Positions 1-56,065 of a DNA stretch of 56,065 bases are shown here, in pieces. The DNA lies in contig MKSU01000017.1 in the NCBI GenBank assembly GCA_001897375.1, forward strand, positions 201,761-257,825, written 5' to 3'. Source of the stretch: Sphingomonas sp. 67-36 (lineage in GTDB: Bacteria; Pseudomonadota; Alphaproteobacteria; Sphingomonadales; Sphingomonadaceae). Below the pieces are notes generated by a model. It saw only the letters and a list, made by a program, of their open reading frames with translations, ran no database searches and was not told the origin of the DNA. The position numbers and the translations under genes are program-made. How positions within the stretch are numbered: the stretch's first letter is position 1; each line of letters starts with the position of its first letter.

Positions 1-1359
1 GTCAGCCTGTTCCTCAATCCGGTGCAGGATCTCCAGGTCGGCGGGCGGCAGAGCAACAGCACCTATCAATATGTGCTGAAGGCCGACGATCCCGACGTGC
101 TGAAGGCGGCGGGGCAGAAGCTGGTCGATGCGCTGAAGCAGCATCCCGATACCGTCACCGACGTCGATATCGACCAGCAGGACGCCGGCGCCAACGCCTT
201 CGTAGAGGTCGATCGCGACGCCGCCGCGCGGCTCGGCGTGACGATGCAGGCGGTCGATGCGGCGCTCTATGACGCGTTCGGCCAGCGGCAGGTGGCGAAC
301 ATCTATTCCGGCCTCAACCAATATCATGTCGTGATGGAGGCGGCGCGGCGGTTCAACGGATCGCCTGCTTCGCTCGCCAACATCTGGCTGCCGCTCAACC
401 CGCCCGCGAACAACGTGTCCAATGGCGTCATCACGCCGCCGAGCGTCGCGAAGGCGGCGGCGGCGGACAATGCCGGCGGCGGCGCGCCGAGCGCCGGCAC
501 CGGCGGCACCGGATCGGGCGGCTCGGCGGTCGCGGCGGGCAATGCGGTGAGCACGGCGGCGCGGACGATGGCTCCGCTGTCGGCGATCGCGCACTGGTCG
601 ACCGGATCGACCAACGCGGCGGTGAGCCATTCGGACGGCGAGCCTTCCGCCACCGTCTCGTTCAACCTGCCGCAGGGCGTGTCGCTCGGCCAGGCGGCGC
701 AACTCATCGCGCAGGTGCAGGCGAGCCTCGCGCTGCCCGCCACCGTCCACGGCGAGTTCGGCGGGACGGCGAGGGTGTTCAAGCAATCGACCGGGTCGAT
801 GCCGATCCTGATCCTCGCCGCGCTGCTCGCGATCTACATCGTGCTGGGCATCCTCTACGAAAGCGCGATCCATCCGCTGACCGCGCTTTCCACCATCCCC
901 TCCGCCGGGGTCGGCGCGATGATCGCGCTGATCGCCACCGGCGGCCAGTTCGACGTGATCGCCCTGATCGGCATCATCCTGCTGATTGGCATCGTGAAGA
1001 AGAACGCGATCATGATCATCGATTTCGCGCTGGAGGCGGAGCGCGGCGAGGGGCTCAGCCCGGTCGCGGCGGTGCGCGAGGCGTCGCTGCTGCGCTTCCG
1101 CCCGATCATGATGACGACGATGGCCGCTGCGCTCGGCGCGCTGCCGCTGGCGATCGGCTTCGGCGACGGGGCGGAATTGCGCCGCCCGCTCGGCATCGCG
1201 ATCTTCGGCGGGCTGGTCGCCAGCCAGTTCATCACCCTGCTCACCACCCCGGTCGTCTATCTCGCGCTCGATCGTTTCCGCCGCCGCCACGGCGCGGAGG
1301 AGCGCATGCTGGCGCGCCACGGCGATCTGCCGCTTTCCTCTCCCGGAGCCTCCGCATGA
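1..1359 (+). CDS. RND efflux transporter permease, C-terminal part (5' truncated)
   Basis: Inner-membrane proton-driven drug/metabolite efflux pump of the AcrB/MdtBC (HAE1) family. The frame is open from the first base, so the gene begins outside the window and 452 residues remain. The first visible residues (NPVQDLQVGGRQSNSTYQY) match the periplasmic pore domain of MdtB/MdtC-type pumps. The last ~190 residues contain the expected run of hydrophobic helices and the conserved stretch GIVKKNAIMIIDFALEAER (TM10-11 region). An unusual Gly/Ala/Ser-rich insertion lies in the periplasmic part (about bases 410-600). The stop overlaps the start of the outer-membrane partner (ATGA), so the two are translationally coupled. 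Confidence 0.95.
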   Translation, partial: VSLFLNPVQDLQVGGRQSNSTYQYVLKADDPDVLKAAGQKLVDALKQHPDTVTDVDIDQQDAGANAFVEVDRDAAARLGVTMQAVDAALYDAFGQRQVANIYSGLNQYHVVMEAARRFNGSPASLANIWLPLNPPANNVSNGVITPPSVAKAAAADNAGGGAPSAGTGGTGSGGSAVAAGNAVSTAARTMAPLSAIAHWSTGSTNAAVSHSDGEPSATVSFNLPQGVSLGQAAQLIAQVQASLALPATVHGEFGGTARVFKQSTGSMPILILAALLAIYIVLGILYESAIHPLTALSTIPSAGVGAMIALIATGGQFDVIALIGIILLIGIVKKNAIMIIDFALEAERGEGLSPVAAVREASLLRFRPIMMTTMAAALGALPLAIGFGDGAELRRPLGIAIFGGLVASQFITLLTTPVVYLALDRFRRRHGAEERMLARHGDLPLSSPGASA

Positions 1360-2801
1360 AGCGCGTCCTGCCCGTCGCCACCGCCCTGCTGCTCGCCGGA
1401 TGCAGCATGGCCCCGGCCTATCGCCCGCCGACGACCGTGGCGATCCCGCCCTCGTTCAAGGAGCAGCCGGGCTGGGGCGCGGCGAACCCGAGCGACGCGG
1501 TGGCGCGGGGCGACTGGTGGAACCTGTTCGGCGATCCGGCGCTCGACGCGCTGGAGCGCAAGGTGGAGGTCACCAACCAGAATGTCGCCGCCTCCCGCGC
1601 GGCCTATCAGGCGGCGCGCGCGCTGGTGATGGTGCAGCGCTCGCAGCTTTTCCCGACGATCACCGGCTCCGCCAGCGGGCAGCATTCCGGGGCCTTCTCC
1701 GGCGGCGCCGCGTCCAGCGTCGGCACGGGCAGCAACGGCACCGTCACCACCTCCGGCTCGCGTTTCGCGCTCAGCATCGGCGGAAGCTGGGAGCCGGACC
1801 TGTGGGGCAAGCTCGGCAACGCCGTGACGCAGGCGAAGGCGAGCGCGCAGGCGAGCGCGGGCGACCTCGCCAACGCCACGCTCTCCGCGCAGGGCGAGCT
1901 TGCCACCAACTACATCGAATTGCGCGGGATCGACGCGCAGATCGTGCTGCTCGACGCGACGATCAAGGATTACCGGCGCGCGCTGACCATCACCACCAAC
2001 AAGTACAAGGCCGGCACGGTCGCGCATTCGGACGTCTATCAGGCGCAGACCTCGCTATCGAACGCGATCGCCTCGCGGCAGGATCTCGATCGGCAGCGGG
2101 CGGTGCTGGAACATGCCATCGCGGTGCTGGCGGGCGAGAATCCCTCGACCTTCTCGATCGCGCCGGTCGAATGGAAGCCGGTGGTGCCGGCGGTGCCGGG
2201 CGTGCTGCCCTCCACCCTGCTGGAGCGGCGGCCCGACATCACGGCGGCGGAGCGGCGGGTGGCGGCGGCCAACGCCAATATCGGCATCCAGCGCGCGGCC
2301 TATTTCCCCGACGTCACGCTGACCGGCAACGCCGGGACGAGCGGCGGCGCCGTGCGGCAATTGTTCTCCGCCGCGACGAGCCTGTGGTCGTTCGGGCTGA
2401 GCGGGCTGATGACCCTGCTCGATTTCGGCGCGCGCCACGGGCAGGTGCTGCAGGCGCGCGCGCAATATGACGAGGCGGTGGCCAATTATCGCCAGACGGC
2501 GCTCACCGCCTTCCAGCAGGTCGAGGACAATCTCGCCGCCACCCGCACGCTCGCCGACGTGACGCAAAGCCGCGCCGCCGCCAGCGACGCCGCGACGAAG
2601 GCGGAGGCGATCGCCAACAACCAGTATCGCTCCGGCCTGATCGACTATTCGGAGGTGATCGTCGCCCAGACCACCGCGCTCAGCGCGCGGCAGACGCAGA
2701 TCCAGGCGGTGCTCAACCAGCAGACCGCCGCGATCGCGCTGGTGCAGGCGATCGGCGGCGGGTGGAGCAAATGCGGCGACAAGGCCGCCGGGGGCTGCTG
2801 A
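1356..2801 (+). CDS. Efflux transporter outer membrane lipoprotein, NodT family
   Basis: Outer-membrane channel of the tripartite RND pump (TolC/OprM-like, NodT/OEP family), 481 aa. The N-terminus is a lipoprotein signal peptide with lipobox LLAGC, so the mature protein should be acylated at Cys16. The body shows two OEP repeats rich in Ala/Gln coiled-coil helices, including LLERRPDITAAERRVAAANA, a family hallmark. It starts inside the stop of the permease (4-base overlap), a standard operon arrangement. The specificity of the pump cannot be told from this window. Confidence 0.95.
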   Translation: MKRVLPVATALLLAGCSMAPAYRPPTTVAIPPSFKEQPGWGAANPSDAVARGDWWNLFGDPALDALERKVEVTNQNVAASRAAYQAARALVMVQRSQLFPTITGSASGQHSGAFSGGAASSVGTGSNGTVTTSGSRFALSIGGSWEPDLWGKLGNAVTQAKASAQASAGDLANATLSAQGELATNYIELRGIDAQIVLLDATIKDYRRALTITTNKYKAGTVAHSDVYQAQTSLSNAIASRQDLDRQRAVLEHAIAVLAGENPSTFSIAPVEWKPVVPAVPGVLPSTLLERRPDITAAERRVAAANANIGIQRAAYFPDVTLTGNAGTSGGAVRQLFSAATSLWSFGLSGLMTLLDFGARHGQVLQARAQYDEAVANYRQTALTAFQQVEDNLAATRTLADVTQSRAAASDAATKAEAIANNQYRSGLIDYSEVIVAQTTALSARQTQIQAVLNQQTAAIALVQAIGGGWSKCGDKAAGGC

Positions 2802-2812
2802 GGCGCGGAGGG

Positions 2813-3988
2813 TCAGGCCCCGCGCGCCGCCTTCCAGTCGCGCTTCACCTTCTTGGCGAGGCTCCATTTGTGGACCTCGGTCGGGCCGTCGTAGATGCGG
2901 AAGGCGCGGACCTCGCGGAACACCTGCTCGACGATCGTGTCGCCGGTCACGCCGCTGCCGCCCATCACCTGCACGCAGCGGTCGGCGACGCGCATCAGCG
3001 CCTCCGACACCGCGACCTTCGCCATCGAGCTTTCCGCCGTGCCGAGTTCGCCGGTGTCGAGCACCCCGGCGCACCAGTCGATCATCAGCTCGGCCTGCTT
3101 CAGGTCGATCAGATTCTCCGCCAGCATGAAGCCGACGCCCTCGTGATCGACCAGAGCCTTGCCGAAGGCGTGCCGGCGGCAGGCGTAATCGGTCGCGATC
3201 TCATTGGCGCGGGTGCAGGCGCCGAGCCAGCGCATGCAGTGCGAGAGGCGCGCGGGGGAGAGGCGGACCTGCGCATATTTGAAGCCCTCGCCCGCCTGCC
3301 CGAGCATCTGGTCGGCCGGCACGCGCAGGTTGTCGATGCGGATCGTGGCGTGGCCGCCGGGCATCGAGCTGTCGATCGTGTTCGGCACGCGCTCGATCGT
3401 GATCGCGGGATCGGGCAGGTCGACGAGGAACATGCACGCCCCTTCATCGGCCTTCGCCATGACGATGCCGACCTTCGCGCCGTCCGCGCCGGTGATGAAC
3501 GCCTTGCGCCCGTTGATGACCCAATGATTGCCGTCCGGCCGGCAGGTGGTCAGCATCATCGACGGGTCCGATCCCGCGCCGCCTTCCGCCGCCGGCTCGG
3601 TCATGAAGAAGGCGGAGCGGGCGCGGCCCTCGACCAGCGGCTTGAGGAAACGCTCCCTGATCTCCGCGCCGCCGACCTTGCCGAGCAAATACATGTTGCC
3701 TTCGTCCGGCGCGGCGGTGTTGCACGCGAGCGGGCCGAGCGGGGAGAGGCCGGTGCGCTCCAGCACGATCGCCGTCTCGCGCTGCGACAGATGGCTGCCG
3801 TCGGCGAGGATATGCGGGGTGAGCACGCCCGCCGCGCGCGCCTTGCCGCGCATCTCCATCACCAGCTCGTCGGTCGGGCAGTCGTGATGGTCGCGGCGGG
3901 GATCGCGCTCATAGGGCACGATCTCCTCGCGCACGAAACGCTCGACGCGATCGGCGATCTCCAGCGTCTTTTCGATGCCGATGCTCAT
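2813..3988 (-). CDS. Acyl-CoA dehydrogenase, ACAD10/11-like
   Basis: FAD-dependent alpha,beta-dehydrogenation of an acyl-CoA, 391 aa, full family length. Visible family motifs are FFMTEPAAEGGAGSDPS (FAD/substrate loop), VINGRKAFITGA, and QVMGGSGVTGD near the C-terminus. The position that is catalytic Glu in medium-chain enzymes (IYEGT) reads IYDGPTEVH, with Asp at about residue 367; the ACAD10/11 branch also has Asp there. The start ATG overlaps the stop of the upstream MarR gene (ATGA), so the two genes are coupled and the regulator probably controls it. A role in beta-oxidation of a branched or hydroxylated side chain is an inference. Confidence 0.92.
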   Translation of the reverse strand: MSIGIEKTLEIADRVERFVREEIVPYERDPRRDHHDCPTDELVMEMRGKARAAGVLTPHILADGSHLSQRETAIVLERTGLSPLGPLACNTAAPDEGNMYLLGKVGGAEIRERFLKPLVEGRARSAFFMTEPAAEGGAGSDPSMMLTTCRPDGNHWVINGRKAFITGADGAKVGIVMAKADEGACMFLVDLPDPAITIERVPNTIDSSMPGGHATIRIDNLRVPADQMLGQAGEGFKYAQVRLSPARLSHCMRWLGACTRANEIATDYACRRHAFGKALVDHEGVGFMLAENLIDLKQAELMIDWCAGVLDTGELGTAESSMAKVAVSEALMRVADRCVQVMGGSGVTGDTIVEQVFREVRAFRIYDGPTEVHKWSLAKKVKRDWKAARGA

Positions 3989-4515
3989 GCCTTCTTCTCC
4001 TTGTCGGTGTCCGTGGATTCGTTGCGGGGCGCGTCGACCTCCGGCGGGTCGCCCCAGTCGCGCGCCAGCAGTGCGGCGAGCCGGTCGATGTCGGTCGTGC
4101 CGAGCCGTGCTATCAGCTCGCGCTCGATCGCGCGCATCGTCGCGCGCGCGGCGCGGGTGAGCGCGCGGCCCTCCGGGCTGAACCGGACGATGCGCGCGCG
4201 GCCGTCGGCGGGATCGGGCAGCACCTGCAGGATCTTCCGGCGCACCAGCTCGTCGATCATCTGGCTCATCGACTGGCGCGTCATGCCCAGGTTGTGCGCC
4301 AGCCGCGCCGGGCGCGTCACGCCGTTGGCGATATTGGCGAACAGCATGGACTGCATGCGCGTGACGGGCGGCCAGCCGGCGCGGCGCAGCGCGCCCTGCA
4401 ACGCCTCGTCATACCAATAGACCGCGCGCAGCAGGTCCATCATCAGCATCGGGAGATAGCCCCCGTCGCCGCTCGACGCGGCGGCGGTTTCGCTGCTGTC
4501 CCGCCGTGATGCCAT
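3985..4515 (-). CDS. MarR family transcriptional regulator (copy 1)
   Basis: Winged-helix DNA-binding regulator, 176 aa. The wHTH region reads ...QSMLFANIANGVTRPARLAHNLGMTRQSMSQMIDELVRRKILQVLPDPADGRAR..., with the MarR D-x-R wing at the end. The ATG at 4515 was chosen because an upstream extension to 4638 is low-complexity and crosses the promoter region. It is clearly paralogous to the MarR at 22997 (both have QSM-x3-NI-x2-GVTRP and a C-terminal DWG). It is divergent from the DUF3237 gene, with an operator-like palindrome at 4621-4636 between them, and overlaps the acyl-CoA dehydrogenase start by 4 bases. Confidence 0.9.
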   Translation of the reverse strand: MASRRDSSETAAASSGDGGYLPMLMMDLLRAVYWYDEALQGALRRAGWPPVTRMQSMLFANIANGVTRPARLAHNLGMTRQSMSQMIDELVRRKILQVLPDPADGRARIVRFSPEGRALTRAARATMRAIERELIARLGTTDIDRLAALLARDWGDPPEVDAPRNESTDTDKEKKA

Positions 4516-4620
4516 GATCGACCCTTTGCCCCCCTCGCCGGATGCGCTGCCTGTAAGGACGCGGCGGAACCGTGGCAACGCGGCCGATCCCGCGCTTGAC
4601 CCCCTGCCCGCGCGATATGT

Positions 4621-4636
4621 AGTTAGTATCCGAAGC
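4621..4636. promoter_or_regulatory. Operator-like palindrome 1 (TTAG-N4-CGAA)
   Basis: AGTTAGTATCCGAAGC lies in the 175-bp divergent region between the MarR (start 4515) and the DUF3237 gene (start 4691). It matches the recurring 16-bp element ACTTAG-N4-CTAAGT with a degenerate right half-site. It is one of ten such sites in the cluster. Confidence 0.55.
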
Positions 4637-4690
4637 AATATCGCCCGGCCATCGCTTTTTATGGCGGGGCCGGATCAAGGAGAGCGACCC

Positions 4691-5179
4691 ATGACCCGCA
4701 ACATCCCGATGCGCGAACCGCGCTTCGCCTATCTCTGTTCCTATCGCGCGGAATTCACCGAGCCGCAGCAGATGGTCGGCCGGGGCCATTTCGGCACGCG
4801 GATGATCGCGGCGCTGACCGGCGGGACGCTGACCGGGGAGCGGCTTTCGGGCCGCGTCATGCCGAGTGGCGGCGACTGGGCGACGATCGACGATCGCGGC
4901 GTGCTGCGGCTCGATGCGCGCGTCACGCTGGAAACCGATGACGGGGCGCTGATCTACGTCTCCTATCGCGGCGTGTTGCGGCCGATGGAGAAGGTGCGCG
5001 AGTTCACGCGGCGCGGCGGCCCGAAGACGGCGGAGGAGCACGGGCAGGTCTATTTCCGCACCGCCCCGGTCTTCGAGACGGGGCATCCCGACTATCAATG
5101 GCTCAACGATATCGTCACGGTCGGCATCGGCGCCTCGGTGGGCGGGGCGGTGGAATATGACGTTTACGAGCTGTTGTGA
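4691..5179 (+). CDS. DUF3237 domain protein (copy 1)
   Basis: 162 aa, cytoplasmic (no signal or membrane segment). It fits the DUF3237 family: an N-terminal beta-strand region (FAYLCSYRAEF), then GTRMIAALTGGTLTGERLSGRVMPSGGDWATIDDRGVLRLDARVTLETDDGALIYVSYRG, and a C-terminal QVYFRTAPVFETGHPDYQWLNDIVTVG. No biochemical role is firmly assigned to this family. The start at 4691 is set by AAGGAG seven bases upstream; an in-frame extension to 4514 would overlap the MarR start. A second copy at 16404 sits in the same regulon, also next to a TonB receptor gene, which hints at a step in the same pathway. Confidence 0.85.
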   Translation: MTRNIPMREPRFAYLCSYRAEFTEPQQMVGRGHFGTRMIAALTGGTLTGERLSGRVMPSGGDWATIDDRGVLRLDARVTLETDDGALIYVSYRGVLRPMEKVREFTRRGGPKTAEEHGQVYFRTAPVFETGHPDYQWLNDIVTVGIGASVGGAVEYDVYELL

Positions 5180-5195
5180 CGCCGCTGCGACGAAC

Positions 5196-5211
5196 TGTTA
5201 GATTCCTAATT
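5196..5211. promoter_or_regulatory. Operator-like palindrome 2 (TTAG-N4-CTAA)
   Basis: TGTTAGATTCCTAATT lies between the DUF3237 stop (5179) and the monooxygenase start (5293). The inner TTAG/CTAA half-sites are perfect. Confidence 0.6.
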
Positions 5212-5292
5212 GAATTTAGGCAGGCAACCTGACAATATGTCTCCAAGCAAGGAGTCGCCCCGCGTGAGCGAGGGCGTTGTCAGGAGAGCCCG

Positions 5293-6543
5293 ATGTCCAA
5301 GCCGCAGACGGTCCAGCCGTTCATCCCCGCCAATGACGATTTCCTGACGCGCGGCGAGCTTGCCGCGCTCACGCCGGCCGAGCTGATCCGCCGCACCACG
5401 GCGCTGAAGCCGATGCTGGCGGCGCATGCGGCGGAATGCGAGCGGCTGCGCCATCCCATTCCCGCCGTGTGGAACGAGATCCGCAAGACCGGCTGCTTCT
5501 ATCACTTCATCCCGAAGAAATATGGCGGGCTGGAATTCGACGCGGACAGCTTCATCGACGCGATGATGCCGCTGAGCGAGGGTTGCCCCTCGACCGGCTG
5601 GGTGGCGGCCTTCTGCGTCGAGCATAACTGGATGCTCACGCAATTCCCGGAGGAATTCCAGGACGAGATATTCGGCACGCGCGACGGCGATCGCGTTCCG
5701 TATGTCATCGCCCCCGGCGCCACCGCCCCGCCGGGAAAAGCGGTGGCGGTCGACGGCGGCTACCGCATCAGCGGGCGCTGGAAATGGGGCACCGGGGTGA
5801 TGCACTCCGATTGGGTGCTGGTCGCCTGCGCGATCGTCGACGGCCCGGAGAATGTCGTGCTGTTCTGCGCGCTGCCGACCGAGCAGGTGACCGTGCTCGA
5901 CACCTGGCACATCGACGGCATGGAGGGTACCGGCAGCCACGACCTGCTGATCGAGGACGCCTTCATCCCCGCGCATCGCACGATGGACATGGCGGAGATG
6001 CGCGCCGGCACCGCGCATGGTTCGCGGCTGTACGACAATCCGATCTATCGTCAGCCGATGCTGCCGTTCCTCGGCGTGACGGCGGCGATCTCCGGTGTCG
6101 CGGCGGCGCGCGCCGCGACCGCGCTGTTCCGCGACCAACTTGCCGAACGCGTGGTGCACGGCACCAACATCACCCAGTCCGAAAAGCCCGCCGCGCAGAT
6201 GCGCCTCGCCAACGCCAGCGTGATGGCGCGCACCGCGGAACTGCTGCTGCGCGATGCGATCAACACCAACATCGCGCTGGCCCGGCCGGAGCAGCGCGCC
6301 GATTTCGAGCAGCGCTCGCGGATGCGGCTCGAGATCGCGCAGGCGATGGAACTGTGCCGTCACGCGGTCATGATGGTGGCCGAGGCGAGCGGCGCCAGCT
6401 CGCACCTGCGCAGCAATCCGATGCAGCGCTATCTGCGCGACGTGAACGTGATGTCGAACCACATCGTTTACGACAAGGACGGCGCGGCCGAGCTGCACGG
6501 TCGCGCGCTGATCGGCCTGCCGCCCAACGCGCTGACCTTCTAG
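5293..6543 (+). CDS. Flavin-dependent monooxygenase, HsaA/HpaB-C2-like (acyl-CoA dehydrogenase fold)
   Basis: 416 aa with the acyl-CoA dehydrogenase fold but belonging to the group D reduced-flavin monooxygenases (HsaA, p-hydroxyphenylacetate hydroxylase C2, DszC-like). Visible marks are GCPSTGWVAAF in the N-terminal domain, YRISGRWKWGTGVMHSDWVLVAC in the beta domain, and a C-terminal EASGASSHLRSNPMQRYLRDVNVMSNH typical of the hydroxylases. Such enzymes need FMNH2/FADH2 from a separate reductase; the FMN reductase at 26634-27212 carries the same operator element and is the obvious partner. AGGAG precedes the ATG. Likely role: hydroxylation of an aromatic or polycyclic substrate; the exact substrate is unknown. 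Confidence 0.88.
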   Translation: MSKPQTVQPFIPANDDFLTRGELAALTPAELIRRTTALKPMLAAHAAECERLRHPIPAVWNEIRKTGCFYHFIPKKYGGLEFDADSFIDAMMPLSEGCPSTGWVAAFCVEHNWMLTQFPEEFQDEIFGTRDGDRVPYVIAPGATAPPGKAVAVDGGYRISGRWKWGTGVMHSDWVLVACAIVDGPENVVLFCALPTEQVTVLDTWHIDGMEGTGSHDLLIEDAFIPAHRTMDMAEMRAGTAHGSRLYDNPIYRQPMLPFLGVTAAISGVAAARAATALFRDQLAERVVHGTNITQSEKPAAQMRLANASVMARTAELLLRDAINTNIALARPEQRADFEQRSRMRLEIAQAMELCRHAVMMVAEASGASSHLRSNPMQRYLRDVNVMSNHIVYDKDGAAELHGRALIGLPPNALTF

Positions 6544-6562
6544 GAAGGGCTTGGCCGCATTT

Positions 6563-6578
6563 AATTAGAATGCTAACT
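6563..6578. promoter_or_regulatory. Operator-like palindrome 3 (TTAGAATGCTAA)
   Basis: AATTAGAATGCTAACT lies 87 bp before the TonB receptor start. Its 12-bp core TTAGAATGCTAA is identical to the best copy at 26589-26604. Confidence 0.7.
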
Positions 6579-6664
6579 ATACGAAGCCGGGAAGCAGATA
6601 AGCCGCCAGGCGGACGGGCGCGAGAGCATCGCCCGATCCGCGAAACGCAGAGGAGGAGGATGCC

Positions 6665-8911
6665 GTGAAGCTATTCAGAAATCACCGCATGGGGTTGCTG
6701 CTCGGGGCGGCGTTGCCGCTGGTGGCCGCATCCGCCGGCACCGCCGTCGCGCAGGACACGGGAGCCGGGGAAACGGCGACCCAGCAGACCGCCGCGACCG
6801 GCAACGACATCATCGTCACGGCGACGCGCCGGCCGCAGACCCTGCTTGACGTGCCGCTTTCGGTGGCGGTGGTTTCCGGCGATTCGCTGGCGAAGATGGG
6901 CACGCGGCAATTCAACGATCTTCAGGGCAGCGTCCCCAACCTCCAGATCGACCAGACCAACGGCAATTTCGTCATCAACATGCGCGGCCTTGGTTCGGGC
7001 GGCGGCAATCTGGCGTTCGAGCAATCGGTCGGCTTCTTCGTCGACGGCGTCTATTCGGGCCGCTCGCGCTCGCTGCAGACCGCGATGATGGACGTCGCGC
7101 GGGTCGAGGTGGTGCGCGGGCCGCAGGGTGCATTGTTCGGCAAGAACACCGACGCCGGCGCGATCAGCGTCATCACCGCCGCGCCGACCCGCGATTTCGA
7201 GGGCCGCGTCAGCGCGGGCTATGAATTCGAGAATCAGGGCTGGAACGCCGAGGGCTATCTCTCCGGCCCGATCACCGACAACCTCTCCGCCCGCTTCAGC
7301 GCGCAGGGCGGCCACGCCGGCGGCTATATGTGGAACCGCGCGACGAAGACCGACGACAACAGCAACGACTATCTCGGCCTTCGCGGGCAATTGCTGTTCG
7401 AGCCGATGCAAGGCATGTCGGCCAAGCTGAAGGTCGAATACGGCAAGAACAATTACAACGGCAACAACCTCGCCTATAACGGGCTGGGGACGAGTGACGT
7501 TGCCAACGCGATCCGTGCGATCGACGCGCCTTATGGCGGCGCGATCGAGACGCCGAGCTTCACGCGCATCCAGTCGTCACCTTATGGTCGGGGCTTCTCG
7601 CGCACGGAGAATTGGAACGTCACGCTCACGACCGATACCGATCTGGGCGGCGGCGTGAAGCTGACGACGATCACCGGCTATCAGCATATCAAGGCGCGGA
7701 CCAACACCGATATCGATGTCAGTCCGCTCACGTTGGTCGACAACCTGCACACCGAGAGCACGACGCAATTGTCGGAGGAGGCGCGGGTCTCCGCCTCGAT
7801 CGGCAAGCTGTCGCTGATCGCCGGGCTGCAATATTATTATGCGCAGTCGCATATCGTGCAGGGTGTTTACTGGAACAATCCGGGACTCGCGCTGCCGCTG
7901 TTCGTCGGCAATTCCATCCTGCCGTTCGATCAGAAGAGCGAATCCATCTCGCCGTTCCTGGCCGGCAATCTGGAGATACTGCCGGGGCTGACGATCGACG
8001 GCAGCGTTCGCTACAGCGACGAGACGAAGCAGGCGCGGATGCAGCAACTGCCTGGCGGCCCATCGGCATTCCTGCCCTATGACATCCGCGGCCGGCGGCA
8101 CGAGAAATTGTGGGATTACTCGGGTAAGGTGAGCTACAAGTTCAACCAGCGCGGGCAGATCTATGTCAGCTATGCCACTGGCAGCAAGGGCGGCGGCTTC
8201 GTCGCGAACGACACCCAGCTTGGCAGAACCGGTAAGTATCAGTTCGATCCCGAGCGCGCGCGTTCGTGGGAAGCGGGCCTCAAGCTGCGCGGCGAGGGCG
8301 GACTCTACGACCTCAATCTTGCGGTGTTCAACACCAACTTCGACAATCTCCAGGTCTCGTCGTTCAACGGCGTGAACTTCGTTACCGGCAATGCCGCGAA
8401 GGTGCGGTCGCGCGGCGTGGAACTGGAGGGCGACCTCCGGCCGGTTTCGTTCTTCAGCGTCGGCGGGAACGTCGCGTTGCTGGACGCGAAGTATCAAAGC
8501 TATCTGGGGCCGTGCATTTATAACGCAAGCTGCCCACTGGGCTATTCGGACCTCAGTGGCTATCGCCTGACGCGTGCGCCGAAGTGGAAGTGGACCGCTT
8601 ACGCGCAGGTCGATACCCCGCTGAGCGACGCGCTTCAGTTCAGCGCGCGCGGGCAGGTCAATTACACCGGCCTCACCAATTATCAGGACACGCAGAATCC
8701 GGCGACGATGATGCCTGCCTATACCACCGTCGACGCGCGCGTCGCGGTGACGAACAAGGCGCAGGGCTGGGATGTCGCGGTGGTCGGGCGCAACCTCACC
8801 AACGCCATAAGCTGGAGCCAGGCGTTCGGCCTTCCGGAGATCAGCGGCGCGACAGGCGTCTTCATCAATCCGGGGCGGACGATCACGCTGCAGGTTTCCA
8901 AGAACTTCTGA
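6665..8911 (+). CDS. TonB-dependent receptor (cluster receptor 1)
   Basis: Outer-membrane active-transport barrel, 748 aa. It has a signal peptide ending AVAQ, a TonB-box-like stretch NDIIVTATRR, a plug domain (VPLSVAVVSGD... to DVARVEVVRGPQGALFGKNTDAGAISVIT) and a barrel ending in an aromatic residue (QVSKNF), as expected for outer-membrane insertion. It starts at GTG with AGGAGGAGGA 4 bases upstream; a two-codon ATG-CCG-TGA overlaps that start at 6660-6668. It follows the monooxygenase and carries its own operator copy at 6563-6578. A strong terminator follows. It presumably imports the substrate of the surrounding pathway. Confidence 0.93.
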   Translation: MKLFRNHRMGLLLGAALPLVAASAGTAVAQDTGAGETATQQTAATGNDIIVTATRRPQTLLDVPLSVAVVSGDSLAKMGTRQFNDLQGSVPNLQIDQTNGNFVINMRGLGSGGGNLAFEQSVGFFVDGVYSGRSRSLQTAMMDVARVEVVRGPQGALFGKNTDAGAISVITAAPTRDFEGRVSAGYEFENQGWNAEGYLSGPITDNLSARFSAQGGHAGGYMWNRATKTDDNSNDYLGLRGQLLFEPMQGMSAKLKVEYGKNNYNGNNLAYNGLGTSDVANAIRAIDAPYGGAIETPSFTRIQSSPYGRGFSRTENWNVTLTTDTDLGGGVKLTTITGYQHIKARTNTDIDVSPLTLVDNLHTESTTQLSEEARVSASIGKLSLIAGLQYYYAQSHIVQGVYWNNPGLALPLFVGNSILPFDQKSESISPFLAGNLEILPGLTIDGSVRYSDETKQARMQQLPGGPSAFLPYDIRGRRHEKLWDYSGKVSYKFNQRGQIYVSYATGSKGGGFVANDTQLGRTGKYQFDPERARSWEAGLKLRGEGGLYDLNLAVFNTNFDNLQVSSFNGVNFVTGNAAKVRSRGVELEGDLRPVSFFSVGGNVALLDAKYQSYLGPCIYNASCPLGYSDLSGYRLTRAPKWKWTAYAQVDTPLSDALQFSARGQVNYTGLTNYQDTQNPATMMPAYTTVDARVAVTNKAQGWDVAVVGRNLTNAISWSQAFGLPEISGATGVFINPGRTITLQVSKNF

Positions 8912-8928
8912 GCGGGCGGAAAGAAGAA

Positions 8929-8967
8929 GGGGCGGGCCTCGCGATCTGCGCGGCCCGCCCCTTTTTT
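8929..8967 (+). terminator. Rho-independent terminator after TonB receptor 1
   Basis: Perfect 10-bp stem GGGGCGGGCC / GGCCCGCCCC with a 13-base loop, followed by six T. It lies between convergent genes. On the minus strand the stem is followed by the T-rich TTCTTCTTT, so it may work in both directions. Confidence 0.9.
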
Positions 8968-8989
8968 CGCGCCCGGCGCGGACGAGCCG

Positions 8990-10726
8990 TCAGCTCGTCC
9001 GGTTCGTCACCTTGTATTGCCCCTTGTAGAGCGCGCCGTCGTCCACGCCGACTTCGCGCGCGATCAGGTCGTTGGTCATCTTGCTGAGCCGCAGGATCAG
9101 CGCGCGGTTCTTGTCGCGGTTGGCCGGGCTGGCGAGATTGACGATCTCGTCGGGGTCGCGGAGCGTGTCATACAGTTCCAGATCGTTGAGGCGCAGCAGC
9201 ATCTCCCAGCTCGTCGGGATATGATGCTGGTCGGGCGCGAAATAGCGCGCGAACTTGTAGCGGCCGTCGAACGCGCCGCGATACAGCCGGCGCAGCGCGA
9301 TGTCGGGCGCGGGTAGCGGCTTCACATTCTCCACCCCCGGCGGCACGTCCGGCTGGTTCCAGCCATAAGCGACTGCATAGTTGAGCAGTGATCCCTGCCG
9401 GTCGCGCTCGGTGCGTGCATCGGGCTTGAAGGCGGCGGGGGAAAGGTCGTGCCCCTTGAGCTGCGGATGGCGCGTCGTTCGCGTCGCCGCATCGACACCG
9501 GCGAGGCTCAGCACCGTCGGCGCGAGGTCCAGCGTCGTGCCGAGCGCGGCGGTCTGCTGCCCCTTCAGGCCTTGTGGATGCGCGATGACGAACGGAACGC
9601 CGATGTCCTCCTTATAGACCGTGCCCGCCTTCTGGCGCAGGCCGTGCGCGCCGCCGCGCTCGCCATGGTCGGAGGTGTAGATGACGATCGTGTCCTCGAT
9701 CTGCCCGCTTTCCTCCAGCGCGCGCATCACCGTCGCGACGTGGCGGTCGACGTCGAGGATGCAGTTGAAATAATAATTCTGGAAACGCTGCCACGCCGCC
9801 TCGTCGGCATGATCGAGCTTGCCGTAGAACGCCCATGAGGCCGCCCGGATCGCGGCATGGGCGTGGGGCTTGGTGGAAAGATCGTCCGCATAGAAGCTCT
9901 TGGGCAACGGCGCCTTCCAGTCGGTTTCATAGACCGGATGGCCGGGCGCGGGGAACAGGGGCGCGATCAGGTTGGGCCGGGCGCGCGTCTTCTCGCCGTC
10001 GCCGCGCGCGTCGAAGAACATGATGTCGTGCGGGTTGACGAAATTGACCGCCATGAACCACGGCTTGTCGCCGGCCTTGCCCGCGTCGAACGCCTCCAGC
10101 ATGTTGACGGCCTCGGCGGCGGTGGTGCCGTCGTCCATGAAGCCCTGCCACGTCAGGCCGACGCGCTCGCCGTTGAAATTGTAATCGGCGAAGCCGAACG
10201 GCTCGAGCAGGTTGTCGCCGCGCGGATATTCGATCTTGCGCTCCGAGACCTGCGGCAACTCGATATCCGAAAGGTGCCACTTGCCCTTGTAGGCGGTGTA
10301 ATAGCCCGCCTCGCGCAGCATATGGCCGATCGTCGGCAGGTCCTTGCGCAGCTCCGGGAAGGGCTGGCTGTTCGGGTTGAGATAGACGCCGTTCTGCTGC
10401 GTGTGCTGGCCGGTGTACATCACCGCCCGCGACGGGCCGCACGGGTTGGTGTTGATGAGGTAATTGTCGAAGGAGACGCCGCGGCGGCGCACCATGTCCT
10501 GCCCCGGCAGCGGCACCGTCTTCGGCACATCGGCCCAGGAGCGCTGCTGGTCGGTGACGATCAGCAGGATGTTGTAGCGCCCGTCGGTGCGGCGCTCGCG
10601 GCGCGGGCGCCCGGCCGGCGCGGGGGCGGCTTCCGCCGGCTTCGTCATCGATGCGGTCGCGGCGACGGCCGCCGCGCCGCCCGCGCCCGCCAGCAGCGCG
10701 CGGCGGCTGACATTGTTGTTGCCCAT
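8990..10726 (-). CDS. Sulfatase with Tat signal peptide
   Basis: Hydrolyses sulfate esters, 578 aa, exported by the Tat pathway (VSRRALLAGAGGAAAVAA near the N-terminus). Type I sulfatase features are the maturation motif C-x-P-S-R as NPCGPSR (Cys96, the residue oxidised to formylglycine), metal-site residues IVTDQQ and YTSDHG, and GKWHL. The ATG at 10726 was chosen for its GGAGGAGAGG ribosome site and Tat signal; longer frames are arginine-rich noise. It lies 77 bp downstream of the MetE-like gene on the same strand and probably shares its transcript. A sulfated substrate, or a sulfate-ester intermediate outside the cytoplasm, is implied. No maturase is visible in the window. Confidence 0.92.
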   Translation of the reverse strand: MGNNNVSRRALLAGAGGAAAVAATASMTKPAEAAPAPAGRPRRERRTDGRYNILLIVTDQQRSWADVPKTVPLPGQDMVRRRGVSFDNYLINTNPCGPSRAVMYTGQHTQQNGVYLNPNSQPFPELRKDLPTIGHMLREAGYYTAYKGKWHLSDIELPQVSERKIEYPRGDNLLEPFGFADYNFNGERVGLTWQGFMDDGTTAAEAVNMLEAFDAGKAGDKPWFMAVNFVNPHDIMFFDARGDGEKTRARPNLIAPLFPAPGHPVYETDWKAPLPKSFYADDLSTKPHAHAAIRAASWAFYGKLDHADEAAWQRFQNYYFNCILDVDRHVATVMRALEESGQIEDTIVIYTSDHGERGGAHGLRQKAGTVYKEDIGVPFVIAHPQGLKGQQTAALGTTLDLAPTVLSLAGVDAATRTTRHPQLKGHDLSPAAFKPDARTERDRQGSLLNYAVAYGWNQPDVPPGVENVKPLPAPDIALRRLYRGAFDGRYKFARYFAPDQHHIPTSWEMLLRLNDLELYDTLRDPDEIVNLASPANRDKNRALILRLSKMTNDLIAREVGVDDGALYKGQYKVTNRTS

Positions 10727-10803
10727 GAGCCTCTCCTCCATATCCGGCTCCCCGGCCGTCCGCCGGCCGGGGAGGAACCACCTCGTCCGCAATCGCGCGC
10801 GGG

Positions 10804-11853
10804 TCAGCCCGCGCCAAGCTCCTTGCGAACGATCCGCGTGCCCTCGACCATCGCGGCGAGCTTGGCGAAGGCCACCTCGCGCGAATGGTATTTCATGCCG
10901 CAATCGGGCGCGATCCACAGTCGGTCGGCGGATACATGGCGCAGCGCTTCGCGAATGCGCGACGCGACCAGTTCCGCCGGCTCGATCTCATTGTGCGACA
11001 GATCGAGCACGCCGTACATGATGATCTTGTCGGGCAGCTCGGCGAGGATCGACGGGTCCAGCCCCGGCTGCGCCGCCTCGACAGAGATGACGTCGATGCG
11101 CGAGCGGTTCAGCTCGGTCAGGAAGTCATAGGCCTTGGGCTTGGTCACCTGGTTGCCGTGCACCAGCGCATAGCCGAAGCAGATGTGCAGTGCGGTGGTG
11201 CCGGTCACGCCGTCCAGCGCGCGATCGATCGCTGCGAGCGCGTACTCACGCGCGTCGGTCGCCCGCGCTTGCAGATACGGCTCATCGAGCTGCACCACGT
11301 CCACCCCGGCGGCGAAGAGATCCCTGATCTCGGCGTTCACCGCGTCGGCATAGTCCATCGCGAGGTCGGCGTCGGTCTGGTAATAATCGTTCTGCGCCTG
11401 CTTGGTCATCGTGAACGGGCCGGGCAGGGTGAGCTTCACCGGCTTCGACGAATGGCGCTTGAGGAACTCGGCGTCCTGCACCTCGATCCCGCCGATGCGG
11501 CGGATCGGGCCGGCGACGCGCGGCGCGGGGTTGGGCTTGCCGGTGCGGTCCATCGCCACGCCGGGATTGTCGATGTCGATCCCGCTCAGCGCGTTGGCGA
11601 GGCGATTGGAATAGCTCTCGCGCCGCATCTCGCCGTCGCCGACGATGTCGATTCCGGCCAGCTCCTGATCGCGGATGGCGACGAGGGTCGCGGCTTCCTG
11701 CGCGTCGGCCAGCCATGGCTCGGGGATGCGCCACAATTCCTGCGCGCGGGTGCGCGGCGGAAGGCTCGCCTTCAGCCGCTCGCGGTCGATCAGCCAGTCG
11801 GGCTGGGGATAGCTGCCCACGATCGTCGTCGGCAGGAGGATGTCGTTGGCCAT
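10804..11853 (-). CDS. Core-MetE-like methyltransferase (C-terminal methionine synthase domain only)
   Basis: 349 aa corresponding to the catalytic C-terminal domain of cobalamin-independent methionine synthase; the N-terminal half of full MetE is absent. The likely zinc ligands are all present: His and Cys in LHICFGY, Glu in SVEAAQ, and Cys in APDCGMKYH. The folate/substrate region LTLPGPFTMTKQA and QLDEPYLQ are recognisable. Stand-alone core-MetE proteins transfer methyl groups to or from thiols. Here the gene sits in a catabolic operon behind an operator palindrome (11885-11900), so a role in disposing of a methyl group released from the substrate is plausible but unproven. AAGGGG precedes the ATG. 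Confidence 0.85.
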   Translation of the reverse strand: MANDILLPTTIVGSYPQPDWLIDRERLKASLPPRTRAQELWRIPEPWLADAQEAATLVAIRDQELAGIDIVGDGEMRRESYSNRLANALSGIDIDNPGVAMDRTGKPNPAPRVAGPIRRIGGIEVQDAEFLKRHSSKPVKLTLPGPFTMTKQAQNDYYQTDADLAMDYADAVNAEIRDLFAAGVDVVQLDEPYLQARATDAREYALAAIDRALDGVTGTTALHICFGYALVHGNQVTKPKAYDFLTELNRSRIDVISVEAAQPGLDPSILAELPDKIIMYGVLDLSHNEIEPAELVASRIREALRHVSADRLWIAPDCGMKYHSREVAFAKLAAMVEGTRIVRKELGAG

Positions 11854-11884
11854 ATCACCCCTTAAGGAAAGGAGCGAGAAGGAT

Positions 11885-11900
11885 ACTTAGCAATATAAGT
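11885..11900. promoter_or_regulatory. Operator-like palindrome 4 (ACTTA-N6-TAAGT)
   Basis: ACTTAGCAATATAAGT begins 32 bp before the MetE-like start codon. The outer arms ACTTA/TAAGT are a perfect inverted repeat at the same spacing as in the copy at 26589. Confidence 0.65.
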
Positions 11901-11919
11901 GACTGCAAGCGCGGAAGCG

Positions 11920-11949
11920 GCCGGGAGGCGCCGTGCCTCCCGGCTTTTT
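11920..11949 (+). terminator. Terminator hairpin between VOC and MetE-like genes
   Basis: Perfect 9-bp stem GCCGGGAGG / CCTCCCGGC with a 7-base loop and TTTTT on the plus strand. Both flanking genes are on the minus strand, where the T-run would precede the hairpin. So it either ends the VOC transcript inefficiently or blocks plus-strand (antisense) transcription. Confidence 0.7.
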
Positions 11950-11957
11950 CGATGCGG

Positions 11958-12578
11958 TTACTTGGCGGGCGCCAGTTCGGCGACGTCGTTCTGGGCGAGC
12001 GCCTTCTGGACGATCATGCCTTCCTTCTTGATGCCGTCGGCGGTCACCGGATCGTGCGCCACGTCGGCGTCGGTGAACTCCTTGGTCCACGCCGCGAACT
12101 CCAGGCAGACGCCGTCGGGATCGAAGAAATAGACCGAGCGGACGAACACGTCGTCGTGCATGTGATCGGCGGTCTGAGTCTCCGAATTGTCGTGGTTGAG
12201 GATCTTGGTGACCTCGATCCCCTTGGACTTCAGCCGGTCGTAATATTCGTCGAACTTCTCGGCCGGCACGTTGAACGCGATATGGTTCATCGAGCCATGC
12301 GCGGACATGAAATTGCCCAGCGTCGGCAGCGCGGCCGGTGCGGAGATGCCCGGATGCGCTTCCGGCGCGCCGGAGAACCAGAAGAAGGCGAGGCTGTCGC
12401 CATTGCCCATGTCGAAGAAGAAATGCTGCCCGCGATTGCCCGGCAGGTCGATCGTCTTGACCAGCGGCATGCCGAGCACGTCGCGGTAGAATTCAACCGT
12501 CCTGGCCATGTCCTTGCAGACCAGCGCCAGATGGTTGACGCCCTTGAATTCGAACTGGGTGTTGGTGGCCGGCATCAT
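11958..12578 (-). CDS. VOC family protein (glyoxalase / extradiol dioxygenase fold)
   Basis: 206 aa, one full VOC module pair. A metal triad is visible: His in GVNHLALVC, His in SMNHIAFNV, and Glu in VCLEFAAW. The FDPDG stretch before the Glu is typical of the fold. The fold serves ring-cleaving dioxygenases, glyoxalases and epimerases, and the sequence alone does not decide among them. The pathway context (flavin hydroxylase, CMD, SnoaL) favours action on an aromatic or oxidised ring intermediate. Two adjacent ATGs follow AAGAGGAG; the first was used. It is followed by a hairpin at 11920-11949. Confidence 0.82.
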   Translation of the reverse strand: MMPATNTQFEFKGVNHLALVCKDMARTVEFYRDVLGMPLVKTIDLPGNRGQHFFFDMGNGDSLAFFWFSGAPEAHPGISAPAALPTLGNFMSAHGSMNHIAFNVPAEKFDEYYDRLKSKGIEVTKILNHDNSETQTADHMHDDVFVRSVYFFDPDGVCLEFAAWTKEFTDADVAHDPVTADGIKKEGMIVQKALAQNDVAELAPAK

Positions 12579-12713
12579 CCGTCTCCTCTTGTGTCATCGT
12601 CCGGGCCGCGCACCGGCGCGATCCGGGAGAATCTGTCGGGAAGGCTTGGGTCGCCGGTGGGCCGAAACGACTCGCTTCCTTCCCGTTCTGCTTCCGCGAC
12701 CATAGCGCGAATC

Positions 12714-12746
12714 GCGATAATCGTCAAATATATTGACGGTTATCGC
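12714..12746. promoter_or_regulatory. 33-bp near-perfect palindrome (CGTCAA-N5-TTGACG core)
   Basis: Arms GCGATAATCGTCAA and TTGACGGTTATCGC (13 of 14 pairing) surround ATATA. It overlaps the stop codon of the CMD gene (12740-12742) and sits 135 bp upstream of the VOC start. Its AT-rich centre and 6-5-6 layout match TGTCAA-N5-TTGACA at 13882-13898, suggesting a second operator family rather than a terminator. Confidence 0.55.
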
Positions 12747-13381
12747 GACGGTCGCGCGCTGAGGAAGTCGGCGGCGTTGAAGCCCTCCGGCGCGGCGATC
12801 TCGACGATCGGCTCCTCGCGATCGTCATATTCCATGCGCAGCGCGCGGGTGATAACCGCGTGCATGTCGTAAAGGCAGGTGATGTAGGTGAATTCGAAGA
12901 TCTGCTCGTCGTCCCAGAAGGTCTTGAGCTTGTCGAACACCTGCTGCGGCACGCGCCCGCCGGCCTGCGCGAGGCAATCGGCATAGGCGAGCACCGCGCG
13001 CTCCTGATCGTCGAAGCAATCGGCGACCGTCCAATAGGGGATCGCCGCGATCTTCTCGTCGCTGACGCCCAGTCCGCGCAGCGACTTGCAATGCTGCGAG
13101 AAGACGAACTGGCTGCCCTTTACCCAGCCCGCGCGGGTCTGCCCCAGCTCGCGCAGCACCGGTGAGATGCGCCGGCTCGGGTGGCGATAGACCGCGAAGC
13201 CGTCCACCGCGTGCTTGAAGATGTCGGGCGCGAGCGCATAGACCGTCCACCAGTCGCCCGGCGTGCCGGTCGCGGTGCCGGGCTCGCTCACCGGATCGCG
13301 GTCGCCGAACAGGCGGTTGTAATAAGCGAGCACCGTCTCGTCGGTGACCTCGCCGCGTGGCACCTGGCGCAGGACCGGCAT
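12740..13381 (-). CDS. Carboxymuconolactone decarboxylase (CMD) family protein
   Basis: 213 aa, CMD/AhpD-like all-helical protein. The core GWVKGSQFVFSQHCKSLRGLGVSDEKIAAIPYW...FDDQERAVLAYADCLAQAGGRVPQQVFDKL follows the family pattern. The single Cys of SQHCK and the absence of a CxxC pair argue against a peroxiredoxin-reductase (AhpD) role and for a lyase/decarboxylase-like or unknown role. The start at 13381 lies 12 bp after the SnoaL-like stop, so the two genes form one transcript. A palindrome covers its stop codon. Confidence 0.8.
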   Translation of the reverse strand: MPVLRQVPRGEVTDETVLAYYNRLFGDRDPVSEPGTATGTPGDWWTVYALAPDIFKHAVDGFAVYRHPSRRISPVLRELGQTRAGWVKGSQFVFSQHCKSLRGLGVSDEKIAAIPYWTVADCFDDQERAVLAYADCLAQAGGRVPQQVFDKLKTFWDDEQIFEFTYITCLYDMHAVITRALRMEYDDREEPIVEIAAPEGFNAADFLSARPSR

Positions 13382-13393
13382 CGTCTCGTCTCC

Positions 13394-13786
13394 TCAGGCG
13401 TTGGCGAACTTGCGGAATTCGGCGACATGCGCCGAATCGAAATATTCGTCGAGCCGGGTGATGAGGCCATTCTCCACCCGGCAGACGATGCAGCACGGCA
13501 GCCGCACCGCGACGCCGTCATGCGTGCGATTTCCCTGGAGCACATGCTGCTGGACGAAGCCGCCGGGGAAGACGGCGACCTGCCGGTCGGCATAACGGCG
13601 GTTGCTGATCCGCGCGACCATGCCGGACAGCGTCTTCGCGGTGTCTGCGGGGGTGGCGATCACCTCGTCGGTATTGTGCCAGATTTCCGCGTCCGGCGTG
13701 AAGCAGGCCTGCATGGCGGCGATGTCGCCCTGCTCGATCGCGTCGAAGAAGCCCTTGATGAAGGCGCGCATCTCGGTTTCGGACAT
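13394..13786 (-). CDS. SnoaL-like / nuclear transport factor 2 family protein
   Basis: 130 aa, alpha+beta cone fold: MRAFIKGFFDAIEQGDIAAMQACFTPDAEIWHNTDE... then a strand-rich C-terminal half ending GLITRLDEYFDSAHVAEFRKF, a typical NTF2-like ending. Members include small-molecule isomerases, cyclases and dehydratases; the exact reaction is not readable. The ATG at 13786 was chosen for its AGGAGAGAGAGG ribosome site. It is the first gene of a two-gene unit with the CMD protein, and its upstream region carries both operator types. Confidence 0.8.
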   Translation of the reverse strand: MSETEMRAFIKGFFDAIEQGDIAAMQACFTPDAEIWHNTDEVIATPADTAKTLSGMVARISNRRYADRQVAVFPGGFVQQHVLQGNRTHDGVAVRLPCCIVCRVENGLITRLDEYFDSAHVAEFRKFANA

Positions 13787-13860
13787 CCTCTCTCTCCTGT
13801 CGCTTCGATTCACCGGCGCGGCGATGATTGTCGCGTCCCGCCGGTCTATCTGCGCGCAAT

Positions 13861-13876
13861 GCTTAGATAGGTAAGG
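13861..13876. promoter_or_regulatory. Operator-like palindrome 5 (TTAG-N4-GTAA)
   Basis: GCTTAGATAGGTAAGG lies 75 bp before the SnoaL-like start. One arm is degenerate. Confidence 0.5.
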
Positions 13877-13881
13877 ATGAC

Positions 13882-13898
13882 TGTCAACGGGTTTGACA
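13882..13898. promoter_or_regulatory. Inverted repeat TGTCAA-N5-TTGACA
   Basis: Perfect 6-bp arms with a 5-bp spacer (CGGGT), in the same layout as the core of the palindrome at 12714-12746. It lies upstream of the SnoaL-like gene, next to palindrome 5. The right arm could also serve as a -35 box on the plus strand. Confidence 0.5.
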
Positions 13899-13930
13899 AT
13901 CCGTCCGGTCGGCGGTGATCGACGCGCGAC

Positions 13931-13976
13931 AAAAAAACGGCGTGGCGACCCGGCAATGGGGTCGCGACACGCCGCC
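13931..13976 (-). terminator. Second of two tandem terminators after TonB receptor 2
   Basis: On the minus strand, CGGCGTGTCGCGACCC pairs with GGGTCGCCACGCCG around a short loop and is followed by seven T. It lies downstream of the receptor gene and would shield the SnoaL promoter region. Confidence 0.85.
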
Positions 13977-13981
13977 GCAGG

Positions 13982-14012
13982 AAAACGCCCCCTCCCGGTT
14001 CGGGAGAGGGCG
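13982..14012 (-). terminator. First of two tandem terminators after TonB receptor 2
   Basis: On the minus strand, CGCCCTCTCCCG and CGGGAGGGGGCG form a 12-bp stem (one G-T pair) followed by TTTT, starting 6 bp after the receptor stop codon. Confidence 0.8.
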
Positions 14013-14018
14013 GGGGGA

Positions 14019-16310
14019 TCAGAACTTCACGCCGGCCTCGACCGCGATGTTGCGCGGCGGATCGATGAACATGATCGCGCGGGTCGTGTTGGTGATCGGG
14101 AACGGCAGGCGGAAGGCGCTGCCGGTGGTCAGCTCGTTGGTCAGGTTCTTGCCGATCAGCGCGATGTGCCAGCGATCGTCCTGCGGGCCGAACTGGACGC
14201 GCAGGTCGAGCTTCGCGAAGCCCTTCTGATAGCCGTAGGTCGGGCTCTGATCGTCGGAATCGTAATAGCCCGAGCGGCCGCCGATCACTGCCGTGCCGTC
14301 CAGCTTGTAGTCGCTGATGTCCGCCCGGCCGTGAACCGAGACGTTGCCCGTGAACTTCGAGGTATAGGGCGGACGATAGCCGGCGAGATTGTTGTTCAGG
14401 AAGCTGTTGGGCTTCGTCGGGTCGGTGACGGTCGTGTCGCACACGCTGGTCGGCTGGATCGCAAGGCACGCCGCGCCCGGATAATTGTCGTACTTGATAT
14501 CCTGATAGGCCGCCGATGCGGTGATATCGAAATATTTGCTCGGCGCGATGCGAAGCGAGCCTTCCACGCCTTTCGACGAGGCGGCCGCCGCGTTCTTGGT
14601 GATATAGGTCAGCGCGTTGGGGTCATAGCCCGACGTCTGCAGGTTGGTGAACTTGGTGTCGTAGATCGACACGTTGAACGTCGCGCGGCCATCCCACAGC
14701 GTGGACTTGAAGCCGGCCTCCCAGTTGCGCGACCGCTCCGGCTTGTAGATGAAGGTCGCATCCTTGGTGCCGACGGTGTTCGACACGAAGCCGCCCGATT
14801 TCGAGCCGCGACCATAGACCGCATAGATCATGAAGTTGCGCGACACGTCATATTGCACGGTGATCGACGGATCGGCGAGGCCCTCGCTGATCGATCCGCT
14901 CGCCGAGGTCGAAGGCTTGTACACCCCGCCGGCGAGCAGCACCGGGCCGTAGAAGTCGCCCTGCTTATGCGTGTTGGTGTAACGCAGGCTGCCGATCAGG
15001 CGCAGGCCCGCGGTCGGCCGCACCGTCGCCTGCGCGAAGGCGGACAGGGTGCGCGCCTGCTGCGAGAAATACGTCTGGTTCATCGAGTAGAGACCGGACG
15101 GGAAATAGGCGCTGATCGGGAAGTCGTATCCAAGATACGGGTCCACGTGATAGCGCGACGTATCGTAATAAGCGCCGACGACATATTCCAGCGTCCCGCC
15201 GGTGGGCGAGAGCAGGCGCACTTCCTGCGAGAATTGTTTGAAGTTTTCCGGGTACTTATTGTAAACCGAATTTTCCACGATCGCGCCGCTTGGCGCCTGC
15301 TGATCGAAATAGTTCGTCACCTGCCCGTCGAACCACGAATAGCCGGTGATCGAGGTCAGCGTATGCGTGCCGACCTTGAGGTTCGCGGTGACCGAGCCGA
15401 GGATCGAGCGGTTGGTATAGCCCTCCTGACCGAGCGGCGTGTTGACCGCGTAGCGGGTCAGCTTCGGCTGCTGCGCGGTATTGACCGGGCTGGATACGCC
15501 GAGGCCGCCGACGCGCTCGTAATTCGACATCTCCAGCTTGGCGGACAGGTCGAAATTGTCGCTCGGCTGCCACAAGGCGCTGATGCGGAACAGCTGCAGC
15601 TTGTTCTCCGGATCCTCATGCCCGGTGGCGAGGTTCTTGATATAGCCGTCCTGATCCTGGATGCGGGTCGCGACGCGCAGCGAGAGCGTGTCGGTGACCG
15701 GGCCGGAGACATAGCCGGTCAGGTCGTAGCCCTTGAGATCGAAATTATAGGTGCCGGTGACAGCGCCCTCGAACGTCTGGGTCGGGCCGGCGCTGACCAC
15801 GCTGATCGCGCCCGCCGGGGTGTTCTTGCCGTACAGCGCGCCCTGCGGCCCGCGCATCACCTCGACGCGCGCGACGTCGAAGAACGGGTTGAGCGCCTGG
15901 CGCATCTTGCCGGCATAGACGCCGTCCATATAGACGCTGACCGCCTGGTCGAACGAGAAGTTCTGGGGCGGCGAGCCGAAGCCGCGGATGTAGATCGTGT
16001 CGTTGCCGTTGGTCTGTTGCACGAACATGTTCGGCACGTAATTCTGCACCGCCTTGAAATCGGCGGCGGAGAAATCGGCGACCTTCTGCCCGCTGACGAC
16101 CTCCATCGAGATCGGCACGTCCTGCAGCCGCTGCTCGCGCTTCTGCGCGGTGACGACGATATCGCCGCCGGCGCTCTCGCTGCTCTGGGGGGCGGCGGCG
16201 GGGGTCGAATCGGGGGCGGATTGCGCGGCGGCGGGGGAAGCCGCTCCCAGCGCGACGACGAGCGGCGTTGCGGCAATTCCAATCAACAGACGGTTGAAAC
16301 TACGGGACAT
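14019..16310 (-). CDS. TonB-dependent receptor (cluster receptor 2)
   Basis: Outer-membrane receptor, 763 aa. The signal peptide ends SPAAAQ. A TonB-box-like GGDIVVTAQKREQRLQDVPISMEVV leads into the plug domain, followed by RVEVMRGPQGALYGKNTPAGAISVV and a barrel ending VEAGVKF. The TAQKR...QDVP pattern is common in sphingomonad receptors for aromatic and terpenoid substrates (family knowledge). The ATG at 16310 was chosen for AAGGGGG just upstream; the longer frame crosses the operator at 16362. It is divergent from the second DUF3237 gene. Confidence 0.93.
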   Translation of the reverse strand: MSRSFNRLLIGIAATPLVVALGAASPAAAQSAPDSTPAAAPQSSESAGGDIVVTAQKREQRLQDVPISMEVVSGQKVADFSAADFKAVQNYVPNMFVQQTNGNDTIYIRGFGSPPQNFSFDQAVSVYMDGVYAGKMRQALNPFFDVARVEVMRGPQGALYGKNTPAGAISVVSAGPTQTFEGAVTGTYNFDLKGYDLTGYVSGPVTDTLSLRVATRIQDQDGYIKNLATGHEDPENKLQLFRISALWQPSDNFDLSAKLEMSNYERVGGLGVSSPVNTAQQPKLTRYAVNTPLGQEGYTNRSILGSVTANLKVGTHTLTSITGYSWFDGQVTNYFDQQAPSGAIVENSVYNKYPENFKQFSQEVRLLSPTGGTLEYVVGAYYDTSRYHVDPYLGYDFPISAYFPSGLYSMNQTYFSQQARTLSAFAQATVRPTAGLRLIGSLRYTNTHKQGDFYGPVLLAGGVYKPSTSASGSISEGLADPSITVQYDVSRNFMIYAVYGRGSKSGGFVSNTVGTKDATFIYKPERSRNWEAGFKSTLWDGRATFNVSIYDTKFTNLQTSGYDPNALTYITKNAAAASSKGVEGSLRIAPSKYFDITASAAYQDIKYDNYPGAACLAIQPTSVCDTTVTDPTKPNSFLNNNLAGYRPPYTSKFTGNVSVHGRADISDYKLDGTAVIGGRSGYYDSDDQSPTYGYQKGFAKLDLRVQFGPQDDRWHIALIGKNLTNELTTGSAFRLPFPITNTTRAIMFIDPPRNIAVEAGVKF

Positions 16311-16361
16311 ATTCCCCCTTCTCCTCCAGGCGGCGCACCGTTGCGCCTTGTTTTCAATTAA

Positions 16362-16377
16362 ACTTAGACTACTAACC
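16362..16377. promoter_or_regulatory. Operator-like palindrome 6 (TTAG-N4-CTAA)
   Basis: ACTTAGACTACTAACC lies in the 93-bp divergent region between TonB receptor 2 (start 16310) and DUF3237 copy 2 (start 16404). The core half-sites are perfect, so it could control both. Confidence 0.65.
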
Positions 16378-16403
16378 ATAGCTAGTCCAGCAGGAGAATG
16401 GCG

Positions 16404-16898
16404 ATGATTGCGGAGGCGGAACGGGTGCTTAGGGATCATCTCTGCACGGTCGATTTCCATGTCGGGGGCGGGATCATCCCGATCGGCGCGACGCCGTTCT
16501 GCGACCGGCGGATCGGCTATATCACCGGTGGAAAATTCGACGGCCCGCGCCTCAGCGGAGAGGTGCTGCCGGGTGGCGGCAACTGGTCGGTCGGCGGACG
16601 GCTCGACGAGACCTCATCGGTCGGCACGCTCGACGCGCGGGCGATCCTGCGCACGCATGACGGCGCGATGATCTACATGAACTATTTCGGGCGCAGCGTG
16701 ATCCCGGACGACGTGCGGCGCGAGTTCGCCGATCCCGCGCTTGCCTCGCAGGTGGAGCGGTCGCGCTATTATCTGCGCATCGCCGCCGTGTTCGAAACGG
16801 CGAGCGTCGATCATGCGTGGCTCAACGGCACGCTGGTGGTTGGCGTGGGCGAGCGCACCGATCTCGGGGCGCGGCATCGGCTCTACGCGGTGCGCTGA
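16404..16898 (+). CDS. DUF3237 domain protein (copy 2)
   Basis: 164 aa, same family as the protein at 4691: GKFDGPRLSGEVLPGGGNWSVGG...GTLDARAILRTHDGAMIYMNYFGR and YYLRIAAVFETASVDHAWLNGTLVVGVG. No signal peptide. Function is unassigned. Two in-frame ATGs exist: 16398 sits one base after AGGAG, while 16404 has 7-base spacing and is preferred. It is divergent from TonB receptor 2 and overlaps the 3' end of the convergent hydrolase gene by 16 bases. Confidence 0.83.
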   Translation: MIAEAERVLRDHLCTVDFHVGGGIIPIGATPFCDRRIGYITGGKFDGPRLSGEVLPGGGNWSVGGRLDETSSVGTLDARAILRTHDGAMIYMNYFGRSVIPDDVRREFADPALASQVERSRYYLRIAAVFETASVDHAWLNGTLVVGVGERTDLGARHRLYAVR

Positions 16899-17587
16899 TC
16901 GAGCCAGTCGGTGAGCAGCGCGGTGGTTCGTTCCGCCGCCTCCACCGTCGGCAGGTGGCCGACGCCGGGCAGCGTCTCCAGCCGCGCGCCGGGGATGGCG
17001 TCCAGCATCTCCCGCTGCTGTTCGACGGTGGTGATGCCGTCGGCCTCGCCCCGGATCAGCAGCACCGGCGCGCGGATCGCGCCTAGCGTCGGGCGGCTGT
17101 CGATCCGCGCCATGATCGCGCGCTGCTGGCGCAGGAAGGTCTCCGCCCCGGTATCCGCCGCCATCCGCCGCGCGAGGCCGAGCAGCCCTTCGTCGTCCCT
17201 CTTCTCCGGCGGGAACAGGATCGGGATGCGTTCCTCGATCACCTGATCGAAGCGGCCGGATTCGACGAGGTCGATATAGCCCTGCCGCCGCGCGGTCTGC
17301 GCCGGGCCATCGGCGGAGGCGAGCGTCGCGATCAGCGCCAGCCGCGCCACCCGTTCCGGGGCGCGGCGCATCACCTCGAACGCGACGAAGCCGCCCATCG
17401 CATGTGCGACCAGCGCGAACCGTTCCGGCGCCGCGTCGAGCAGCCGCGTCGCCATGCCGGCGATCGTATCGTCGCGCTGATGATCGGCGTGGCGCACGTC
17501 GCGATCCGCCCAGGCGGCGATCTGCGGCGTCCAAGTCTCCTGCGTGAGCAACTGGCCGGAGGCGAGGACGATCGGGAGCGAGGACAT
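16883..17587 (-). CDS. Alpha/beta hydrolase-fold protein with Ala at the nucleophile position
   Basis: 234 aa, alpha/beta hydrolase fold. The nucleophile elbow that should read G-x-S-x-G-G is AHAMGGF, with codon GCG (Ala63, bases 17399-17401) where Ser is expected. The acid (GEADGITT) and His (GVGHLPT) positions look intact. It may be an inactive or repurposed member; some hydrolase-fold enzymes act as lyases or binding proteins. Its ATG shares one base with the stop of the dehydrogenase upstream (TGATG), and it is the last gene of the kinase/enolase-like/dehydrogenase/hydrolase string. Confidence 0.82.
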   Translation of the reverse strand: MSSLPIVLASGQLLTQETWTPQIAAWADRDVRHADHQRDDTIAGMATRLLDAAPERFALVAHAMGGFVAFEVMRRAPERVARLALIATLASADGPAQTARRQGYIDLVESGRFDQVIEERIPILFPPEKRDDEGLLGLARRMAADTGAETFLRQQRAIMARIDSRPTLGAIRAPVLLIRGEADGITTVEQQREMLDAIPGARLETLPGVGHLPTVEAAERTTALLTDWLDQRTA

Positions 17588-18498
17588 CAGATCACCTGAT
17601 TGAGCAGGGGTTCGCCCGCCGCGAGCCGGCGGACATTCTCCGCCGCCGCCGCGAGGCTGCGCCCGAGCGTCTCGGGCGTCTGCCACGCGACATGCGGGCT
17701 GACGACGACATTGGGCAGCGCGAGCAGCGGATCGGCGCGATCGACCGGCTCGGTCGCGAACACGTCCAGCCCCGCGCCGCGCAGATGGCCGGAGCGCAGC
17801 GCCTCGGCCAGCCGCGCCTCGTCGACCAGCCCGCCGCGCGCGACATTGATGAGCACCGCGCCGCGCTTCATCGCCAGCGGGTCGACCATATCGGCGGTTT
17901 CGTCGGTCAGCGGGACGTGCAGCGAGACGACATCGGCCTCGGCCAGCAATTCGGGGAGCGCCACCTGACGCCACCGCGCGTTCCCGCGCGGCGCGCGCGC
18001 GGTGAAGATCACCGTCGCGCCCAGCGCCTCCAGCGCGCGGGCGAGCCGCTCGGCGCTGTTGCCCATGCCGACGAGGCCGATCGTGCGCCCGGCGATCTCG
18101 CCCATGTCGTCCAGCACGTCGGACGGCACCGCCCATTGCCCCGCGCGCGTCGCCGCATCGAGCGAGACGGTTCGGCGCAGCACCGCGAGCAGCAACGTCA
18201 GCGCGCATTCCGCCACCGCCTGTGCATTGACGCCGGGCATGTTGCACACCGCGATGCCGCGCGCCTTGGCCGCCTCCAGCGCGATCGTGTTGACGCCGAC
18301 GCCGAGCTTCTGGATCAGCCGCAGCGACGGAGATGCCGCGATCGCCTCCGCCGTGACGGGCGCGAGGACATGCAGCAGCACCTCCGCGTCGCCCGGCGCG
18401 CCGCCCGGCTCTACCGCGCGCACCTTGCCCGCGCCGAACGTCGCGTCGATCTGCGCCTGGAACCCGGCGCTGGGAATGGTGTCGATCGTGAGCCGCAT
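17587..18498 (-). CDS. D-2-hydroxyacid dehydrogenase family protein
   Basis: NAD(P)-dependent interconversion of 2-hydroxy and 2-oxo acids, 303 aa. The Rossmann motif reads IGLVGMGNSAERLA (third Gly replaced by Ala). The catalytic triad is in place: Arg221 in NVARGG, Glu250 in DVFATEP, His269 in VVSPHVAW. The N-terminal QKLGVGVNTI and the AECALTLLLAVLRR helix are typical of phosphoglycerate-dehydrogenase-like members. Both ends share one base with the neighbouring genes (TGATG), so it is translationally coupled to the enolase-like gene before it and the hydrolase after it. It would act on the 2-oxo or 2-hydroxy product of the enolase-like step; this is an inference. Confidence 0.88.
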   Translation of the reverse strand: MRLTIDTIPSAGFQAQIDATFGAGKVRAVEPGGAPGDAEVLLHVLAPVTAEAIAASPSLRLIQKLGVGVNTIALEAAKARGIAVCNMPGVNAQAVAECALTLLLAVLRRTVSLDAATRAGQWAVPSDVLDDMGEIAGRTIGLVGMGNSAERLARALEALGATVIFTARAPRGNARWRQVALPELLAEADVVSLHVPLTDETADMVDPLAMKRGAVLINVARGGLVDEARLAEALRSGHLRGAGLDVFATEPVDRADPLLALPNVVVSPHVAWQTPETLGRSLAAAAENVRRLAAGEPLLNQVI

Positions 18499-19796
18499 CA
18501 GCCGAGGCGCGCCGCGACCGGCGCGGCGAAGGCGGAGGCCCCGGCGAACACCGCGTCCGCGCCCATCTCCTCCTCGATCCGCAACATCTCGTTCCACTTC
18601 GCCATCCGCTCGGACCGGGTGAAGGAGCCGACCTTGAGCTGCCCCGCGTCCCAGCCGGTCGAAAGGTGTGCGATCGTCACGTCCTCCGTCTCGCCCGAGC
18701 GCGCCGAGACGATCATGCCCCAGCCCTGCGCGCGCGCCGCCTCCAGCGCGTCATGCGCCTCGGTGACGGTGCCGACCTGATTGACCTTGATCAGCGCGGC
18801 GTTGCACGCACTGGCCTCCGCCGCGCTGGCGACGCGCGCGGCGCTGGTGACGAGCACGTCGTCGCCGATCACCTGCACCTTGTCGCCGACCGCGCGCGTC
18901 ACCGCCGCCATGGTGGCGAAATCGTCCTGCGAGGCGGGGTCCTCGATCGACAGGATCGGATAGCGCCTCGTCCAGCCGATCGCCTCCTCCGCCATCGCCG
19001 CGCCGTCCAGCTTGCGGTCGTCGAGCGCGAGGCGGTAGCCGCTCGCGTCGCCAAGCTCATTGGCGGCGATGTCGAGCGAGATGAACACGTCCTCGCCCGG
19101 CCGGTGCCCGGCGCGCTCGATCGCCCTGGTCAGCGTGTCGAGCGCCTGCTCGTTCGACGAGAAGTTGGGCCACCAGCCGCCTTCGTCCGCCACGCCGGAA
19201 AGCGGCCCCAGCGCCTCCATCAGCTTCCCGGCGGCGCGATAGACGTCGTCGGTGATCTCCAGCGCGCGGCGGAAGCTGCCGGCGCGGGGCGCCATCACCA
19301 TGAAATCCTGGATGTCGGTGCGGCGCCCGGCGTGCGCGCCGCCGCCGAAGATCTGGATCTCGGGCAGCGGCACGCGCACCTTCCGTCCGCCCGCGAGATA
19401 GCGCCACAGGGGCGCGCGCTCCGCCGCCGCTGCGGCGTGCAGCACCGCCATCGACACCGCCACCACGGCATTGCCGCCGAGCCGCGCCTTGTTCGGCGTC
19501 CCGTCCAGCGCGATCAGCGTGCGGTCGATCGCGGTCTGATCGCGCGCGTCCATGCCGGCGAGCGCGAGGGCGATCTCGGCGGCGACGTTCGCCACCGCCT
19601 TCGCCACGCCCATGCCGCCGAAGCTGTCGCCGCCGTCGCGCAGGTCGATCGCCTCATGCGCGCCGCGCGACGCGCCGGCCGGCGCGATGGCGCGGCCGAT
19701 CGTGCCATTCTCCAGCCGGACCTCGGCCTCCACGGTCGGGCGGCCGCGCGAATCCCAGAGCTGGCGGGCGAGGACGGTGGCGATACGGTTGGTCAT
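18498..19796 (-). CDS. Enolase-family protein with altered active site
   Basis: 432 aa, full enolase length and overall enolase sequence. Present are the mobile-loop Ser (GAS43RGAHEA), His155 (GGGAHAG), Glu205 (ADEGG), metal ligands Asp242/Glu285/Asp312, Lys337 (LIKVNQVG), RSGETED and Lys388 (QLKVG). Two normally invariant residues differ: yeast Glu168 (QEFM) is Asp164 here, and yeast His373 (SHRSGETED) is Ala365 (codon 18702-18704). Glycolytic enolase is thus unlikely; a dehydratase for a 2-phosphoglycerate analogue is possible. It is coupled by one-base overlaps to the kinase upstream and the dehydrogenase downstream. A regular eno would be expected elsewhere in the genome. Confidence 0.88.
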   Translation of the reverse strand: MTNRIATVLARQLWDSRGRPTVEAEVRLENGTIGRAIAPAGASRGAHEAIDLRDGGDSFGGMGVAKAVANVAAEIALALAGMDARDQTAIDRTLIALDGTPNKARLGGNAVVAVSMAVLHAAAAAERAPLWRYLAGGRKVRVPLPEIQIFGGGAHAGRRTDIQDFMVMAPRAGSFRRALEITDDVYRAAGKLMEALGPLSGVADEGGWWPNFSSNEQALDTLTRAIERAGHRPGEDVFISLDIAANELGDASGYRLALDDRKLDGAAMAEEAIGWTRRYPILSIEDPASQDDFATMAAVTRAVGDKVQVIGDDVLVTSAARVASAAEASACNAALIKVNQVGTVTEAHDALEAARAQGWGMIVSARSGETEDVTIAHLSTGWDAGQLKVGSFTRSERMAKWNEMLRIEEEMGADAVFAGASAFAAPVAARLG

Positions 19797-20797
19797 CAAT
19801 GCTCCTTGGGCCAATCGGCGATGAGTTGGTCGATAGCGGGCGTGTCGCCGGCGAGCAGCGCCAGCGCGCGGGCGCGCACGACCTGCTTCGCGGCATCGTC
19901 GAGATAGGGCGCGGGCGACTTGCCCTCGACGCGCGCGAGCAGCAGCGCGGCGACCAGCGCCCCGGCGCGAGCAGCGAGCGCCGCGCGCGGCTCCCATGTC
20001 ACCCCGGCGAGATAGTCGGCGACGAACGCCGCCGCCGCTTGGTTCAGCGCCCCCGCGTGCGGCGCCAGCCAGATCGTCTTGAGCAGCAGGTGCGTGGTGC
20101 AGAAGGCAAGGTCGAACGCCGGATCGCCATAGACCGCGCATTCCGCGTCGAGGAACACGCCGCCCTGCGGCCCGCACAGGATGTTCTTCGGGCTGACGTC
20201 GCCGTGGACCAGCGCCATGCGCCGGCCTTCCAGATCGTCGGCGATGGCATCGAGCCGCGCCGCCACCTCCGGCCGGTTCGCCGCGACATAGCGCAGGAAC
20301 GGCGAGATGCGCAGCGCTTCGAACAGGTCCATGCTGTCGAAGTCGGCGGCGGTCCGCGCATCGTCGGCGGTCGCGGCATGGATGCGGGCGAGATCGCGCC
20401 CCAGCCCGCGCGCGAAGGCGGGATCGACCCGGCCGGCGATCAGCTCGTCGCGCCATACCGGATGCGCGTCCGGCTCCAGATAGGCGAGCGCGAAGAGGTG
20501 CTCGTCGGGCACCTCCGCCACCACTTCCGGCACCAGCCGCGCGTCGATCCGCCCGGCATAGCGCAGCCAGCGCACCTCGTTCTCGGCGCGCTCGACCGGG
20601 GCGAGCCATTCCGCCGCGACGCGCAATTGCGGCAGCGCGCGCTTGACGACGACCGGCGCCTCGTCGCCGATCCGCGCCAGCCACACGTCGCACGACACCC
20701 CGCCGGAAAGCGGGGTGAGCGTGACCGGCTGGCCGTCGCGGGCGATCCCCGCGCGGCGCAGCGATGTGATGGTGGCGGCCTCGCCCGTGTCGGTCAC
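19796..20797 (-). CDS. Phosphotransferase of the aminoglycoside phosphotransferase (APH) family
   Basis: Small-molecule kinase, about 333 aa. The Brenner motif LVHGDVSPKNIL (His198, Asp200, Asn) and the metal-binding VFLDAECAVYGDPAFDLAF are clear. An N-terminal GGVSCDVWLAR nucleotide loop and VVVKRAL Lys are also visible. APH-fold kinases phosphorylate hydroxyls of antibiotics, choline, homoserine, methylthioribose and other metabolites. With an enolase-like gene immediately downstream (TGATG overlap), a catabolic kinase is far likelier than resistance. Start: GTG at 20797 after AAGGAG, just past the stop of the preceding hydrolase; ATG 20833 is possible but lacks a ribosome site. Confidence 0.83.
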   Translation of the reverse strand: MTDTGEAATITSLRRAGIARDGQPVTLTPLSGGVSCDVWLARIGDEAPVVVKRALPQLRVAAEWLAPVERAENEVRWLRYAGRIDARLVPEVVAEVPDEHLFALAYLEPDAHPVWRDELIAGRVDPAFARGLGRDLARIHAATADDARTAADFDSMDLFEALRISPFLRYVAANRPEVAARLDAIADDLEGRRMALVHGDVSPKNILCGPQGGVFLDAECAVYGDPAFDLAFCTTHLLLKTIWLAPHAGALNQAAAAFVADYLAGVTWEPRAALAARAGALVAALLLARVEGKSPAPYLDDAAKQVVRARALALLAGDTPAIDQLIADWPKEH

Positions 20798-20811
20798 GCT
20801 CCTTGCCCCGT

Positions 20812-21939
20812 TCAGCTCTTGGCTTCGATCCATGCCGCCATCAGGTCGGCGGCGGCGTTGCGCTCCTCGATCGAATCCTCGAAATAATGCGCGCCGGGGA
20901 TCAGCTCGATCTGCTTGTCGCCCGATCCGATATTGTCGAAGATCTTGCGCGCATCGCTCGGGAACACGCCGGTGTCCGCCGTGCCCTGCACCACCAGCGC
21001 CGGAGTGTCGAACTTGGCGAGATGCGGCGCGCCCTGGCACGGCGAGGTTTCGAGGCTCCACATGTTGAGCCACGTCTTGATCGAATTGACGCGCCCGATC
21101 GAAGGGGTGCGGTTCGCGGTTGCGGGATCACCGCGATAACACCAGCGCGGCTTGCGCGTCGACGGATCGAGCGCCGGGTCCATGCAGCGCAGGTCGCCCC
21201 ATACGCGGAACAGCGGGAACAGGCGGTCCGGCACGCCGGCATCGTTGAGCCGCTTCAGCTCCGCCTTGGCCCAGTCGGTGATGCGCTGGTTGCGCGCGCG
21301 CTGCGCGGCGCGATAGCGGGTGACGAATTCGTCCGAATAGGGCGGGGCGTTCTCCGCGCTGAACGGATCGAGCGAGGGATCGGTCGGCACCGGATCGTTC
21401 TCGTCGACCACCGAGGCGTCGAGCCAGTCGGTCAGCACCTCGGGCCGCCCCTGGTGCGCGTTGAGCGAGATGTAGAGATCGGCCTTGATGAGGTCGTTGT
21501 ATGCCTCAAGCCCCGCGCCGCTCAACTCGCCGCCCAAGGTCGGCTTGATCGCTTCCGCCTGATAGGCGCCCATCAGCGACCCGCCGCCGGAATTGCCGAG
21601 GATCACGATCCGCTCGACACCCGCTTCCTCCTTCAGCCAGCGCATGCCCACGCCGATGTCGAGGATCGCGTGGTGCAGCAGGAACTGGTCCTCGAACCCG
21701 CGATAGCGCGTGTTCCAGCCGAGGAAGCCATAGCCGCGCCGCGCGAAATAGGGCGCGATATAATGTTCGGCGAAATCGACGTTGTAATGGGTCGCGATCA
21801 CCGCCGTCTTGGGCTTCTTGCCCGCCGGGGTCCAGTAGATGCCCTGGCAGGGGTGGCCGCCGGCCTGGATGCGCGGCGCGGTCGGGGAAACCTTGCCGAT
21901 GAACTGTGTGTCCAGACCGTTGGTGTCGCGCGGGTCCAT
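20812..21939 (-). CDS. Alpha/beta hydrolase (esterase/lactonase-like)
   Basis: 375 aa, no signal peptide. The elbow GNSGGGSLMGAYQ supplies the Ser nucleophile; Asp in VVQGTADTGVF and His in IPGAHYFE complete the triad. The N-terminal half reads like large catabolic hydrolases (TAVIATHYNVDFAEHYIAPYFARRGYGFLGWNTRYRG). Substrate is unknown; an ester, lactone or thioester of the pathway is likely. It is the first gene after operator 7 and lies 14 bp before the kinase, so it heads the five-gene operon. GAGAGGATAGGAA precedes the ATG. Confidence 0.85.
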   Translation of the reverse strand: MDPRDTNGLDTQFIGKVSPTAPRIQAGGHPCQGIYWTPAGKKPKTAVIATHYNVDFAEHYIAPYFARRGYGFLGWNTRYRGFEDQFLLHHAILDIGVGMRWLKEEAGVERIVILGNSGGGSLMGAYQAEAIKPTLGGELSGAGLEAYNDLIKADLYISLNAHQGRPEVLTDWLDASVVDENDPVPTDPSLDPFSAENAPPYSDEFVTRYRAAQRARNQRITDWAKAELKRLNDAGVPDRLFPLFRVWGDLRCMDPALDPSTRKPRWCYRGDPATANRTPSIGRVNSIKTWLNMWSLETSPCQGAPHLAKFDTPALVVQGTADTGVFPSDARKIFDNIGSGDKQIELIPGAHYFEDSIEERNAAADLMAAWIEAKS

Positions 21940-21958
21940 TTCCTATCCTCTCGAATTT

Positions 21959-21974
21959 GCTTAGCTAGCGAAGA
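21959..21974. promoter_or_regulatory. Operator-like palindrome 7 (TTAG-N4-CGAA)
   Basis: GCTTAGCTAGCGAAGA lies 20 bp before the hydrolase start and thus ahead of the kinase/enolase-like operon. The right arm is degenerate in the same way as site 1. Confidence 0.5.
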
Positions 21975-22006
21975 ATATCGTCGTGTGCGGCCAAGGTCCA
22001 GCCTCA

Positions 22007-22909
22007 TCACGTCAGGGCGGGTGGAAAAGCCGGGGCGCAACGCACCTTGCCGGACAAATCGCGCCCGATCACGTCGGCGAGCCACGTCGCCGCCTCGATC
22101 GCCCGCGCGCGGTCGTAACCGGTGGCGATGCCCGAGCGGTCGAGCAGATAAAGCACGTCTTCCGTCGCGACGTTGCCGGACGCGCCGGGCGCGAACGGGC
22201 AGCCGCCGAGTCCGCCGAGCGCGGCGTCGATCACCGTCGCGCCGGCCTGCACCGCCGCCCAGACATTGGCGATCGCGGTGTTGCGCGTGTCGTGGAAATG
22301 GACGCGCACCGGGATCGGCGCGATCGCCTCGACCACGCGCGTCACCGCCTCGCCCACCTGCCCGGGCACCGCGACGCCGATCGTATCGGCCAGCCCCACC
22401 TCGCGCGGGCCGGCGTCGGCGGCGCGCTTGGCCATCTCCACCACGCGGGCGAGCGGCACCTCGCCCTCGAACGGGCAGCCGAAGGCGGTGGCGATGGTGA
22501 TCTGCGCGCCGCGTCCCGCCGCCTTCGCCAGCGCGACCGTCTCCCGCGCGATCTCCAGCGATTCGGCGCTGGTCTGCCCCTGGTTGCGCATCGCGAACGT
22601 GTCGCTGGCGACGCACACCGCGCCAAGCTCGTCGATCCGCGTCGCCAATGCCCGCTCCGCGCCGCGCCGGTTGAGCACCAATGCGATGAACGTCACCTCG
22701 TCACGCTCCGGCAACCCCTGCGCCACCGCGTCGGCATCGGCCATCTGCGGCACGCGGCGCGGATTGACGAAGCTCGTCACCTCCAGCCGGCGCGCGCCGG
22801 CGGCGATGGCGCGCCCGATCAGCTCCAGCTTCTGCGCGGTCGAGACGAGCCGGGCCTCGTTCTGCAGCCCGTCGCGCGGGGCGACCTCGACGATTTCGAC
22901 GGAAGGCAA
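22007..22909 (-). CDS. HMG-CoA lyase family protein
   Basis: TIM-barrel aldolase that cleaves 3-hydroxy-3-methylacyl-CoA-type thioesters, 300 aa. It has the N-terminal EVAPRDGLQNE (metal and catalytic Arg), VRVHFHDTRNTA (metal His pair) and the signature GLGGCPFAPGASGN with the active-site Cys. The start is a TTG at 22909 preceded by AAAGGAG at 6-base spacing; this gives the normal family length, while the longer frame to 23005 would cross the operator. It is divergent from MarR copy 2. With the CoA-transferase and LeuCD genes nearby it could cleave a citramalyl-CoA-like or HMG-CoA-like intermediate. Confidence 0.88.
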   Translation of the reverse strand: MPSVEIVEVAPRDGLQNEARLVSTAQKLELIGRAIAAGARRLEVTSFVNPRRVPQMADADAVAQGLPERDEVTFIALVLNRRGAERALATRIDELGAVCVASDTFAMRNQGQTSAESLEIARETVALAKAAGRGAQITIATAFGCPFEGEVPLARVVEMAKRAADAGPREVGLADTIGVAVPGQVGEAVTRVVEAIAPIPVRVHFHDTRNTAIANVWAAVQAGATVIDAALGGLGGCPFAPGASGNVATEDVLYLLDRSGIATGYDRARAIEAATWLADVIGRDLSGKVRCAPAFPPALT

Positions 22910-22928
22910 AAGTTGCTCCTTTCGAAAA

Positions 22929-22944
22929 AGATAGTATTCTAAGT
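22929..22944. promoter_or_regulatory. Operator-like palindrome 8 (ATAG-N4-CTAA)
   Basis: AGATAGTATTCTAAGT lies in the 87-bp divergent region between the HMG-CoA lyase gene (22909) and MarR copy 2 (22997). The right arm is perfect. The place is suited to autoregulation. Confidence 0.6.
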
Positions 22945-22996
22945 AAATCGCGTCCGCAAGCCGGTCGACAGCCGCCGGCGCGGCTTGCGTTGCGCG

Positions 22997-23443
22997 ATGC
23001 AACACCGTTTAAGCGGGTTCATGCGGTCGATCGAGTTGATCATTCACCTGTTCCAACGATTCTGCTGGCTCGACGAGGGGCTGCAGGCGCGCGTCCATGA
23101 CAAGGGCTGGCCGGACATCAGCCGCGCGCAATCGATGGTGATGGTCAATATCGTCAGCGGCGTCACCCGCCCGTCGGAAATCGCGCGCCGCATGGGCGTC
23201 TCGCGTCAGGCGATCCACAGCACGATCGCGCAGATGGTCGAGAAGGGTGTCGTCACGCTGGAGGACGATGCCGAGGACGCGCGCCACAAACGGCTGCTGC
23301 TCACCCCGTTCGGGGAGCGGATGCGTGGTGATGCACAGGCCGCCATGGCCGAGCTTACCGCGCAGATCGCCGGGAAGGTGGGGCAGGAACGGTTCGACCT
23401 GTTGCTCGAAACGCTGGCGGCGGACTGGGGCAGGCCGACATGA
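22997..23443 (+). CDS. MarR family transcriptional regulator (copy 2)
   Basis: 148 aa winged-helix regulator: ISRAQSMVMVNIVSGVTRPSEIARRMGVSRQAIHSTIAQMVEKGVVTLEDDAEDARHKRLLLT. It is a paralogue of the MarR at 3985-4515, sharing spacing, helix sequence and a C-terminal DWG, so both may read the same DNA site. The start at 22997 is the first ATG; 23021 (MRSIEL) is an alternative, and neither has a strong ribosome site. Its stop overlaps the leuD-like start (ATGA), and it is divergent from the HMG-CoA lyase gene across operator 8. Confidence 0.88.
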   Translation: MQHRLSGFMRSIELIIHLFQRFCWLDEGLQARVHDKGWPDISRAQSMVMVNIVSGVTRPSEIARRMGVSRQAIHSTIAQMVEKGVVTLEDDAEDARHKRLLLTPFGERMRGDAQAAMAELTAQIAGKVGQERFDLLLETLAADWGRPT

Positions 23444-23991
23444 AGCCATGGACGATCGTCACCTCGCGCGCGGCGCTGCTGCCGGACGCTGATATCGACA
23501 CCGACAAGATCCTGCCGGCGCGCTACATGAAGGGGCTGGACCGGCGCGGGCTGGGCGCGCACCTGTTCGCCGACATGCGCGCGATCGACGCGCGGTTCGC
23601 GATCGACCCGGCGGCGGCGATCCTGGTGACGGGGCGCAATTTCGGCTCCGGCTCGTCGCGCGAACATGCGGTATGGGCGCTGGACGATCACGGCATCCGC
23701 TGCGTCGTCGCGCCGAGCTTCGGCGGCATCTTCAGCGGCAATGCGGCGACCAATGGTCTGCTGCTCGTAACTCCCGCGCCGGACGATTATGCCGCGCTGG
23801 TCGCGCGGCTGGCGGAGACGCCGGACACGCCCGTCACCGTCAACCTGCGCGATTGCTCGATCACGGCCGGCGCGCTGCGCCTGGCCTTCACGATCGACCG
23901 CGACCTGCGCGAGGCGCTGCTGGCGGGGCTGGACGATATCGGCCGCACCTTGCGCCACGCCGGGGCGATCGCGGCGTTCGAGGAGCGGTAG
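23440..23991 (+). CDS. LeuD-type hydro-lyase small subunit
   Basis: Swivelling domain of an aconitase-superfamily dehydratase (3-isopropylmalate dehydratase small-subunit family), 183 aa. Motifs: DIDTDKILPARY, the loop GRNFGSGSSREHAVWAL (substrate-binding Ser), and GGIFSGNAATNGLL. It starts inside the MarR stop (4-base overlap) and ends 2 bp from the convergent large subunit, an odd layout because leuC and leuD normally share an operon. The catabolic context suggests hydration or dehydration of a substituted maleate/malate rather than leucine synthesis, but leucine synthesis cannot be excluded. Confidence 0.88.
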   Translation: MKPWTIVTSRAALLPDADIDTDKILPARYMKGLDRRGLGAHLFADMRAIDARFAIDPAAAILVTGRNFGSGSSREHAVWALDDHGIRCVVAPSFGGIFSGNAATNGLLLVTPAPDDYAALVARLAETPDTPVTVNLRDCSITAGALRLAFTIDRDLREALLAGLDDIGRTLRHAGAIAAFEER

Positions 23992-23993
23992 CC

Positions 23994-25397
23994 CTACAGG
24001 TCCGCGACGTCGGTGATGCGGCCGGCGATCGCCGCCGCCGCCGCCATCGCCGGGCTCATCAGATGGGTGCGCCCGCCGATGCCCTGGCGGTTCTCGAAAT
24101 TGCGGTTCGAGGTGGCGGCGCAACGCTCGCCCGGCGCGAGCCGGTCCGGGTTCATCCCCACGCACATCGAACAGCCCGGCTCGCGCCAGTCGAATCCCGC
24201 CGCGACGAAGATGTCCGCCAGCCCCTCGGCCTCCGCCTGCCGCCGCACCAGGCCCGAGCCGGGCACGACCATCGCGCGGACGTTCGCCGCCACGCGTCGC
24301 CCGCGCGCGACCTCGGCGGCGGCGCGCAGGTCCTCGATCCGGCTGTTGGTGCACGATCCGATGAAAACGCGGTCGATCGGCAGCCCGGCGATCGGCTGGC
24401 CCGCCGACAGCCCCATATAGCTGAGCGCGCGTTCCCGCGCCGCGCGGTCGAGCGCGTCGGCCGCGGCGCGCGGATCGGGAATCGCCTCGTCGATCGCGAT
24501 CACCTGCGACGGATTGGTGCCCCAGCTCACCATCGGGCGCAGCGCGTTGGCCGCCACCGTCGCCTCGCGATCGAACACCGCGTCGGGCGCGCTGGCGAGC
24601 GTGCGCCATTCGGCGACCCTGCGCGCCCATTCCTCGCCGCGTGGCGCGCCGGGGCGGCCGGCGAGATAGGCGAAGGTCGTCTCGTCCGGCGCGATCAGCG
24701 TGGCGCGCGCGCCCATCTCGACCGCGAGGTTGCACAGCGTCATGCGCCCTTCCATCGACAGCGCGCGCACCGCCGGCCCGGCGAACTCGATGACATGGCC
24801 CAGCCCGCCGTCCACCCCGATCGCGCGCAGGATGCCGAGCGCGAGATCCTTGGCGGAAAGATGCGCGGGCAGCGCGCCGGTGACGTTCACCCGCATCGCC
24901 TTCGGCTTGCGCAGCCGCAGCGTCTGCGTCGCCAGCACATGCTCGATCTGCGAGGTGCCGATGCCGAACGACAGCGCGCCGAACGCGCCGTGGGTGGAGG
25001 TGTGGCTGTCGCCGCAGACGATCGTCATGCCGGGATGGGTGCGGCCCTGTTCCGGCGCGACGACATGGACGATGCCGTTGCGCGGATCGCCCATGTCGAA
25101 CCGCTCGATCCCGTATCGCTCGCTGTTCTCGACCAGCCGGGCGAGCTGCGCGCGCGCCTCGGGATCGGCGACGGCCGCGATGCCCTGCTCCTGCGCCTCG
25201 GTCGGGACGTTATGATCGAACAGCGCCAGCGTCAGCGCCGGCTGGCGCACGGTGCGGCCGTGCGCCTCCAGCCCGGCGAAAGCCTGCGGCGAGGTGACTT
25301 CGTGCAGCAGGTGGAGATCGACGTAGAGCAATGTCTCGCCGCCGTCCTCCAGGATGCGGTGGCGATCCCAGACTAGGTCGAGCAGCGTGCCGGTCAC
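23994..25397 (-). CDS. LeuC-type hydro-lyase large subunit
   Basis: [4Fe-4S] large subunit of a LeuCD/dimethylmaleate-hydratase type enzyme, 467 aa. The cluster ligands appear in [13 protein letters not shown] (first Cys) and [14 protein letters not shown] (pair). [23 protein letters not shown] and [10 protein letters not shown] are family motifs. It is convergent with the small subunit (2-bp gap) and coupled to the CoA-transferase upstream on its own strand (ATGA overlap at 25394-25397). The tie to a CoA-transferase supports a role in making or using a hydroxydicarboxylate that is then activated to a CoA thioester. Confidence 0.9.
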
Positions 25398-26572
25398 ACG
25401 ATGCCGCGCTGCTTGAGGTCGGCGATCGCCGCCGCGTCATAGCCGGCCTCGCGCAGCAACGCCTCGGTATCCGCACCGACCGCGACCGGCGCGGGCGCGC
25501 GGACGCCGCCGGGCGTGCGCGAGAGGCGGGGGAACACGCCCTGCATCGGCAGCGCGCCGTGGCGCTCCGTCTCGACCGTGACGATCGCCTCGCGCGCGGC
25601 GAAATGCGGATCGGCCAGCATGTCGCGCGCCGCGAACATGCGCCCGGCCGGCACGGCATTGTCCTCCATCAGCTTCTCGACGGCGGCGATGCTCTGCCCG
25701 CGCGTCCAGTCCGCGATCATCCCGTCGAGCAGGTCCTGGTGCTGGCCGCGCGCATTGTGGGTGGCGAAGCGCGGGTCGTCGCCCAGCTCCGGTTGCCCCA
25801 TCGCGGTCGCCAGCCGGCGGAAGATCGCGTCCTGGTTGGCGGCGATCAGCAATTCGCCATCGCTGCACGGATAGACGTTCGACGGCGCGATGCCCTTCAG
25901 GATCGAGCCGGATCGCGCCCGGACATGGCCGGCGGCGGCATATTCGGGGACCAGCCCCTCCATCACCTGCAACACCGATTCGAACAGGCTGACGTCGACG
26001 ATCTGGCCGCGCCCGCTCCTCTCGCGTTCGTGCAGCGCGGCGAGCGCGCCGAGGCAGCCGTAAGTGCCGGCGAGGCTGTCGCCGATCGACACGCCGAGGC
26101 GCGAGGGCGGCCGGTCCGGCGTCCCCACCAGCGCGCGCCAGCCGCCCATCGCCTCGCCGATCCCGCCGAAGCCGGCGCGGGTGGAATAGGGGCCGGTCTG
26201 GCCGTAGCCGGAGACGCGCACCACGATCAGCCGGGGGTTGGCCGCGCACAGGTCAGCGGGGGAGAGGTTCCACTTCTCCAGCGTGCCAGGGCGGAAATTC
26301 TCGACCAGCACGTCGGCGCCGGCGATCAGGCGGCGTGCGATCTCCTGCCCCTCCGCGCTGCGCAGGTCGGCCGCGACCGACCGCTTGTTGCGCGCGATCA
26401 CCTCCCACCACACCGGCGGGTCGCCCGCGCCCCATTGCCGCATCGGATCGCCCGCTTCGGGCGGCTCGATCTTGACGACGGTCGCGCCGAGATCGCCGAA
26501 GAGCTGGGCGCAGAACGGCCCTGCGATCAGCTGCCCCAGCTCGACGACGCGAATGTCAGAAAGTGGTCCCAC
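25394..26572 (-). CDS. CaiB/BaiF family (class III) CoA-transferase
   Basis: Moves CoA between carboxylic acids, 392 aa. Family features: [35 protein letters not shown] at the N-terminus, [26 protein letters not shown], and the catalytic Asp165 in [13 protein letters not shown]. Likely acceptors are dicarboxylates, as in succinyl-CoA:citramalate or itaconate transferases (family knowledge). It starts at GTG behind the best operator copy (26589-26604) and is coupled to leuC. A CoA-transferase, LeuCD and an HMG-CoA-lyase-like enzyme together would activate and cleave a branched hydroxyacid. Confidence 0.9.
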
Positions 26573-26588
26573 GACGGTTCCCGATAAA

Positions 26589-26604
26589 ACTTAGAATGCT
26601 AAGT
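26589..26604. promoter_or_regulatory. Operator palindrome 9, best copy (ACTTAGAATGCTAAGT)
   Basis: Perfect inverted repeat; with flanks, AACTTAG and CTAAGTT surround AATG (26588-26605). It lies 17 bp upstream of the CoA-transferase start codon. It is used here as the reference for the ten-site family. Confidence 0.75.
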
Positions 26605-26633
26605 TATATGGTGCGGTGTGACGGTGCAAGACC

Positions 26634-27212
26634 CTATGCGCGCAGCCGGCCGGAGACCTCCACCAGCCGCCCGACCAGCCCGTCGAGGATTGCATTGGGC
26701 AGCGGCTCCGCCAGCGCGCCCTCGCCGGTGAAGGCGCGATCGGCGAGCGGAACGGCGAGCTGCTCCGGGATGACCATCATCTGCACCGTGCCCAGCACCT
26801 GGCGCAGATGGGCGAGCGCGCGCATCCCGCCGAACGGGCCGATCGAGGCGGCCATGATGCCGGCCGCCTTGCCGCGAAAGGCGGTGAGCGCGATCGCCGA
26901 TTCGCCGTCGCTCGGGCGGGAGGCCCAGTCGATCGCATTCTTGAGCAGGGTGGAGATCGAGCCGTTGTGCTCCGGCGTCGCGATCAGCAGGCCGTCGCAC
27001 GCCGCCAGCGTCGCCTTCAGCCGGCGCGCATCGGCCGGACAGTCCCGAAGCTCGAGATCCTGCGCGTAGACCGGCAGGTCGTAGGTGGAGAGATCGACCG
27101 GCACCGCCTCCGCGCCTGCCGCGCGAATGCGCTCCGCGCCCAGGGCCGCGAGCGCGCTGTTATGCGATCCGCGCCGCACGCTCCCCGAAATCACGGCAAT
27201 CCGAACCGTCAT
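26634..27212 (-). CDS. NAD(P)H-dependent FMN reductase
   Basis: Flavodoxin-fold reductase, 192 aa. The FMN phosphate loop is GSVRRGSHNSAL and the isoalloxazine loop is ATPEHNGSISTLLKNAIDW, followed by AFRGKAAGIMAAS. It most likely supplies reduced FMN to the group D monooxygenase at 5293-6543; both genes have a copy of the same operator. AAGGGG precedes the ATG. Other uses (quinone or azo reduction) are possible for the family. Confidence 0.88.
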   Translation of the reverse strand: MTVRIAVISGSVRRGSHNSALAALGAERIRAAGAEAVPVDLSTYDLPVYAQDLELRDCPADARRLKATLAACDGLLIATPEHNGSISTLLKNAIDWASRPSDGESAIALTAFRGKAAGIMAASIGPFGGMRALAHLRQVLGTVQMMVIPEQLAVPLADRAFTGEGALAEPLPNAILDGLVGRLVEVSGRLRA

Positions 27213-27228
27213 CGCTGACCCCTTGATA

Positions 27229-27244
27229 AATTAGCTATCTAAGG
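27229..27244. promoter_or_regulatory. Operator-like palindrome 10 (TTAG-N4-CTAA)
   Basis: AATTAGCTATCTAAGG lies 17 bp upstream of the FMN reductase start, the same distance as for the CoA-transferase. The core half-sites are perfect. Confidence 0.65.
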
Positions 27245-27265
27245 ATGACCGCGATAAAAACCGCG

Positions 27266-27781
27266 TCAAGCCCCCTCGTCGGGTTCGCTCTGAATTTCGG
27301 CCGGGATGCGGCGGGCCTCGGCGGTGAGGTTGCCGATCACGCGGCGCAGCAGGACCCGAAGCGTCTCCACTTCCTCGTCGGACATGCCGGCGGTCGCCGC
27401 GGCGTGCACCTCGGCGTTGAGCGGGGCGAGCTTCGCCTCCAGCGATTTGGCGAAGGGCGTGAGATAGATGTGGATCTTGCGGCGATCGATCTCGCTCTTC
27501 TCGCGCCGGATCAGCTTGGCCGCCTCCAGCCCCTTGAGCGCGACGACCGTGGTCGGCTCGCGCATCCCGACGCGCTCGCTCAGCTCGCGCTGCGTGATCC
27601 CGTCCTCGATCCACAATTGCCGCAGGAAACGCCATTGGCCGGCGGAAATATCGTGCTGCAACGTATGGCGTTCCAGCAATCGCGAGAAGTTACGGAATAC
27701 GATCCGCGTGAGATAGCCGATGCTATTCTCGGGGTTCTTGTAATAATCGGGCGGGTAGCGAGTGATCCGCTTCGAGGTCAA
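27266..27781 (-). CDS. MarR family transcriptional regulator (copy 3)
   Basis: 171 aa, a different MarR subgroup from copies 1 and 2: NSIGYLTRIVFRNFSRLLERHTLQHDISAGQWRFLRQLWIEDGITQRELSERVGMREPTTVVALKGLEAAKLIRREKSEIDRRK, with the DRRK wing. The best start is a TTG at 27781 with GGAG eight bases upstream; an ATG at 27901 would overlap the deacetylase gene end. It sits just upstream of the FMN reductase on the same strand. No copy of the palindrome was seen in its own promoter region (27782-27872). Confidence 0.83.
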   Translation of the reverse strand: MTSKRITRYPPDYYKNPENSIGYLTRIVFRNFSRLLERHTLQHDISAGQWRFLRQLWIEDGITQRELSERVGMREPTTVVALKGLEAAKLIRREKSEIDRRKIHIYLTPFAKSLEAKLAPLNAEVHAAATAGMSDEEVETLRVLLRRVIGNLTAEARRIPAEIQSEPDEGA

Positions 27782-27872
27782 GGCTGAAACTCCGGATATC
27801 AAGCCGTTGCGTCCGTAACCAGGAGGGTCGCGTACAACCGGCGACGCTCGAAGGGAAACGCGAACGGGAAAG

Positions 27873-28850
27873 TCACTGGTCTGGCGTGGACAGGCGATCA
27901 TTGTCAACTCTGTCGTACTCCGCCTGTATTTCGGCGGGCGGGTCTTCGTCGCCTTCCTCGGGCAAAGTCTTGTGCAAGGTCGCGGCCCAGTGCTCCAGCC
28001 AGGTGACGCCGTTCTTCTCCGCATAATCGTCGCGCGTGCGATAGGCCGGGTCGCGCATCGCCCGCGCCAGCGTCACCGGACGCAGATGCGCCGCGCGCAG
28101 CAGCGCGGCGAGCTGGTCGAGCGTGTCGGCGTTGAGGCGCGTGCAGTGGAGCAGCATGACATGGGCGATGTCGCGCCCGAACAGCACCCGCGCGCTCGCC
28201 TGCGACCAGCGGATGCGCATCGCGGTATAGGCGAGATAGGCCGCGCGGATACGCTCCTGTCGCGCCACGTCGCGGCGCGCGATCGCGTCGTCGTAAGGCA
28301 CGGCGAACTCCCAGTCCTCCGCATCGATCGTCACCGGCGCGACGCGATAGCCGTGGTCCGCGAGCCAGCCGTCGATCTTGTCGCGCACCGCCCTGGGATA
28401 GCCGGTTTCGAGATAAGGGTGGCGGAACCATTGCAGTTTCAACCCGCGCGCCGCCAGCAGCGGCCGGGTGACGCTCTCGCCGCGCACGATATCGGCGATA
28501 TAGCCGTCCGCCCCGAGCGTGTTCGGCGAGCTGTGCGAATAGGTGTGGTTGCCCAGCGACAGGCCGGCGTCGAGCCAGCGCGTCAGGTTGGCGATCTGGC
28601 GGTCGCGCTGGAGATTGTCGATCTTCTCCTCGTTCACGAAGCCGGTCGCGGCGAAGCGGCGGCGCTTCAGGCCGGCGACCAGCGCCTCGTTGGTATAGTC
28701 GATATAGTCCTGGTCGGGCAGGATGCTGAGCGCGGGGAGATCGTCGAAGGTCAGCGCGACCATGCCGCCCCGCGCGGCGACCGGGCCGGCGCAGCACAGG
28801 ACGGCGAGCGCCAGCAGCACCCGCCCGATATGTCGCAACCCGCCCGCCAT
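27873..28850 (-). CDS. Polysaccharide deacetylase (NodB homology domain), secreted
   Basis: Zn-dependent carbohydrate esterase (CE4), 325 aa, with an N-terminal signal peptide (LLALAVLCCAGPVAA). The NodB motifs are in order: TFDD (motif 1), GNHTYSHSSPN (His-x3-His metal site), RHPYLETGYP (motif 3), DAEDWE (motif 4), VMLLHCTRLNAD (motif 5). It is exported, probably periplasmic, and may remove N-acetyl groups from chitooligosaccharides or peptidoglycan-type GlcNAc polymers. It lies 68 bp downstream of nagA on the same strand, the last gene of the nag unit. The start ATG has only a weak G-rich ribosome site. Confidence 0.88.
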   Translation of the reverse strand: MAGGLRHIGRVLLALAVLCCAGPVAARGGMVALTFDDLPALSILPDQDYIDYTNEALVAGLKRRRFAATGFVNEEKIDNLQRDRQIANLTRWLDAGLSLGNHTYSHSSPNTLGADGYIADIVRGESVTRPLLAARGLKLQWFRHPYLETGYPRAVRDKIDGWLADHGYRVAPVTIDAEDWEFAVPYDDAIARRDVARQERIRAAYLAYTAMRIRWSQASARVLFGRDIAHVMLLHCTRLNADTLDQLAALLRAAHLRPVTLARAMRDPAYRTRDDYAEKNGVTWLEHWAATLHKTLPEEGDEDPPAEIQAEYDRVDNDRLSTPDQ

Positions 28851-28918
28851 CGATGTTTCGCCCCCAAACCGGTTCGCTGGCAATGCTCTCAGCGCGATCG
28901 GGTTCCGTCCAGCGGTTT

Positions 28919-30061
28919 TCAGCGGTCGCCGCGCTCGCCGCCGATCCACGTCGCCGCGACGCCGTGATCCTCGCGCAGCGCAACCAGATCGGCGCGCAGC
29001 CCCGGCGCGATGCGGCCCAGCTCCCCGTCCAGGCCGAGGAAGCGCGCGGGCGTCGCGCTGGCCATCGCGATCGCCGATTCGCGCGACACGCCGAGCAGCG
29101 CCGTCGCATTGCCGACCGCGCGCGTCATCGTCAGGTTGGCCCCGGCGAGCGTGCCGGCGGCATCGACGAGGCGATCCTCGCGCACCACGATGCGGCGCTC
29201 CTGCAACAGGAATTCGTGCAGGTCGGCGCCGATATTGGGCATCGCGTCGGTGACGAGCATCAGTTGCTCCGGCCCCTTGAGCCGCAATGCGAGGCGCAGC
29301 GTCGCGGGGCTGACGTGGTGGCCGTCGACGATGATCCCGCAGACGATGTCGCTGCCCAGCGCCGCGCCGACCACGCCCGGCTCGCGCGAGCCGAGCTGAG
29401 ACATGGCGTTGAACAGGTGCGTCGCGCCGGTCAGACCTTCCTCGCGCGCCGCCATCACGTCGGCGTAGCGCGCGTTGCTGTGCCCCACCGCGACGCGCGC
29501 GCCGGAGGCGACGAGCCGGCGGATCATCCCCGGCGCGACCCGTTCCGGCGCGAGCGTGACGAGCATCCGTCCGCGGCGCGGCGCGGTGAGGATCGCCATC
29601 GCCTCCTCGTCCAGCGCGCGCATCCGGTCGGCGCGATGGATGCCGCGGCGTTCGGTGTTGAGGAATGGGCCTTCGACATGGATGCCGAGCACGCCCGGCA
29701 CCCCGACGGCGATCGCGGCATCGACTGCCGCGATGGCGCGGGCGATCACCGGCAGCTCGTCGCTGATGAGCGTCGGCAGGAAGGCGGTGGTGCCGTAGCG
29801 GCGGTGCGCCGCGCCGATCGCGGCGATGCCCTCGACCGTCGGCGCATCGTTGAAAAGCACCCCGCCGCCGCCGTTGACCTGCGTGTCGACGAAGCCGGGG
29901 GCGAGGATCGCGCCGTCCAGATCCTCGCGCGCCGCGTCCGCCGGCACGTCGCGCGCGGCGACGATCGCGGCGATCCGCCCGTCCGCGACGAGCACCGCCC
30001 GCCCTTCGGCGAACGCGCCGTCGATCAGCACGCGGCCATTGACGAACGCCCGCATCGTCAT
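28919..30061 (-). CDS. nagA: N-acetylglucosamine-6-phosphate deacetylase
   Basis: Hydrolyses GlcNAc-6-phosphate to GlcN-6-phosphate and acetate in the cytoplasm, 380 aa. Active-site residues match E. coli NagA: Glu130 (HVEGPFLN), His194 (VGHSNA), His215 (THLFNAMS), Asp272 (VTDAMPN). The GFVDTQVNGGGG stretch carries the Q-x-N variant of the first metal motif. It begins with ATG at 30061 overlapping the nagB-II stop by 4 bases; a second in-frame ATG follows at 30055. It is the pathway step between the PTS product and NagB-II. Confidence 0.95.
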   Translation of the reverse strand: MTMRAFVNGRVLIDGAFAEGRAVLVADGRIAAIVAARDVPADAAREDLDGAILAPGFVDTQVNGGGGVLFNDAPTVEGIAAIGAAHRRYGTTAFLPTLISDELPVIARAIAAVDAAIAVGVPGVLGIHVEGPFLNTERRGIHRADRMRALDEEAMAILTAPRRGRMLVTLAPERVAPGMIRRLVASGARVAVGHSNARYADVMAAREEGLTGATHLFNAMSQLGSREPGVVGAALGSDIVCGIIVDGHHVSPATLRLALRLKGPEQLMLVTDAMPNIGADLHEFLLQERRIVVREDRLVDAAGTLAGANLTMTRAVGNATALLGVSRESAIAMASATPARFLGLDGELGRIAPGLRADLVALREDHGVAATWIGGERGDR

Positions 30062-31113
30062 ACCGTCTCCGTCACCTTGGCGAGATGCGGCGGGTGATCG
30101 GGATCGAGCCCGCGCCGCAGCGACAGCGCGTTGGCGGCGCGGTAGAAGGCCTGGATCTGCAGCATCGGCTCGATCGTCGCGGTGGCGGCGGGATGGGGCA
30201 GGTGGATCGCGCCGGGCACCGCGCTGCCGGCGACCAGCACCTCGCCGCCGCGCGCGACCACCTCGCGCACCAGTTCGTCCACGCCGTCGCCCGTCTCGTC
30301 GGACTGGCGGAAGACGAGCAGCGGGAAGCCCGGCCCGACCAGCGCCATCGGCCCGTGGCGCACCTCGGCCGCGCTGAACGCCTCGGCATGAAGGCCGCAG
30401 GTCTCCTTGAACTTCAGCGCCGCCTCCTGCGCGATGCCGAAGCCCAGCCCGCGCCCGATGACATAGAGGCCGCGCGCCGATTCGAGCCGCTCGACCAGCG
30501 GCGACCAGTCGCTGTCCCACGCCGCGTGGAGCAGGGCGGGGGCGCCCGCCAGCGCCTCGCGCAACACCGCATCGTCCGCCCAGCCGGCGACGAGCTGGAT
30601 CAGTGCGGCGATGCTGGCGATATAGGATTTGGTCGCCGCGACGCTGCGTTCCGGCCCCGCCTCCAGCGGCAGCGTGGTGCCGGCGAGCGCGGCGAGCGGC
30701 GAGGCGGCGTCGTTGACCAGCGCGACGGTGCGCGCACCGGCGTCGCGCGCGGCGTTCATCGTCGCCAATATGTCCGGGCTGCGGCCCGATTGCGAGATGC
30801 CGATCGCCAGCGTGTCGGCCATCGCCGGCACCGTGCCATAGACCGACGCGACCGACGGTGCGGCGGAGGTAGTGAGCAGCCCGAGCCGCGTCTCGATCAG
30901 ATATTTGGCGAAGGTCGCGGCATGGTCGGAACTGCCGCGCGCGCAGGTCAGCACGCCGCGCGGCGGCGCCGCGCGCAGCGTCTCGCCGAGCGTGGCCACC
31001 GTCGCGGCGTTGCGGGCGATCTGGCGCGCGACGACATCGGCGGCCTCGCGCGCCTCGGCGAACATCCGCGTCGCCTCGGGGGACCGCGCCTTGGGAGATG
31101 CCATGTCGTTCAC
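30058..31113 (-). CDS. nagB-II: SIS-domain glucosamine-6-phosphate deaminase (NagB-II type)
   Basis: 351 aa with two SIS domains, resembling the isomerase half of GlmS but lacking the glutaminase half. Visible: CARGSSDHAATFAKYLIE, ISQSGRSPDILATM and, in the second domain, EAALKFKETCGLHAEAFSAAEVRHGP. In nag operons such proteins act as deaminase/isomerase, producing fructose-6-phosphate and ammonia (NagB-II, unrelated to hexameric NagB). It is coupled at both ends: ATGA overlap with the GntR gene and with nagA. A GlmS-related or sugar-phosphate isomerase role is the main alternative. Confidence 0.9.
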   Translation of the reverse strand: MNDMASPKARSPEATRMFAEAREAADVVARQIARNAATVATLGETLRAAPPRGVLTCARGSSDHAATFAKYLIETRLGLLTTSAAPSVASVYGTVPAMADTLAIGISQSGRSPDILATMNAARDAGARTVALVNDAASPLAALAGTTLPLEAGPERSVAATKSYIASIAALIQLVAGWADDAVLREALAGAPALLHAAWDSDWSPLVERLESARGLYVIGRGLGFGIAQEAALKFKETCGLHAEAFSAAEVRHGPMALVGPGFPLLVFRQSDETGDGVDELVREVVARGGEVLVAGSAVPGAIHLPHPAATATIEPMLQIQAFYRAANALSLRRGLDPDHPPHLAKVTETV

Positions 31114-31853
31114 GCCCTGGTGTTCAGTTCGGCCACGAAGTCATAGGCGTCGCCGCGATACCAGCTCCGCGTCGCCTCGATGATGCGGCCGTCGTCGAGG
31201 AAGCCGCGCCGCTCGATGTACAGCCCCGGCGCGCCGGGCTTGACCCCGAGCAGCGCCGCCTGCTCCGCGTCGAACAGCACCGCGCGCAGCCGTTGCAGCG
31301 CGCGCGCCGGGCGATTCCCGGTCGCCTCCAGCGCCGCGTAGAGCGAGCTTTCCACCACTTCCGGCCCGGCGAGGCCATAGCCGGCGATGGTGGAATATTC
31401 GAGCGCCATCGCCACGTCGTCGGCATAGCGCACGCGGTTGAAGCGCAGCACCGGCGCGCCCGGCCCGAGGCCGAGCGTCAGCGCCTCCTCCGGCGTCACC
31501 TCGCCCGCCGCGCGCAGCAGCCATTCGCTGCGCGCCACACGGCCACGCGCGGCCATGTCCTCGGTGAAGGAGCTGAGCTTGGCGAACTGCTTCTCGACAC
31601 GCCCGGCGACGAAGGTGCCCGCGCCCTGCCGGCGGACCAGCAGCCCCTCGCCGACCAGCGTGTCTAGCGCCTTGCGCACCGTGATCCGCGACACCGAAAG
31701 GTCGCTCGCCAGCTCGCGCTCGGGGGGGAGCGCCTGATTCGGCTTGAGCACGTCGGTCCGCAGCGCGTCGCGCAGCGCATTCTCCAGCCGGCGGTAGAGC
31801 GGCCCGCCCGCCGCGCCCTCCAGCGACCCGATCGCGTCGGCGAGCAAAGTCAT
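31110..31853 (-). CDS. nagR: GntR/HutC family regulator of the GlcNAc locus
   Basis: 247 aa: an N-terminal GntR winged helix (PLYRRLENALRDALRTDVLKPNQALPPERELASDLSVSRITVRKALDTLVGEGLLVRRQGAGTFV) and a C-terminal UTRA effector domain (about residues 95-240). HutC-type members at nag loci respond to GlcNAc-6-P or GlcN-6-P. It is first in the nagR/nagB-II/nagA unit and divergent from the TonB receptor gene. TACCA/TGGTA half-sites at 31889-31907 and 31986-31999 flank its promoter region and are the probable operators. Autoregulation and repression of both arms is an inference. Confidence 0.9.
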   Translation of the reverse strand: MTLLADAIGSLEGAAGGPLYRRLENALRDALRTDVLKPNQALPPERELASDLSVSRITVRKALDTLVGEGLLVRRQGAGTFVAGRVEKQFAKLSSFTEDMAARGRVARSEWLLRAAGEVTPEEALTLGLGPGAPVLRFNRVRYADDVAMALEYSTIAGYGLAGPEVVESSLYAALEATGNRPARALQRLRAVLFDAEQAALLGVKPGAPGLYIERRGFLDDGRIIEATRSWYRGDAYDFVAELNTRA

Positions 31854-31888
31854 GTTCGTCGTCTCTCCCCCTGCGGTTCGCCGGTCTT

Positions 31889-31907
31889 AATACCAATGCA
31901 ATACCAT
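31889..31907. promoter_or_regulatory. Probable GntR operator (tandem AATACCA)
   Basis: AATACCA occurs at 31889-31895 and again at 31900-31906, 11 bp (one helical turn) apart, 36 bp upstream of the GntR start. Related TGGTAT sites occur at the far end of the same divergent region. Confidence 0.6.
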
Positions 31908-31957
31908 GCGCCAGTCCCAATCTGTCAATGGGCGACACGAAAGTGAAAGAATCCTAC

Positions 31958-31986
31958 TTGACGCCTCATTTGGTTATGACAATGAT
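31958..31986 (+). promoter_or_regulatory. Predicted sigma70-type promoter of the chitooligosaccharide operon
   Basis: TTGACG (31958-31963), a 17-bp spacer, then AATGAT (31981-31986). It is followed directly by TGGTAT-type operator sequence, consistent with repression by blocking the promoter. Confidence 0.45.
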
Positions 31987-31999
31987 TGGGTATTGGTAT
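31986..31999. promoter_or_regulatory. Probable GntR operator over the receptor promoter
   Basis: TTGGGTATTGGTAT carries two TGGTAT-like half-sites in the orientation opposite to the AATACCA pair at 31889-31907, placed just after the predicted -10 box. Confidence 0.5.
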
Positions 32000-32048
32000 G
32001 GAACCGGTCTTACCGATGGTTAGCCCGGAAAAGATAAAGGGGATGGAT

Positions 32049-34709
32049 ATGGGGATTCGGGCTTTCCTGATCGGCTCCGCCAGCGCGGTCGCGCTGCTTT
32101 CCGGCGCCGCCTATGCGCAGGCCGCGCCGCAGTCGCCAGCCAGCGACGAGCCGCAGGATGTGGTCGTCACCGGCATCCGCGCCTCGCTCGCCGCCGCGCT
32201 CGACACGAAGCGCAAGTCAGACGCGATCGTCGATTCGGTCTCGGCGGAGGACGTCGGCAAATTCCCCAACACCAATGTCGCCGAGGCGCTGACGTTGGTG
32301 CCGGGCGTAACGGTCGATCGCCAGTTCGGGCAGGGCGAGAAGATCTCGATCCTCGGCACCGATCCGGCGCTGAACCGCACCTTGCTCAACGGGCAGACGG
32401 TGGCGTCGGCCGACTGGTTCATCCTCGATACGCCGGGCCGCACCTTCAACTACGCGCTGCTCGCGCCGCAGCTCGTCGGCAGCGTCGATGTCTACAAGAC
32501 GCCGGAGCCGCGGCTCGACGAAGGCTCGATCGGCGGCACCGTCATCGTCAACACGCGCAAGCCGCTCGATCTCAAGCCGCTGACCGTCGCCGCCTCGCTC
32601 GGCTATCTGTGGAACGACCGCTCGCGCAAGGGCGATATCCAGGGATCGGCGCTGGCGAGCTGGCATAACGATTCGGGCACGTTCGGCGTGCTCGTCGCCT
32701 TCCAGCGTGCCAAGGACCGGCTGCGCCGCGACGGCCTGGAAAGCTACGGCACGATGCGCGCCGACCAGTGGGACGGCAAGAACACCGACAATCCGGTCAG
32801 CTCGATCGCCAACGGCACCTGCACCGGCGCGTGCGCGACGACGCTGGCCGCCAATCCCGGCGCGATCAGCCCGAACGCCTTCGGCACCTCCTATTTCCAG
32901 CAGGATCGCGAGCGCCTCAGCTATTCGGCGGTGGTGCAGTGGAAGCCGGTCGAGCAGCTCACGCTGGAGGCCAACTGGCTGAAGATCAAGGCGACCTACG
33001 ACAACCTCAACCAGTCGATGTACGCCTTCCAGGGCAATACCTGGAACAGCCTCGGCGCGCTGAGCGGCATCACCGTCGCCAACGGCGTCGTCACCTCGAG
33101 CACGCTGACCAACGGGCTGAGCGTGCTCGACGTGCAATACCGCCAGGCGGAGATGCATTCCGACACCTATCAGTTCAAGGCGAAGTGGCAGGACAATAAT
33201 TGGGACCTGAACCTGGAGGGCGGCCTGTCCGATGCGGACGGCGGCACGAAGAAGCAGGTGTTCCTCGAATTCCTCAACCACGCCACTTACACCGTCGACA
33301 ACACCGGCGCGCCGGGCAAGCCGGGTAACCTGACCTACACCACCAACGTGATGGGCAATCCGGCGGCGTTCGTCACCGATCCGGGCTGGAGCGGCAATCT
33401 CGTCGCCAAGCCGACCACCGACAAGGAGCGGTACGGCCAGGTCGACCTCGGCTTCGACTTCGACGGAGCGGTGAAGCGGCTCCAGTTCGGCTATAAATAC
33501 CGCCATCACGAGACGGGCCAGTCCTATGCCGGCGTGTCGCTCAACGGCATCGCGGTGGCGGCGTCGGCGTTCGATCCGTCGCAGGCGCCGGGCAATTACC
33601 TGCGCGGGTTCGACGGCGCGGGCGACCAGATGCGCGACCGCTTCGTCATCAGCGGCAATGCGATGTACGATTACGTCACCGGGCTGCCGAACCTGCCATC
33701 CCCCTCGGCCTATGCCGCGCCGGAGTTCGCCTCGGGCAACTGGAACATCAAGGAGAACATCCACGCCGTCTATGGCCAGGTGGATGTCGACACCGGCATC
33801 CTGCGCGGCAATTTCGGCGTCCGCTACGTCCGCACCATCACGGACGGCGCGGGGCTGGTCTGCACGCCCGGCGCGTCGTGCAGCTCGCAGGGCGACTGGG
33901 TGATGCAATATTCGCACAAGACCTATGAGAACGTGCTGCCCAGCTTCAACCTCGCCCTGTCGGTGCGCGACGACCTGATCCTGCGCTTCGCCGGGGCGGA
34001 GGTGGTCGCGCGGCCGAACTATTCCGACATGACCAATTATTTCTGGCTGTCGGATCAGGTGCTGAATGGCGCGGGCGGCAATCCGAACCTGAAGCCGTAT
34101 CGCTCGGGCAACCTCAACGCGTCGGTGGAATGGTATTTCCAGCGCCACGCGATCCTGTCGGCGGAGGCGTTCTACAAGTCGATCGACGACTATATCCTCT
34201 ATCGCACCGCGCCCGAGAATTATTACAACCAGTCCAAGGGCTTCGTCACCACCTACCAGATCAGCCGGCCGTACAATGCCGGCCATGCCTCGGTGAAGGG
34301 CTTCGCGGTCGCCTATCAGCAGAACCTGCCCTATGGCTTCGGCATCCTCACCAACTATACCTATTCGGACGCCAAGGGCGTCGGCGGGGCGGACCTGCCG
34401 TACAATTCGCGGCATCAGGTGAGCCTCAGCCCGTTCTTCGAATCCGGGCCGGTGGCGCTGCGCGGCACGTGGACGTGGCGGTCGAAATATTTCACCGGCG
34501 TCGATCGCGGCGACAACATGTACGTGCGCGCCACCGACAATCTCGATGTGTCGGCGACGTACAAGTTCACGCCGGAGGTCAACCTGACGCTCTCCGGCAT
34601 GAACCTCACCGACTCCGAATATTACGCTTACGCCAACACGCCCGCCCTCCCTCGCGGCGTGTATCGGAACGGCCGGAAGCTGATGGCGACGTTCAACGTC
34701 AACTTCTGA
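32049..34709 (+). CDS. TonB-dependent receptor, Caulobacter/Xanthomonas type, for chitooligosaccharides
   Basis: Outer-membrane receptor, 886 aa, of the subfamily linked to carbohydrate-utilisation loci. Signal peptide ends AYAQA. The plug region DVVVTGIRASLAAALDTKRKSDAIVDSVSAEDVGKFPNTNVAEALTLVPGVTVDR is diagnostic, and the barrel ends FNVNF. ATG 32049 has GGGG six bases upstream; ATG 32043 abuts the ribosome site, and earlier starts would lie in the predicted promoter. It is first in the operon with GH20, nagF and nagE, so the ligand is inferred to be GlcNAc or chitooligosaccharides. Confidence 0.93.
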   Translation: MGIRAFLIGSASAVALLSGAAYAQAAPQSPASDEPQDVVVTGIRASLAAALDTKRKSDAIVDSVSAEDVGKFPNTNVAEALTLVPGVTVDRQFGQGEKISILGTDPALNRTLLNGQTVASADWFILDTPGRTFNYALLAPQLVGSVDVYKTPEPRLDEGSIGGTVIVNTRKPLDLKPLTVAASLGYLWNDRSRKGDIQGSALASWHNDSGTFGVLVAFQRAKDRLRRDGLESYGTMRADQWDGKNTDNPVSSIANGTCTGACATTLAANPGAISPNAFGTSYFQQDRERLSYSAVVQWKPVEQLTLEANWLKIKATYDNLNQSMYAFQGNTWNSLGALSGITVANGVVTSSTLTNGLSVLDVQYRQAEMHSDTYQFKAKWQDNNWDLNLEGGLSDADGGTKKQVFLEFLNHATYTVDNTGAPGKPGNLTYTTNVMGNPAAFVTDPGWSGNLVAKPTTDKERYGQVDLGFDFDGAVKRLQFGYKYRHHETGQSYAGVSLNGIAVAASAFDPSQAPGNYLRGFDGAGDQMRDRFVISGNAMYDYVTGLPNLPSPSAYAAPEFASGNWNIKENIHAVYGQVDVDTGILRGNFGVRYVRTITDGAGLVCTPGASCSSQGDWVMQYSHKTYENVLPSFNLALSVRDDLILRFAGAEVVARPNYSDMTNYFWLSDQVLNGAGGNPNLKPYRSGNLNASVEWYFQRHAILSAEAFYKSIDDYILYRTAPENYYNQSKGFVTTYQISRPYNAGHASVKGFAVAYQQNLPYGFGILTNYTYSDAKGVGGADLPYNSRHQVSLSPFFESGPVALRGTWTWRSKYFTGVDRGDNMYVRATDNLDVSATYKFTPEVNLTLSGMNLTDSEYYAYANTPALPRGVYRNGRKLMATFNVNF

Positions 34710-34722
34710 CCGACCGGATGAC

Positions 34723-34749
34723 GGGGCCGCCGACAGTGCCGGCGGCCCC
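34723..34749 (+). terminator. Stem-loop between receptor and GH20 genes
   Basis: Perfect 10-bp stem GGGGCCGCCG / CGGCGGCCCC with a 7-base loop, followed by the weak tract GCTTTGTCT. It sits inside an apparent operon, so partial termination or mRNA-end stabilisation, giving more receptor than enzyme, is likely. Confidence 0.65.
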
Positions 34750-34833
34750 GCTTTGTCTCGCGCGGGCATTTCCAATCGCGCCCGCCCCGTTATGTTCCCC
34801 TCGATCCGTCGTTGCCGGAAAGGGCGTGCCAGC

Positions 34834-37095
34834 GTGTTTCCCCGCCGTTTCCTGTCGCTCGCCCTGCTGACCGCCGCGCTGCCCGTGGCGGCATGGGCGG
34901 AGCCGGCGCTGCTGCCCGCGCCCGTCTCGGCGGTGGCGGGATCGGGCCGGCTGCTGGTCGGGCCGGGGACGGCGATCATCGTGCCGGCAGGCGACGGCGC
35001 CGCGCGCAATGCCGCCGAGCGGCTGGCGGAATGGACGCTCGCCGCGCGCGGGCTGAAGCTGTCGATCACGACGCGCGCGACGGGGCCGGCGATCCGCTTC
35101 CGGCGCGGCGCGTCCGGCGTAGCCGAATCCTATGCGCTCGATATCGGCCCGCGCGGCGCGACGATCACCGCCGGCGACGATGCCGGGCTGCTCTATGGCG
35201 CGGTCAGCCTGTGGCAGTATCTGACGCCCGACCGGGCGCGCGGCGCGGTCGCGATCCCGGCGGTGTCGGTGAAGGATGCGCCGCGCTTCCGGTGGCGCGG
35301 GCTGATGCTGGACAGCGCGCGCCATTTCCAGTCGCCCGATTACGTCCGTCACCTGATCGACTGGATGGCGGTCAACAAGCTCAACACGCTCCACTGGCAT
35401 CTGGTCGACGATCAGGGCTGGCGGCTGGAGATCCGCAAATATCCGCGCCTGACGGAAGTGTCGGGCTGGCGCGTCCCCGCCACCGCACCCGGCGCCCCGC
35501 CGCTGCCGCGCACCGGGGGCTTCTACACGCAGGCCGAGGTGCGCCAGATCGTCGCCTATGCCGCCGCGCGCAACGTGACGATCGTGCCGGAGATCGAGAT
35601 GCCCGGCCACGCGCTCTCCGCGATCCGCGCCTATCCCGCGCTCGGCACCGGCGCGCCGGTGACGCCGGGGGCGGAATCCGACTGGGGCGTGTTCCCGTGG
35701 CTCTACAATGTCGACGACGCGACCTTCGGTTTCCTGGAGGACGTGCTCACCGAAGTGATGGCGCTGTTCCCCTCGCGCTACATCCATGTCGGCGGCGACG
35801 AGGCGGTGAAGGACCAATGGAAGGCCTCGCCCGCGATCCAGGCGCGGATGAAGGCGCTCGGCATCGCCGACGAGGACGGGCTGCAAAGCTGGTTCGTCCA
35901 GCGGATGCAGCGCTTCCTCGCGGCGCACGGCCGGCGGCTGATCGGCTGGGACGAGATACTGGAGGGCGGCATCGCGCCGGAGGCGACGGTGATGTCGTGG
36001 CGCGGCATCGACGGCGCGGTGGCGGCGGCGAAGGCGGGGCACGACGCGGTGCTCAGCCCATCGCCCGCGCTCTATCTCGACAACCGGCAGGGGTTCGGCC
36101 CGCTGGAGCCGCCGGGGCGCGGCAATCTGATCGACCTCGCCAGCGTCTATCGCTTCGATCCCGCGCCCGCCGCGATCCCGGCGGAGGCGCGCCGGCATAT
36201 CCTGGGCGTGCAGGCCAATCTGTGGACCGAGCATGTCCGCACCGAGCAGCGCGCGGCGTGGATGATGTTCCCGCGCGCCAATGCGCTGGCGGAGGTGGCG
36301 TGGTCGCCGGGCGGGAGCCAGGACTTCGCCGGCTTCGTCGCGCGGCTGGTGCCGCAGCTCGACCGGATGCGCGCATTGGGGCTGGAGCCGGCGGCCAGCG
36401 CCTTCGCGGTGACGACGGCGACCGATTTCACACCCGGCGATCCGCACGCCATCGTGACGCTCGCCGATCAGGCCGGCCTGCCGCTGCGCTATACGACCGA
36501 CGGGAGCGCTCCCACCGCCGTCTCGCCGCTCTACGCCGGGCCGCTGAGCGTGATGTTGCCGACGCGGCTGCGCGCCGCCGCGATGTTCGGCGCGCGCGCG
36601 ATGCCCGGCGCGTTCGACGCGACGATCGACGCCGCCTATGTCCGGCAACGCAGCGACGAGCAGCTCGCCACCTGCACCGACAAGGTGCGGCTCGCGGTGG
36701 AGGACGATGCGCCGGCCGAGGGCAGGCGCGCCTCGTTCCTCACCGATATCCTCAACCCGTGCTGGCTTTACCGCGACGCGCCGACCGGCGGCGCGCGGCG
36801 GATCGCGCTGACGGTGGGGCAGTTCCCGTTCAACTTCCAGATCGGCAAGGACATCGACAACATCCGCTTCCGCGCGCCCGGGACGCCGGACGGCGAGTTC
36901 GAGGTGCGCGCCGGAAGCTGCGACGGGGAGCGGATCGCGGTGCTGCCGCTCGCGCCCGCGCGCAACAATCCTGAACTCACCCGGCTCGTCGCGCCGTTGC
37001 CGCCGCGCGCGGCGCGGGAGACCCTGTGCATCACCTATACCGCGCGCGGCGTGAACCCGATGTGGGGGCTGAAGCAGGTGGAGCTGCTGCCGTGA
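34834..37095 (+). CDS. Beta-N-acetylhexosaminidase, GH20, exported
   Basis: Releases terminal GlcNAc from chitooligosaccharides in the periplasm or at the cell surface, about 753 aa. Signal peptide: FLSLALLTAALPVAAWA. A GH20b N-terminal domain precedes the barrel FRWRGLMLDSARHF...LNTLHWHLVDDQGWRLEI. The catalytic pair is Asp322-Glu323 in HVGGDEAVKDQW. The C-terminal region (LRYTTDGSAPTAVSPLY) resembles the chitobiase C-terminal domain. A GTG start at 34834 with GGAAAGGG nine bases upstream is preferred; ATG 34792 would add a basic stretch before the signal peptide. The stop overlaps the nagF start (GTGA). Confidence 0.92.
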   Translation: MFPRRFLSLALLTAALPVAAWAEPALLPAPVSAVAGSGRLLVGPGTAIIVPAGDGAARNAAERLAEWTLAARGLKLSITTRATGPAIRFRRGASGVAESYALDIGPRGATITAGDDAGLLYGAVSLWQYLTPDRARGAVAIPAVSVKDAPRFRWRGLMLDSARHFQSPDYVRHLIDWMAVNKLNTLHWHLVDDQGWRLEIRKYPRLTEVSGWRVPATAPGAPPLPRTGGFYTQAEVRQIVAYAAARNVTIVPEIEMPGHALSAIRAYPALGTGAPVTPGAESDWGVFPWLYNVDDATFGFLEDVLTEVMALFPSRYIHVGGDEAVKDQWKASPAIQARMKALGIADEDGLQSWFVQRMQRFLAAHGRRLIGWDEILEGGIAPEATVMSWRGIDGAVAAAKAGHDAVLSPSPALYLDNRQGFGPLEPPGRGNLIDLASVYRFDPAPAAIPAEARRHILGVQANLWTEHVRTEQRAAWMMFPRANALAEVAWSPGGSQDFAGFVARLVPQLDRMRALGLEPAASAFAVTTATDFTPGDPHAIVTLADQAGLPLRYTTDGSAPTAVSPLYAGPLSVMLPTRLRAAAMFGARAMPGAFDATIDAAYVRQRSDEQLATCTDKVRLAVEDDAPAEGRRASFLTDILNPCWLYRDAPTGGARRIALTVGQFPFNFQIGKDIDNIRFRAPGTPDGEFEVRAGSCDGERIAVLPLAPARNNPELTRLVAPLPPRAARETLCITYTARGVNPMWGLKQVELLP

Positions 37096-39536
37096 GCGAG
37101 GTGGCGCTGCTCGCCCCGTTCGCCGGCTGGTTCGGCCCGATCGACGAGGTGCCGGACCCGGTGTTCGCCGGGCGGATGATGGGCGACGGCTGCGCGGTCG
37201 ACCCGATCGAGGGCGAATTGCGCGCACCCGCCGCCGGCACGGTGATCGCGGTGCCGGCGAGCGCCCATGCGGTGACGCTGCGGCTCGACAATGGCGCCGA
37301 GCTGCTGATCCATATCGGGCTGGAGACGGTGGCGCTGGGCGGCGCGGGCTTCACGGCGCTGGTCGCGGCCGGCGCGCGGGTGGCGGCGGGCGATGCGCTG
37401 ATCCGCTTCGATCTCGACGCGGTGGCGGAGGGGGCGAAGGCGCTGATCACGCCGATCGTCGTCGCCAATCAGGGCTATGCGCTGCGGCTCGACGCGCCGG
37501 GCCGGGCGGTGCGCGCGGGGGAGACGATCGGCTGGCTCTCCGGCGAGGGTGCGCGGGCGACGGGCGCATCGGGCGGGGAGCGTTACAGCCGTAATGTACC
37601 GGTCGCCGCCGCGCACGGCATCCACGCGCGGCCGGCGGCGCGGATCGCGGCGGCGCTGCGCCCGTTCGCCGCCGAGGTGATGCTCGCGTCCGGCGGGAAA
37701 GGCGCCAATGCGCGCAGCACCGTGGCGCTGCTCGGGCTTGGCGTGCGCGCGGGCGATATGGTGGAAATCACCGGCATCGGCGGCGATGCGCGGGGCGCGG
37801 TGGATGCGGTCGCGGCGCTGATCCTGGCGGGGCTGGGCGAGGAAGCGGCTGCGGCGCCCGCCGTCCGGCCCGCGCCGACCGGGCAGGCGGTGACGGGCGC
37901 GCCGGGCCTGGCGATCGGCCAGGTGACTCAGCTTCGCGCGGTCGACCTCGACGTGGCCGTCGATGGCGCGGGCGTCGCGCACGAGCGGCAGGCGCTGGCC
38001 GAGGCGCTGGCGGCGGTCGCGGCCGGGCTTGGCGGCGGCAATCGCGCGGCGGCGGAGATCGCGGAGGCGCATCGCGCGCTGCTCGCCGATCCCGAGCTTG
38101 CCGGTGCGGCGGAGCGCGGGATCGCCGCCGGGCGCAGTGCGGCTTTCGCATGGCGCGCCGCGACCCGCTCCGCCGCCGACGCGATCCGCGCGACCGGCGA
38201 TGCGCTGCTGATGGAGCGCGTCGCCGACCTCGCCGATCTGGAGCGGCAGGTGATCGCCCACCTGCTCGGCCAGGACGCGCCGGCCGTGCCCGCCATTGCG
38301 CCCGACACGATCCTGATCTCGGAGGATCTGCTCCCCTCGCAATTCCTCGCGCTCGATCGTGCGCGGCTGGCCGGGATCGTCACCGCCGCCGGCGGGCCGA
38401 CCGCGCATGTCGCGATCCTCGCCGCGTCGGCCGGCGTGCCGATGCTGGTCGCCGCCGGCGAGGCGGTGCTGGCGATCCCCGAGGGGCGCACCGTGATCCT
38501 CGACGCGGACCGCGCCGCGCTCGATGCCGATCCCGGGGTCGGCGCGCTGGCCTCGGCGAGCGAGCGGCTCGCCGAGGCGCGCGAGCGCCGCGCGCGCGAC
38601 CTCGCCGCCGCCACCGCACCGGCGGCGACGGCGGACGGCGCGCGCATCCACGTCTTCGCCAATCTCGGCGCGGCGGCGGAAGTGGCGGGTGCGGTCGCCG
38701 CCGGGGCGGAGGGCTGCGGCCTGCTGCGCACCGAATTCCTGTTCCTCGACCGCGACACCGCCCCCGACGAGGCGGAGCAGCGCGACGTCTATCGCCGCAT
38801 CGCCGCCGCGCTGGGCGATCGCCCGCTGATCGTCCGCACGCTCGATATCGGCGGCGACAAGCCGATGCCGTATCTGCCGTTGCCGGCGGAGGAGAATCCC
38901 GCGCTCGGCCTGCGCGGCATCCGCCTCGGCCTCGCCCGGCCGGACCTCATGCGCACGCAGCTTCGTGCGATCCTCGCGGCGGTGCCGTCGCCGCAATGCC
39001 ATGTCATGCTGCCGATGGTGGTCGATCTCGCCGAATTGCGCGCGGCGCGCGCGATGCTGGACGAGGCACGCGCCGCGCTCGGCATCGCCGCGCCGGTGCC
39101 GCTGGGGGTGATGATCGAGACGCCCGCCGCCGCGATGCTGGCCGACCAGCTCGCGACGGAAGCCGATTTCCTGTCGGTCGGCACCAACGACCTTACCCAA
39201 TATACGCTGGCGAGCGATCGCGGCAACGCGGCCGTCTCCGCGAAGCTCGACGCGATGCATCCGGCGGTGCTGCGGCTGATCCGCGAGGTGGGGCGCGGTG
39301 CGAAGGCGCACGGCCGCTGGGCGGGCGTGTGCGGCGGCCTCGCCTCCGATCCGCTCGCCGCGCCGATCCTGGTCGGGCTGGGGATGACCGAGCTTTCCGC
39401 GACGCCGGCCGCTGTTCCGGCGCTCAAGGCGGCGATCCGGCGGTGGGCGCTGGCCGATTGCGTCGCGCTCGCCGAACGCGCCTGCGCCGCGACCGCCGCC
39501 GCCGAGGTCCGCGCGATCGCCAGCGAGGTGTTGTGA
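37092..39536 (+). CDS. nagF: Fused PTS EIIA-HPr-EI protein
   Basis: Multi-domain phosphotransferase, 814 aa, carrying phosphate from PEP to EIICB. Domains in order: glucose-type EIIA (about 1-150, phospho-His74 in LLIHIGLETV), HPr (about 170-255, His178 in HGIHARPAAR), enzyme I (about 270-814, His439 in GGPTAHVAILA, catalytic Cys747 in GVCGGLASDP, and SVGTNDLTQYTLASDR). The GTG start overlaps the GH20 stop, and the TGA overlaps the nagE start by one base. The nagF name follows the same domain order in Ralstonia nag loci. With EIICB next door the locus holds a complete PTS. Confidence 0.94.
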   Translation: MSEVALLAPFAGWFGPIDEVPDPVFAGRMMGDGCAVDPIEGELRAPAAGTVIAVPASAHAVTLRLDNGAELLIHIGLETVALGGAGFTALVAAGARVAAGDALIRFDLDAVAEGAKALITPIVVANQGYALRLDAPGRAVRAGETIGWLSGEGARATGASGGERYSRNVPVAAAHGIHARPAARIAAALRPFAAEVMLASGGKGANARSTVALLGLGVRAGDMVEITGIGGDARGAVDAVAALILAGLGEEAAAAPAVRPAPTGQAVTGAPGLAIGQVTQLRAVDLDVAVDGAGVAHERQALAEALAAVAAGLGGGNRAAAEIAEAHRALLADPELAGAAERGIAAGRSAAFAWRAATRSAADAIRATGDALLMERVADLADLERQVIAHLLGQDAPAVPAIAPDTILISEDLLPSQFLALDRARLAGIVTAAGGPTAHVAILAASAGVPMLVAAGEAVLAIPEGRTVILDADRAALDADPGVGALASASERLAEARERRARDLAAATAPAATADGARIHVFANLGAAAEVAGAVAAGAEGCGLLRTEFLFLDRDTAPDEAEQRDVYRRIAAALGDRPLIVRTLDIGGDKPMPYLPLPAEENPALGLRGIRLGLARPDLMRTQLRAILAAVPSPQCHVMLPMVVDLAELRAARAMLDEARAALGIAAPVPLGVMIETPAAAMLADQLATEADFLSVGTNDLTQYTLASDRGNAAVSAKLDAMHPAVLRLIREVGRGAKAHGRWAGVCGGLASDPLAAPILVGLGMTELSATPAAVPALKAAIRRWALADCVALAERACAATAAAEVRAIASEVL

Positions 39537-41218
39537 TGCCGATCAGACCCGCCGCCCTGTTGAGCCGCCTCCAGCCGCTCGGCCGCGCGCTGATGCTGCC
39601 GATCGCGGTGCTGCCGGTGGCGGCGCTGCTGCTGCGGCTCGGCCAGCCGGACCTGCTCGACATCCCGTTCATCGCGGCGGCGGGCAATGCGATCTTCGCC
39701 AATCTCGGGCTGCTGTTCGCCGCCGGCGTCGCGGTGGGCCTCGCGCGCGGCAACCACGGCGCGGCGGCGCTGGCCGGGGTCGTCGCCTATCTCGTCGCGA
39801 CCGAGGGGGCGAAGGCGCTGCTCATCCCTCCGCCCGACATGCTCGCCGCCGATCCCGCGATCCAGGCGGCGTGGCGCGCTAAGGAGATCGCCAAGCTCGG
39901 CGTGCCCGCCGGCATCCTCGCCGGGCTGACGGCGGGTGCGCTCTACAACCGCTTCTCGGATATCCGGCTGCCCGACTATCTCGCCTTCTTCGCCGGGCGG
40001 CGCTTCGTGCCGATCGCGGCCGGGGTGGCGGGGCTGGCCGGCGCGGCGCTGTTCGGCTGGGGCTTCCCGTGGTTCGAGGGCGCGATCGACGGGCTGTCGC
40101 AATGGGTGGTCCATGCCGGATCGTTCGGGCTGTTCGCCTATGGCGTGCTCAACCGGCTGCTGCTGGTGACGGGGCTGCACCATATCATCAACAACATCGC
40201 CTGGTTCGTGCTCGGCGACTATCACGGCAAGACCGGCGACATCGCGCGCTTCTTCGCCGGCGATCCCCATGCCGGCGCGTTCATGGCCGGCTTCTTCCCG
40301 GTGATGATGTTCGGGCTGCCCGCCGCCTGCCTCGCCATGTACCGCGCCGCGCTGCCGGAGCGGCGCAAGGCGGTGGGCGGCATGTTGCTGAGCCTCGCGC
40401 TCACCTCGTTCCTGACCGGCGTGACCGAGCCGATCGAGTTCAGCTTCATGTTCCTCGCGCCGATGCTCTACGCCGTCCATGCGGTGCTGACCGGCGTGGC
40501 GATGGTGGTGATGGACGCGCTGGGGGTGAAGCTCGGCTTCGGCTTTTCGGCGGGGCTGATCGACTATGCGCTGAACTTCGGCCTCGCGACGCGGCCGCTG
40601 ATGCTGTTGCCGGTCGGCGCGGTATATTTCGTGCTCTATTACGCCACCTTCGCCTGGTGCATCCGCCGCTTCGACCTCAAGACGCCCGGGCGCGAGCCGG
40701 AAGCGGCGACGGCGACGGAGCGGGCGGCGGGAAGCTCGCGCGGCGAGCGCGTCGTCGCGGCGCTCGGCGGGGCGACGAACATCCGCAGCGTCGATGCCTG
40801 CACCACGCGGCTGCGGCTGGTGCTGGCGGACAATGCGCGGATCGACGAGGCGGGGCTGAAGGCCGAAGGCGCGCGCGGCGTGCTGCGGCTGGCGGACGGC
40901 GGGCTTCAGGTGGTGTTCGGGCCGATCGCCGATCAGGTGGCGGGCGAGGCGCGGGCGGCGCTGTCGGGCGCGCCGCTCGCTCCGGCCGCGCCCGCCGTCG
41001 CGGCGAGCGGCGGACCGGCGGGGAACGACGCGATCCGCCGCGCGCTGGGCGAGGGCAATGTCCTCGCGCTGGCCGCGCGCGGCACCCGGCTGATCGCGAC
41101 GCTGCGCGATCCGGCGCTGGCCGACGAGGCCGCGCTCCACGCCGCCGGCGTCCGCCTCGTCGCGCGGCAGGCGGGCAGCGACCGGCTGCACCTGCTTGTC
41201 GCCCCGCCCGGAGAATAG
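39536..41218 (+). CDS. nagE: PTS N-acetylglucosamine-specific EIICB
   Basis: Membrane permease that imports and phosphorylates GlcNAc, 560 aa. The EIIC part (about 1-375) is strongly hydrophobic with TGLHHIINNIAWF and TSFLTGVTEPIEFSFMF. EIIB has its phospho-Cys422 in DACTTRLRLVL. The C-terminal ~80 residues look like a second, degenerate EIIB (VLALAARGTRLIATLRD) with Arg515 in place of Cys. EIIA is absent here because it is fused in the preceding gene. The start shares one base with the nagF stop (TGATG). Confidence 0.93.
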   Translation: MPIRPAALLSRLQPLGRALMLPIAVLPVAALLLRLGQPDLLDIPFIAAAGNAIFANLGLLFAAGVAVGLARGNHGAAALAGVVAYLVATEGAKALLIPPPDMLAADPAIQAAWRAKEIAKLGVPAGILAGLTAGALYNRFSDIRLPDYLAFFAGRRFVPIAAGVAGLAGAALFGWGFPWFEGAIDGLSQWVVHAGSFGLFAYGVLNRLLLVTGLHHIINNIAWFVLGDYHGKTGDIARFFAGDPHAGAFMAGFFPVMMFGLPAACLAMYRAALPERRKAVGGMLLSLALTSFLTGVTEPIEFSFMFLAPMLYAVHAVLTGVAMVVMDALGVKLGFGFSAGLIDYALNFGLATRPLMLLPVGAVYFVLYYATFAWCIRRFDLKTPGREPEAATATERAAGSSRGERVVAALGGATNIRSVDACTTRLRLVLADNARIDEAGLKAEGARGVLRLADGGLQVVFGPIADQVAGEARAALSGAPLAPAAPAVAASGGPAGNDAIRRALGEGNVLALAARGTRLIATLRDPALADEAALHAAGVRLVARQAGSDRLHLLVAPPGE

Positions 41219-41289
41219 TCGCCGCGGCGTTGTTCTGCGGGAATTTGGACCCTAAAGGATCGGGAAACTCCTCCCAGCAAGGTCCACCT

Positions 41290-43548
41290 ATGTCCGAACC
41301 CACCAACGTCCAGTTTTCCGAACGCGAAGCCTTGCTGTTCCATTCGGAGGGGCGGCCGGGGAAGATCGAGATCGTCGCCTCCAAGCCGATGGCGACGCAG
41401 CGCGACCTGGCGTTGGCTTATTCCCCCGGCGTCGCGGTGCCGGTGCAGGCGATCGCGAACGATCCGGCGACCGCTTACGATTATACCGCCAAGGGCAACC
41501 TCGTCGCGGTGATCTCGAACGGCACCGCGATCCTCGGCATGGGCAATCTCGGCGCGCTGGCGTCGAAGCCGGTGATGGAGGGCAAGGCGGTGCTGTTCAA
41601 GCGCTTCGCCGATGTCGATGCGATCGATCTGGAAGTGGCGACCGAGGACGTGGACGCCTTCATCAACTGCGTCGCGCTGCTGGAGCCGTCGTTCGGGGGG
41701 ATCAATCTGGAGGATATCAAGGCGCCGGAATGCTTCATCATCGAGCAGACGCTGCGCGAGCGGATGAACATCCCCGTCTTCCACGACGACCAGCACGGCA
41801 CCGCGATCATCACCGCCGCCGGGCTGATCAACGCCTGCCTGCTGACCGGCCGCAACATCAACGAGGTGAAGGTGGTGGTGAACGGCGCGGGCGCCGCCGC
41901 GATCGCCTGCACCGAGCTGATCAAGGCGCTGGGCGTGCGGCATGACAATGTGCTGATGTGCGACCGCAAGGGCGTGATCTATCAGGGCCGCGAGGGCGTG
42001 AACCAGTGGCAGTCCGCCCATGCCGTCGTCACCGAGCGCCGCTCGCTGACCGAGGCGCTGGTCGGCGCGGACGTGTTCCTCGGCCTCTCCGCCGCCGGCG
42101 CGCTGAAGCCGGAGATGGTGAAGGACATGGCCAAGGCGCCGATCATCTTCGCCATGGCCAATCCCGACCCCGAGATCCGCCCGGAGGAGGCGAAGGCCGC
42201 GCGCCCCGACGCGATCATCGCCACGGGGCGTTCGGACTATCCCAACCAGGTCAACAACGTGCTCGGCTTCCCGTTCATCTTCCGCGGCGCGCTCGACGTG
42301 CGCGCCTCGGCGATCAATGACGAGATGAAGGTCGCAGCCGCGCAGGCGATCGCCGAGCTGGCGCGCGAGCGCGTGCCGGAGGAAGTGGCGATCGCCTATG
42401 GCGTGCGGCATGTGTTCGGCCCGGAATATATCATCCCCGCGCCGTTCGATCCGCGCCTGATGGAAGTGGTGCCCGCCGCCGTCGCCAAGGCGGCGATGGA
42501 TTCGGGCGTCGCGACCAAGCCGATCCTCGACATGGAGGGTTATCGCCAGCAGCTTCGCGGGCGCCTCAACCCGACCAATTCGGTCCTGACGCTCGCTTAC
42601 GAAGGTGCGCGCGCGCATCCCAAGCGCGTGCTGTTCGCGGAGGGCGAGGAGGAAGTGGTGCTGCGCGCCGCGATCCAGTTCAAGGAAGGCGGCTACGGCA
42701 CCCCCGTCCTCGTCGGGCGCGACGACGTGCCGGACCGGCTGCGCGCGCTGGGCGTCTCCAATCCGCAGGAATATGAGCTGCACAACAGCCGCCATTCGCC
42801 GCTGGTGCCGAAAATGGTCGACTTCCTCTACCAGCGGCTCCAGCGCCGGGGCTATCTGCGCCGCGATTGCGAGCGCATGATCAACCAGGATCGCAACATC
42901 TTCGGCGCGGTGCTGCTCCAGATGGGCGAGGCCGATACGATGATCACCGGCATCACCCGCACCTGGGCGCATACGATGCGCGAGGTGAAGCGCGTGATCG
43001 ACCCCGAAGTGGGCCGTACCCCGTTCGGCATCCATATCATGGTCGGGCAGAGCCATACGGTGTTCATCGCCGACACCACCGTCAACGAACGCCCCAGCCC
43101 CGACGAACTGGCCGACATCGCCGAGCATACCGCGCAGGTCGCGCGCCGCATGGGCCACGAGCCGCGCGTCGCCTTCCTGAGCTATTCGACGTTCGGCAAT
43201 CCGGAAGGGCAGTGGCTGGAGAATATCCGCGCGGCCGTGGGCGTGCTCGACGAGCGCAAGGTGGGCTTCGAATATGAGGGCGAGATGTCGCCGGACGTCG
43301 CGCTCAACCCGCGGCAGCTTGCCAATTATCCCTTCGCGCGGCTCTCCGGCCCGGCCAACGTGCTGGTGATGCCGGGTCTGCAATCCGCCAACATCTCCGC
43401 CAAGTTGCTGCGCGAGCTGGGCGGGGATTCGATGATCGGCCCGATGCTGATCGGGATGGAGAAGCCGGTGCAGATCGCGCCGATGACCTCCACCGCGAGC
43501 GAGCTGGTGACGCTCGCCGTGCTGGCGGCCGGCGGCATCGCGCGCTGA
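41290..43548 (+). CDS. maeB: NADP-dependent malic enzyme (MaeB, with phosphotransacetylase-like domain)
   Basis: Oxidative decarboxylation of malate to pyruvate, 752 aa. The N-terminal malic-enzyme domain (about 1-430) contains YSPGVAVPV, FHDDQHGTAI and the dinucleotide fold VVVNGAGAAAIACTELI. The C-terminal ~320 residues are the phosphate-acetyltransferase-like domain found in the large MaeB class (usually regulatory: LFAEGEEEVVLRAA, FLSYSTFGNP). ATG 41290 gives the full class length; the open frame extends far upstream but over the nagE coding region. It has its own 70-bp leader after nagE and looks like a separate housekeeping gene. Confidence 0.95.
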   Translation: MSEPTNVQFSEREALLFHSEGRPGKIEIVASKPMATQRDLALAYSPGVAVPVQAIANDPATAYDYTAKGNLVAVISNGTAILGMGNLGALASKPVMEGKAVLFKRFADVDAIDLEVATEDVDAFINCVALLEPSFGGINLEDIKAPECFIIEQTLRERMNIPVFHDDQHGTAIITAAGLINACLLTGRNINEVKVVVNGAGAAAIACTELIKALGVRHDNVLMCDRKGVIYQGREGVNQWQSAHAVVTERRSLTEALVGADVFLGLSAAGALKPEMVKDMAKAPIIFAMANPDPEIRPEEAKAARPDAIIATGRSDYPNQVNNVLGFPFIFRGALDVRASAINDEMKVAAAQAIAELARERVPEEVAIAYGVRHVFGPEYIIPAPFDPRLMEVVPAAVAKAAMDSGVATKPILDMEGYRQQLRGRLNPTNSVLTLAYEGARAHPKRVLFAEGEEEVVLRAAIQFKEGGYGTPVLVGRDDVPDRLRALGVSNPQEYELHNSRHSPLVPKMVDFLYQRLQRRGYLRRDCERMINQDRNIFGAVLLQMGEADTMITGITRTWAHTMREVKRVIDPEVGRTPFGIHIMVGQSHTVFIADTTVNERPSPDELADIAEHTAQVARRMGHEPRVAFLSYSTFGNPEGQWLENIRAAVGVLDERKVGFEYEGEMSPDVALNPRQLANYPFARLSGPANVLVMPGLQSANISAKLLRELGGDSMIGPMLIGMEKPVQIAPMTSTASELVTLAVLAAGGIAR

Positions 43549-43555
43549 GCGGATC

Positions 43556-43590
43556 GGCGGCGGCGGAGCAGCCCGCTCCCGCCGCCGCCG
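43556..43590 (+). terminator. GC-rich hairpin after maeB
   Basis: GGCGGCGGCGGAG pairs with CTCCCGCCGCCGCC around a short loop, starting 8 bp after the maeB stop. No T-tract follows, so efficiency is uncertain. Confidence 0.45.
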
Positions 43591-43681
43591 CGCCCCGCGA
43601 TTTCATCCGCAATCCATCTTGTCCGCGCAACCTTTCGCGCCCGAAACCATTTCATCCATCGGGAACGATGGAGAACAGACG

Positions 43682-44086
43682 ATGCGGATGGTTGCTTTGG
43701 CCGCCCTTGGCGCGGCGGTGCTGGTGACGGGCTGCGTGGACGACAGCGGCCCCGGCTATGCCGGAGACGGCTATCGCCGCTACGACTACAACCGGCCCGA
43801 CCCGTCCTATAACGGTTATTATGCCGACCGCTATTATCGCGACAATCCGCGCTATCGCGAGCGCCGGCTCGGCAGCAACGATCGCGTCTATGTCGGGCAG
43901 GACGGCCGTTATTATTGCCGCCGCAACGACGGCACCACCGGGCTGATCGTGGGCGGTATCGCCGGCGGCGCGCTGGGCGCGGCGATCGCGCCGGGCGGAT
44001 CGGGCCTGCTCGGCGCGCTGCTGGGCGGCGCTGGCGGCGCGCTGCTCGGCAAGTCGGTCGACAAGAACAACGTGCGCTGCCGCTGA
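43682..44086 (+). CDS. Small lipoprotein with C-terminal glycine-zipper segment
   Basis: 134 aa. Lipobox VLVTGC puts the acylated Cys near residue 18. A Tyr/Arg/Asp-rich middle (GYRRYDYNRPDPSYNGYYADRYYRDNPRYRERR) is followed by a Gly-rich zipper (GLIVGGIAGGALGAAIAPGGSGLLGALLGGAGGALLG), as in glycine-zipper 2TM surface lipoproteins. Probably outer-membrane associated; no specific role is known. The ATG at 43682 is preceded by GGAGAA. Confidence 0.8.
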   Translation: MRMVALAALGAAVLVTGCVDDSGPGYAGDGYRRYDYNRPDPSYNGYYADRYYRDNPRYRERRLGSNDRVYVGQDGRYYCRRNDGTTGLIVGGIAGGALGAAIAPGGSGLLGALLGGAGGALLGKSVDKNNVRCR

Positions 44087-44203
44087 CGGAGCGGCGGGGA
44101 CGGCGACAGGTTGCGACAATTTCGTCGCCGTCCCGGCACATTCGCGCGACAGGTGCGCGCCACATCTACCCATGGCCAGCGTATCGGCCGCGTAGGGAGT
44201 AGG

Positions 44204-44527
44204 ATGATGAAGAAACTGACCATGATCGCCGCTGGCATCGGCATTGCCTTCGCCGCCGTGCCGGGCGTCGCGGTTGCCGCGCCGTGGGTATCGATCGACC
44301 AGCGGGCGGCAAATATCGACATGCGCATCGATCAGGGCCTGCGCGCCGGCAGCCTGAACCGCGCGGAGGCGCTGCGGCTGCGCGGGCAGGTGCGCGACCT
44401 GAAGATGCTGGAGATGCGTTACCGCCGTGGCGGGCTGACGATGGCGGAGCGGCGCGACCTCGATCGGCGCTTCGACCGGCTGAGCGCGCAGGTCCGCTTC
44501 GAAAAGCACGACCGCCGGCACCGCTGA
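44204..44527 (+). CDS. Small exported protein of unknown function
   Basis: 107 aa with a clear signal peptide (MKKLTMIAAGIGIAFAAVPGVAVAA). The mature part is helical and rich in Arg and Leu: DQRAANIDMRIDQGLRAGSLNRAEALRLRGQVRDLKMLEMRYRRGGLTMAERRDLDRRFDRLSAQ. The pattern resembles periplasmic helical adaptor or Spy-like proteins, but no family can be named with certainty. AGGGAG precedes tandem ATGs. Convergent with the SleB-type hydrolase gene (6-bp gap). Confidence 0.75.
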   Translation: MMKKLTMIAAGIGIAFAAVPGVAVAAPWVSIDQRAANIDMRIDQGLRAGSLNRAEALRLRGQVRDLKMLEMRYRRGGLTMAERRDLDRRFDRLSAQVRFEKHDRRHR

Positions 44528-44533
44528 TACAGG

Positions 44534-45526
44534 TCAGCGCAACGGCTTCCCCGAATCCTTCCAGCGATCGAGTATCCGGGATTGGGGCAGGCTATCGGGA
44601 GCGGCGTCGCGCAATGCGGCGCCGCTTTCCGCATGGGCCGGCTGGACGGCCGGCGCGAGCGGAGCCGGGATCGCCCTGTCGGCCGGCGGCGGTGGGAGCG
44701 GGACGACTGGTAGCGGCAGCGGCGCGGCGGGCATGACGGGCTGTGGCTCGCCGCCGCGATAGACGCGGGTGAACGCCGCCGCCGTGCCCCAATAGCCCTT
44801 CCAGCGATGGAAGAAATGCGCGCCGATCGCGTCGGTCATCACCAGGGTGCGGTTCCATGCCGGCGTCACCGCATAGGTGTGGTAATGCGTCGCCAGCCCG
44901 ACCGGCGCGAACACCTGTCCGGCGAGGATCATCGCGGCGTTGCGCGCGGCGCGCGCCCAGCCGGCGCGTGACGGGATGCGCGCGGCCGATCCGTCGCAGG
45001 CGAAGCTGAACTGGCAGCCGCTCGCGCGGCCCGCGCCCTGATAGACCACGCCGCACACGGTGGGCGGGAACGCGGGATGCCGCACGCGGTTGAGCACCAC
45101 CTGTGCCACAGCGCGCTGCCCCGCGTCGCTTTCCGACGCCGCCTCGTAATAGACCGCCGCCGTCAGGCACTGGAGCGCGCGGGCACGGTCGATCGTGCCG
45201 GCGAGGCGGGTGGAGAAAGGCGCGGCGGGAGTGACGCTGGCGTCGCCCGCGATCGTTGCGCCGCGAGGCACCGGGGGCAGGGCGATGGTGCCGGTGGAGC
45301 CGCGCGCCGGTGCGGCGAACTCGGCCGGCGCGGCGTCATCGCCGGCAAGTGGTGCCGCAGCGTTACGCGCAGCGACGGGAGCCGGTCGGGACGAAGCGAG
45401 GTGGAAAGCCATGCCGCCCGCCACCGCCGCGCATCCCGCCAGCGGCAGCGCGATACGGCGCAACGCGCGCAACCGCCCGAGGCGTTGCGCGCGCCGTTCG
45501 CTGGGATGCGTCGCCGCGGTGGACAT
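44534..45526 (-). CDS. SleB-type cell wall hydrolase (Hydrolase_2)
   Basis: Peptidoglycan hydrolase, 330 aa. A basic N-terminus and one hydrophobic segment (RIALPLAGCAAVAGGMAFHLA) anchor or export it. The SleB/CwlJ catalytic domain runs CLTAAVYYEAASESDAGQRAVAQVVLNRVRHPAFPPTVCGVVYQGA...CQFSFACDG...ATHYHTYAVTPAW, with the catalytic Glu in YYEA. A Pro/Ala-rich tail of ~70 residues follows. Bacteria without spores use this class for wall remodelling. Confidence 0.9.
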   Translation of the reverse strand: MSTAATHPSERRAQRLGRLRALRRIALPLAGCAAVAGGMAFHLASSRPAPVAARNAAAPLAGDDAAPAEFAAPARGSTGTIALPPVPRGATIAGDASVTPAAPFSTRLAGTIDRARALQCLTAAVYYEAASESDAGQRAVAQVVLNRVRHPAFPPTVCGVVYQGAGRASGCQFSFACDGSAARIPSRAGWARAARNAAMILAGQVFAPVGLATHYHTYAVTPAWNRTLVMTDAIGAHFFHRWKGYWGTAAAFTRVYRGGEPQPVMPAAPLPLPVVPLPPPPADRAIPAPLAPAVQPAHAESGAALRDAAPDSLPQSRILDRWKDSGKPLR

Positions 45527-45560
45527 GACGCCCCTCTCGCACGGATGGTTTACGATTCCG

Positions 45561-48374
45561 CTATCGCAGGTTCACGCTGTCGAGGTTGAGCGTCGCGGCG
45601 GGGATCGTCTCGGTCGCCGGGCGCTCCTTGCGCAGCGCGTCGCCGAACGCGCGCGCGTCGCCCACCACCACGGTCGTCGCATCGGCCGGGTCGAACAGCG
45701 CCGCCGCCGCAGACTGCACCGCCGCCGCCGGCGTGTCCCGCACCGCATCGGCGTAGCGCGTCATCTCGTCGATCGGCAGGCCGTTCAGCACCATGTTGCC
45801 GACGATTCCGGCGAGGCCGGCGGTGCGCTCGATCTGCCGCCCGAAATTGCCGATCAACACCGAGCGGCGCGTCGCCAGCTCGCTCTCCGCGATCGGCGCG
45901 CTGCCCAGCCGCCGCATCTCTCCGGCGATCAGCGACACCACTTCCGGCGCGGCGTCGTTCCTGGTCGAGGCGGCGGCCGTGATCGATCCGGTCAGCCGGT
46001 CGGCGTCGAGATCGCTGCGCGCGCCATAGGAAAGCCCGCGCCTGATGCGGATTTCCTGATTGAGCCGCGATGTATAGCCGCCGCCCAGCACCGTATTGGC
46101 GAGCAGCGCGGGATAGTAACGCGGGTCGCCGCGCGGGATCGCGCCGCGTGCGACGGTTACGCCGGCCTGCCCCGCGTCGGGCAGATCGATCAGGATCGTG
46201 CGCGGCGTCGCCGCCGGGGTCGGCGCGGCGAGCGGGGCGGGGGCGGGGCCGGCGGCGCGCCAGTCGCCGAACCAGCGTTCGGCCAGCGCCTTTGCGGTGA
46301 CCGGCGTGATGTCGCCGGTCAGGATCAATGTCGCGCGATCCGGCGACCATGCGGCGGCATAGGCCGCGCGCACGTCGGCGGGGATGATCCGCTTGAGCGA
46401 CGTGGGCGTGCCCTCCACCGCGCCGCCGTAGCCGGACGTGCCGTATAGCGCGCGATCCGCCACCAGCCCGGCCAGCGCCATCGGATCGGTGAGCGTCACC
46501 TGCGCCGCGTCGATCGCCTGCGCCCGCGCGCGCTCCAGCTCGTCGGGGGCGAGCGTGGCGTGGCGCGCGGCATCGGCGAGGATGCCCAGCGCGGGTGACA
46601 GCGCGGGCGTGGCGACGGTGATGCCGATCGCGCTGCCCTCGCGCCCCGCGCCGGTGTCGAGCGACGCGCCGAGCGCCTCGGCATCGCGCGCGATCTGCGT
46701 GGCAGAGCGGGTCGGCGTTCCCTTCGTCAGCAATGTCGCGGCGAGGCCCGCGGTGCCGGCCTTGCCCGCCGCGTCGCGCGCCGCGCCCGATGCGCCGATC
46801 AGCCGCGCGGTGACGAGCGGCACGTCATGCCGCTCGACCGTCACGACCCTGAGGCCGTTGGCGAGCCGCAGTTCGCCCGGCGTCGGCACATGGCCTGCGA
46901 CGACCGGGCCGAGCGGCGGCAGCGGTGCGCGATCGGCGTCCGTCGCCGGGGTGACGACCGCGATGTCGCGCGGCGCCTCGAGCGGGCGCGTCTCGACCGT
47001 CGCGGCGACCGGGATGCCGGCATCGGGCTTCGCGCCCTCGGCGGCGGGCAGGTAGCGGATCGTGGCGACGCGATCGTCGGCGAGCCAGGTCCGCGCGACG
47101 CGCTGGACGTCGGCGGCGGTCACCGCGCGCACCGCCGCGAGTTGCCGCTCGGTGGCGCGCGGATCGCCGTCCACCAGCACCGACGCGGCGATGACGCGCG
47201 CGCGGCCCTCCGTAGTCTCCATCGCCTTCAGCGCGTCGGTGAGGATCTCGGTCTTGGCCTCGGCGAGTTCCGCCGGGGTGACGGGCGCGGCGCGGACGGC
47301 GGCGATCTGGGCGCGCAGCGCGCGGTCCAGCGCGTCCGGGTCTTTGCCCCCGGCGGCGATCGCGATGATGTCGAGCTTGCCCGGCCCCGCGCGCGTATCG
47401 AGCGAGGCGTCCACCGCCTGCGCCAGCCCGTCGCGATAGACAAGGCTTTCGTGCAGCCGCGAGCTTTCGCCGCGCGCGAGGATCGCCTGCAGCACCATCA
47501 GCGCGGGCATGTCGGGCGCACGATCCGGCGGCAGCGGATAGCTGAGCGCGATCGCGGGCAGCGGCGTGTTCGGCTCATGCACCGTCACCGTCACCGGCTT
47601 CGTCCGCACCGGTTCGTCGGCGGTGACGCGCGGGATCGGGCGGTCGGGGCGTTTGATCGGGGCGAAATAGCGATCGACCCAGCGGTCCAGCTCGGCCGGA
47701 TCGAAATTGCCGGCGACGACGAGGATCGCATTGTCGGGCCGGTAATAGGTCGCGTGGAAGGCGCGCACGTCGTCGATCGTCGCCGAATCGAGATTGGCGA
47801 TGCTGCCGATCACCCCGCGCGCATAAGGGTGATGCTGATAGGCGAGCGCGGGCAGGTAGAGCGAATCGAGCTTGCCGTATGGCCGCGCCAGCACGGACTG
47901 GCGGAACTCCTCCTTCACCACGTCGCGCTCGGAGGCGAAGTCGGCCGGCGACACCACCAGCGAGGCCATGCGATCGGCCTCAGCGAACAGCAGCCGCTGG
48001 AGATGGTTGGCCGGCACCACCTCGAAATAATTGGTATAATCGTCGCCGGTCGAGGCGTTGTTGTAGCCGCCGACATCCTCGGTCAGCCGGTCGAACTGCT
48101 CGGGCCTGAGGTTGCGCGTCGCCTTGAACATCAGATGCTCGAACAGATGCGCGAAGCCCGATCGCCCGCGCGGATCGTCGCGCCCGCCGACGTCGTACCA
48201 CACCTGGATCGCGACATTGGGCGTCGCGGCATCGCGGATCGCATAGACGCGCAGCCCGTTGGCGAGCGTCCGTTCGGTGAAGGCGACCGGCTGCACCGCC
48301 GGCAGCGGGGGAGCCGGCTCGGCGAGCGCGGGAACGGCGGTGGCGGCGAGCAGCAGCGGCAGGATCAGGCGCAT
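45561..48374 (-). CDS. M16 family zinc metallopeptidase, two-domain
   Basis: Exported insulinase-type peptidase, 937 aa, with signal peptide LLLAATAVPALA. The N-terminal M16 unit has the inverted zinc motif His76-Leu-Phe-Glu79-His80 and the downstream Glu region ERDVVKEEFRQS. The C-terminal half (about 480-937) repeats the fold without HxxEH, as usual for the non-catalytic half in fused M16 proteins. Probably periplasmic. The gene lies 35 bp before the SleB-type gene's start region on the same strand, perhaps sharing a transcript. Confidence 0.92.
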   Translation of the reverse strand: MRLILPLLLAATAVPALAEPAPPLPAVQPVAFTERTLANGLRVYAIRDAATPNVAIQVWYDVGGRDDPRGRSGFAHLFEHLMFKATRNLRPEQFDRLTEDVGGYNNASTGDDYTNYFEVVPANHLQRLLFAEADRMASLVVSPADFASERDVVKEEFRQSVLARPYGKLDSLYLPALAYQHHPYARGVIGSIANLDSATIDDVRAFHATYYRPDNAILVVAGNFDPAELDRWVDRYFAPIKRPDRPIPRVTADEPVRTKPVTVTVHEPNTPLPAIALSYPLPPDRAPDMPALMVLQAILARGESSRLHESLVYRDGLAQAVDASLDTRAGPGKLDIIAIAAGGKDPDALDRALRAQIAAVRAAPVTPAELAEAKTEILTDALKAMETTEGRARVIAASVLVDGDPRATERQLAAVRAVTAADVQRVARTWLADDRVATIRYLPAAEGAKPDAGIPVAATVETRPLEAPRDIAVVTPATDADRAPLPPLGPVVAGHVPTPGELRLANGLRVVTVERHDVPLVTARLIGASGAARDAAGKAGTAGLAATLLTKGTPTRSATQIARDAEALGASLDTGAGREGSAIGITVATPALSPALGILADAARHATLAPDELERARAQAIDAAQVTLTDPMALAGLVADRALYGTSGYGGAVEGTPTSLKRIIPADVRAAYAAAWSPDRATLILTGDITPVTAKALAERWFGDWRAAGPAPAPLAAPTPAATPRTILIDLPDAGQAGVTVARGAIPRGDPRYYPALLANTVLGGGYTSRLNQEIRIRRGLSYGARSDLDADRLTGSITAAASTRNDAAPEVVSLIAGEMRRLGSAPIAESELATRRSVLIGNFGRQIERTAGLAGIVGNMVLNGLPIDEMTRYADAVRDTPAAAVQSAAAALFDPADATTVVVGDARAFGDALRKERPATETIPAATLNLDSVNLR

Positions 48375-48473
48375 GGCGTCCTTTCAATCGCGCGAGACGA
48401 TCAGCGTGATGCCGGGCGCGGCGGCGATCGCCTCATACCCGAGCTGCCGGATTCCGCCGGGCGGCGGTGTGGC

Positions 48474-48677
48474 TCACTTCTTCTCGTCCCTGTCGCGGTT
48501 CGCGAACAGCACGGCGGCGGCGACGGCGGCGGAGCCAATGCCGACGCCAAGGCCGATCTTGCCGATATTCCAGTTACGGGTCTTGCGCTCCCGCTTCGCC
48601 TTGTGCGCGCCTTCCTCATGCGCCTTAGCGTCGCGCGCGGCGGCGAGGATCTCATTGGGTTCTTCACTGTCGGACAC
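48474..48677 (-). CDS. Small single-span membrane protein
   Basis: 67 aa: an acidic, then basic N-terminal half and one membrane helix (IGLGVGIGSAAVAAAVLFA) followed by a charged tail (NRDRDEKK). GTG start with AAGGAG eight bases upstream. It lies 2 bp after the tgt stop on the same strand, so it is co-transcribed. No family recognised. In the same frame beyond its UGA stop is a coding-like stretch (48388-48473). Confidence 0.75.
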   Translation of the reverse strand: MSDSEEPNEILAAARDAKAHEEGAHKAKRERKTRNWNIGKIGLGVGIGSAAVAAAVLFANRDRDEKK

Positions 48678-48679
48678 GC

Positions 48680-49816
48680 TTACTCTCCTTCACTTCCGTA
48701 ATATCGTGCGCGGAACGCGCGGGCGAACGGGCCGAGCGTGCCGGCGGCGATCGCCGCGCGCAGGTCCGCCATCAACGCTTCGTAGAACCAGATGTTGTGC
48801 TCGGTCATCAGCATCGCGCCGAGAATCTCGCCTGCGCGGACGAGATGGTGGAGATAGGCGCGGCTCCACTTGCCGCACACCGGGCAGGCGCAAGCGGGAT
48901 CGAGCGGCCCCTGGTCCTCCGCGAAGCGCGCGTTGCGGATGTTGATCGGGCCGGCGCGGGTGAAGGCCTGGCCGGTGCGGCCCGAGCGCGTCGGCAGCAC
49001 GCAATCGAACATGTCGACCCCGCGCTCGACCGCGCCGACGATATCGTCGGGCTTGCCGACCCCCATCAGGTAGCGCGGCTTTTCGGTCGGGAGTTGGCCG
49101 GGTGCAAAATCGAGGCAGCCGAACATCGCCTCCTGCCCCTCGCCCACCGCGAGGCCGCCGATCGCATAGCCGTCGAAGCCGATGTCGGTCAGCGCGTCGG
49201 CCGACGCCTTGCGCAGCCCTTCGTCGAGCGCGCCCTGCTGGATGCCGAAGATCGCATTCGACGCGGCATGTTCCTCGCCCGCGTCGAACGCGGCGCGGCT
49301 GCGCCTCGCCCAGCGCATCGATCGCTCCATCGCCGCCGCCTGCACCTCGCGGGTGGAGGTGGTCGGCACCAGCTCGTCGAACGCCATGACGATATTCGAG
49401 CCGAGCAGCCGCTGGATCTCGATCGATCGTTCCGGGCTGAGCAAATGGCGCGAGCCGTCGAGGTGGCTCTTGAACGACACGCCGTCCTCGCTGCGCCTGG
49501 TCAGATCGGCGAGGCTCATCACCTGATAGCCGCCCGAATCGGTGAGGATCGGCCGGTCCCAGCCCATGAAATCGTGCAGCCCGCCGAGCCGCGCGACGCG
49601 CTCCGCGCCGGGGCGGAGCATCAGGTGATAGGTGTTGCCGAGGATGATGTCCGCGCCCGATGCGGCGACGTCGGCGGGTTTCATCGCCTTGACGGTGGCG
49701 GCGGTGCCGACCGGCATGAAGGCGGGGGTGCGGATCGTGCCGCGCCGCATCGCGATCGTGCCGGCGCGCGCTGCGCCGTCCGTGGCGGCGATGGTGAAGG
49801 TGAAACGGTCGGTCAT
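48680..49816 (-). CDS. tgt: tRNA-guanine transglycosylase (queuine tRNA-ribosyltransferase)
   Basis: Exchanges G34 for preQ1 in GUN-anticodon tRNAs, 378 aa. Motifs: [13 protein letters not shown] (catalytic Asp region), MAFDELVP, the nucleophile Asp in [12 protein letters not shown], and the C-terminal zinc site [17 protein letters not shown]. The ATG at 49816 gives the standard length; a longer frame runs into the EF-hand gene. It lies 10 bp after the EF-hand protein stop on the same strand. Confidence 0.97.
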
Positions 49817-49826
49817 CGGGTGAAGC

Positions 49827-50300
49827 TCATTGCGGCGGGGCGCCACGCCCCTTGTGCTTGCCGCCGGGGCGGTCGCCGGGCACCGAGGCGCGGATCGTGA
49901 GACATTCGGCGCGGGTGACCACGCCGTCATGATCGCGATCGAGCCGGCGGAAGATCTGCGCCATCTTCACCTGTATCTCCGCCAGCGTGATGCGGTTGTC
50001 GCCGTCCGCATCCACCTCGAACGGGCTGGGCAGCGCATTGCGGTCGCCCAGCCAGCGCTCCGCCCAGTCGGCGAACTCGATATAGCCGAGCGAGCCCTTG
50101 TGGCCGGTATCGATCGCCGCGAAACTGCGCTCGACGCAGGCGTGAAGCTCGGCGGCGGTGGTGCGGCCGTCGCCGTCCGTATCGCAGGCGGCGATCATCA
50201 TCGCCACCGGCTCGACCACCATCGTCGCGGGCGGCTGGCCGGGGCCGGGCGGCGTGGCGGTCACGGTGACGGCGGCCTGAAGCAGCAGGGCGAGGATCAT
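49827..50300 (-). CDS. EF-hand calcium-binding protein, exported
   Basis: 157 aa with a short N-terminal hydrophobic signal segment ([15 protein letters not shown]). Three canonical EF loops are visible: [24 protein letters not shown] and [12 protein letters not shown], plus a degenerate loop [14 protein letters not shown] calmodulin-like periplasmic calcium sensor or buffer is likely; no partner is evident. It is upstream of tgt on the same strand. Confidence 0.87.
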
Positions 50301-50447
50301 GCAGCGTCTTCCTGCAAGCGGCGCGAGAACATGCGCCGCATCGACACGCGCGCGGCTGAACCTTGGCTGAGCCGATCTGCGCCGGGCCGGTTTCGCATGA
50401 TCCCGCCCTATGGCCCGCGAGCCGGGCTGGCAACCGCCCGATACGCC

Positions 50448-51410
50448 TCACGCCAGCGCGGCGACGCCGGTGCAGAGCAGGCGGACCAGCTCGCCCTGAC
50501 CGCGAACCCCGGTCTTGGCGTAGATGCGCTTCGAATAGTTGCGCGCGGTTTCGATCGTCAGGCCGGTCGCGGCGGCGGCCTCGGCGATGCTGGCGCCGTC
50601 GGCGATCGCGGCGGCGAGACGCGCCTCGCCGCGCGTCAGCCCGTGAAGCGCCTCGATCGCGGCCAGGCGTGCCGGTCCGGAGCGCGGCGGGAAGCGGAGC
50701 AGCGCGGTCATGGCCGGCGCGGACGGGATCAGCAGGGCATCGAGCGCGGCGCCAGCGGAAAGGCGGATCGCGCGGGGCGGCGCGTTCTGGTCATCGGCGA
50801 AGGCCGCGGCGGCGAGGAGGAGCAGGCGCTCGCTCTCGGCGTCGCCGGTGCGCAGGCGCTGGCCGATGGCGGGGGCGCTGCCGGTGAGCTTCCGAAGCGC
50901 GCTTGCCGCGCCGGGATCGCAATCGATCACGCGCGCGTCGCGGTCGAAGCCGATCCAGCCGGTGCCGGTGCGGGTCAGCGCATCCTCCGCCGTGGCGAGG
51001 CGGGCGCGCAGCCGTTCGCTGGCAACGAGCGCGGCAAGCGCCACCGCGAGGTGCGGGGCGAGCGCGGAGAGCAAGGCGCTGTCGGCGGCGGCAAAGGCGC
51101 GCTCGGTGGTGCTGACGGCAAGGATCGCGTTTGTCCCGCCGGTTTCGGTGACGCGCATGATCCGCAGGTCGCCGTGCGCCGGCGCCTCGTCCAGTTCGGC
51201 GGCGGCATAGACGCGGTTGGGGCGGAGCCGGTCGGGCGCGATCGCGGGAAGCGGCGCCGGCAACGGGCCCGGCGTGATGATGAGATGCGCCGCATCCGCG
51301 CGCGTCCGCCGGCGCAGGCGGTCGAGGAAGGTCGCCCAGCGCGGTTCCTCCCGCGCGCCTTCGTGGAGCGGGAGCAGCAGATCGGTCTCGTCGATGCGGC
51401 TGAAGGCCAT
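50448..51410 (-). CDS. LuxR-type HTH transcriptional regulator
   Basis: 320 aa. The C-terminal helix-turn-helix reads LTRGEARLAAAIADGASIAEAAAATGLTIETARNYSKRIYAKTGVRGQGELVRLL, the GerE/LuxR pattern. The N-terminal ~240 residues look like a PAS/GAF-style sensory region (IGFDRDARVIDCDPGAASALRKLTG). It is divergent from the cysD/cysNC operon across only 54 bp, so it may control sulfate activation, though nothing in the sequence proves it. A perfect 14-bp palindrome begins 4 bp upstream of its start. Confidence 0.85.
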   Translation of the reverse strand: MAFSRIDETDLLLPLHEGAREEPRWATFLDRLRRRTRADAAHLIITPGPLPAPLPAIAPDRLRPNRVYAAAELDEAPAHGDLRIMRVTETGGTNAILAVSTTERAFAAADSALLSALAPHLAVALAALVASERLRARLATAEDALTRTGTGWIGFDRDARVIDCDPGAASALRKLTGSAPAIGQRLRTGDAESERLLLLAAAAFADDQNAPPRAIRLSAGAALDALLIPSAPAMTALLRFPPRSGPARLAAIEALHGLTRGEARLAAAIADGASIAEAAAATGLTIETARNYSKRIYAKTGVRGQGELVRLLCTGVAALA

Positions 51411-51414
51411 CTAT

Positions 51415-51428
51415 CTCCCATATGGGAG
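51415..51428. promoter_or_regulatory. 14-bp perfect palindrome CTCCCATATGGGAG
   Basis: It lies in the 54-bp divergent region between the LuxR-type gene (start 51410) and cysD (start 51465). The minus-strand GGGAG also serves as the ribosome site of the LuxR-type gene, so binding here could affect both transcription and translation. Confidence 0.45.
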
Positions 51429-51464
51429 GTGGCGCGGGAAAGCCAGTCGCTCAGGTGACGGCGC

Positions 51465-52379
51465 ATGACGATCGACGCAAAGACCCTCACCCATCTCGAA
51501 CGGCTGGAGGCTGAGAGCATCCACATCATCCGCGAGGTGGCGGCGGAGTGCGAGAAGCCGGTGATGCTCTATTCGATCGGCAAGGATTCGGCGGTGACGC
51601 TGCATCTGGCGCGTAAGGCTTTCTATCCCGCGCCGCCGCCGTTCCCGCTGCTGCATGTCGATACGACGTGGAAGTTCCGCGCGATGTACGACCTGCGCGA
51701 CCGGATGGCGCGGGAATCGGGCATGGAATTGCTCGTCTATCGCAACCCGGAGGCGGAAGCGCGCGGGATCAACCCGTTCGACCACGGCCCGCTCCACACC
51801 GACATGTGGAAGACCGAGGGGCTGAAGCAGGCGCTCGACCTCTACGGCTTCGACGCGGCGTTCGGCGGCGCGCGGCGCGACGAGGAGAAAAGCCGCGCCA
51901 AGGAGCGCGTGTTCAGCTTCCGCTCGGCCAGCCACCGCTGGGACCCGAAGAACCAGCGCCCGGAATTGTGGAACCTCTACAATACGAAGAAGGCGCGCGG
52001 CGAGAGCATCCGCGTCTTCCCGATCAGCAACTGGACCGAGCTGGACATCTGGCAATATATCCAGCTCAACGACATCCCGATCGTCCCGCTCTATTTCGCC
52101 GCGCCGCGCCCCACCGTGGAGCGCGACGGGATGCTGCTGATGGTCGATGACGATCGCTTCCCGCTCGCGCCCGGCGAGGTGCCGGTGGAGCGCTCGATCC
52201 GCTTCCGCACCCTGGGCTGCTACCCGCTGACCGGCGCGGTGGAGAGCGCGGCGACGACGCTGGAGGAGGTGATCCAGGAGATGCTGCTCACCACCACCAG
52301 CGAGCGGCAGGGCCGCGCGATCGATCGCGACGCCGGCGCGGCGAGCATGGAGAAGAAGAAGCAGGAGGGGTATTTCTGA
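51465..52379 (+). CDS. cysD: Sulfate adenylyltransferase subunit 2
   Basis: ATP sulfurylase small subunit, making adenosine 5'-phosphosulfate from sulfate and ATP, 304 aa. The PP-loop motif SIGKDSAV lies at about residues 37-44; [21 protein letters not shown] and the C-terminal EKKKQEGYF are hallmark sequences. It shares one base with cysN/C (TGATG). AGGTGA precedes the ATG. Confidence 0.97.
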
Positions 52380-54292
52380 TGGCCGCGACGATGCAGGACA
52401 GTGCCTATCAGGCCGACGCGCTGATCGCCGAGGACATCCACGCCTATCTCGATCGCCACCAGCACAAGAGCCTGCTGCGCTTCATCACCTGCGGATCGGT
52501 GGACGACGGCAAGTCCACGCTGATCGGGCGGCTGCTCTACGATTCGAAGATGATCTTCGAGGACCAGCTCGCCGCGCTGGAGGCGGATTCGAAGCGGGTC
52601 GGCACGCAGGGGCAGGAGATCGACTTCGCGCTGCTGGTCGACGGCCTCGCCGCCGAGCGCGAGCAGGGCATCACGATCGACGTCGCCTATCGCTTCTTCG
52701 CCACCGAAAAGCGCAAGTTCATTGTCGCCGACACGCCGGGCCATGAGCAATATACCCGCAACATGGTGACCGGCGCATCGACCGCCGACCTCGCCGTGAT
52801 CCTGATCGACGCGCGCAAGGGCGTGCTGACGCAAACGCGGCGACACTCCTATCTCGCGCACCTGATCGGCATCAGGAATGTCGTGCTGGCGGTCAACAAG
52901 ATGGATCTGGTCGATTACGATCAGGCGACGTTCGACGCGATCGTCGCGGATTACGAGGCGTTCGCGCGCTCGATCGGCATCGCGGATTTCACCGCCATTC
53001 CGATCTCCGGCTTCAAGGGCGACAATATCACCGCGCTCTCGCCCAACACGCCATGGTATCGCGGGCCGGCGCTGATCGAGCAGCTCGAGAATGTGCCGCT
53101 CGATGCCGAGGCGGATCAGGCGAAGCCGTTCCGCCTGCCGGTGCAATGGGTCAACCGCCCGGACCTCGATTTCCGCGGGTTCGCCGGGCTAGTCGCCAGC
53201 GGACGGGTGAGGCCGGGCGACGCGATCCGCGTGCTGCCCTCGGGCAAGACCTCCACCGTCGCGCGGATCGTGACGCTCGACGGCGATCTCGACGAGGCGG
53301 TTGCCGGGCAATCGGTGACGCTGACGCTGGCCGAAGAGATCGATTGCTCGCGCGGCGACGTGATCGCTGCCGCCGATGCCCCGCCGCAGGCCGCCGACCA
53401 GTTCGAGGCGACGATCGTGTGGATGGCCGAGGAGGAGATGCTGCCAGGCCGCTCCTATTGGCTGAAGCTGGCGACGCAGACGGTCGGCGCGACGGTGCAG
53501 GCGCCGAAATATCAGGTCAACGTCAACACGCTGGAGCATCTGGCCGCCAAGACGCTGGACCTCAACGCGATCGGCGTCGCCAATCTCTCCACCGACCGGC
53601 CGATCGTGTTCGAGCCTTATGCCGACAATCGCCAGCTCGGCGGCTTCGTGCTGATCGACAAGCTGACCAACGCCACCGTCGCGGCGGGGATGCTGCACTT
53701 CTCGCTACGCCGCGCGCAGAACGTCCATTGGCAGCCGCTCGACGTGACGCGCGAGGTGCGCGCGGGGCTCAAGAACCAGAAACCGGCGGTGCTGTGGTTC
53801 ACCGGCCTGTCCGGCGCGGGCAAGTCGACCATCGCCAACCTTGTCGAGAAGAAGCTGACGCGGATGAACCGCCACACCTTCCTGCTCGACGGCGACAATG
53901 TGCGTCACGGGTTGAACAAGGATCTGGGCTTCACCGATGCCGATCGCGTCGAGAACATCCGCCGCGTCGGCGAGGTGGCGCGGCTGATGACCGACGCGGG
54001 GGTGATCGTCATCACCGCCTTCATCTCTCCGTTCCGCGCCGAGCGCGAGATGGTGCGGCGGATGATGCAGCCGGGCGAGTTCGTCGAGATCCACATCGAC
54101 ACCCCGCTGGCCGATGCCGAGGCGCGCGACGTCAAGGGCCTCTATGCCAAGGCGCGCAGCGGCCAGCTCAAGAACTTCACCGGCATCGATTCGCCCTATG
54201 AGGCGCCGGACGATCCCGAGATCCATATCGACACCACCGGCATGACCGCAGAGGAGGCGGCCGAGCTGATCGTGCGACGCCTGATCCCGTAA
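52379..54292 (+). CDS. cysNC: Bifunctional sulfate adenylyltransferase subunit 1 / APS kinase
   Basis: 637 aa fusion. The N-terminal GTPase (CysN, about 1-445) has G1 [18 protein letters not shown]3 [12 protein letters not shown] and G4 NKMDLVDY. The C-terminal APS kinase (CysC, from about 460) has P-loop [35 protein letters not shown] and [12 protein letters not shown]. With CysD it converts sulfate to PAPS for assimilation. It is translationally coupled to cysD. Confidence 0.97.
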
Positions 54293-54365
54293 AGACCACG
54301 GAAGAAAGCGGATTTTACCGGTTGTTAACCGCGCGCGGGCATGAGGGAGCATCCGGAGATTCCTC

Positions 54366-54623
54366 ATGCCTGCGCTGCGCCAGACCGACGATGCCCCGAT
54401 CCGCCCGCTGGCGCTGCCCGAGCCGCGCTGGATCGCGGGAGCGACGGCGGTCGATTCGCCGGTGCGGGACCTGCATGATCGGTTGCTGGAAGCATTCGCC
54501 GAGGAACCTGCCCGTCGCCGTGATCGTCCGGGGCTGACGCTGCGCGCCAAGGCGGGCGCGATGCTCGGCACCTCCGCGCTGCTGTGGGGGATGATCGCGA
54601 TGTTCTGCTATTGGGCGATATAA
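54366..54623 (+). CDS. Small membrane protein of unknown function
   Basis: 85 aa. A Pro/Arg-rich soluble N-terminal part is followed by one C-terminal membrane helix (AMLGTSALLWGMIAMFCYWAI), a tail-anchored layout. GGAG precedes the ATG at good spacing. No family recognised. It follows cysNC by 73 bp. Confidence 0.65.
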   Translation: MPALRQTDDAPIRPLALPEPRWIAGATAVDSPVRDLHDRLLEAFAEEPARRRDRPGLTLRAKAGAMLGTSALLWGMIAMFCYWAI

Positions 54624-54715
54624 CCAGATAGGATAATTCTGCTTTCCTACGCGGGCCGATATGGCCTAGTTGAGCTGCCTTTCGCCGGCACGGGCCGGAA
54701 GCGAGCGAGGGGCAG

Positions 54716-54796
54716 ATGATGATTTTCCACCATGACAGTCACGCCGGCGCGATGCCGCCGGTCGATCGTGCGCTTGCCGTGGAGTGCGGCCGATGA
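54716..54796 (+). CDS. Possible 26-aa leader peptide coupled to the downstream gene
   Basis: Short ORF beginning with two ATGs after GAGGGG, encoding MMIFHHDSHAGAMPPVDRAL and six more residues. Its TGA overlaps the ATG of the large downstream gene (ATGA at 54793-54796), the layout of translational coupling. It could be a real peptide or only a ribosome-loading leader. Confidence 0.4.
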   Translation: MMIFHHDSHAGAMPPVDRALAVECGR

Positions 54797-56065
54797 TCGG
54801 GCTCGATCTCGCGCTCACCACGATGCGTCAGCATGGCGGTGAGGCTCCGGCCGCAGCCGTCACCGCGATCAACGCCGAGGGATGGTCCGCCGAATACGCC
54901 GTCCCCGGCGATCTCGCCGCGTTCGTCACGACGCTGCCGAGCGAGATGGGGCCGGACGGCGGATCGCCGAAGACGGTCAGCGTCCTGCGCGCCGGCTACG
55001 ATGCGACCGGCGCGACGGTCGCCTATGCCGAGAGCCGCATCATCACCAAGCGCAAGCGGCAGGTCTATCCGAACTATACGCTCGCCACGACGGCGACAGT
55101 CGCGCTCGACGATTACGTCTATTCGACCGACGTGGTGGCGGGCGTCACCAACAACTCCACCGAGACCAGCCCGAAGCCGGTTGCGGCATGGGTGATGCCG
55201 TCGCGCCTTGTGGTCGGCGATTCCGTACATTGGGAACTGATCGCCTTCCACCGCGATTTCCGCTCCAACCGGCAGGTGGCGTGCGTGCGCGTGCGCGCGA
55301 ACGACGGCACGACGCAGACGGCGTGGCAGACGGTGGCGGCAACGGTCATCTCGACCTTGTGCGAGGATGCCAACCCGATCGAGGCATATGCCGGCGATCT
55401 CGACGTGTCGGCGCTGGCGACCGGGGCGTTCTGGCTGGAGGCGGAAGTCTATCCGTGGATCGGCGGCGCGGCATCCGTTCTCAAGAGCGAGGATTTGTGG
55501 GCCGCGAGCGCATCCCCGCGTGAGTTCACGCGGCGCTATTTCCACAAGGATACGGCGCTCGCCGCCGCGCCCCCGCTGGCCTATGTCAAGAATGGTGGCT
55601 CGGACAGCACGGGCGTCTGGTCGACCAACGCCGCGACCGCGCTGGCGACGCCGTTCGCGACCGTCGCCGGGGCGACCAGCGCGATCACCAATGCGACGCG
55701 CGGCACGGCGAGCAAGACCGGCACCGGCGCGCGCATCCGCCTCGTCGATAACACCGCCGGCAATTCCGGGACGAACGGCACGAGCTTCCCGCAGGGCGGG
55801 GCCGGCATCGTCATCGAGCGCGCGCCGGGCACTGCGCGCGCCGATGCGGTGATGAACTTCGCGGGCAGCCTGCGCATCGGAATGACCTGCTCGGTCGCCG
55901 GGCTTGAGCCGCACATGACCTTCTGTGACGTGTCGCTCGGCCGCAGCGTCAACACGCAGAAATTCTATGGCGAGAGCGGCACGCCGATCGGCCTCCAGTT
56001 CTGGAATGCCCGCATCACCGACACCGCCGGCGGCCAGTACCAGCAGAACGGCAACGGCTATTTCT
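54793..56065 (+). CDS. Large protein with probable parallel beta-helix domain (3' truncated)
   Basis: Open from ATG 54793 to the window edge with no stop (424 residues visible). There is no signal peptide: it begins MIGLDLALTTMRQHGGEAPA. Residues 1-250 are strand-rich and of unknown type. From about residue 263 the sequence YVKNGGSDSTGVWSTNAATALATPFATVAGA matches the usual opening of right-handed beta-helix (pectate-lyase-like) domains, and strand-turn repeats rich in Gly/Asn/Thr follow. Such proteins occur as phage tail fibres, surface proteins or polysaccharide lyases. The use of Thr, Asn and Tyr differs from the housekeeping genes to its left, so it may mark an accessory or prophage-like region. 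Confidence 0.75.
   Translation, partial: MIGLDLALTTMRQHGGEAPAAAVTAINAEGWSAEYAVPGDLAAFVTTLPSEMGPDGGSPKTVSVLRAGYDATGATVAYAESRIITKRKRQVYPNYTLATTATVALDDYVYSTDVVAGVTNNSTETSPKPVAAWVMPSRLVVGDSVHWELIAFHRDFRSNRQVACVRVRANDGTTQTAWQTVAATVISTLCEDANPIEAYAGDLDVSALATGAFWLEAEVYPWIGGAASVLKSEDLWAASASPREFTRRYFHKDTALAAAPPLAYVKNGGSDSTGVWSTNAATALATPFATVAGATSAITNATRGTASKTGTGARIRLVDNTAGNSGTNGTSFPQGGAGIVIERAPGTARADAVMNFAGSLRIGMTCSVAGLEPHMTFCDVSLGRSVNTQKFYGESGTPIGLQFWNARITDTAGGQYQQNGNGYF

Follow-up and report, generated by a model that had tools for sequence, protein, structure and literature searches.

SlyA of the enterobacteria, a MarR-family protein, has the consensus TTAGCAAGCTAA or TTAN6TAA (PMC5797941), and the motif of another MarR regulator has been likened to it (PMC8070244). 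DesR of Sphingobium SYK-6 (vanillate/syringate) is a repressor acting on 15-bp repeats of the GTTTGTGTCACATAC type (PMC6888825), and Saro_0803 of Novosphingobium aromaticivorans (nov1) has the repeat GCAATA-TATTGC and is released by resveratrol (PMC10046596). CouR of Rhodococcus has the box ATTGA-N5-TCAAT, an N5-spaced repeat over the -35 element (PMC4737184), and PheR is an IclR-type regulator (PMC13273656). A survey of regulons in Proteobacteria, in the portion of the paper available to us, includes the MarR regulator HmgS and nothing resembling the regulon described below (PMC5343134). No description of it was found in the open-access PMC literature, where the top matches held only other regulators or unrelated work, a scope that makes the absence weak.

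The window analysed here, a 56,065-nucleotide stretch of DNA from a Sphingomonas-like bacterium, contains a predicted breakdown-pathway cluster of ~23 kb in which we confirmed ten TTAG-N4-CTAA-like palindromes (operator 1). Sequence comparison makes it probable that a single MarR-family repressor acts on them, with MarR3 as the leading candidate, and that MarR2 acts on a second palindrome. The sites, their places and their conservation were computed directly. A search of the whole window with TTAGNNNNCTAA, allowing at most one mismatch, returned 11 matches: the ten that the earlier note had listed (five perfect, five with one mismatch) and one outside the cluster at 41244. Shuffled windows gave a mean of 1.26 matches and at most 5. 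Applied to the whole genome (4,000,194 bases), this threshold gives 60 forward sites, 10 of them inside the cluster, where 0.34 would be expected for 22.6 kb. The density is 0.44/kb in the cluster versus 0.0126/kb in the rest of the genome (binomial P 2e-12), and the motif thus does not occur at similar density in unrelated intergenic DNA. With the gene starts that we chose, none of the ten sites overlaps a gene, as had been claimed, although the intergenic share of 4516–27789 is only 8.7%.

A weight matrix built from 89 sites in the clusters of 14 relatives, the window itself excluded, ranks the ten sites as the ten best in the window (26.4 to 11.8 bits); the next best, at 9.9 bits, is within a receptor gene. 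Ten positions reach at least 10 bits, against a mean of 0.84 and a maximum of 3 in a Markov null. When all reverse-palindromic 4-mer dyads with gaps of 0–12 were ranked, without presupposing the motif, TTAG-N4-CTAA was the top dyad of the window cluster (5 observed versus 0.00 expected as printed) and also of the relatives (39 versus 0.04).

At one end of the cluster the genes for an acyl-CoA dehydrogenase (2813–3988) and MarR1 (3985–4515, start chosen) lie on the minus strand, and operator 1 at 4621–4636 (17.8 bits; all ten sites were found by both pattern and matrix) separates MarR1 from DUF3237a (4692–5179, plus strand, start chosen). The sites at 5196–5211 (19.6 bits) and 6563–6578 (24.5 bits) precede plus-strand genes for an HsaA/XiaF-like flavin monooxygenase (5293–6543) and TonB-dependent receptor 1 (6665–8911), respectively. 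On the minus strand, 11885–11900 (18.7 bits) is ahead of the genes for a MetE-like protein (10804–11853) and a sulfatase (8990–10918, longest frame), and 13861–13876 (13.1 bits) is ahead of those for a SnoaL-like (13394–13813) and a CMD-family protein (12740–13381). TonB-dependent receptor 2 (14019–16320, minus strand, start approximate) and DUF3237b (16398–16898, plus strand) flank the site at 16362–16377 (20.9 bits). Next, 21959–21974 (11.8 bits) precedes a minus-strand unit (16883–21939) read in the order hydrolase 2, APH-type kinase, enolase, alpha/beta hydrolase, and 22929–22944 (24.9 bits) lies between the HMG-CoA-lyase-like gene (22007–22919, minus strand, start chosen) and MarR2 (22985–23443, plus strand, longest frame, its true start probably further in). 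LeuD-like (plus strand) and LeuC-like (minus strand) genes occupy 23440–25397; the site at 26589–26604 (26.4 bits) is ahead of CoA-transferase III (25394–26572, minus strand) and LeuC, and that at 27229–27244 (20.3 bits) ahead of the FMN reductase (26634–27212, minus strand). MarR3 (27266–27781, minus strand, TTG start inferred) follows. All three MarR-family regulators encoded alongside these predicted targets score above Pfam cut-offs (MarR1 33.1 and MarR2 42.5 bits on PF12802, cut-off 27; MarR3 42.6 bits on PF01047, cut-off 24.6).

Most transcription units have a site ahead of them, as first proposed, but not all do: the matrix scan finds no strong TTAG site in the window ahead of the glyoxalase/dioxygenase-superfamily gene (11958–12578, minus strand) or of MarR3 itself. 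Of ten scored genome sites outside the cluster, five reach 14.1–20.5 bits and are directly upstream of genes. The 23-kb regulon of the earlier note stands for the cluster itself; judged by such sites, the regulon probably extends past it.

The matrix scan of genome and relatives that had been suggested shows that the sites recur in related clusters. In nine promoter classes compared between genera, the palindrome is 65–79% identical and its flanks 23–38%; classes had at least 8 pairs and only sites of at least 11 bits were used, a choice that favours the palindrome. Unit-head genes regularly carry a site (MetE 10/10, MarR2 12/12, DUF3237b 9/10, FMN reductase 10/12, LeuD 8/9, CoA-transferase 5/6); the counts for unit-internal genes are 0/14 for the kinase, 0/14 for the enolase, 0/13 for the alpha/beta hydrolase and 0/9 for CMD. 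The median distance from site end to start codon is 37.5 bp (86 sites). Hexamers resembling a -35 element and scoring at least 8 occur just upstream of 15 of the 86 sites, with 3 in a far control and 3 downstream (mean scores 6.30 near, 5.70 far and 6.09 downstream). The placement would suit an operator overlapping the core promoter, and the hexamer signal is modest. The 15 genomes that have the cluster contain 58 strict sites, against 8 in 25 genomes without it, the latter hand-picked rather than random (10 of the same genus, 5 with an orphan MarR3, 5 with MarR1/2-like clusters and 5 others). Among 20 further stretches, a homologue (at least 40%) of a cluster gene or of the L002 receptor adjoins the site in 9, is further off in 2 and is missing in 9. 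Phenylobacterium and Hyphomonas have the predicted unit as well as Sphingomonas, Sphingopyxis and Novosphingobium.

MarR1 was considered as master regulator and rejected: a MarR1-based search (17 of 298 genomes) mixed true relatives with motif-less sibling clusters, which turned our attention to MarR3. Each of the 64 loci of at least 10 kb with a MarR3 gene has a site scoring 15 bits or more, with 269 sites versus 3.2 in a Markov null. This co-occurrence, likewise computed directly, leaves out 6 of 80 loci that are under 10 kb and keeps at least 9 of the 80 that, judged by length, are the same contigs as matrix genomes. Because all 64 carry sites, 13 of them in stretches lacking MarR1/2, MarR3 is the likely reader of operator 1. 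Moreover, five loci have sites in a stretch that lacks MarR3, and in 5/5 MarR3 is found elsewhere in the genome. Counting against this assignment, five genomes (G021, G085, G242, G277 and G351) have a MarR3 whose recognition segment is almost unaltered, yet no cluster and no strict site; of five Hyd2 loci that lack sites altogether, three still have MarR3 in the genome; and MarR3 itself has no strong site in the window. Density, matrix, cross-genus conservation and co-occurrence with MarR3 together support the proposal that the scattered genes form one regulon.

It is unlikely that the TTAG palindrome is read by MarR1, by MarR2 or by the three proteins jointly. In most relatives MarR2 does lie in this neighbourhood, and its own gene consistently carries operator 1, but sites are present in all 13 MarR3 loci whose stretch lacks MarR1/2, and two genomes (G074 and G302) have 11 perfect operator 1 sites and no MarR1/2 homologue genome-wide at E<=1e-6. 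Conversely, in stretch groups that we defined, 0 perfect TTAG sites occur in nine stretches, from six genomes, where MarR1/2-like clusters lack a MarR3; sibling stretches of this kind carry GTCAA-N5-TTGAC instead. The MarR family put forward in the earlier note is retained, but the three proteins do not seem equivalent, and part of the cluster has a second palindrome as well. Still less probable is that another MarR/SlyA-type protein encoded outside the cluster reads the sites, with MarR3 a fellow traveller. A SlyA-type consensus could fit different MarR proteins, and the five genomes named above have an orphan MarR3 without sites, but sites follow MarR3 presence across several genera and even outside the family. 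An origin by chance or from promoters rich in AT, suggested by an AT-rich motif in intergenic DNA, has a negligible probability: that DNA is still 64% GC, and the shuffles, relatives' matrix and dyad ranking all count against it, as does cross-genus conservation.

The second palindrome, GTCAA-N5-TTGAC (operator 2), occurs in perfect form upstream of the glyoxalase-type gene (12723–12737) and in the SnoaL promoter (13883–13897), where its centre is 21.5 bp from that of operator 1. Its one-mismatch pattern TGTCAANNNNNTTGACA is present in 37 of 40 genomes and hence is not selective by itself; there are 5–9 copies in each of five genomes with MarR1/2-like clusters and 8 in one without such a gene (G003). 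Perfect copies occur in 38 of 56 loci with MarR2/1 and in 6 of the 18 whose stretch has no MarR2/1. Five loci with weaker MarR1/2-like genes (L058, L066, L067, L068 and L069) have neither perfect palindrome. L066 holds a 44% MarR2 relative. MarR2 is a candidate reader of operator 2. In relatives the centres of the two operators are often at fixed spacings of 15.5 or 21.5 bp (11 and 8 cases). These may be inherited rather than selected, because a single promoter type (DUF3237b/receptor 2) accounts for most 15.5-bp pairs, and one other seems to account for those at 21.5 bp.

We infer the following mechanism. A MarR3 dimer would bind the 16-bp site (consensus ACTTAGWATWCTAAGT), where it would cover each promoter's -10 region or spacer and hold the unit off. 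Binding of a pathway compound would cause MarR3 to leave the operator, such that receptors, flavin monooxygenase with its reductase, and downstream enzymes are induced together. MarR2, whose own promoter carries operator 1, would read GTCAA-N5-TTGAC at a subset of promoters as a second checkpoint. A conserved nested logic, in which MarR3 acts at most promoters and on the MarR2 gene, MarR2 acts at the subset, and both proteins bind side by side on the fixed-spacing operators of shared promoters and integrate two pathway signals, is a possibility that we offer tentatively. The regulon perhaps serves catabolism of a plant-phenolic compound. As a hint on the substrate, DUF3237 points to decarboxylases of the PhcF/PhcG/PinX type, which act on lignin and lignan dimers (PMC12607616), by a likeness of descriptions rather than sequences. 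The scattered genes of an uncharacterised pathway thereby become one predicted, testable unit comprising receptors, a flavin monooxygenase, a second enolase with a kinase and a LeuCD/HMG-lyase/CoA-transferase branch. With a likely regulator named, the matrix can be used to find further members, and a reporter built on these promoters could, through its inducer, lead to the substrate.

As expected of a MarR-family repressor regulon, the same inverted repeat recurs here at several promoters belonging to one predicted pathway. The earlier note did not recognize a regulon with this site; the site itself is of a known kind, the SlyA/MarR-type consensus, since the operator 1 sites fit TTAGCAAGCTAA and TTAN6TAA. 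As described in the portions of these papers available, SlyA shares the palindrome type TTAG-N4-CTAA and its reading by a MarR-family protein, but MarR3 scores only 38.1 bits on the SlyA model NF002926 (cut-off 120) and the predicted targets here are one catabolic cluster. DesR is likewise a sphingomonad MarR repressor of aromatic catabolism with inverted repeats ahead of several genes and release by substrate, but its repeats are unlike either operator here. Saro_0803 resembles the present system as a sphingomonad MarR-like regulator whose A/T-rich site lies close to the -10 box and which a plant phenolic releases; its repeat differs, and MarR1, MarR2 and MarR3 reach 27.3, 27.7 and 36.2 bits on its model NF053777 (cut-off 200 bits). 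CouR also has one inverted repeat common to several promoters of one pathway, and its N5 spacing is that of operator 2, whereas its half-sites are ATTGA/TCAAT rather than GTCAA/TTGAC.

The earlier note had placed ten copies of a TTAG-N4-CTAA palindrome (operator 1) between 4621 and 27244, and all ten were recovered: TTAGNNNNCTAA, with at most one mismatch, matches the window 11 times against 1.26 expected, and ten of these matches are the sites in question. All ten are also intergenic as claimed, given the gene starts chosen in the analysis. A genome scan found 60 TTAGNNNNCTAA-type sites, ten of them within the 22.6 kb of the cluster where 0.34 are expected, so that a similar density elsewhere is not seen. 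When all reverse-palindromic 4-mers with gaps of 0-12 were enumerated, TTAG-N4-CTAA was the top dyad both in the window's cluster and in the clusters of 14 relatives (39 copies against 0.04 expected). Since it tops this blind ranking, the motif is no artefact of searching for it.

The cluster (2813 to 27781 of the window, G000:C17:201761-257825, in a genome of 4.0 Mb) was annotated with Pfam and NCBIfam. It encodes an acyl-CoA dehydrogenase, MarR1 (3985..4515), DUF3237a, an HsaA/XiaF-like flavin monooxygenase, TonB receptor 1, a sulfatase, MetE-like and glyoxalase-type proteins, CMD, a SnoaL-like protein, TonB receptor 2, DUF3237b, an alpha/beta hydrolase, an enolase, an APH-type kinase, a second hydrolase (Hyd2), an HMG-CoA-lyase-like protein, MarR2 (22985..23443), LeuD- and LeuC-like proteins, a CoA-transferase III, an FMN reductase and MarR3 (27266..27781); NagA-, SIS- and GntR-type genes follow. 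The enolase, adjoining the kinase at 18498-21073, is the genome's second (475 bits versus 688 bits for the copy on contig C4). For one cluster gene, the nearest relatives that carry a name, among the best 80 of 578 loci, are labelled Sphingomonas.

A search with MarR3 at E<=1e-25 hits 24 of 397 genomes of the family and none of the 10 other same-genus genomes listed. Nineteen relatives match at E<=1e-50, 14 with cluster and sites and five with the cluster missing. A position matrix was built from 89 sites within these 14 clusters (consensus ACTTAGWATWCTAAGT), leaving out 11 more sites (at most one mismatch) beyond the spans set for clusters. The matrix scan bore out the original set: its ten best positions in the window are the ten operator 1 sites. 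For the nine promoter classes represented by eight or more pairs, the palindrome is 65-79% identical between genera and the flanks 23-38%, a comparison of sites of at least 11 bits, whose selection favours the palindrome; two classes of 2 pairs each give 53 and 62%.

Operator 1 stands consistently at the heads of transcription units (MetE 10/10, MarR2 12/12, DUF3237b 9/10, FMN reductase 10/12, LeuD 8/9, CoA-transferase 5/6), and in 10 of the 14 relatives MarR3 too is preceded by one, scoring 19 bits or more. None precedes the unit-internal genes for kinase (0/14), enolase (0/14), alpha/beta hydrolase (0/13) or CMD (0/9). Presence is variable at Hyd2 (5/15), LeuC (5/10), SnoaL (3/12), glyoxalase (3/11) and HMG-lyase (0/2), probably in part because gene order differs. 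The median distance from the end of a site to the start codon is 37.5 bp (86 oriented sites), and -35-like hexamers scoring at least 8 lie directly upstream of 15 of the 86, against 3 in a far control and 3 downstream. By reading, the window's MetE, TonB receptor 1, HMG-lyase-like and CoA-transferase promoters each combine a TTG-type -35 with a 17-bp spacer, and there the palindrome overlies the spacer or the -10.

Which MarR protein reads operator 1 was assessed in the best 80 of 578 loci, from Sphingopyxis, Sphingomonas, Novosphingobium, Polymorphobacter, Sphingosinicella, Parasphingopyxis, Phenylobacterium, Hyphomonas and Henriciella, counting the 74 loci of at least 10 kb. MarR3 (at least 45%) is present in 64 of the 74, and every one has a site scoring 15 bits or more, including all 13 that lack MarR1/2 in the stretch. 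Ten loci lack MarR3 in the stretch. Five of them bear sites, and all five genomes encode MarR3 elsewhere (54-71%); of the five site-free loci, MarR3 is elsewhere in the genome in three (49-59%) and absent in two. Genomes G074 and G302, with no MarR1/2 homologue at E<=1e-6, hold 11 perfect TTAG sites and 0 perfect GTCAA palindromes, whereas nine MarR1/2-like cluster stretches without MarR3 (six genomes) hold 0 perfect TTAG and 12 perfect GTCAA. Neither palindrome occurs in perfect form in five stretches whose MarR1/2 relatives are weaker. Because of this contrast and the co-occurrence of site and MarR3, we predict with fair confidence that MarR3 reads the TTAG palindrome. Counter-evidence comes from G021, G085, G242, G277 and G351 (G277 and G351 being 83% complete assemblies), which hold MarR3 relatives (60-77%) with a nearly identical recognition segment and have neither cluster nor strict site; these orphan genes may be remnants after cluster loss. 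An APH-type kinase gene adjoins the orphan in G085, G242 and G277. Elsewhere in the window's own genome, at 9838-15047 of L114 (G000:C32:5001-25000), a MarR3 paralogue (57%) lies near a receptor paralogue (53%) preceded by TTCG-N4-CGAA-like palindromes that score 12.4 and 12.2 bits; this may be a regulator-operator pair that has diverged.

GTCAA-N5-TTGAC (operator 2) is the top 5-mer dyad of the sibling stretches (12 versus 0.16 expected) and is also enriched in MarR3 clusters (13 versus 0.08). Perfect copies lie in the window at 12723-12737, before the glyoxalase-type gene, itself without operator 1, and at 13883-13897; the palindrome also occurs in loci L043, L046 and L053 and genomes G252, G101, G284, G380 and G384. 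The two operators lie within 60 bp of each other in 25 pairs. Eleven of these have their centres 15.5 bp apart, eight (with the one in the window) 21.5 bp, and six some other distance; many come from the same kind of promoter in different genomes and are therefore not independent. We infer MarR2 to be the predicted reader of operator 2. The pattern is not selective genome-wide, and six loci have it without MarR1/2 in the stretch.

The regulon probably extends outside the cluster. Fifteen cluster-bearing genomes together contain 58 strict sites (TTAGNWWNCTAA), none of them in G319, against 8 in a chosen set of 25 cluster-free genomes. Sites are kept at distant CoA-transferase/HMG-lyase and DUF3237b/receptor genes (G122, G365, G324), monooxygenase genes (G201, G324) and LeuC/LeuD-like genes (G074); in 9 of 20 site-bearing stretches compared, no close cluster homologue adjoins the site. 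In the window's own genome, ten outside sites, one-mismatch places among the matches listed up to contig 20, were scored by the matrix, and five, on other contigs (L001, L002, L003, L012, L013), reach 14.1-20.5 bits. Directly downstream, as read from the translations, are putative genes for an O-methyltransferase, an ABM-type monooxygenase, an acyl-CoA synthetase, a TonB receptor and an amidase/receptor pair, which are candidate distant members. Homologues of the L002 receptor adjoin sites in L151, L152 and L159.

PMC12607616 describes PinX, a DUF3237 protein of pinoresinol catabolism, as probably a decarboxylase and as similar to PhcF and PhcG, which decarboxylate phenylcoumarans; the cluster's DUF3237 genes therefore hint at plant phenolics as substrates. 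Cleavage of a substituted malate, with leucine synthesis reversed, would fit the LeuCD/CoA-transferase/HMG-lyase set. We found no description of this regulon in the open-access papers searched. The site itself, in a regulon that the earlier note did not recognise, is of a known operator type, the SlyA/MarR consensus given in PMC5797941, although MarR3 does not score as SlyA by model; the paired operators could be more than a known type. A predicted repressor on the palindrome would block the promoter sterically, and a ligand would lift the block. Published passages report steric repression lifted by ligand for DesR (PMC6888825), Saro_0803 (PMC10046596) and CouR (PMC4737184), and the mode proposed for the cluster regulator is modelled on theirs.
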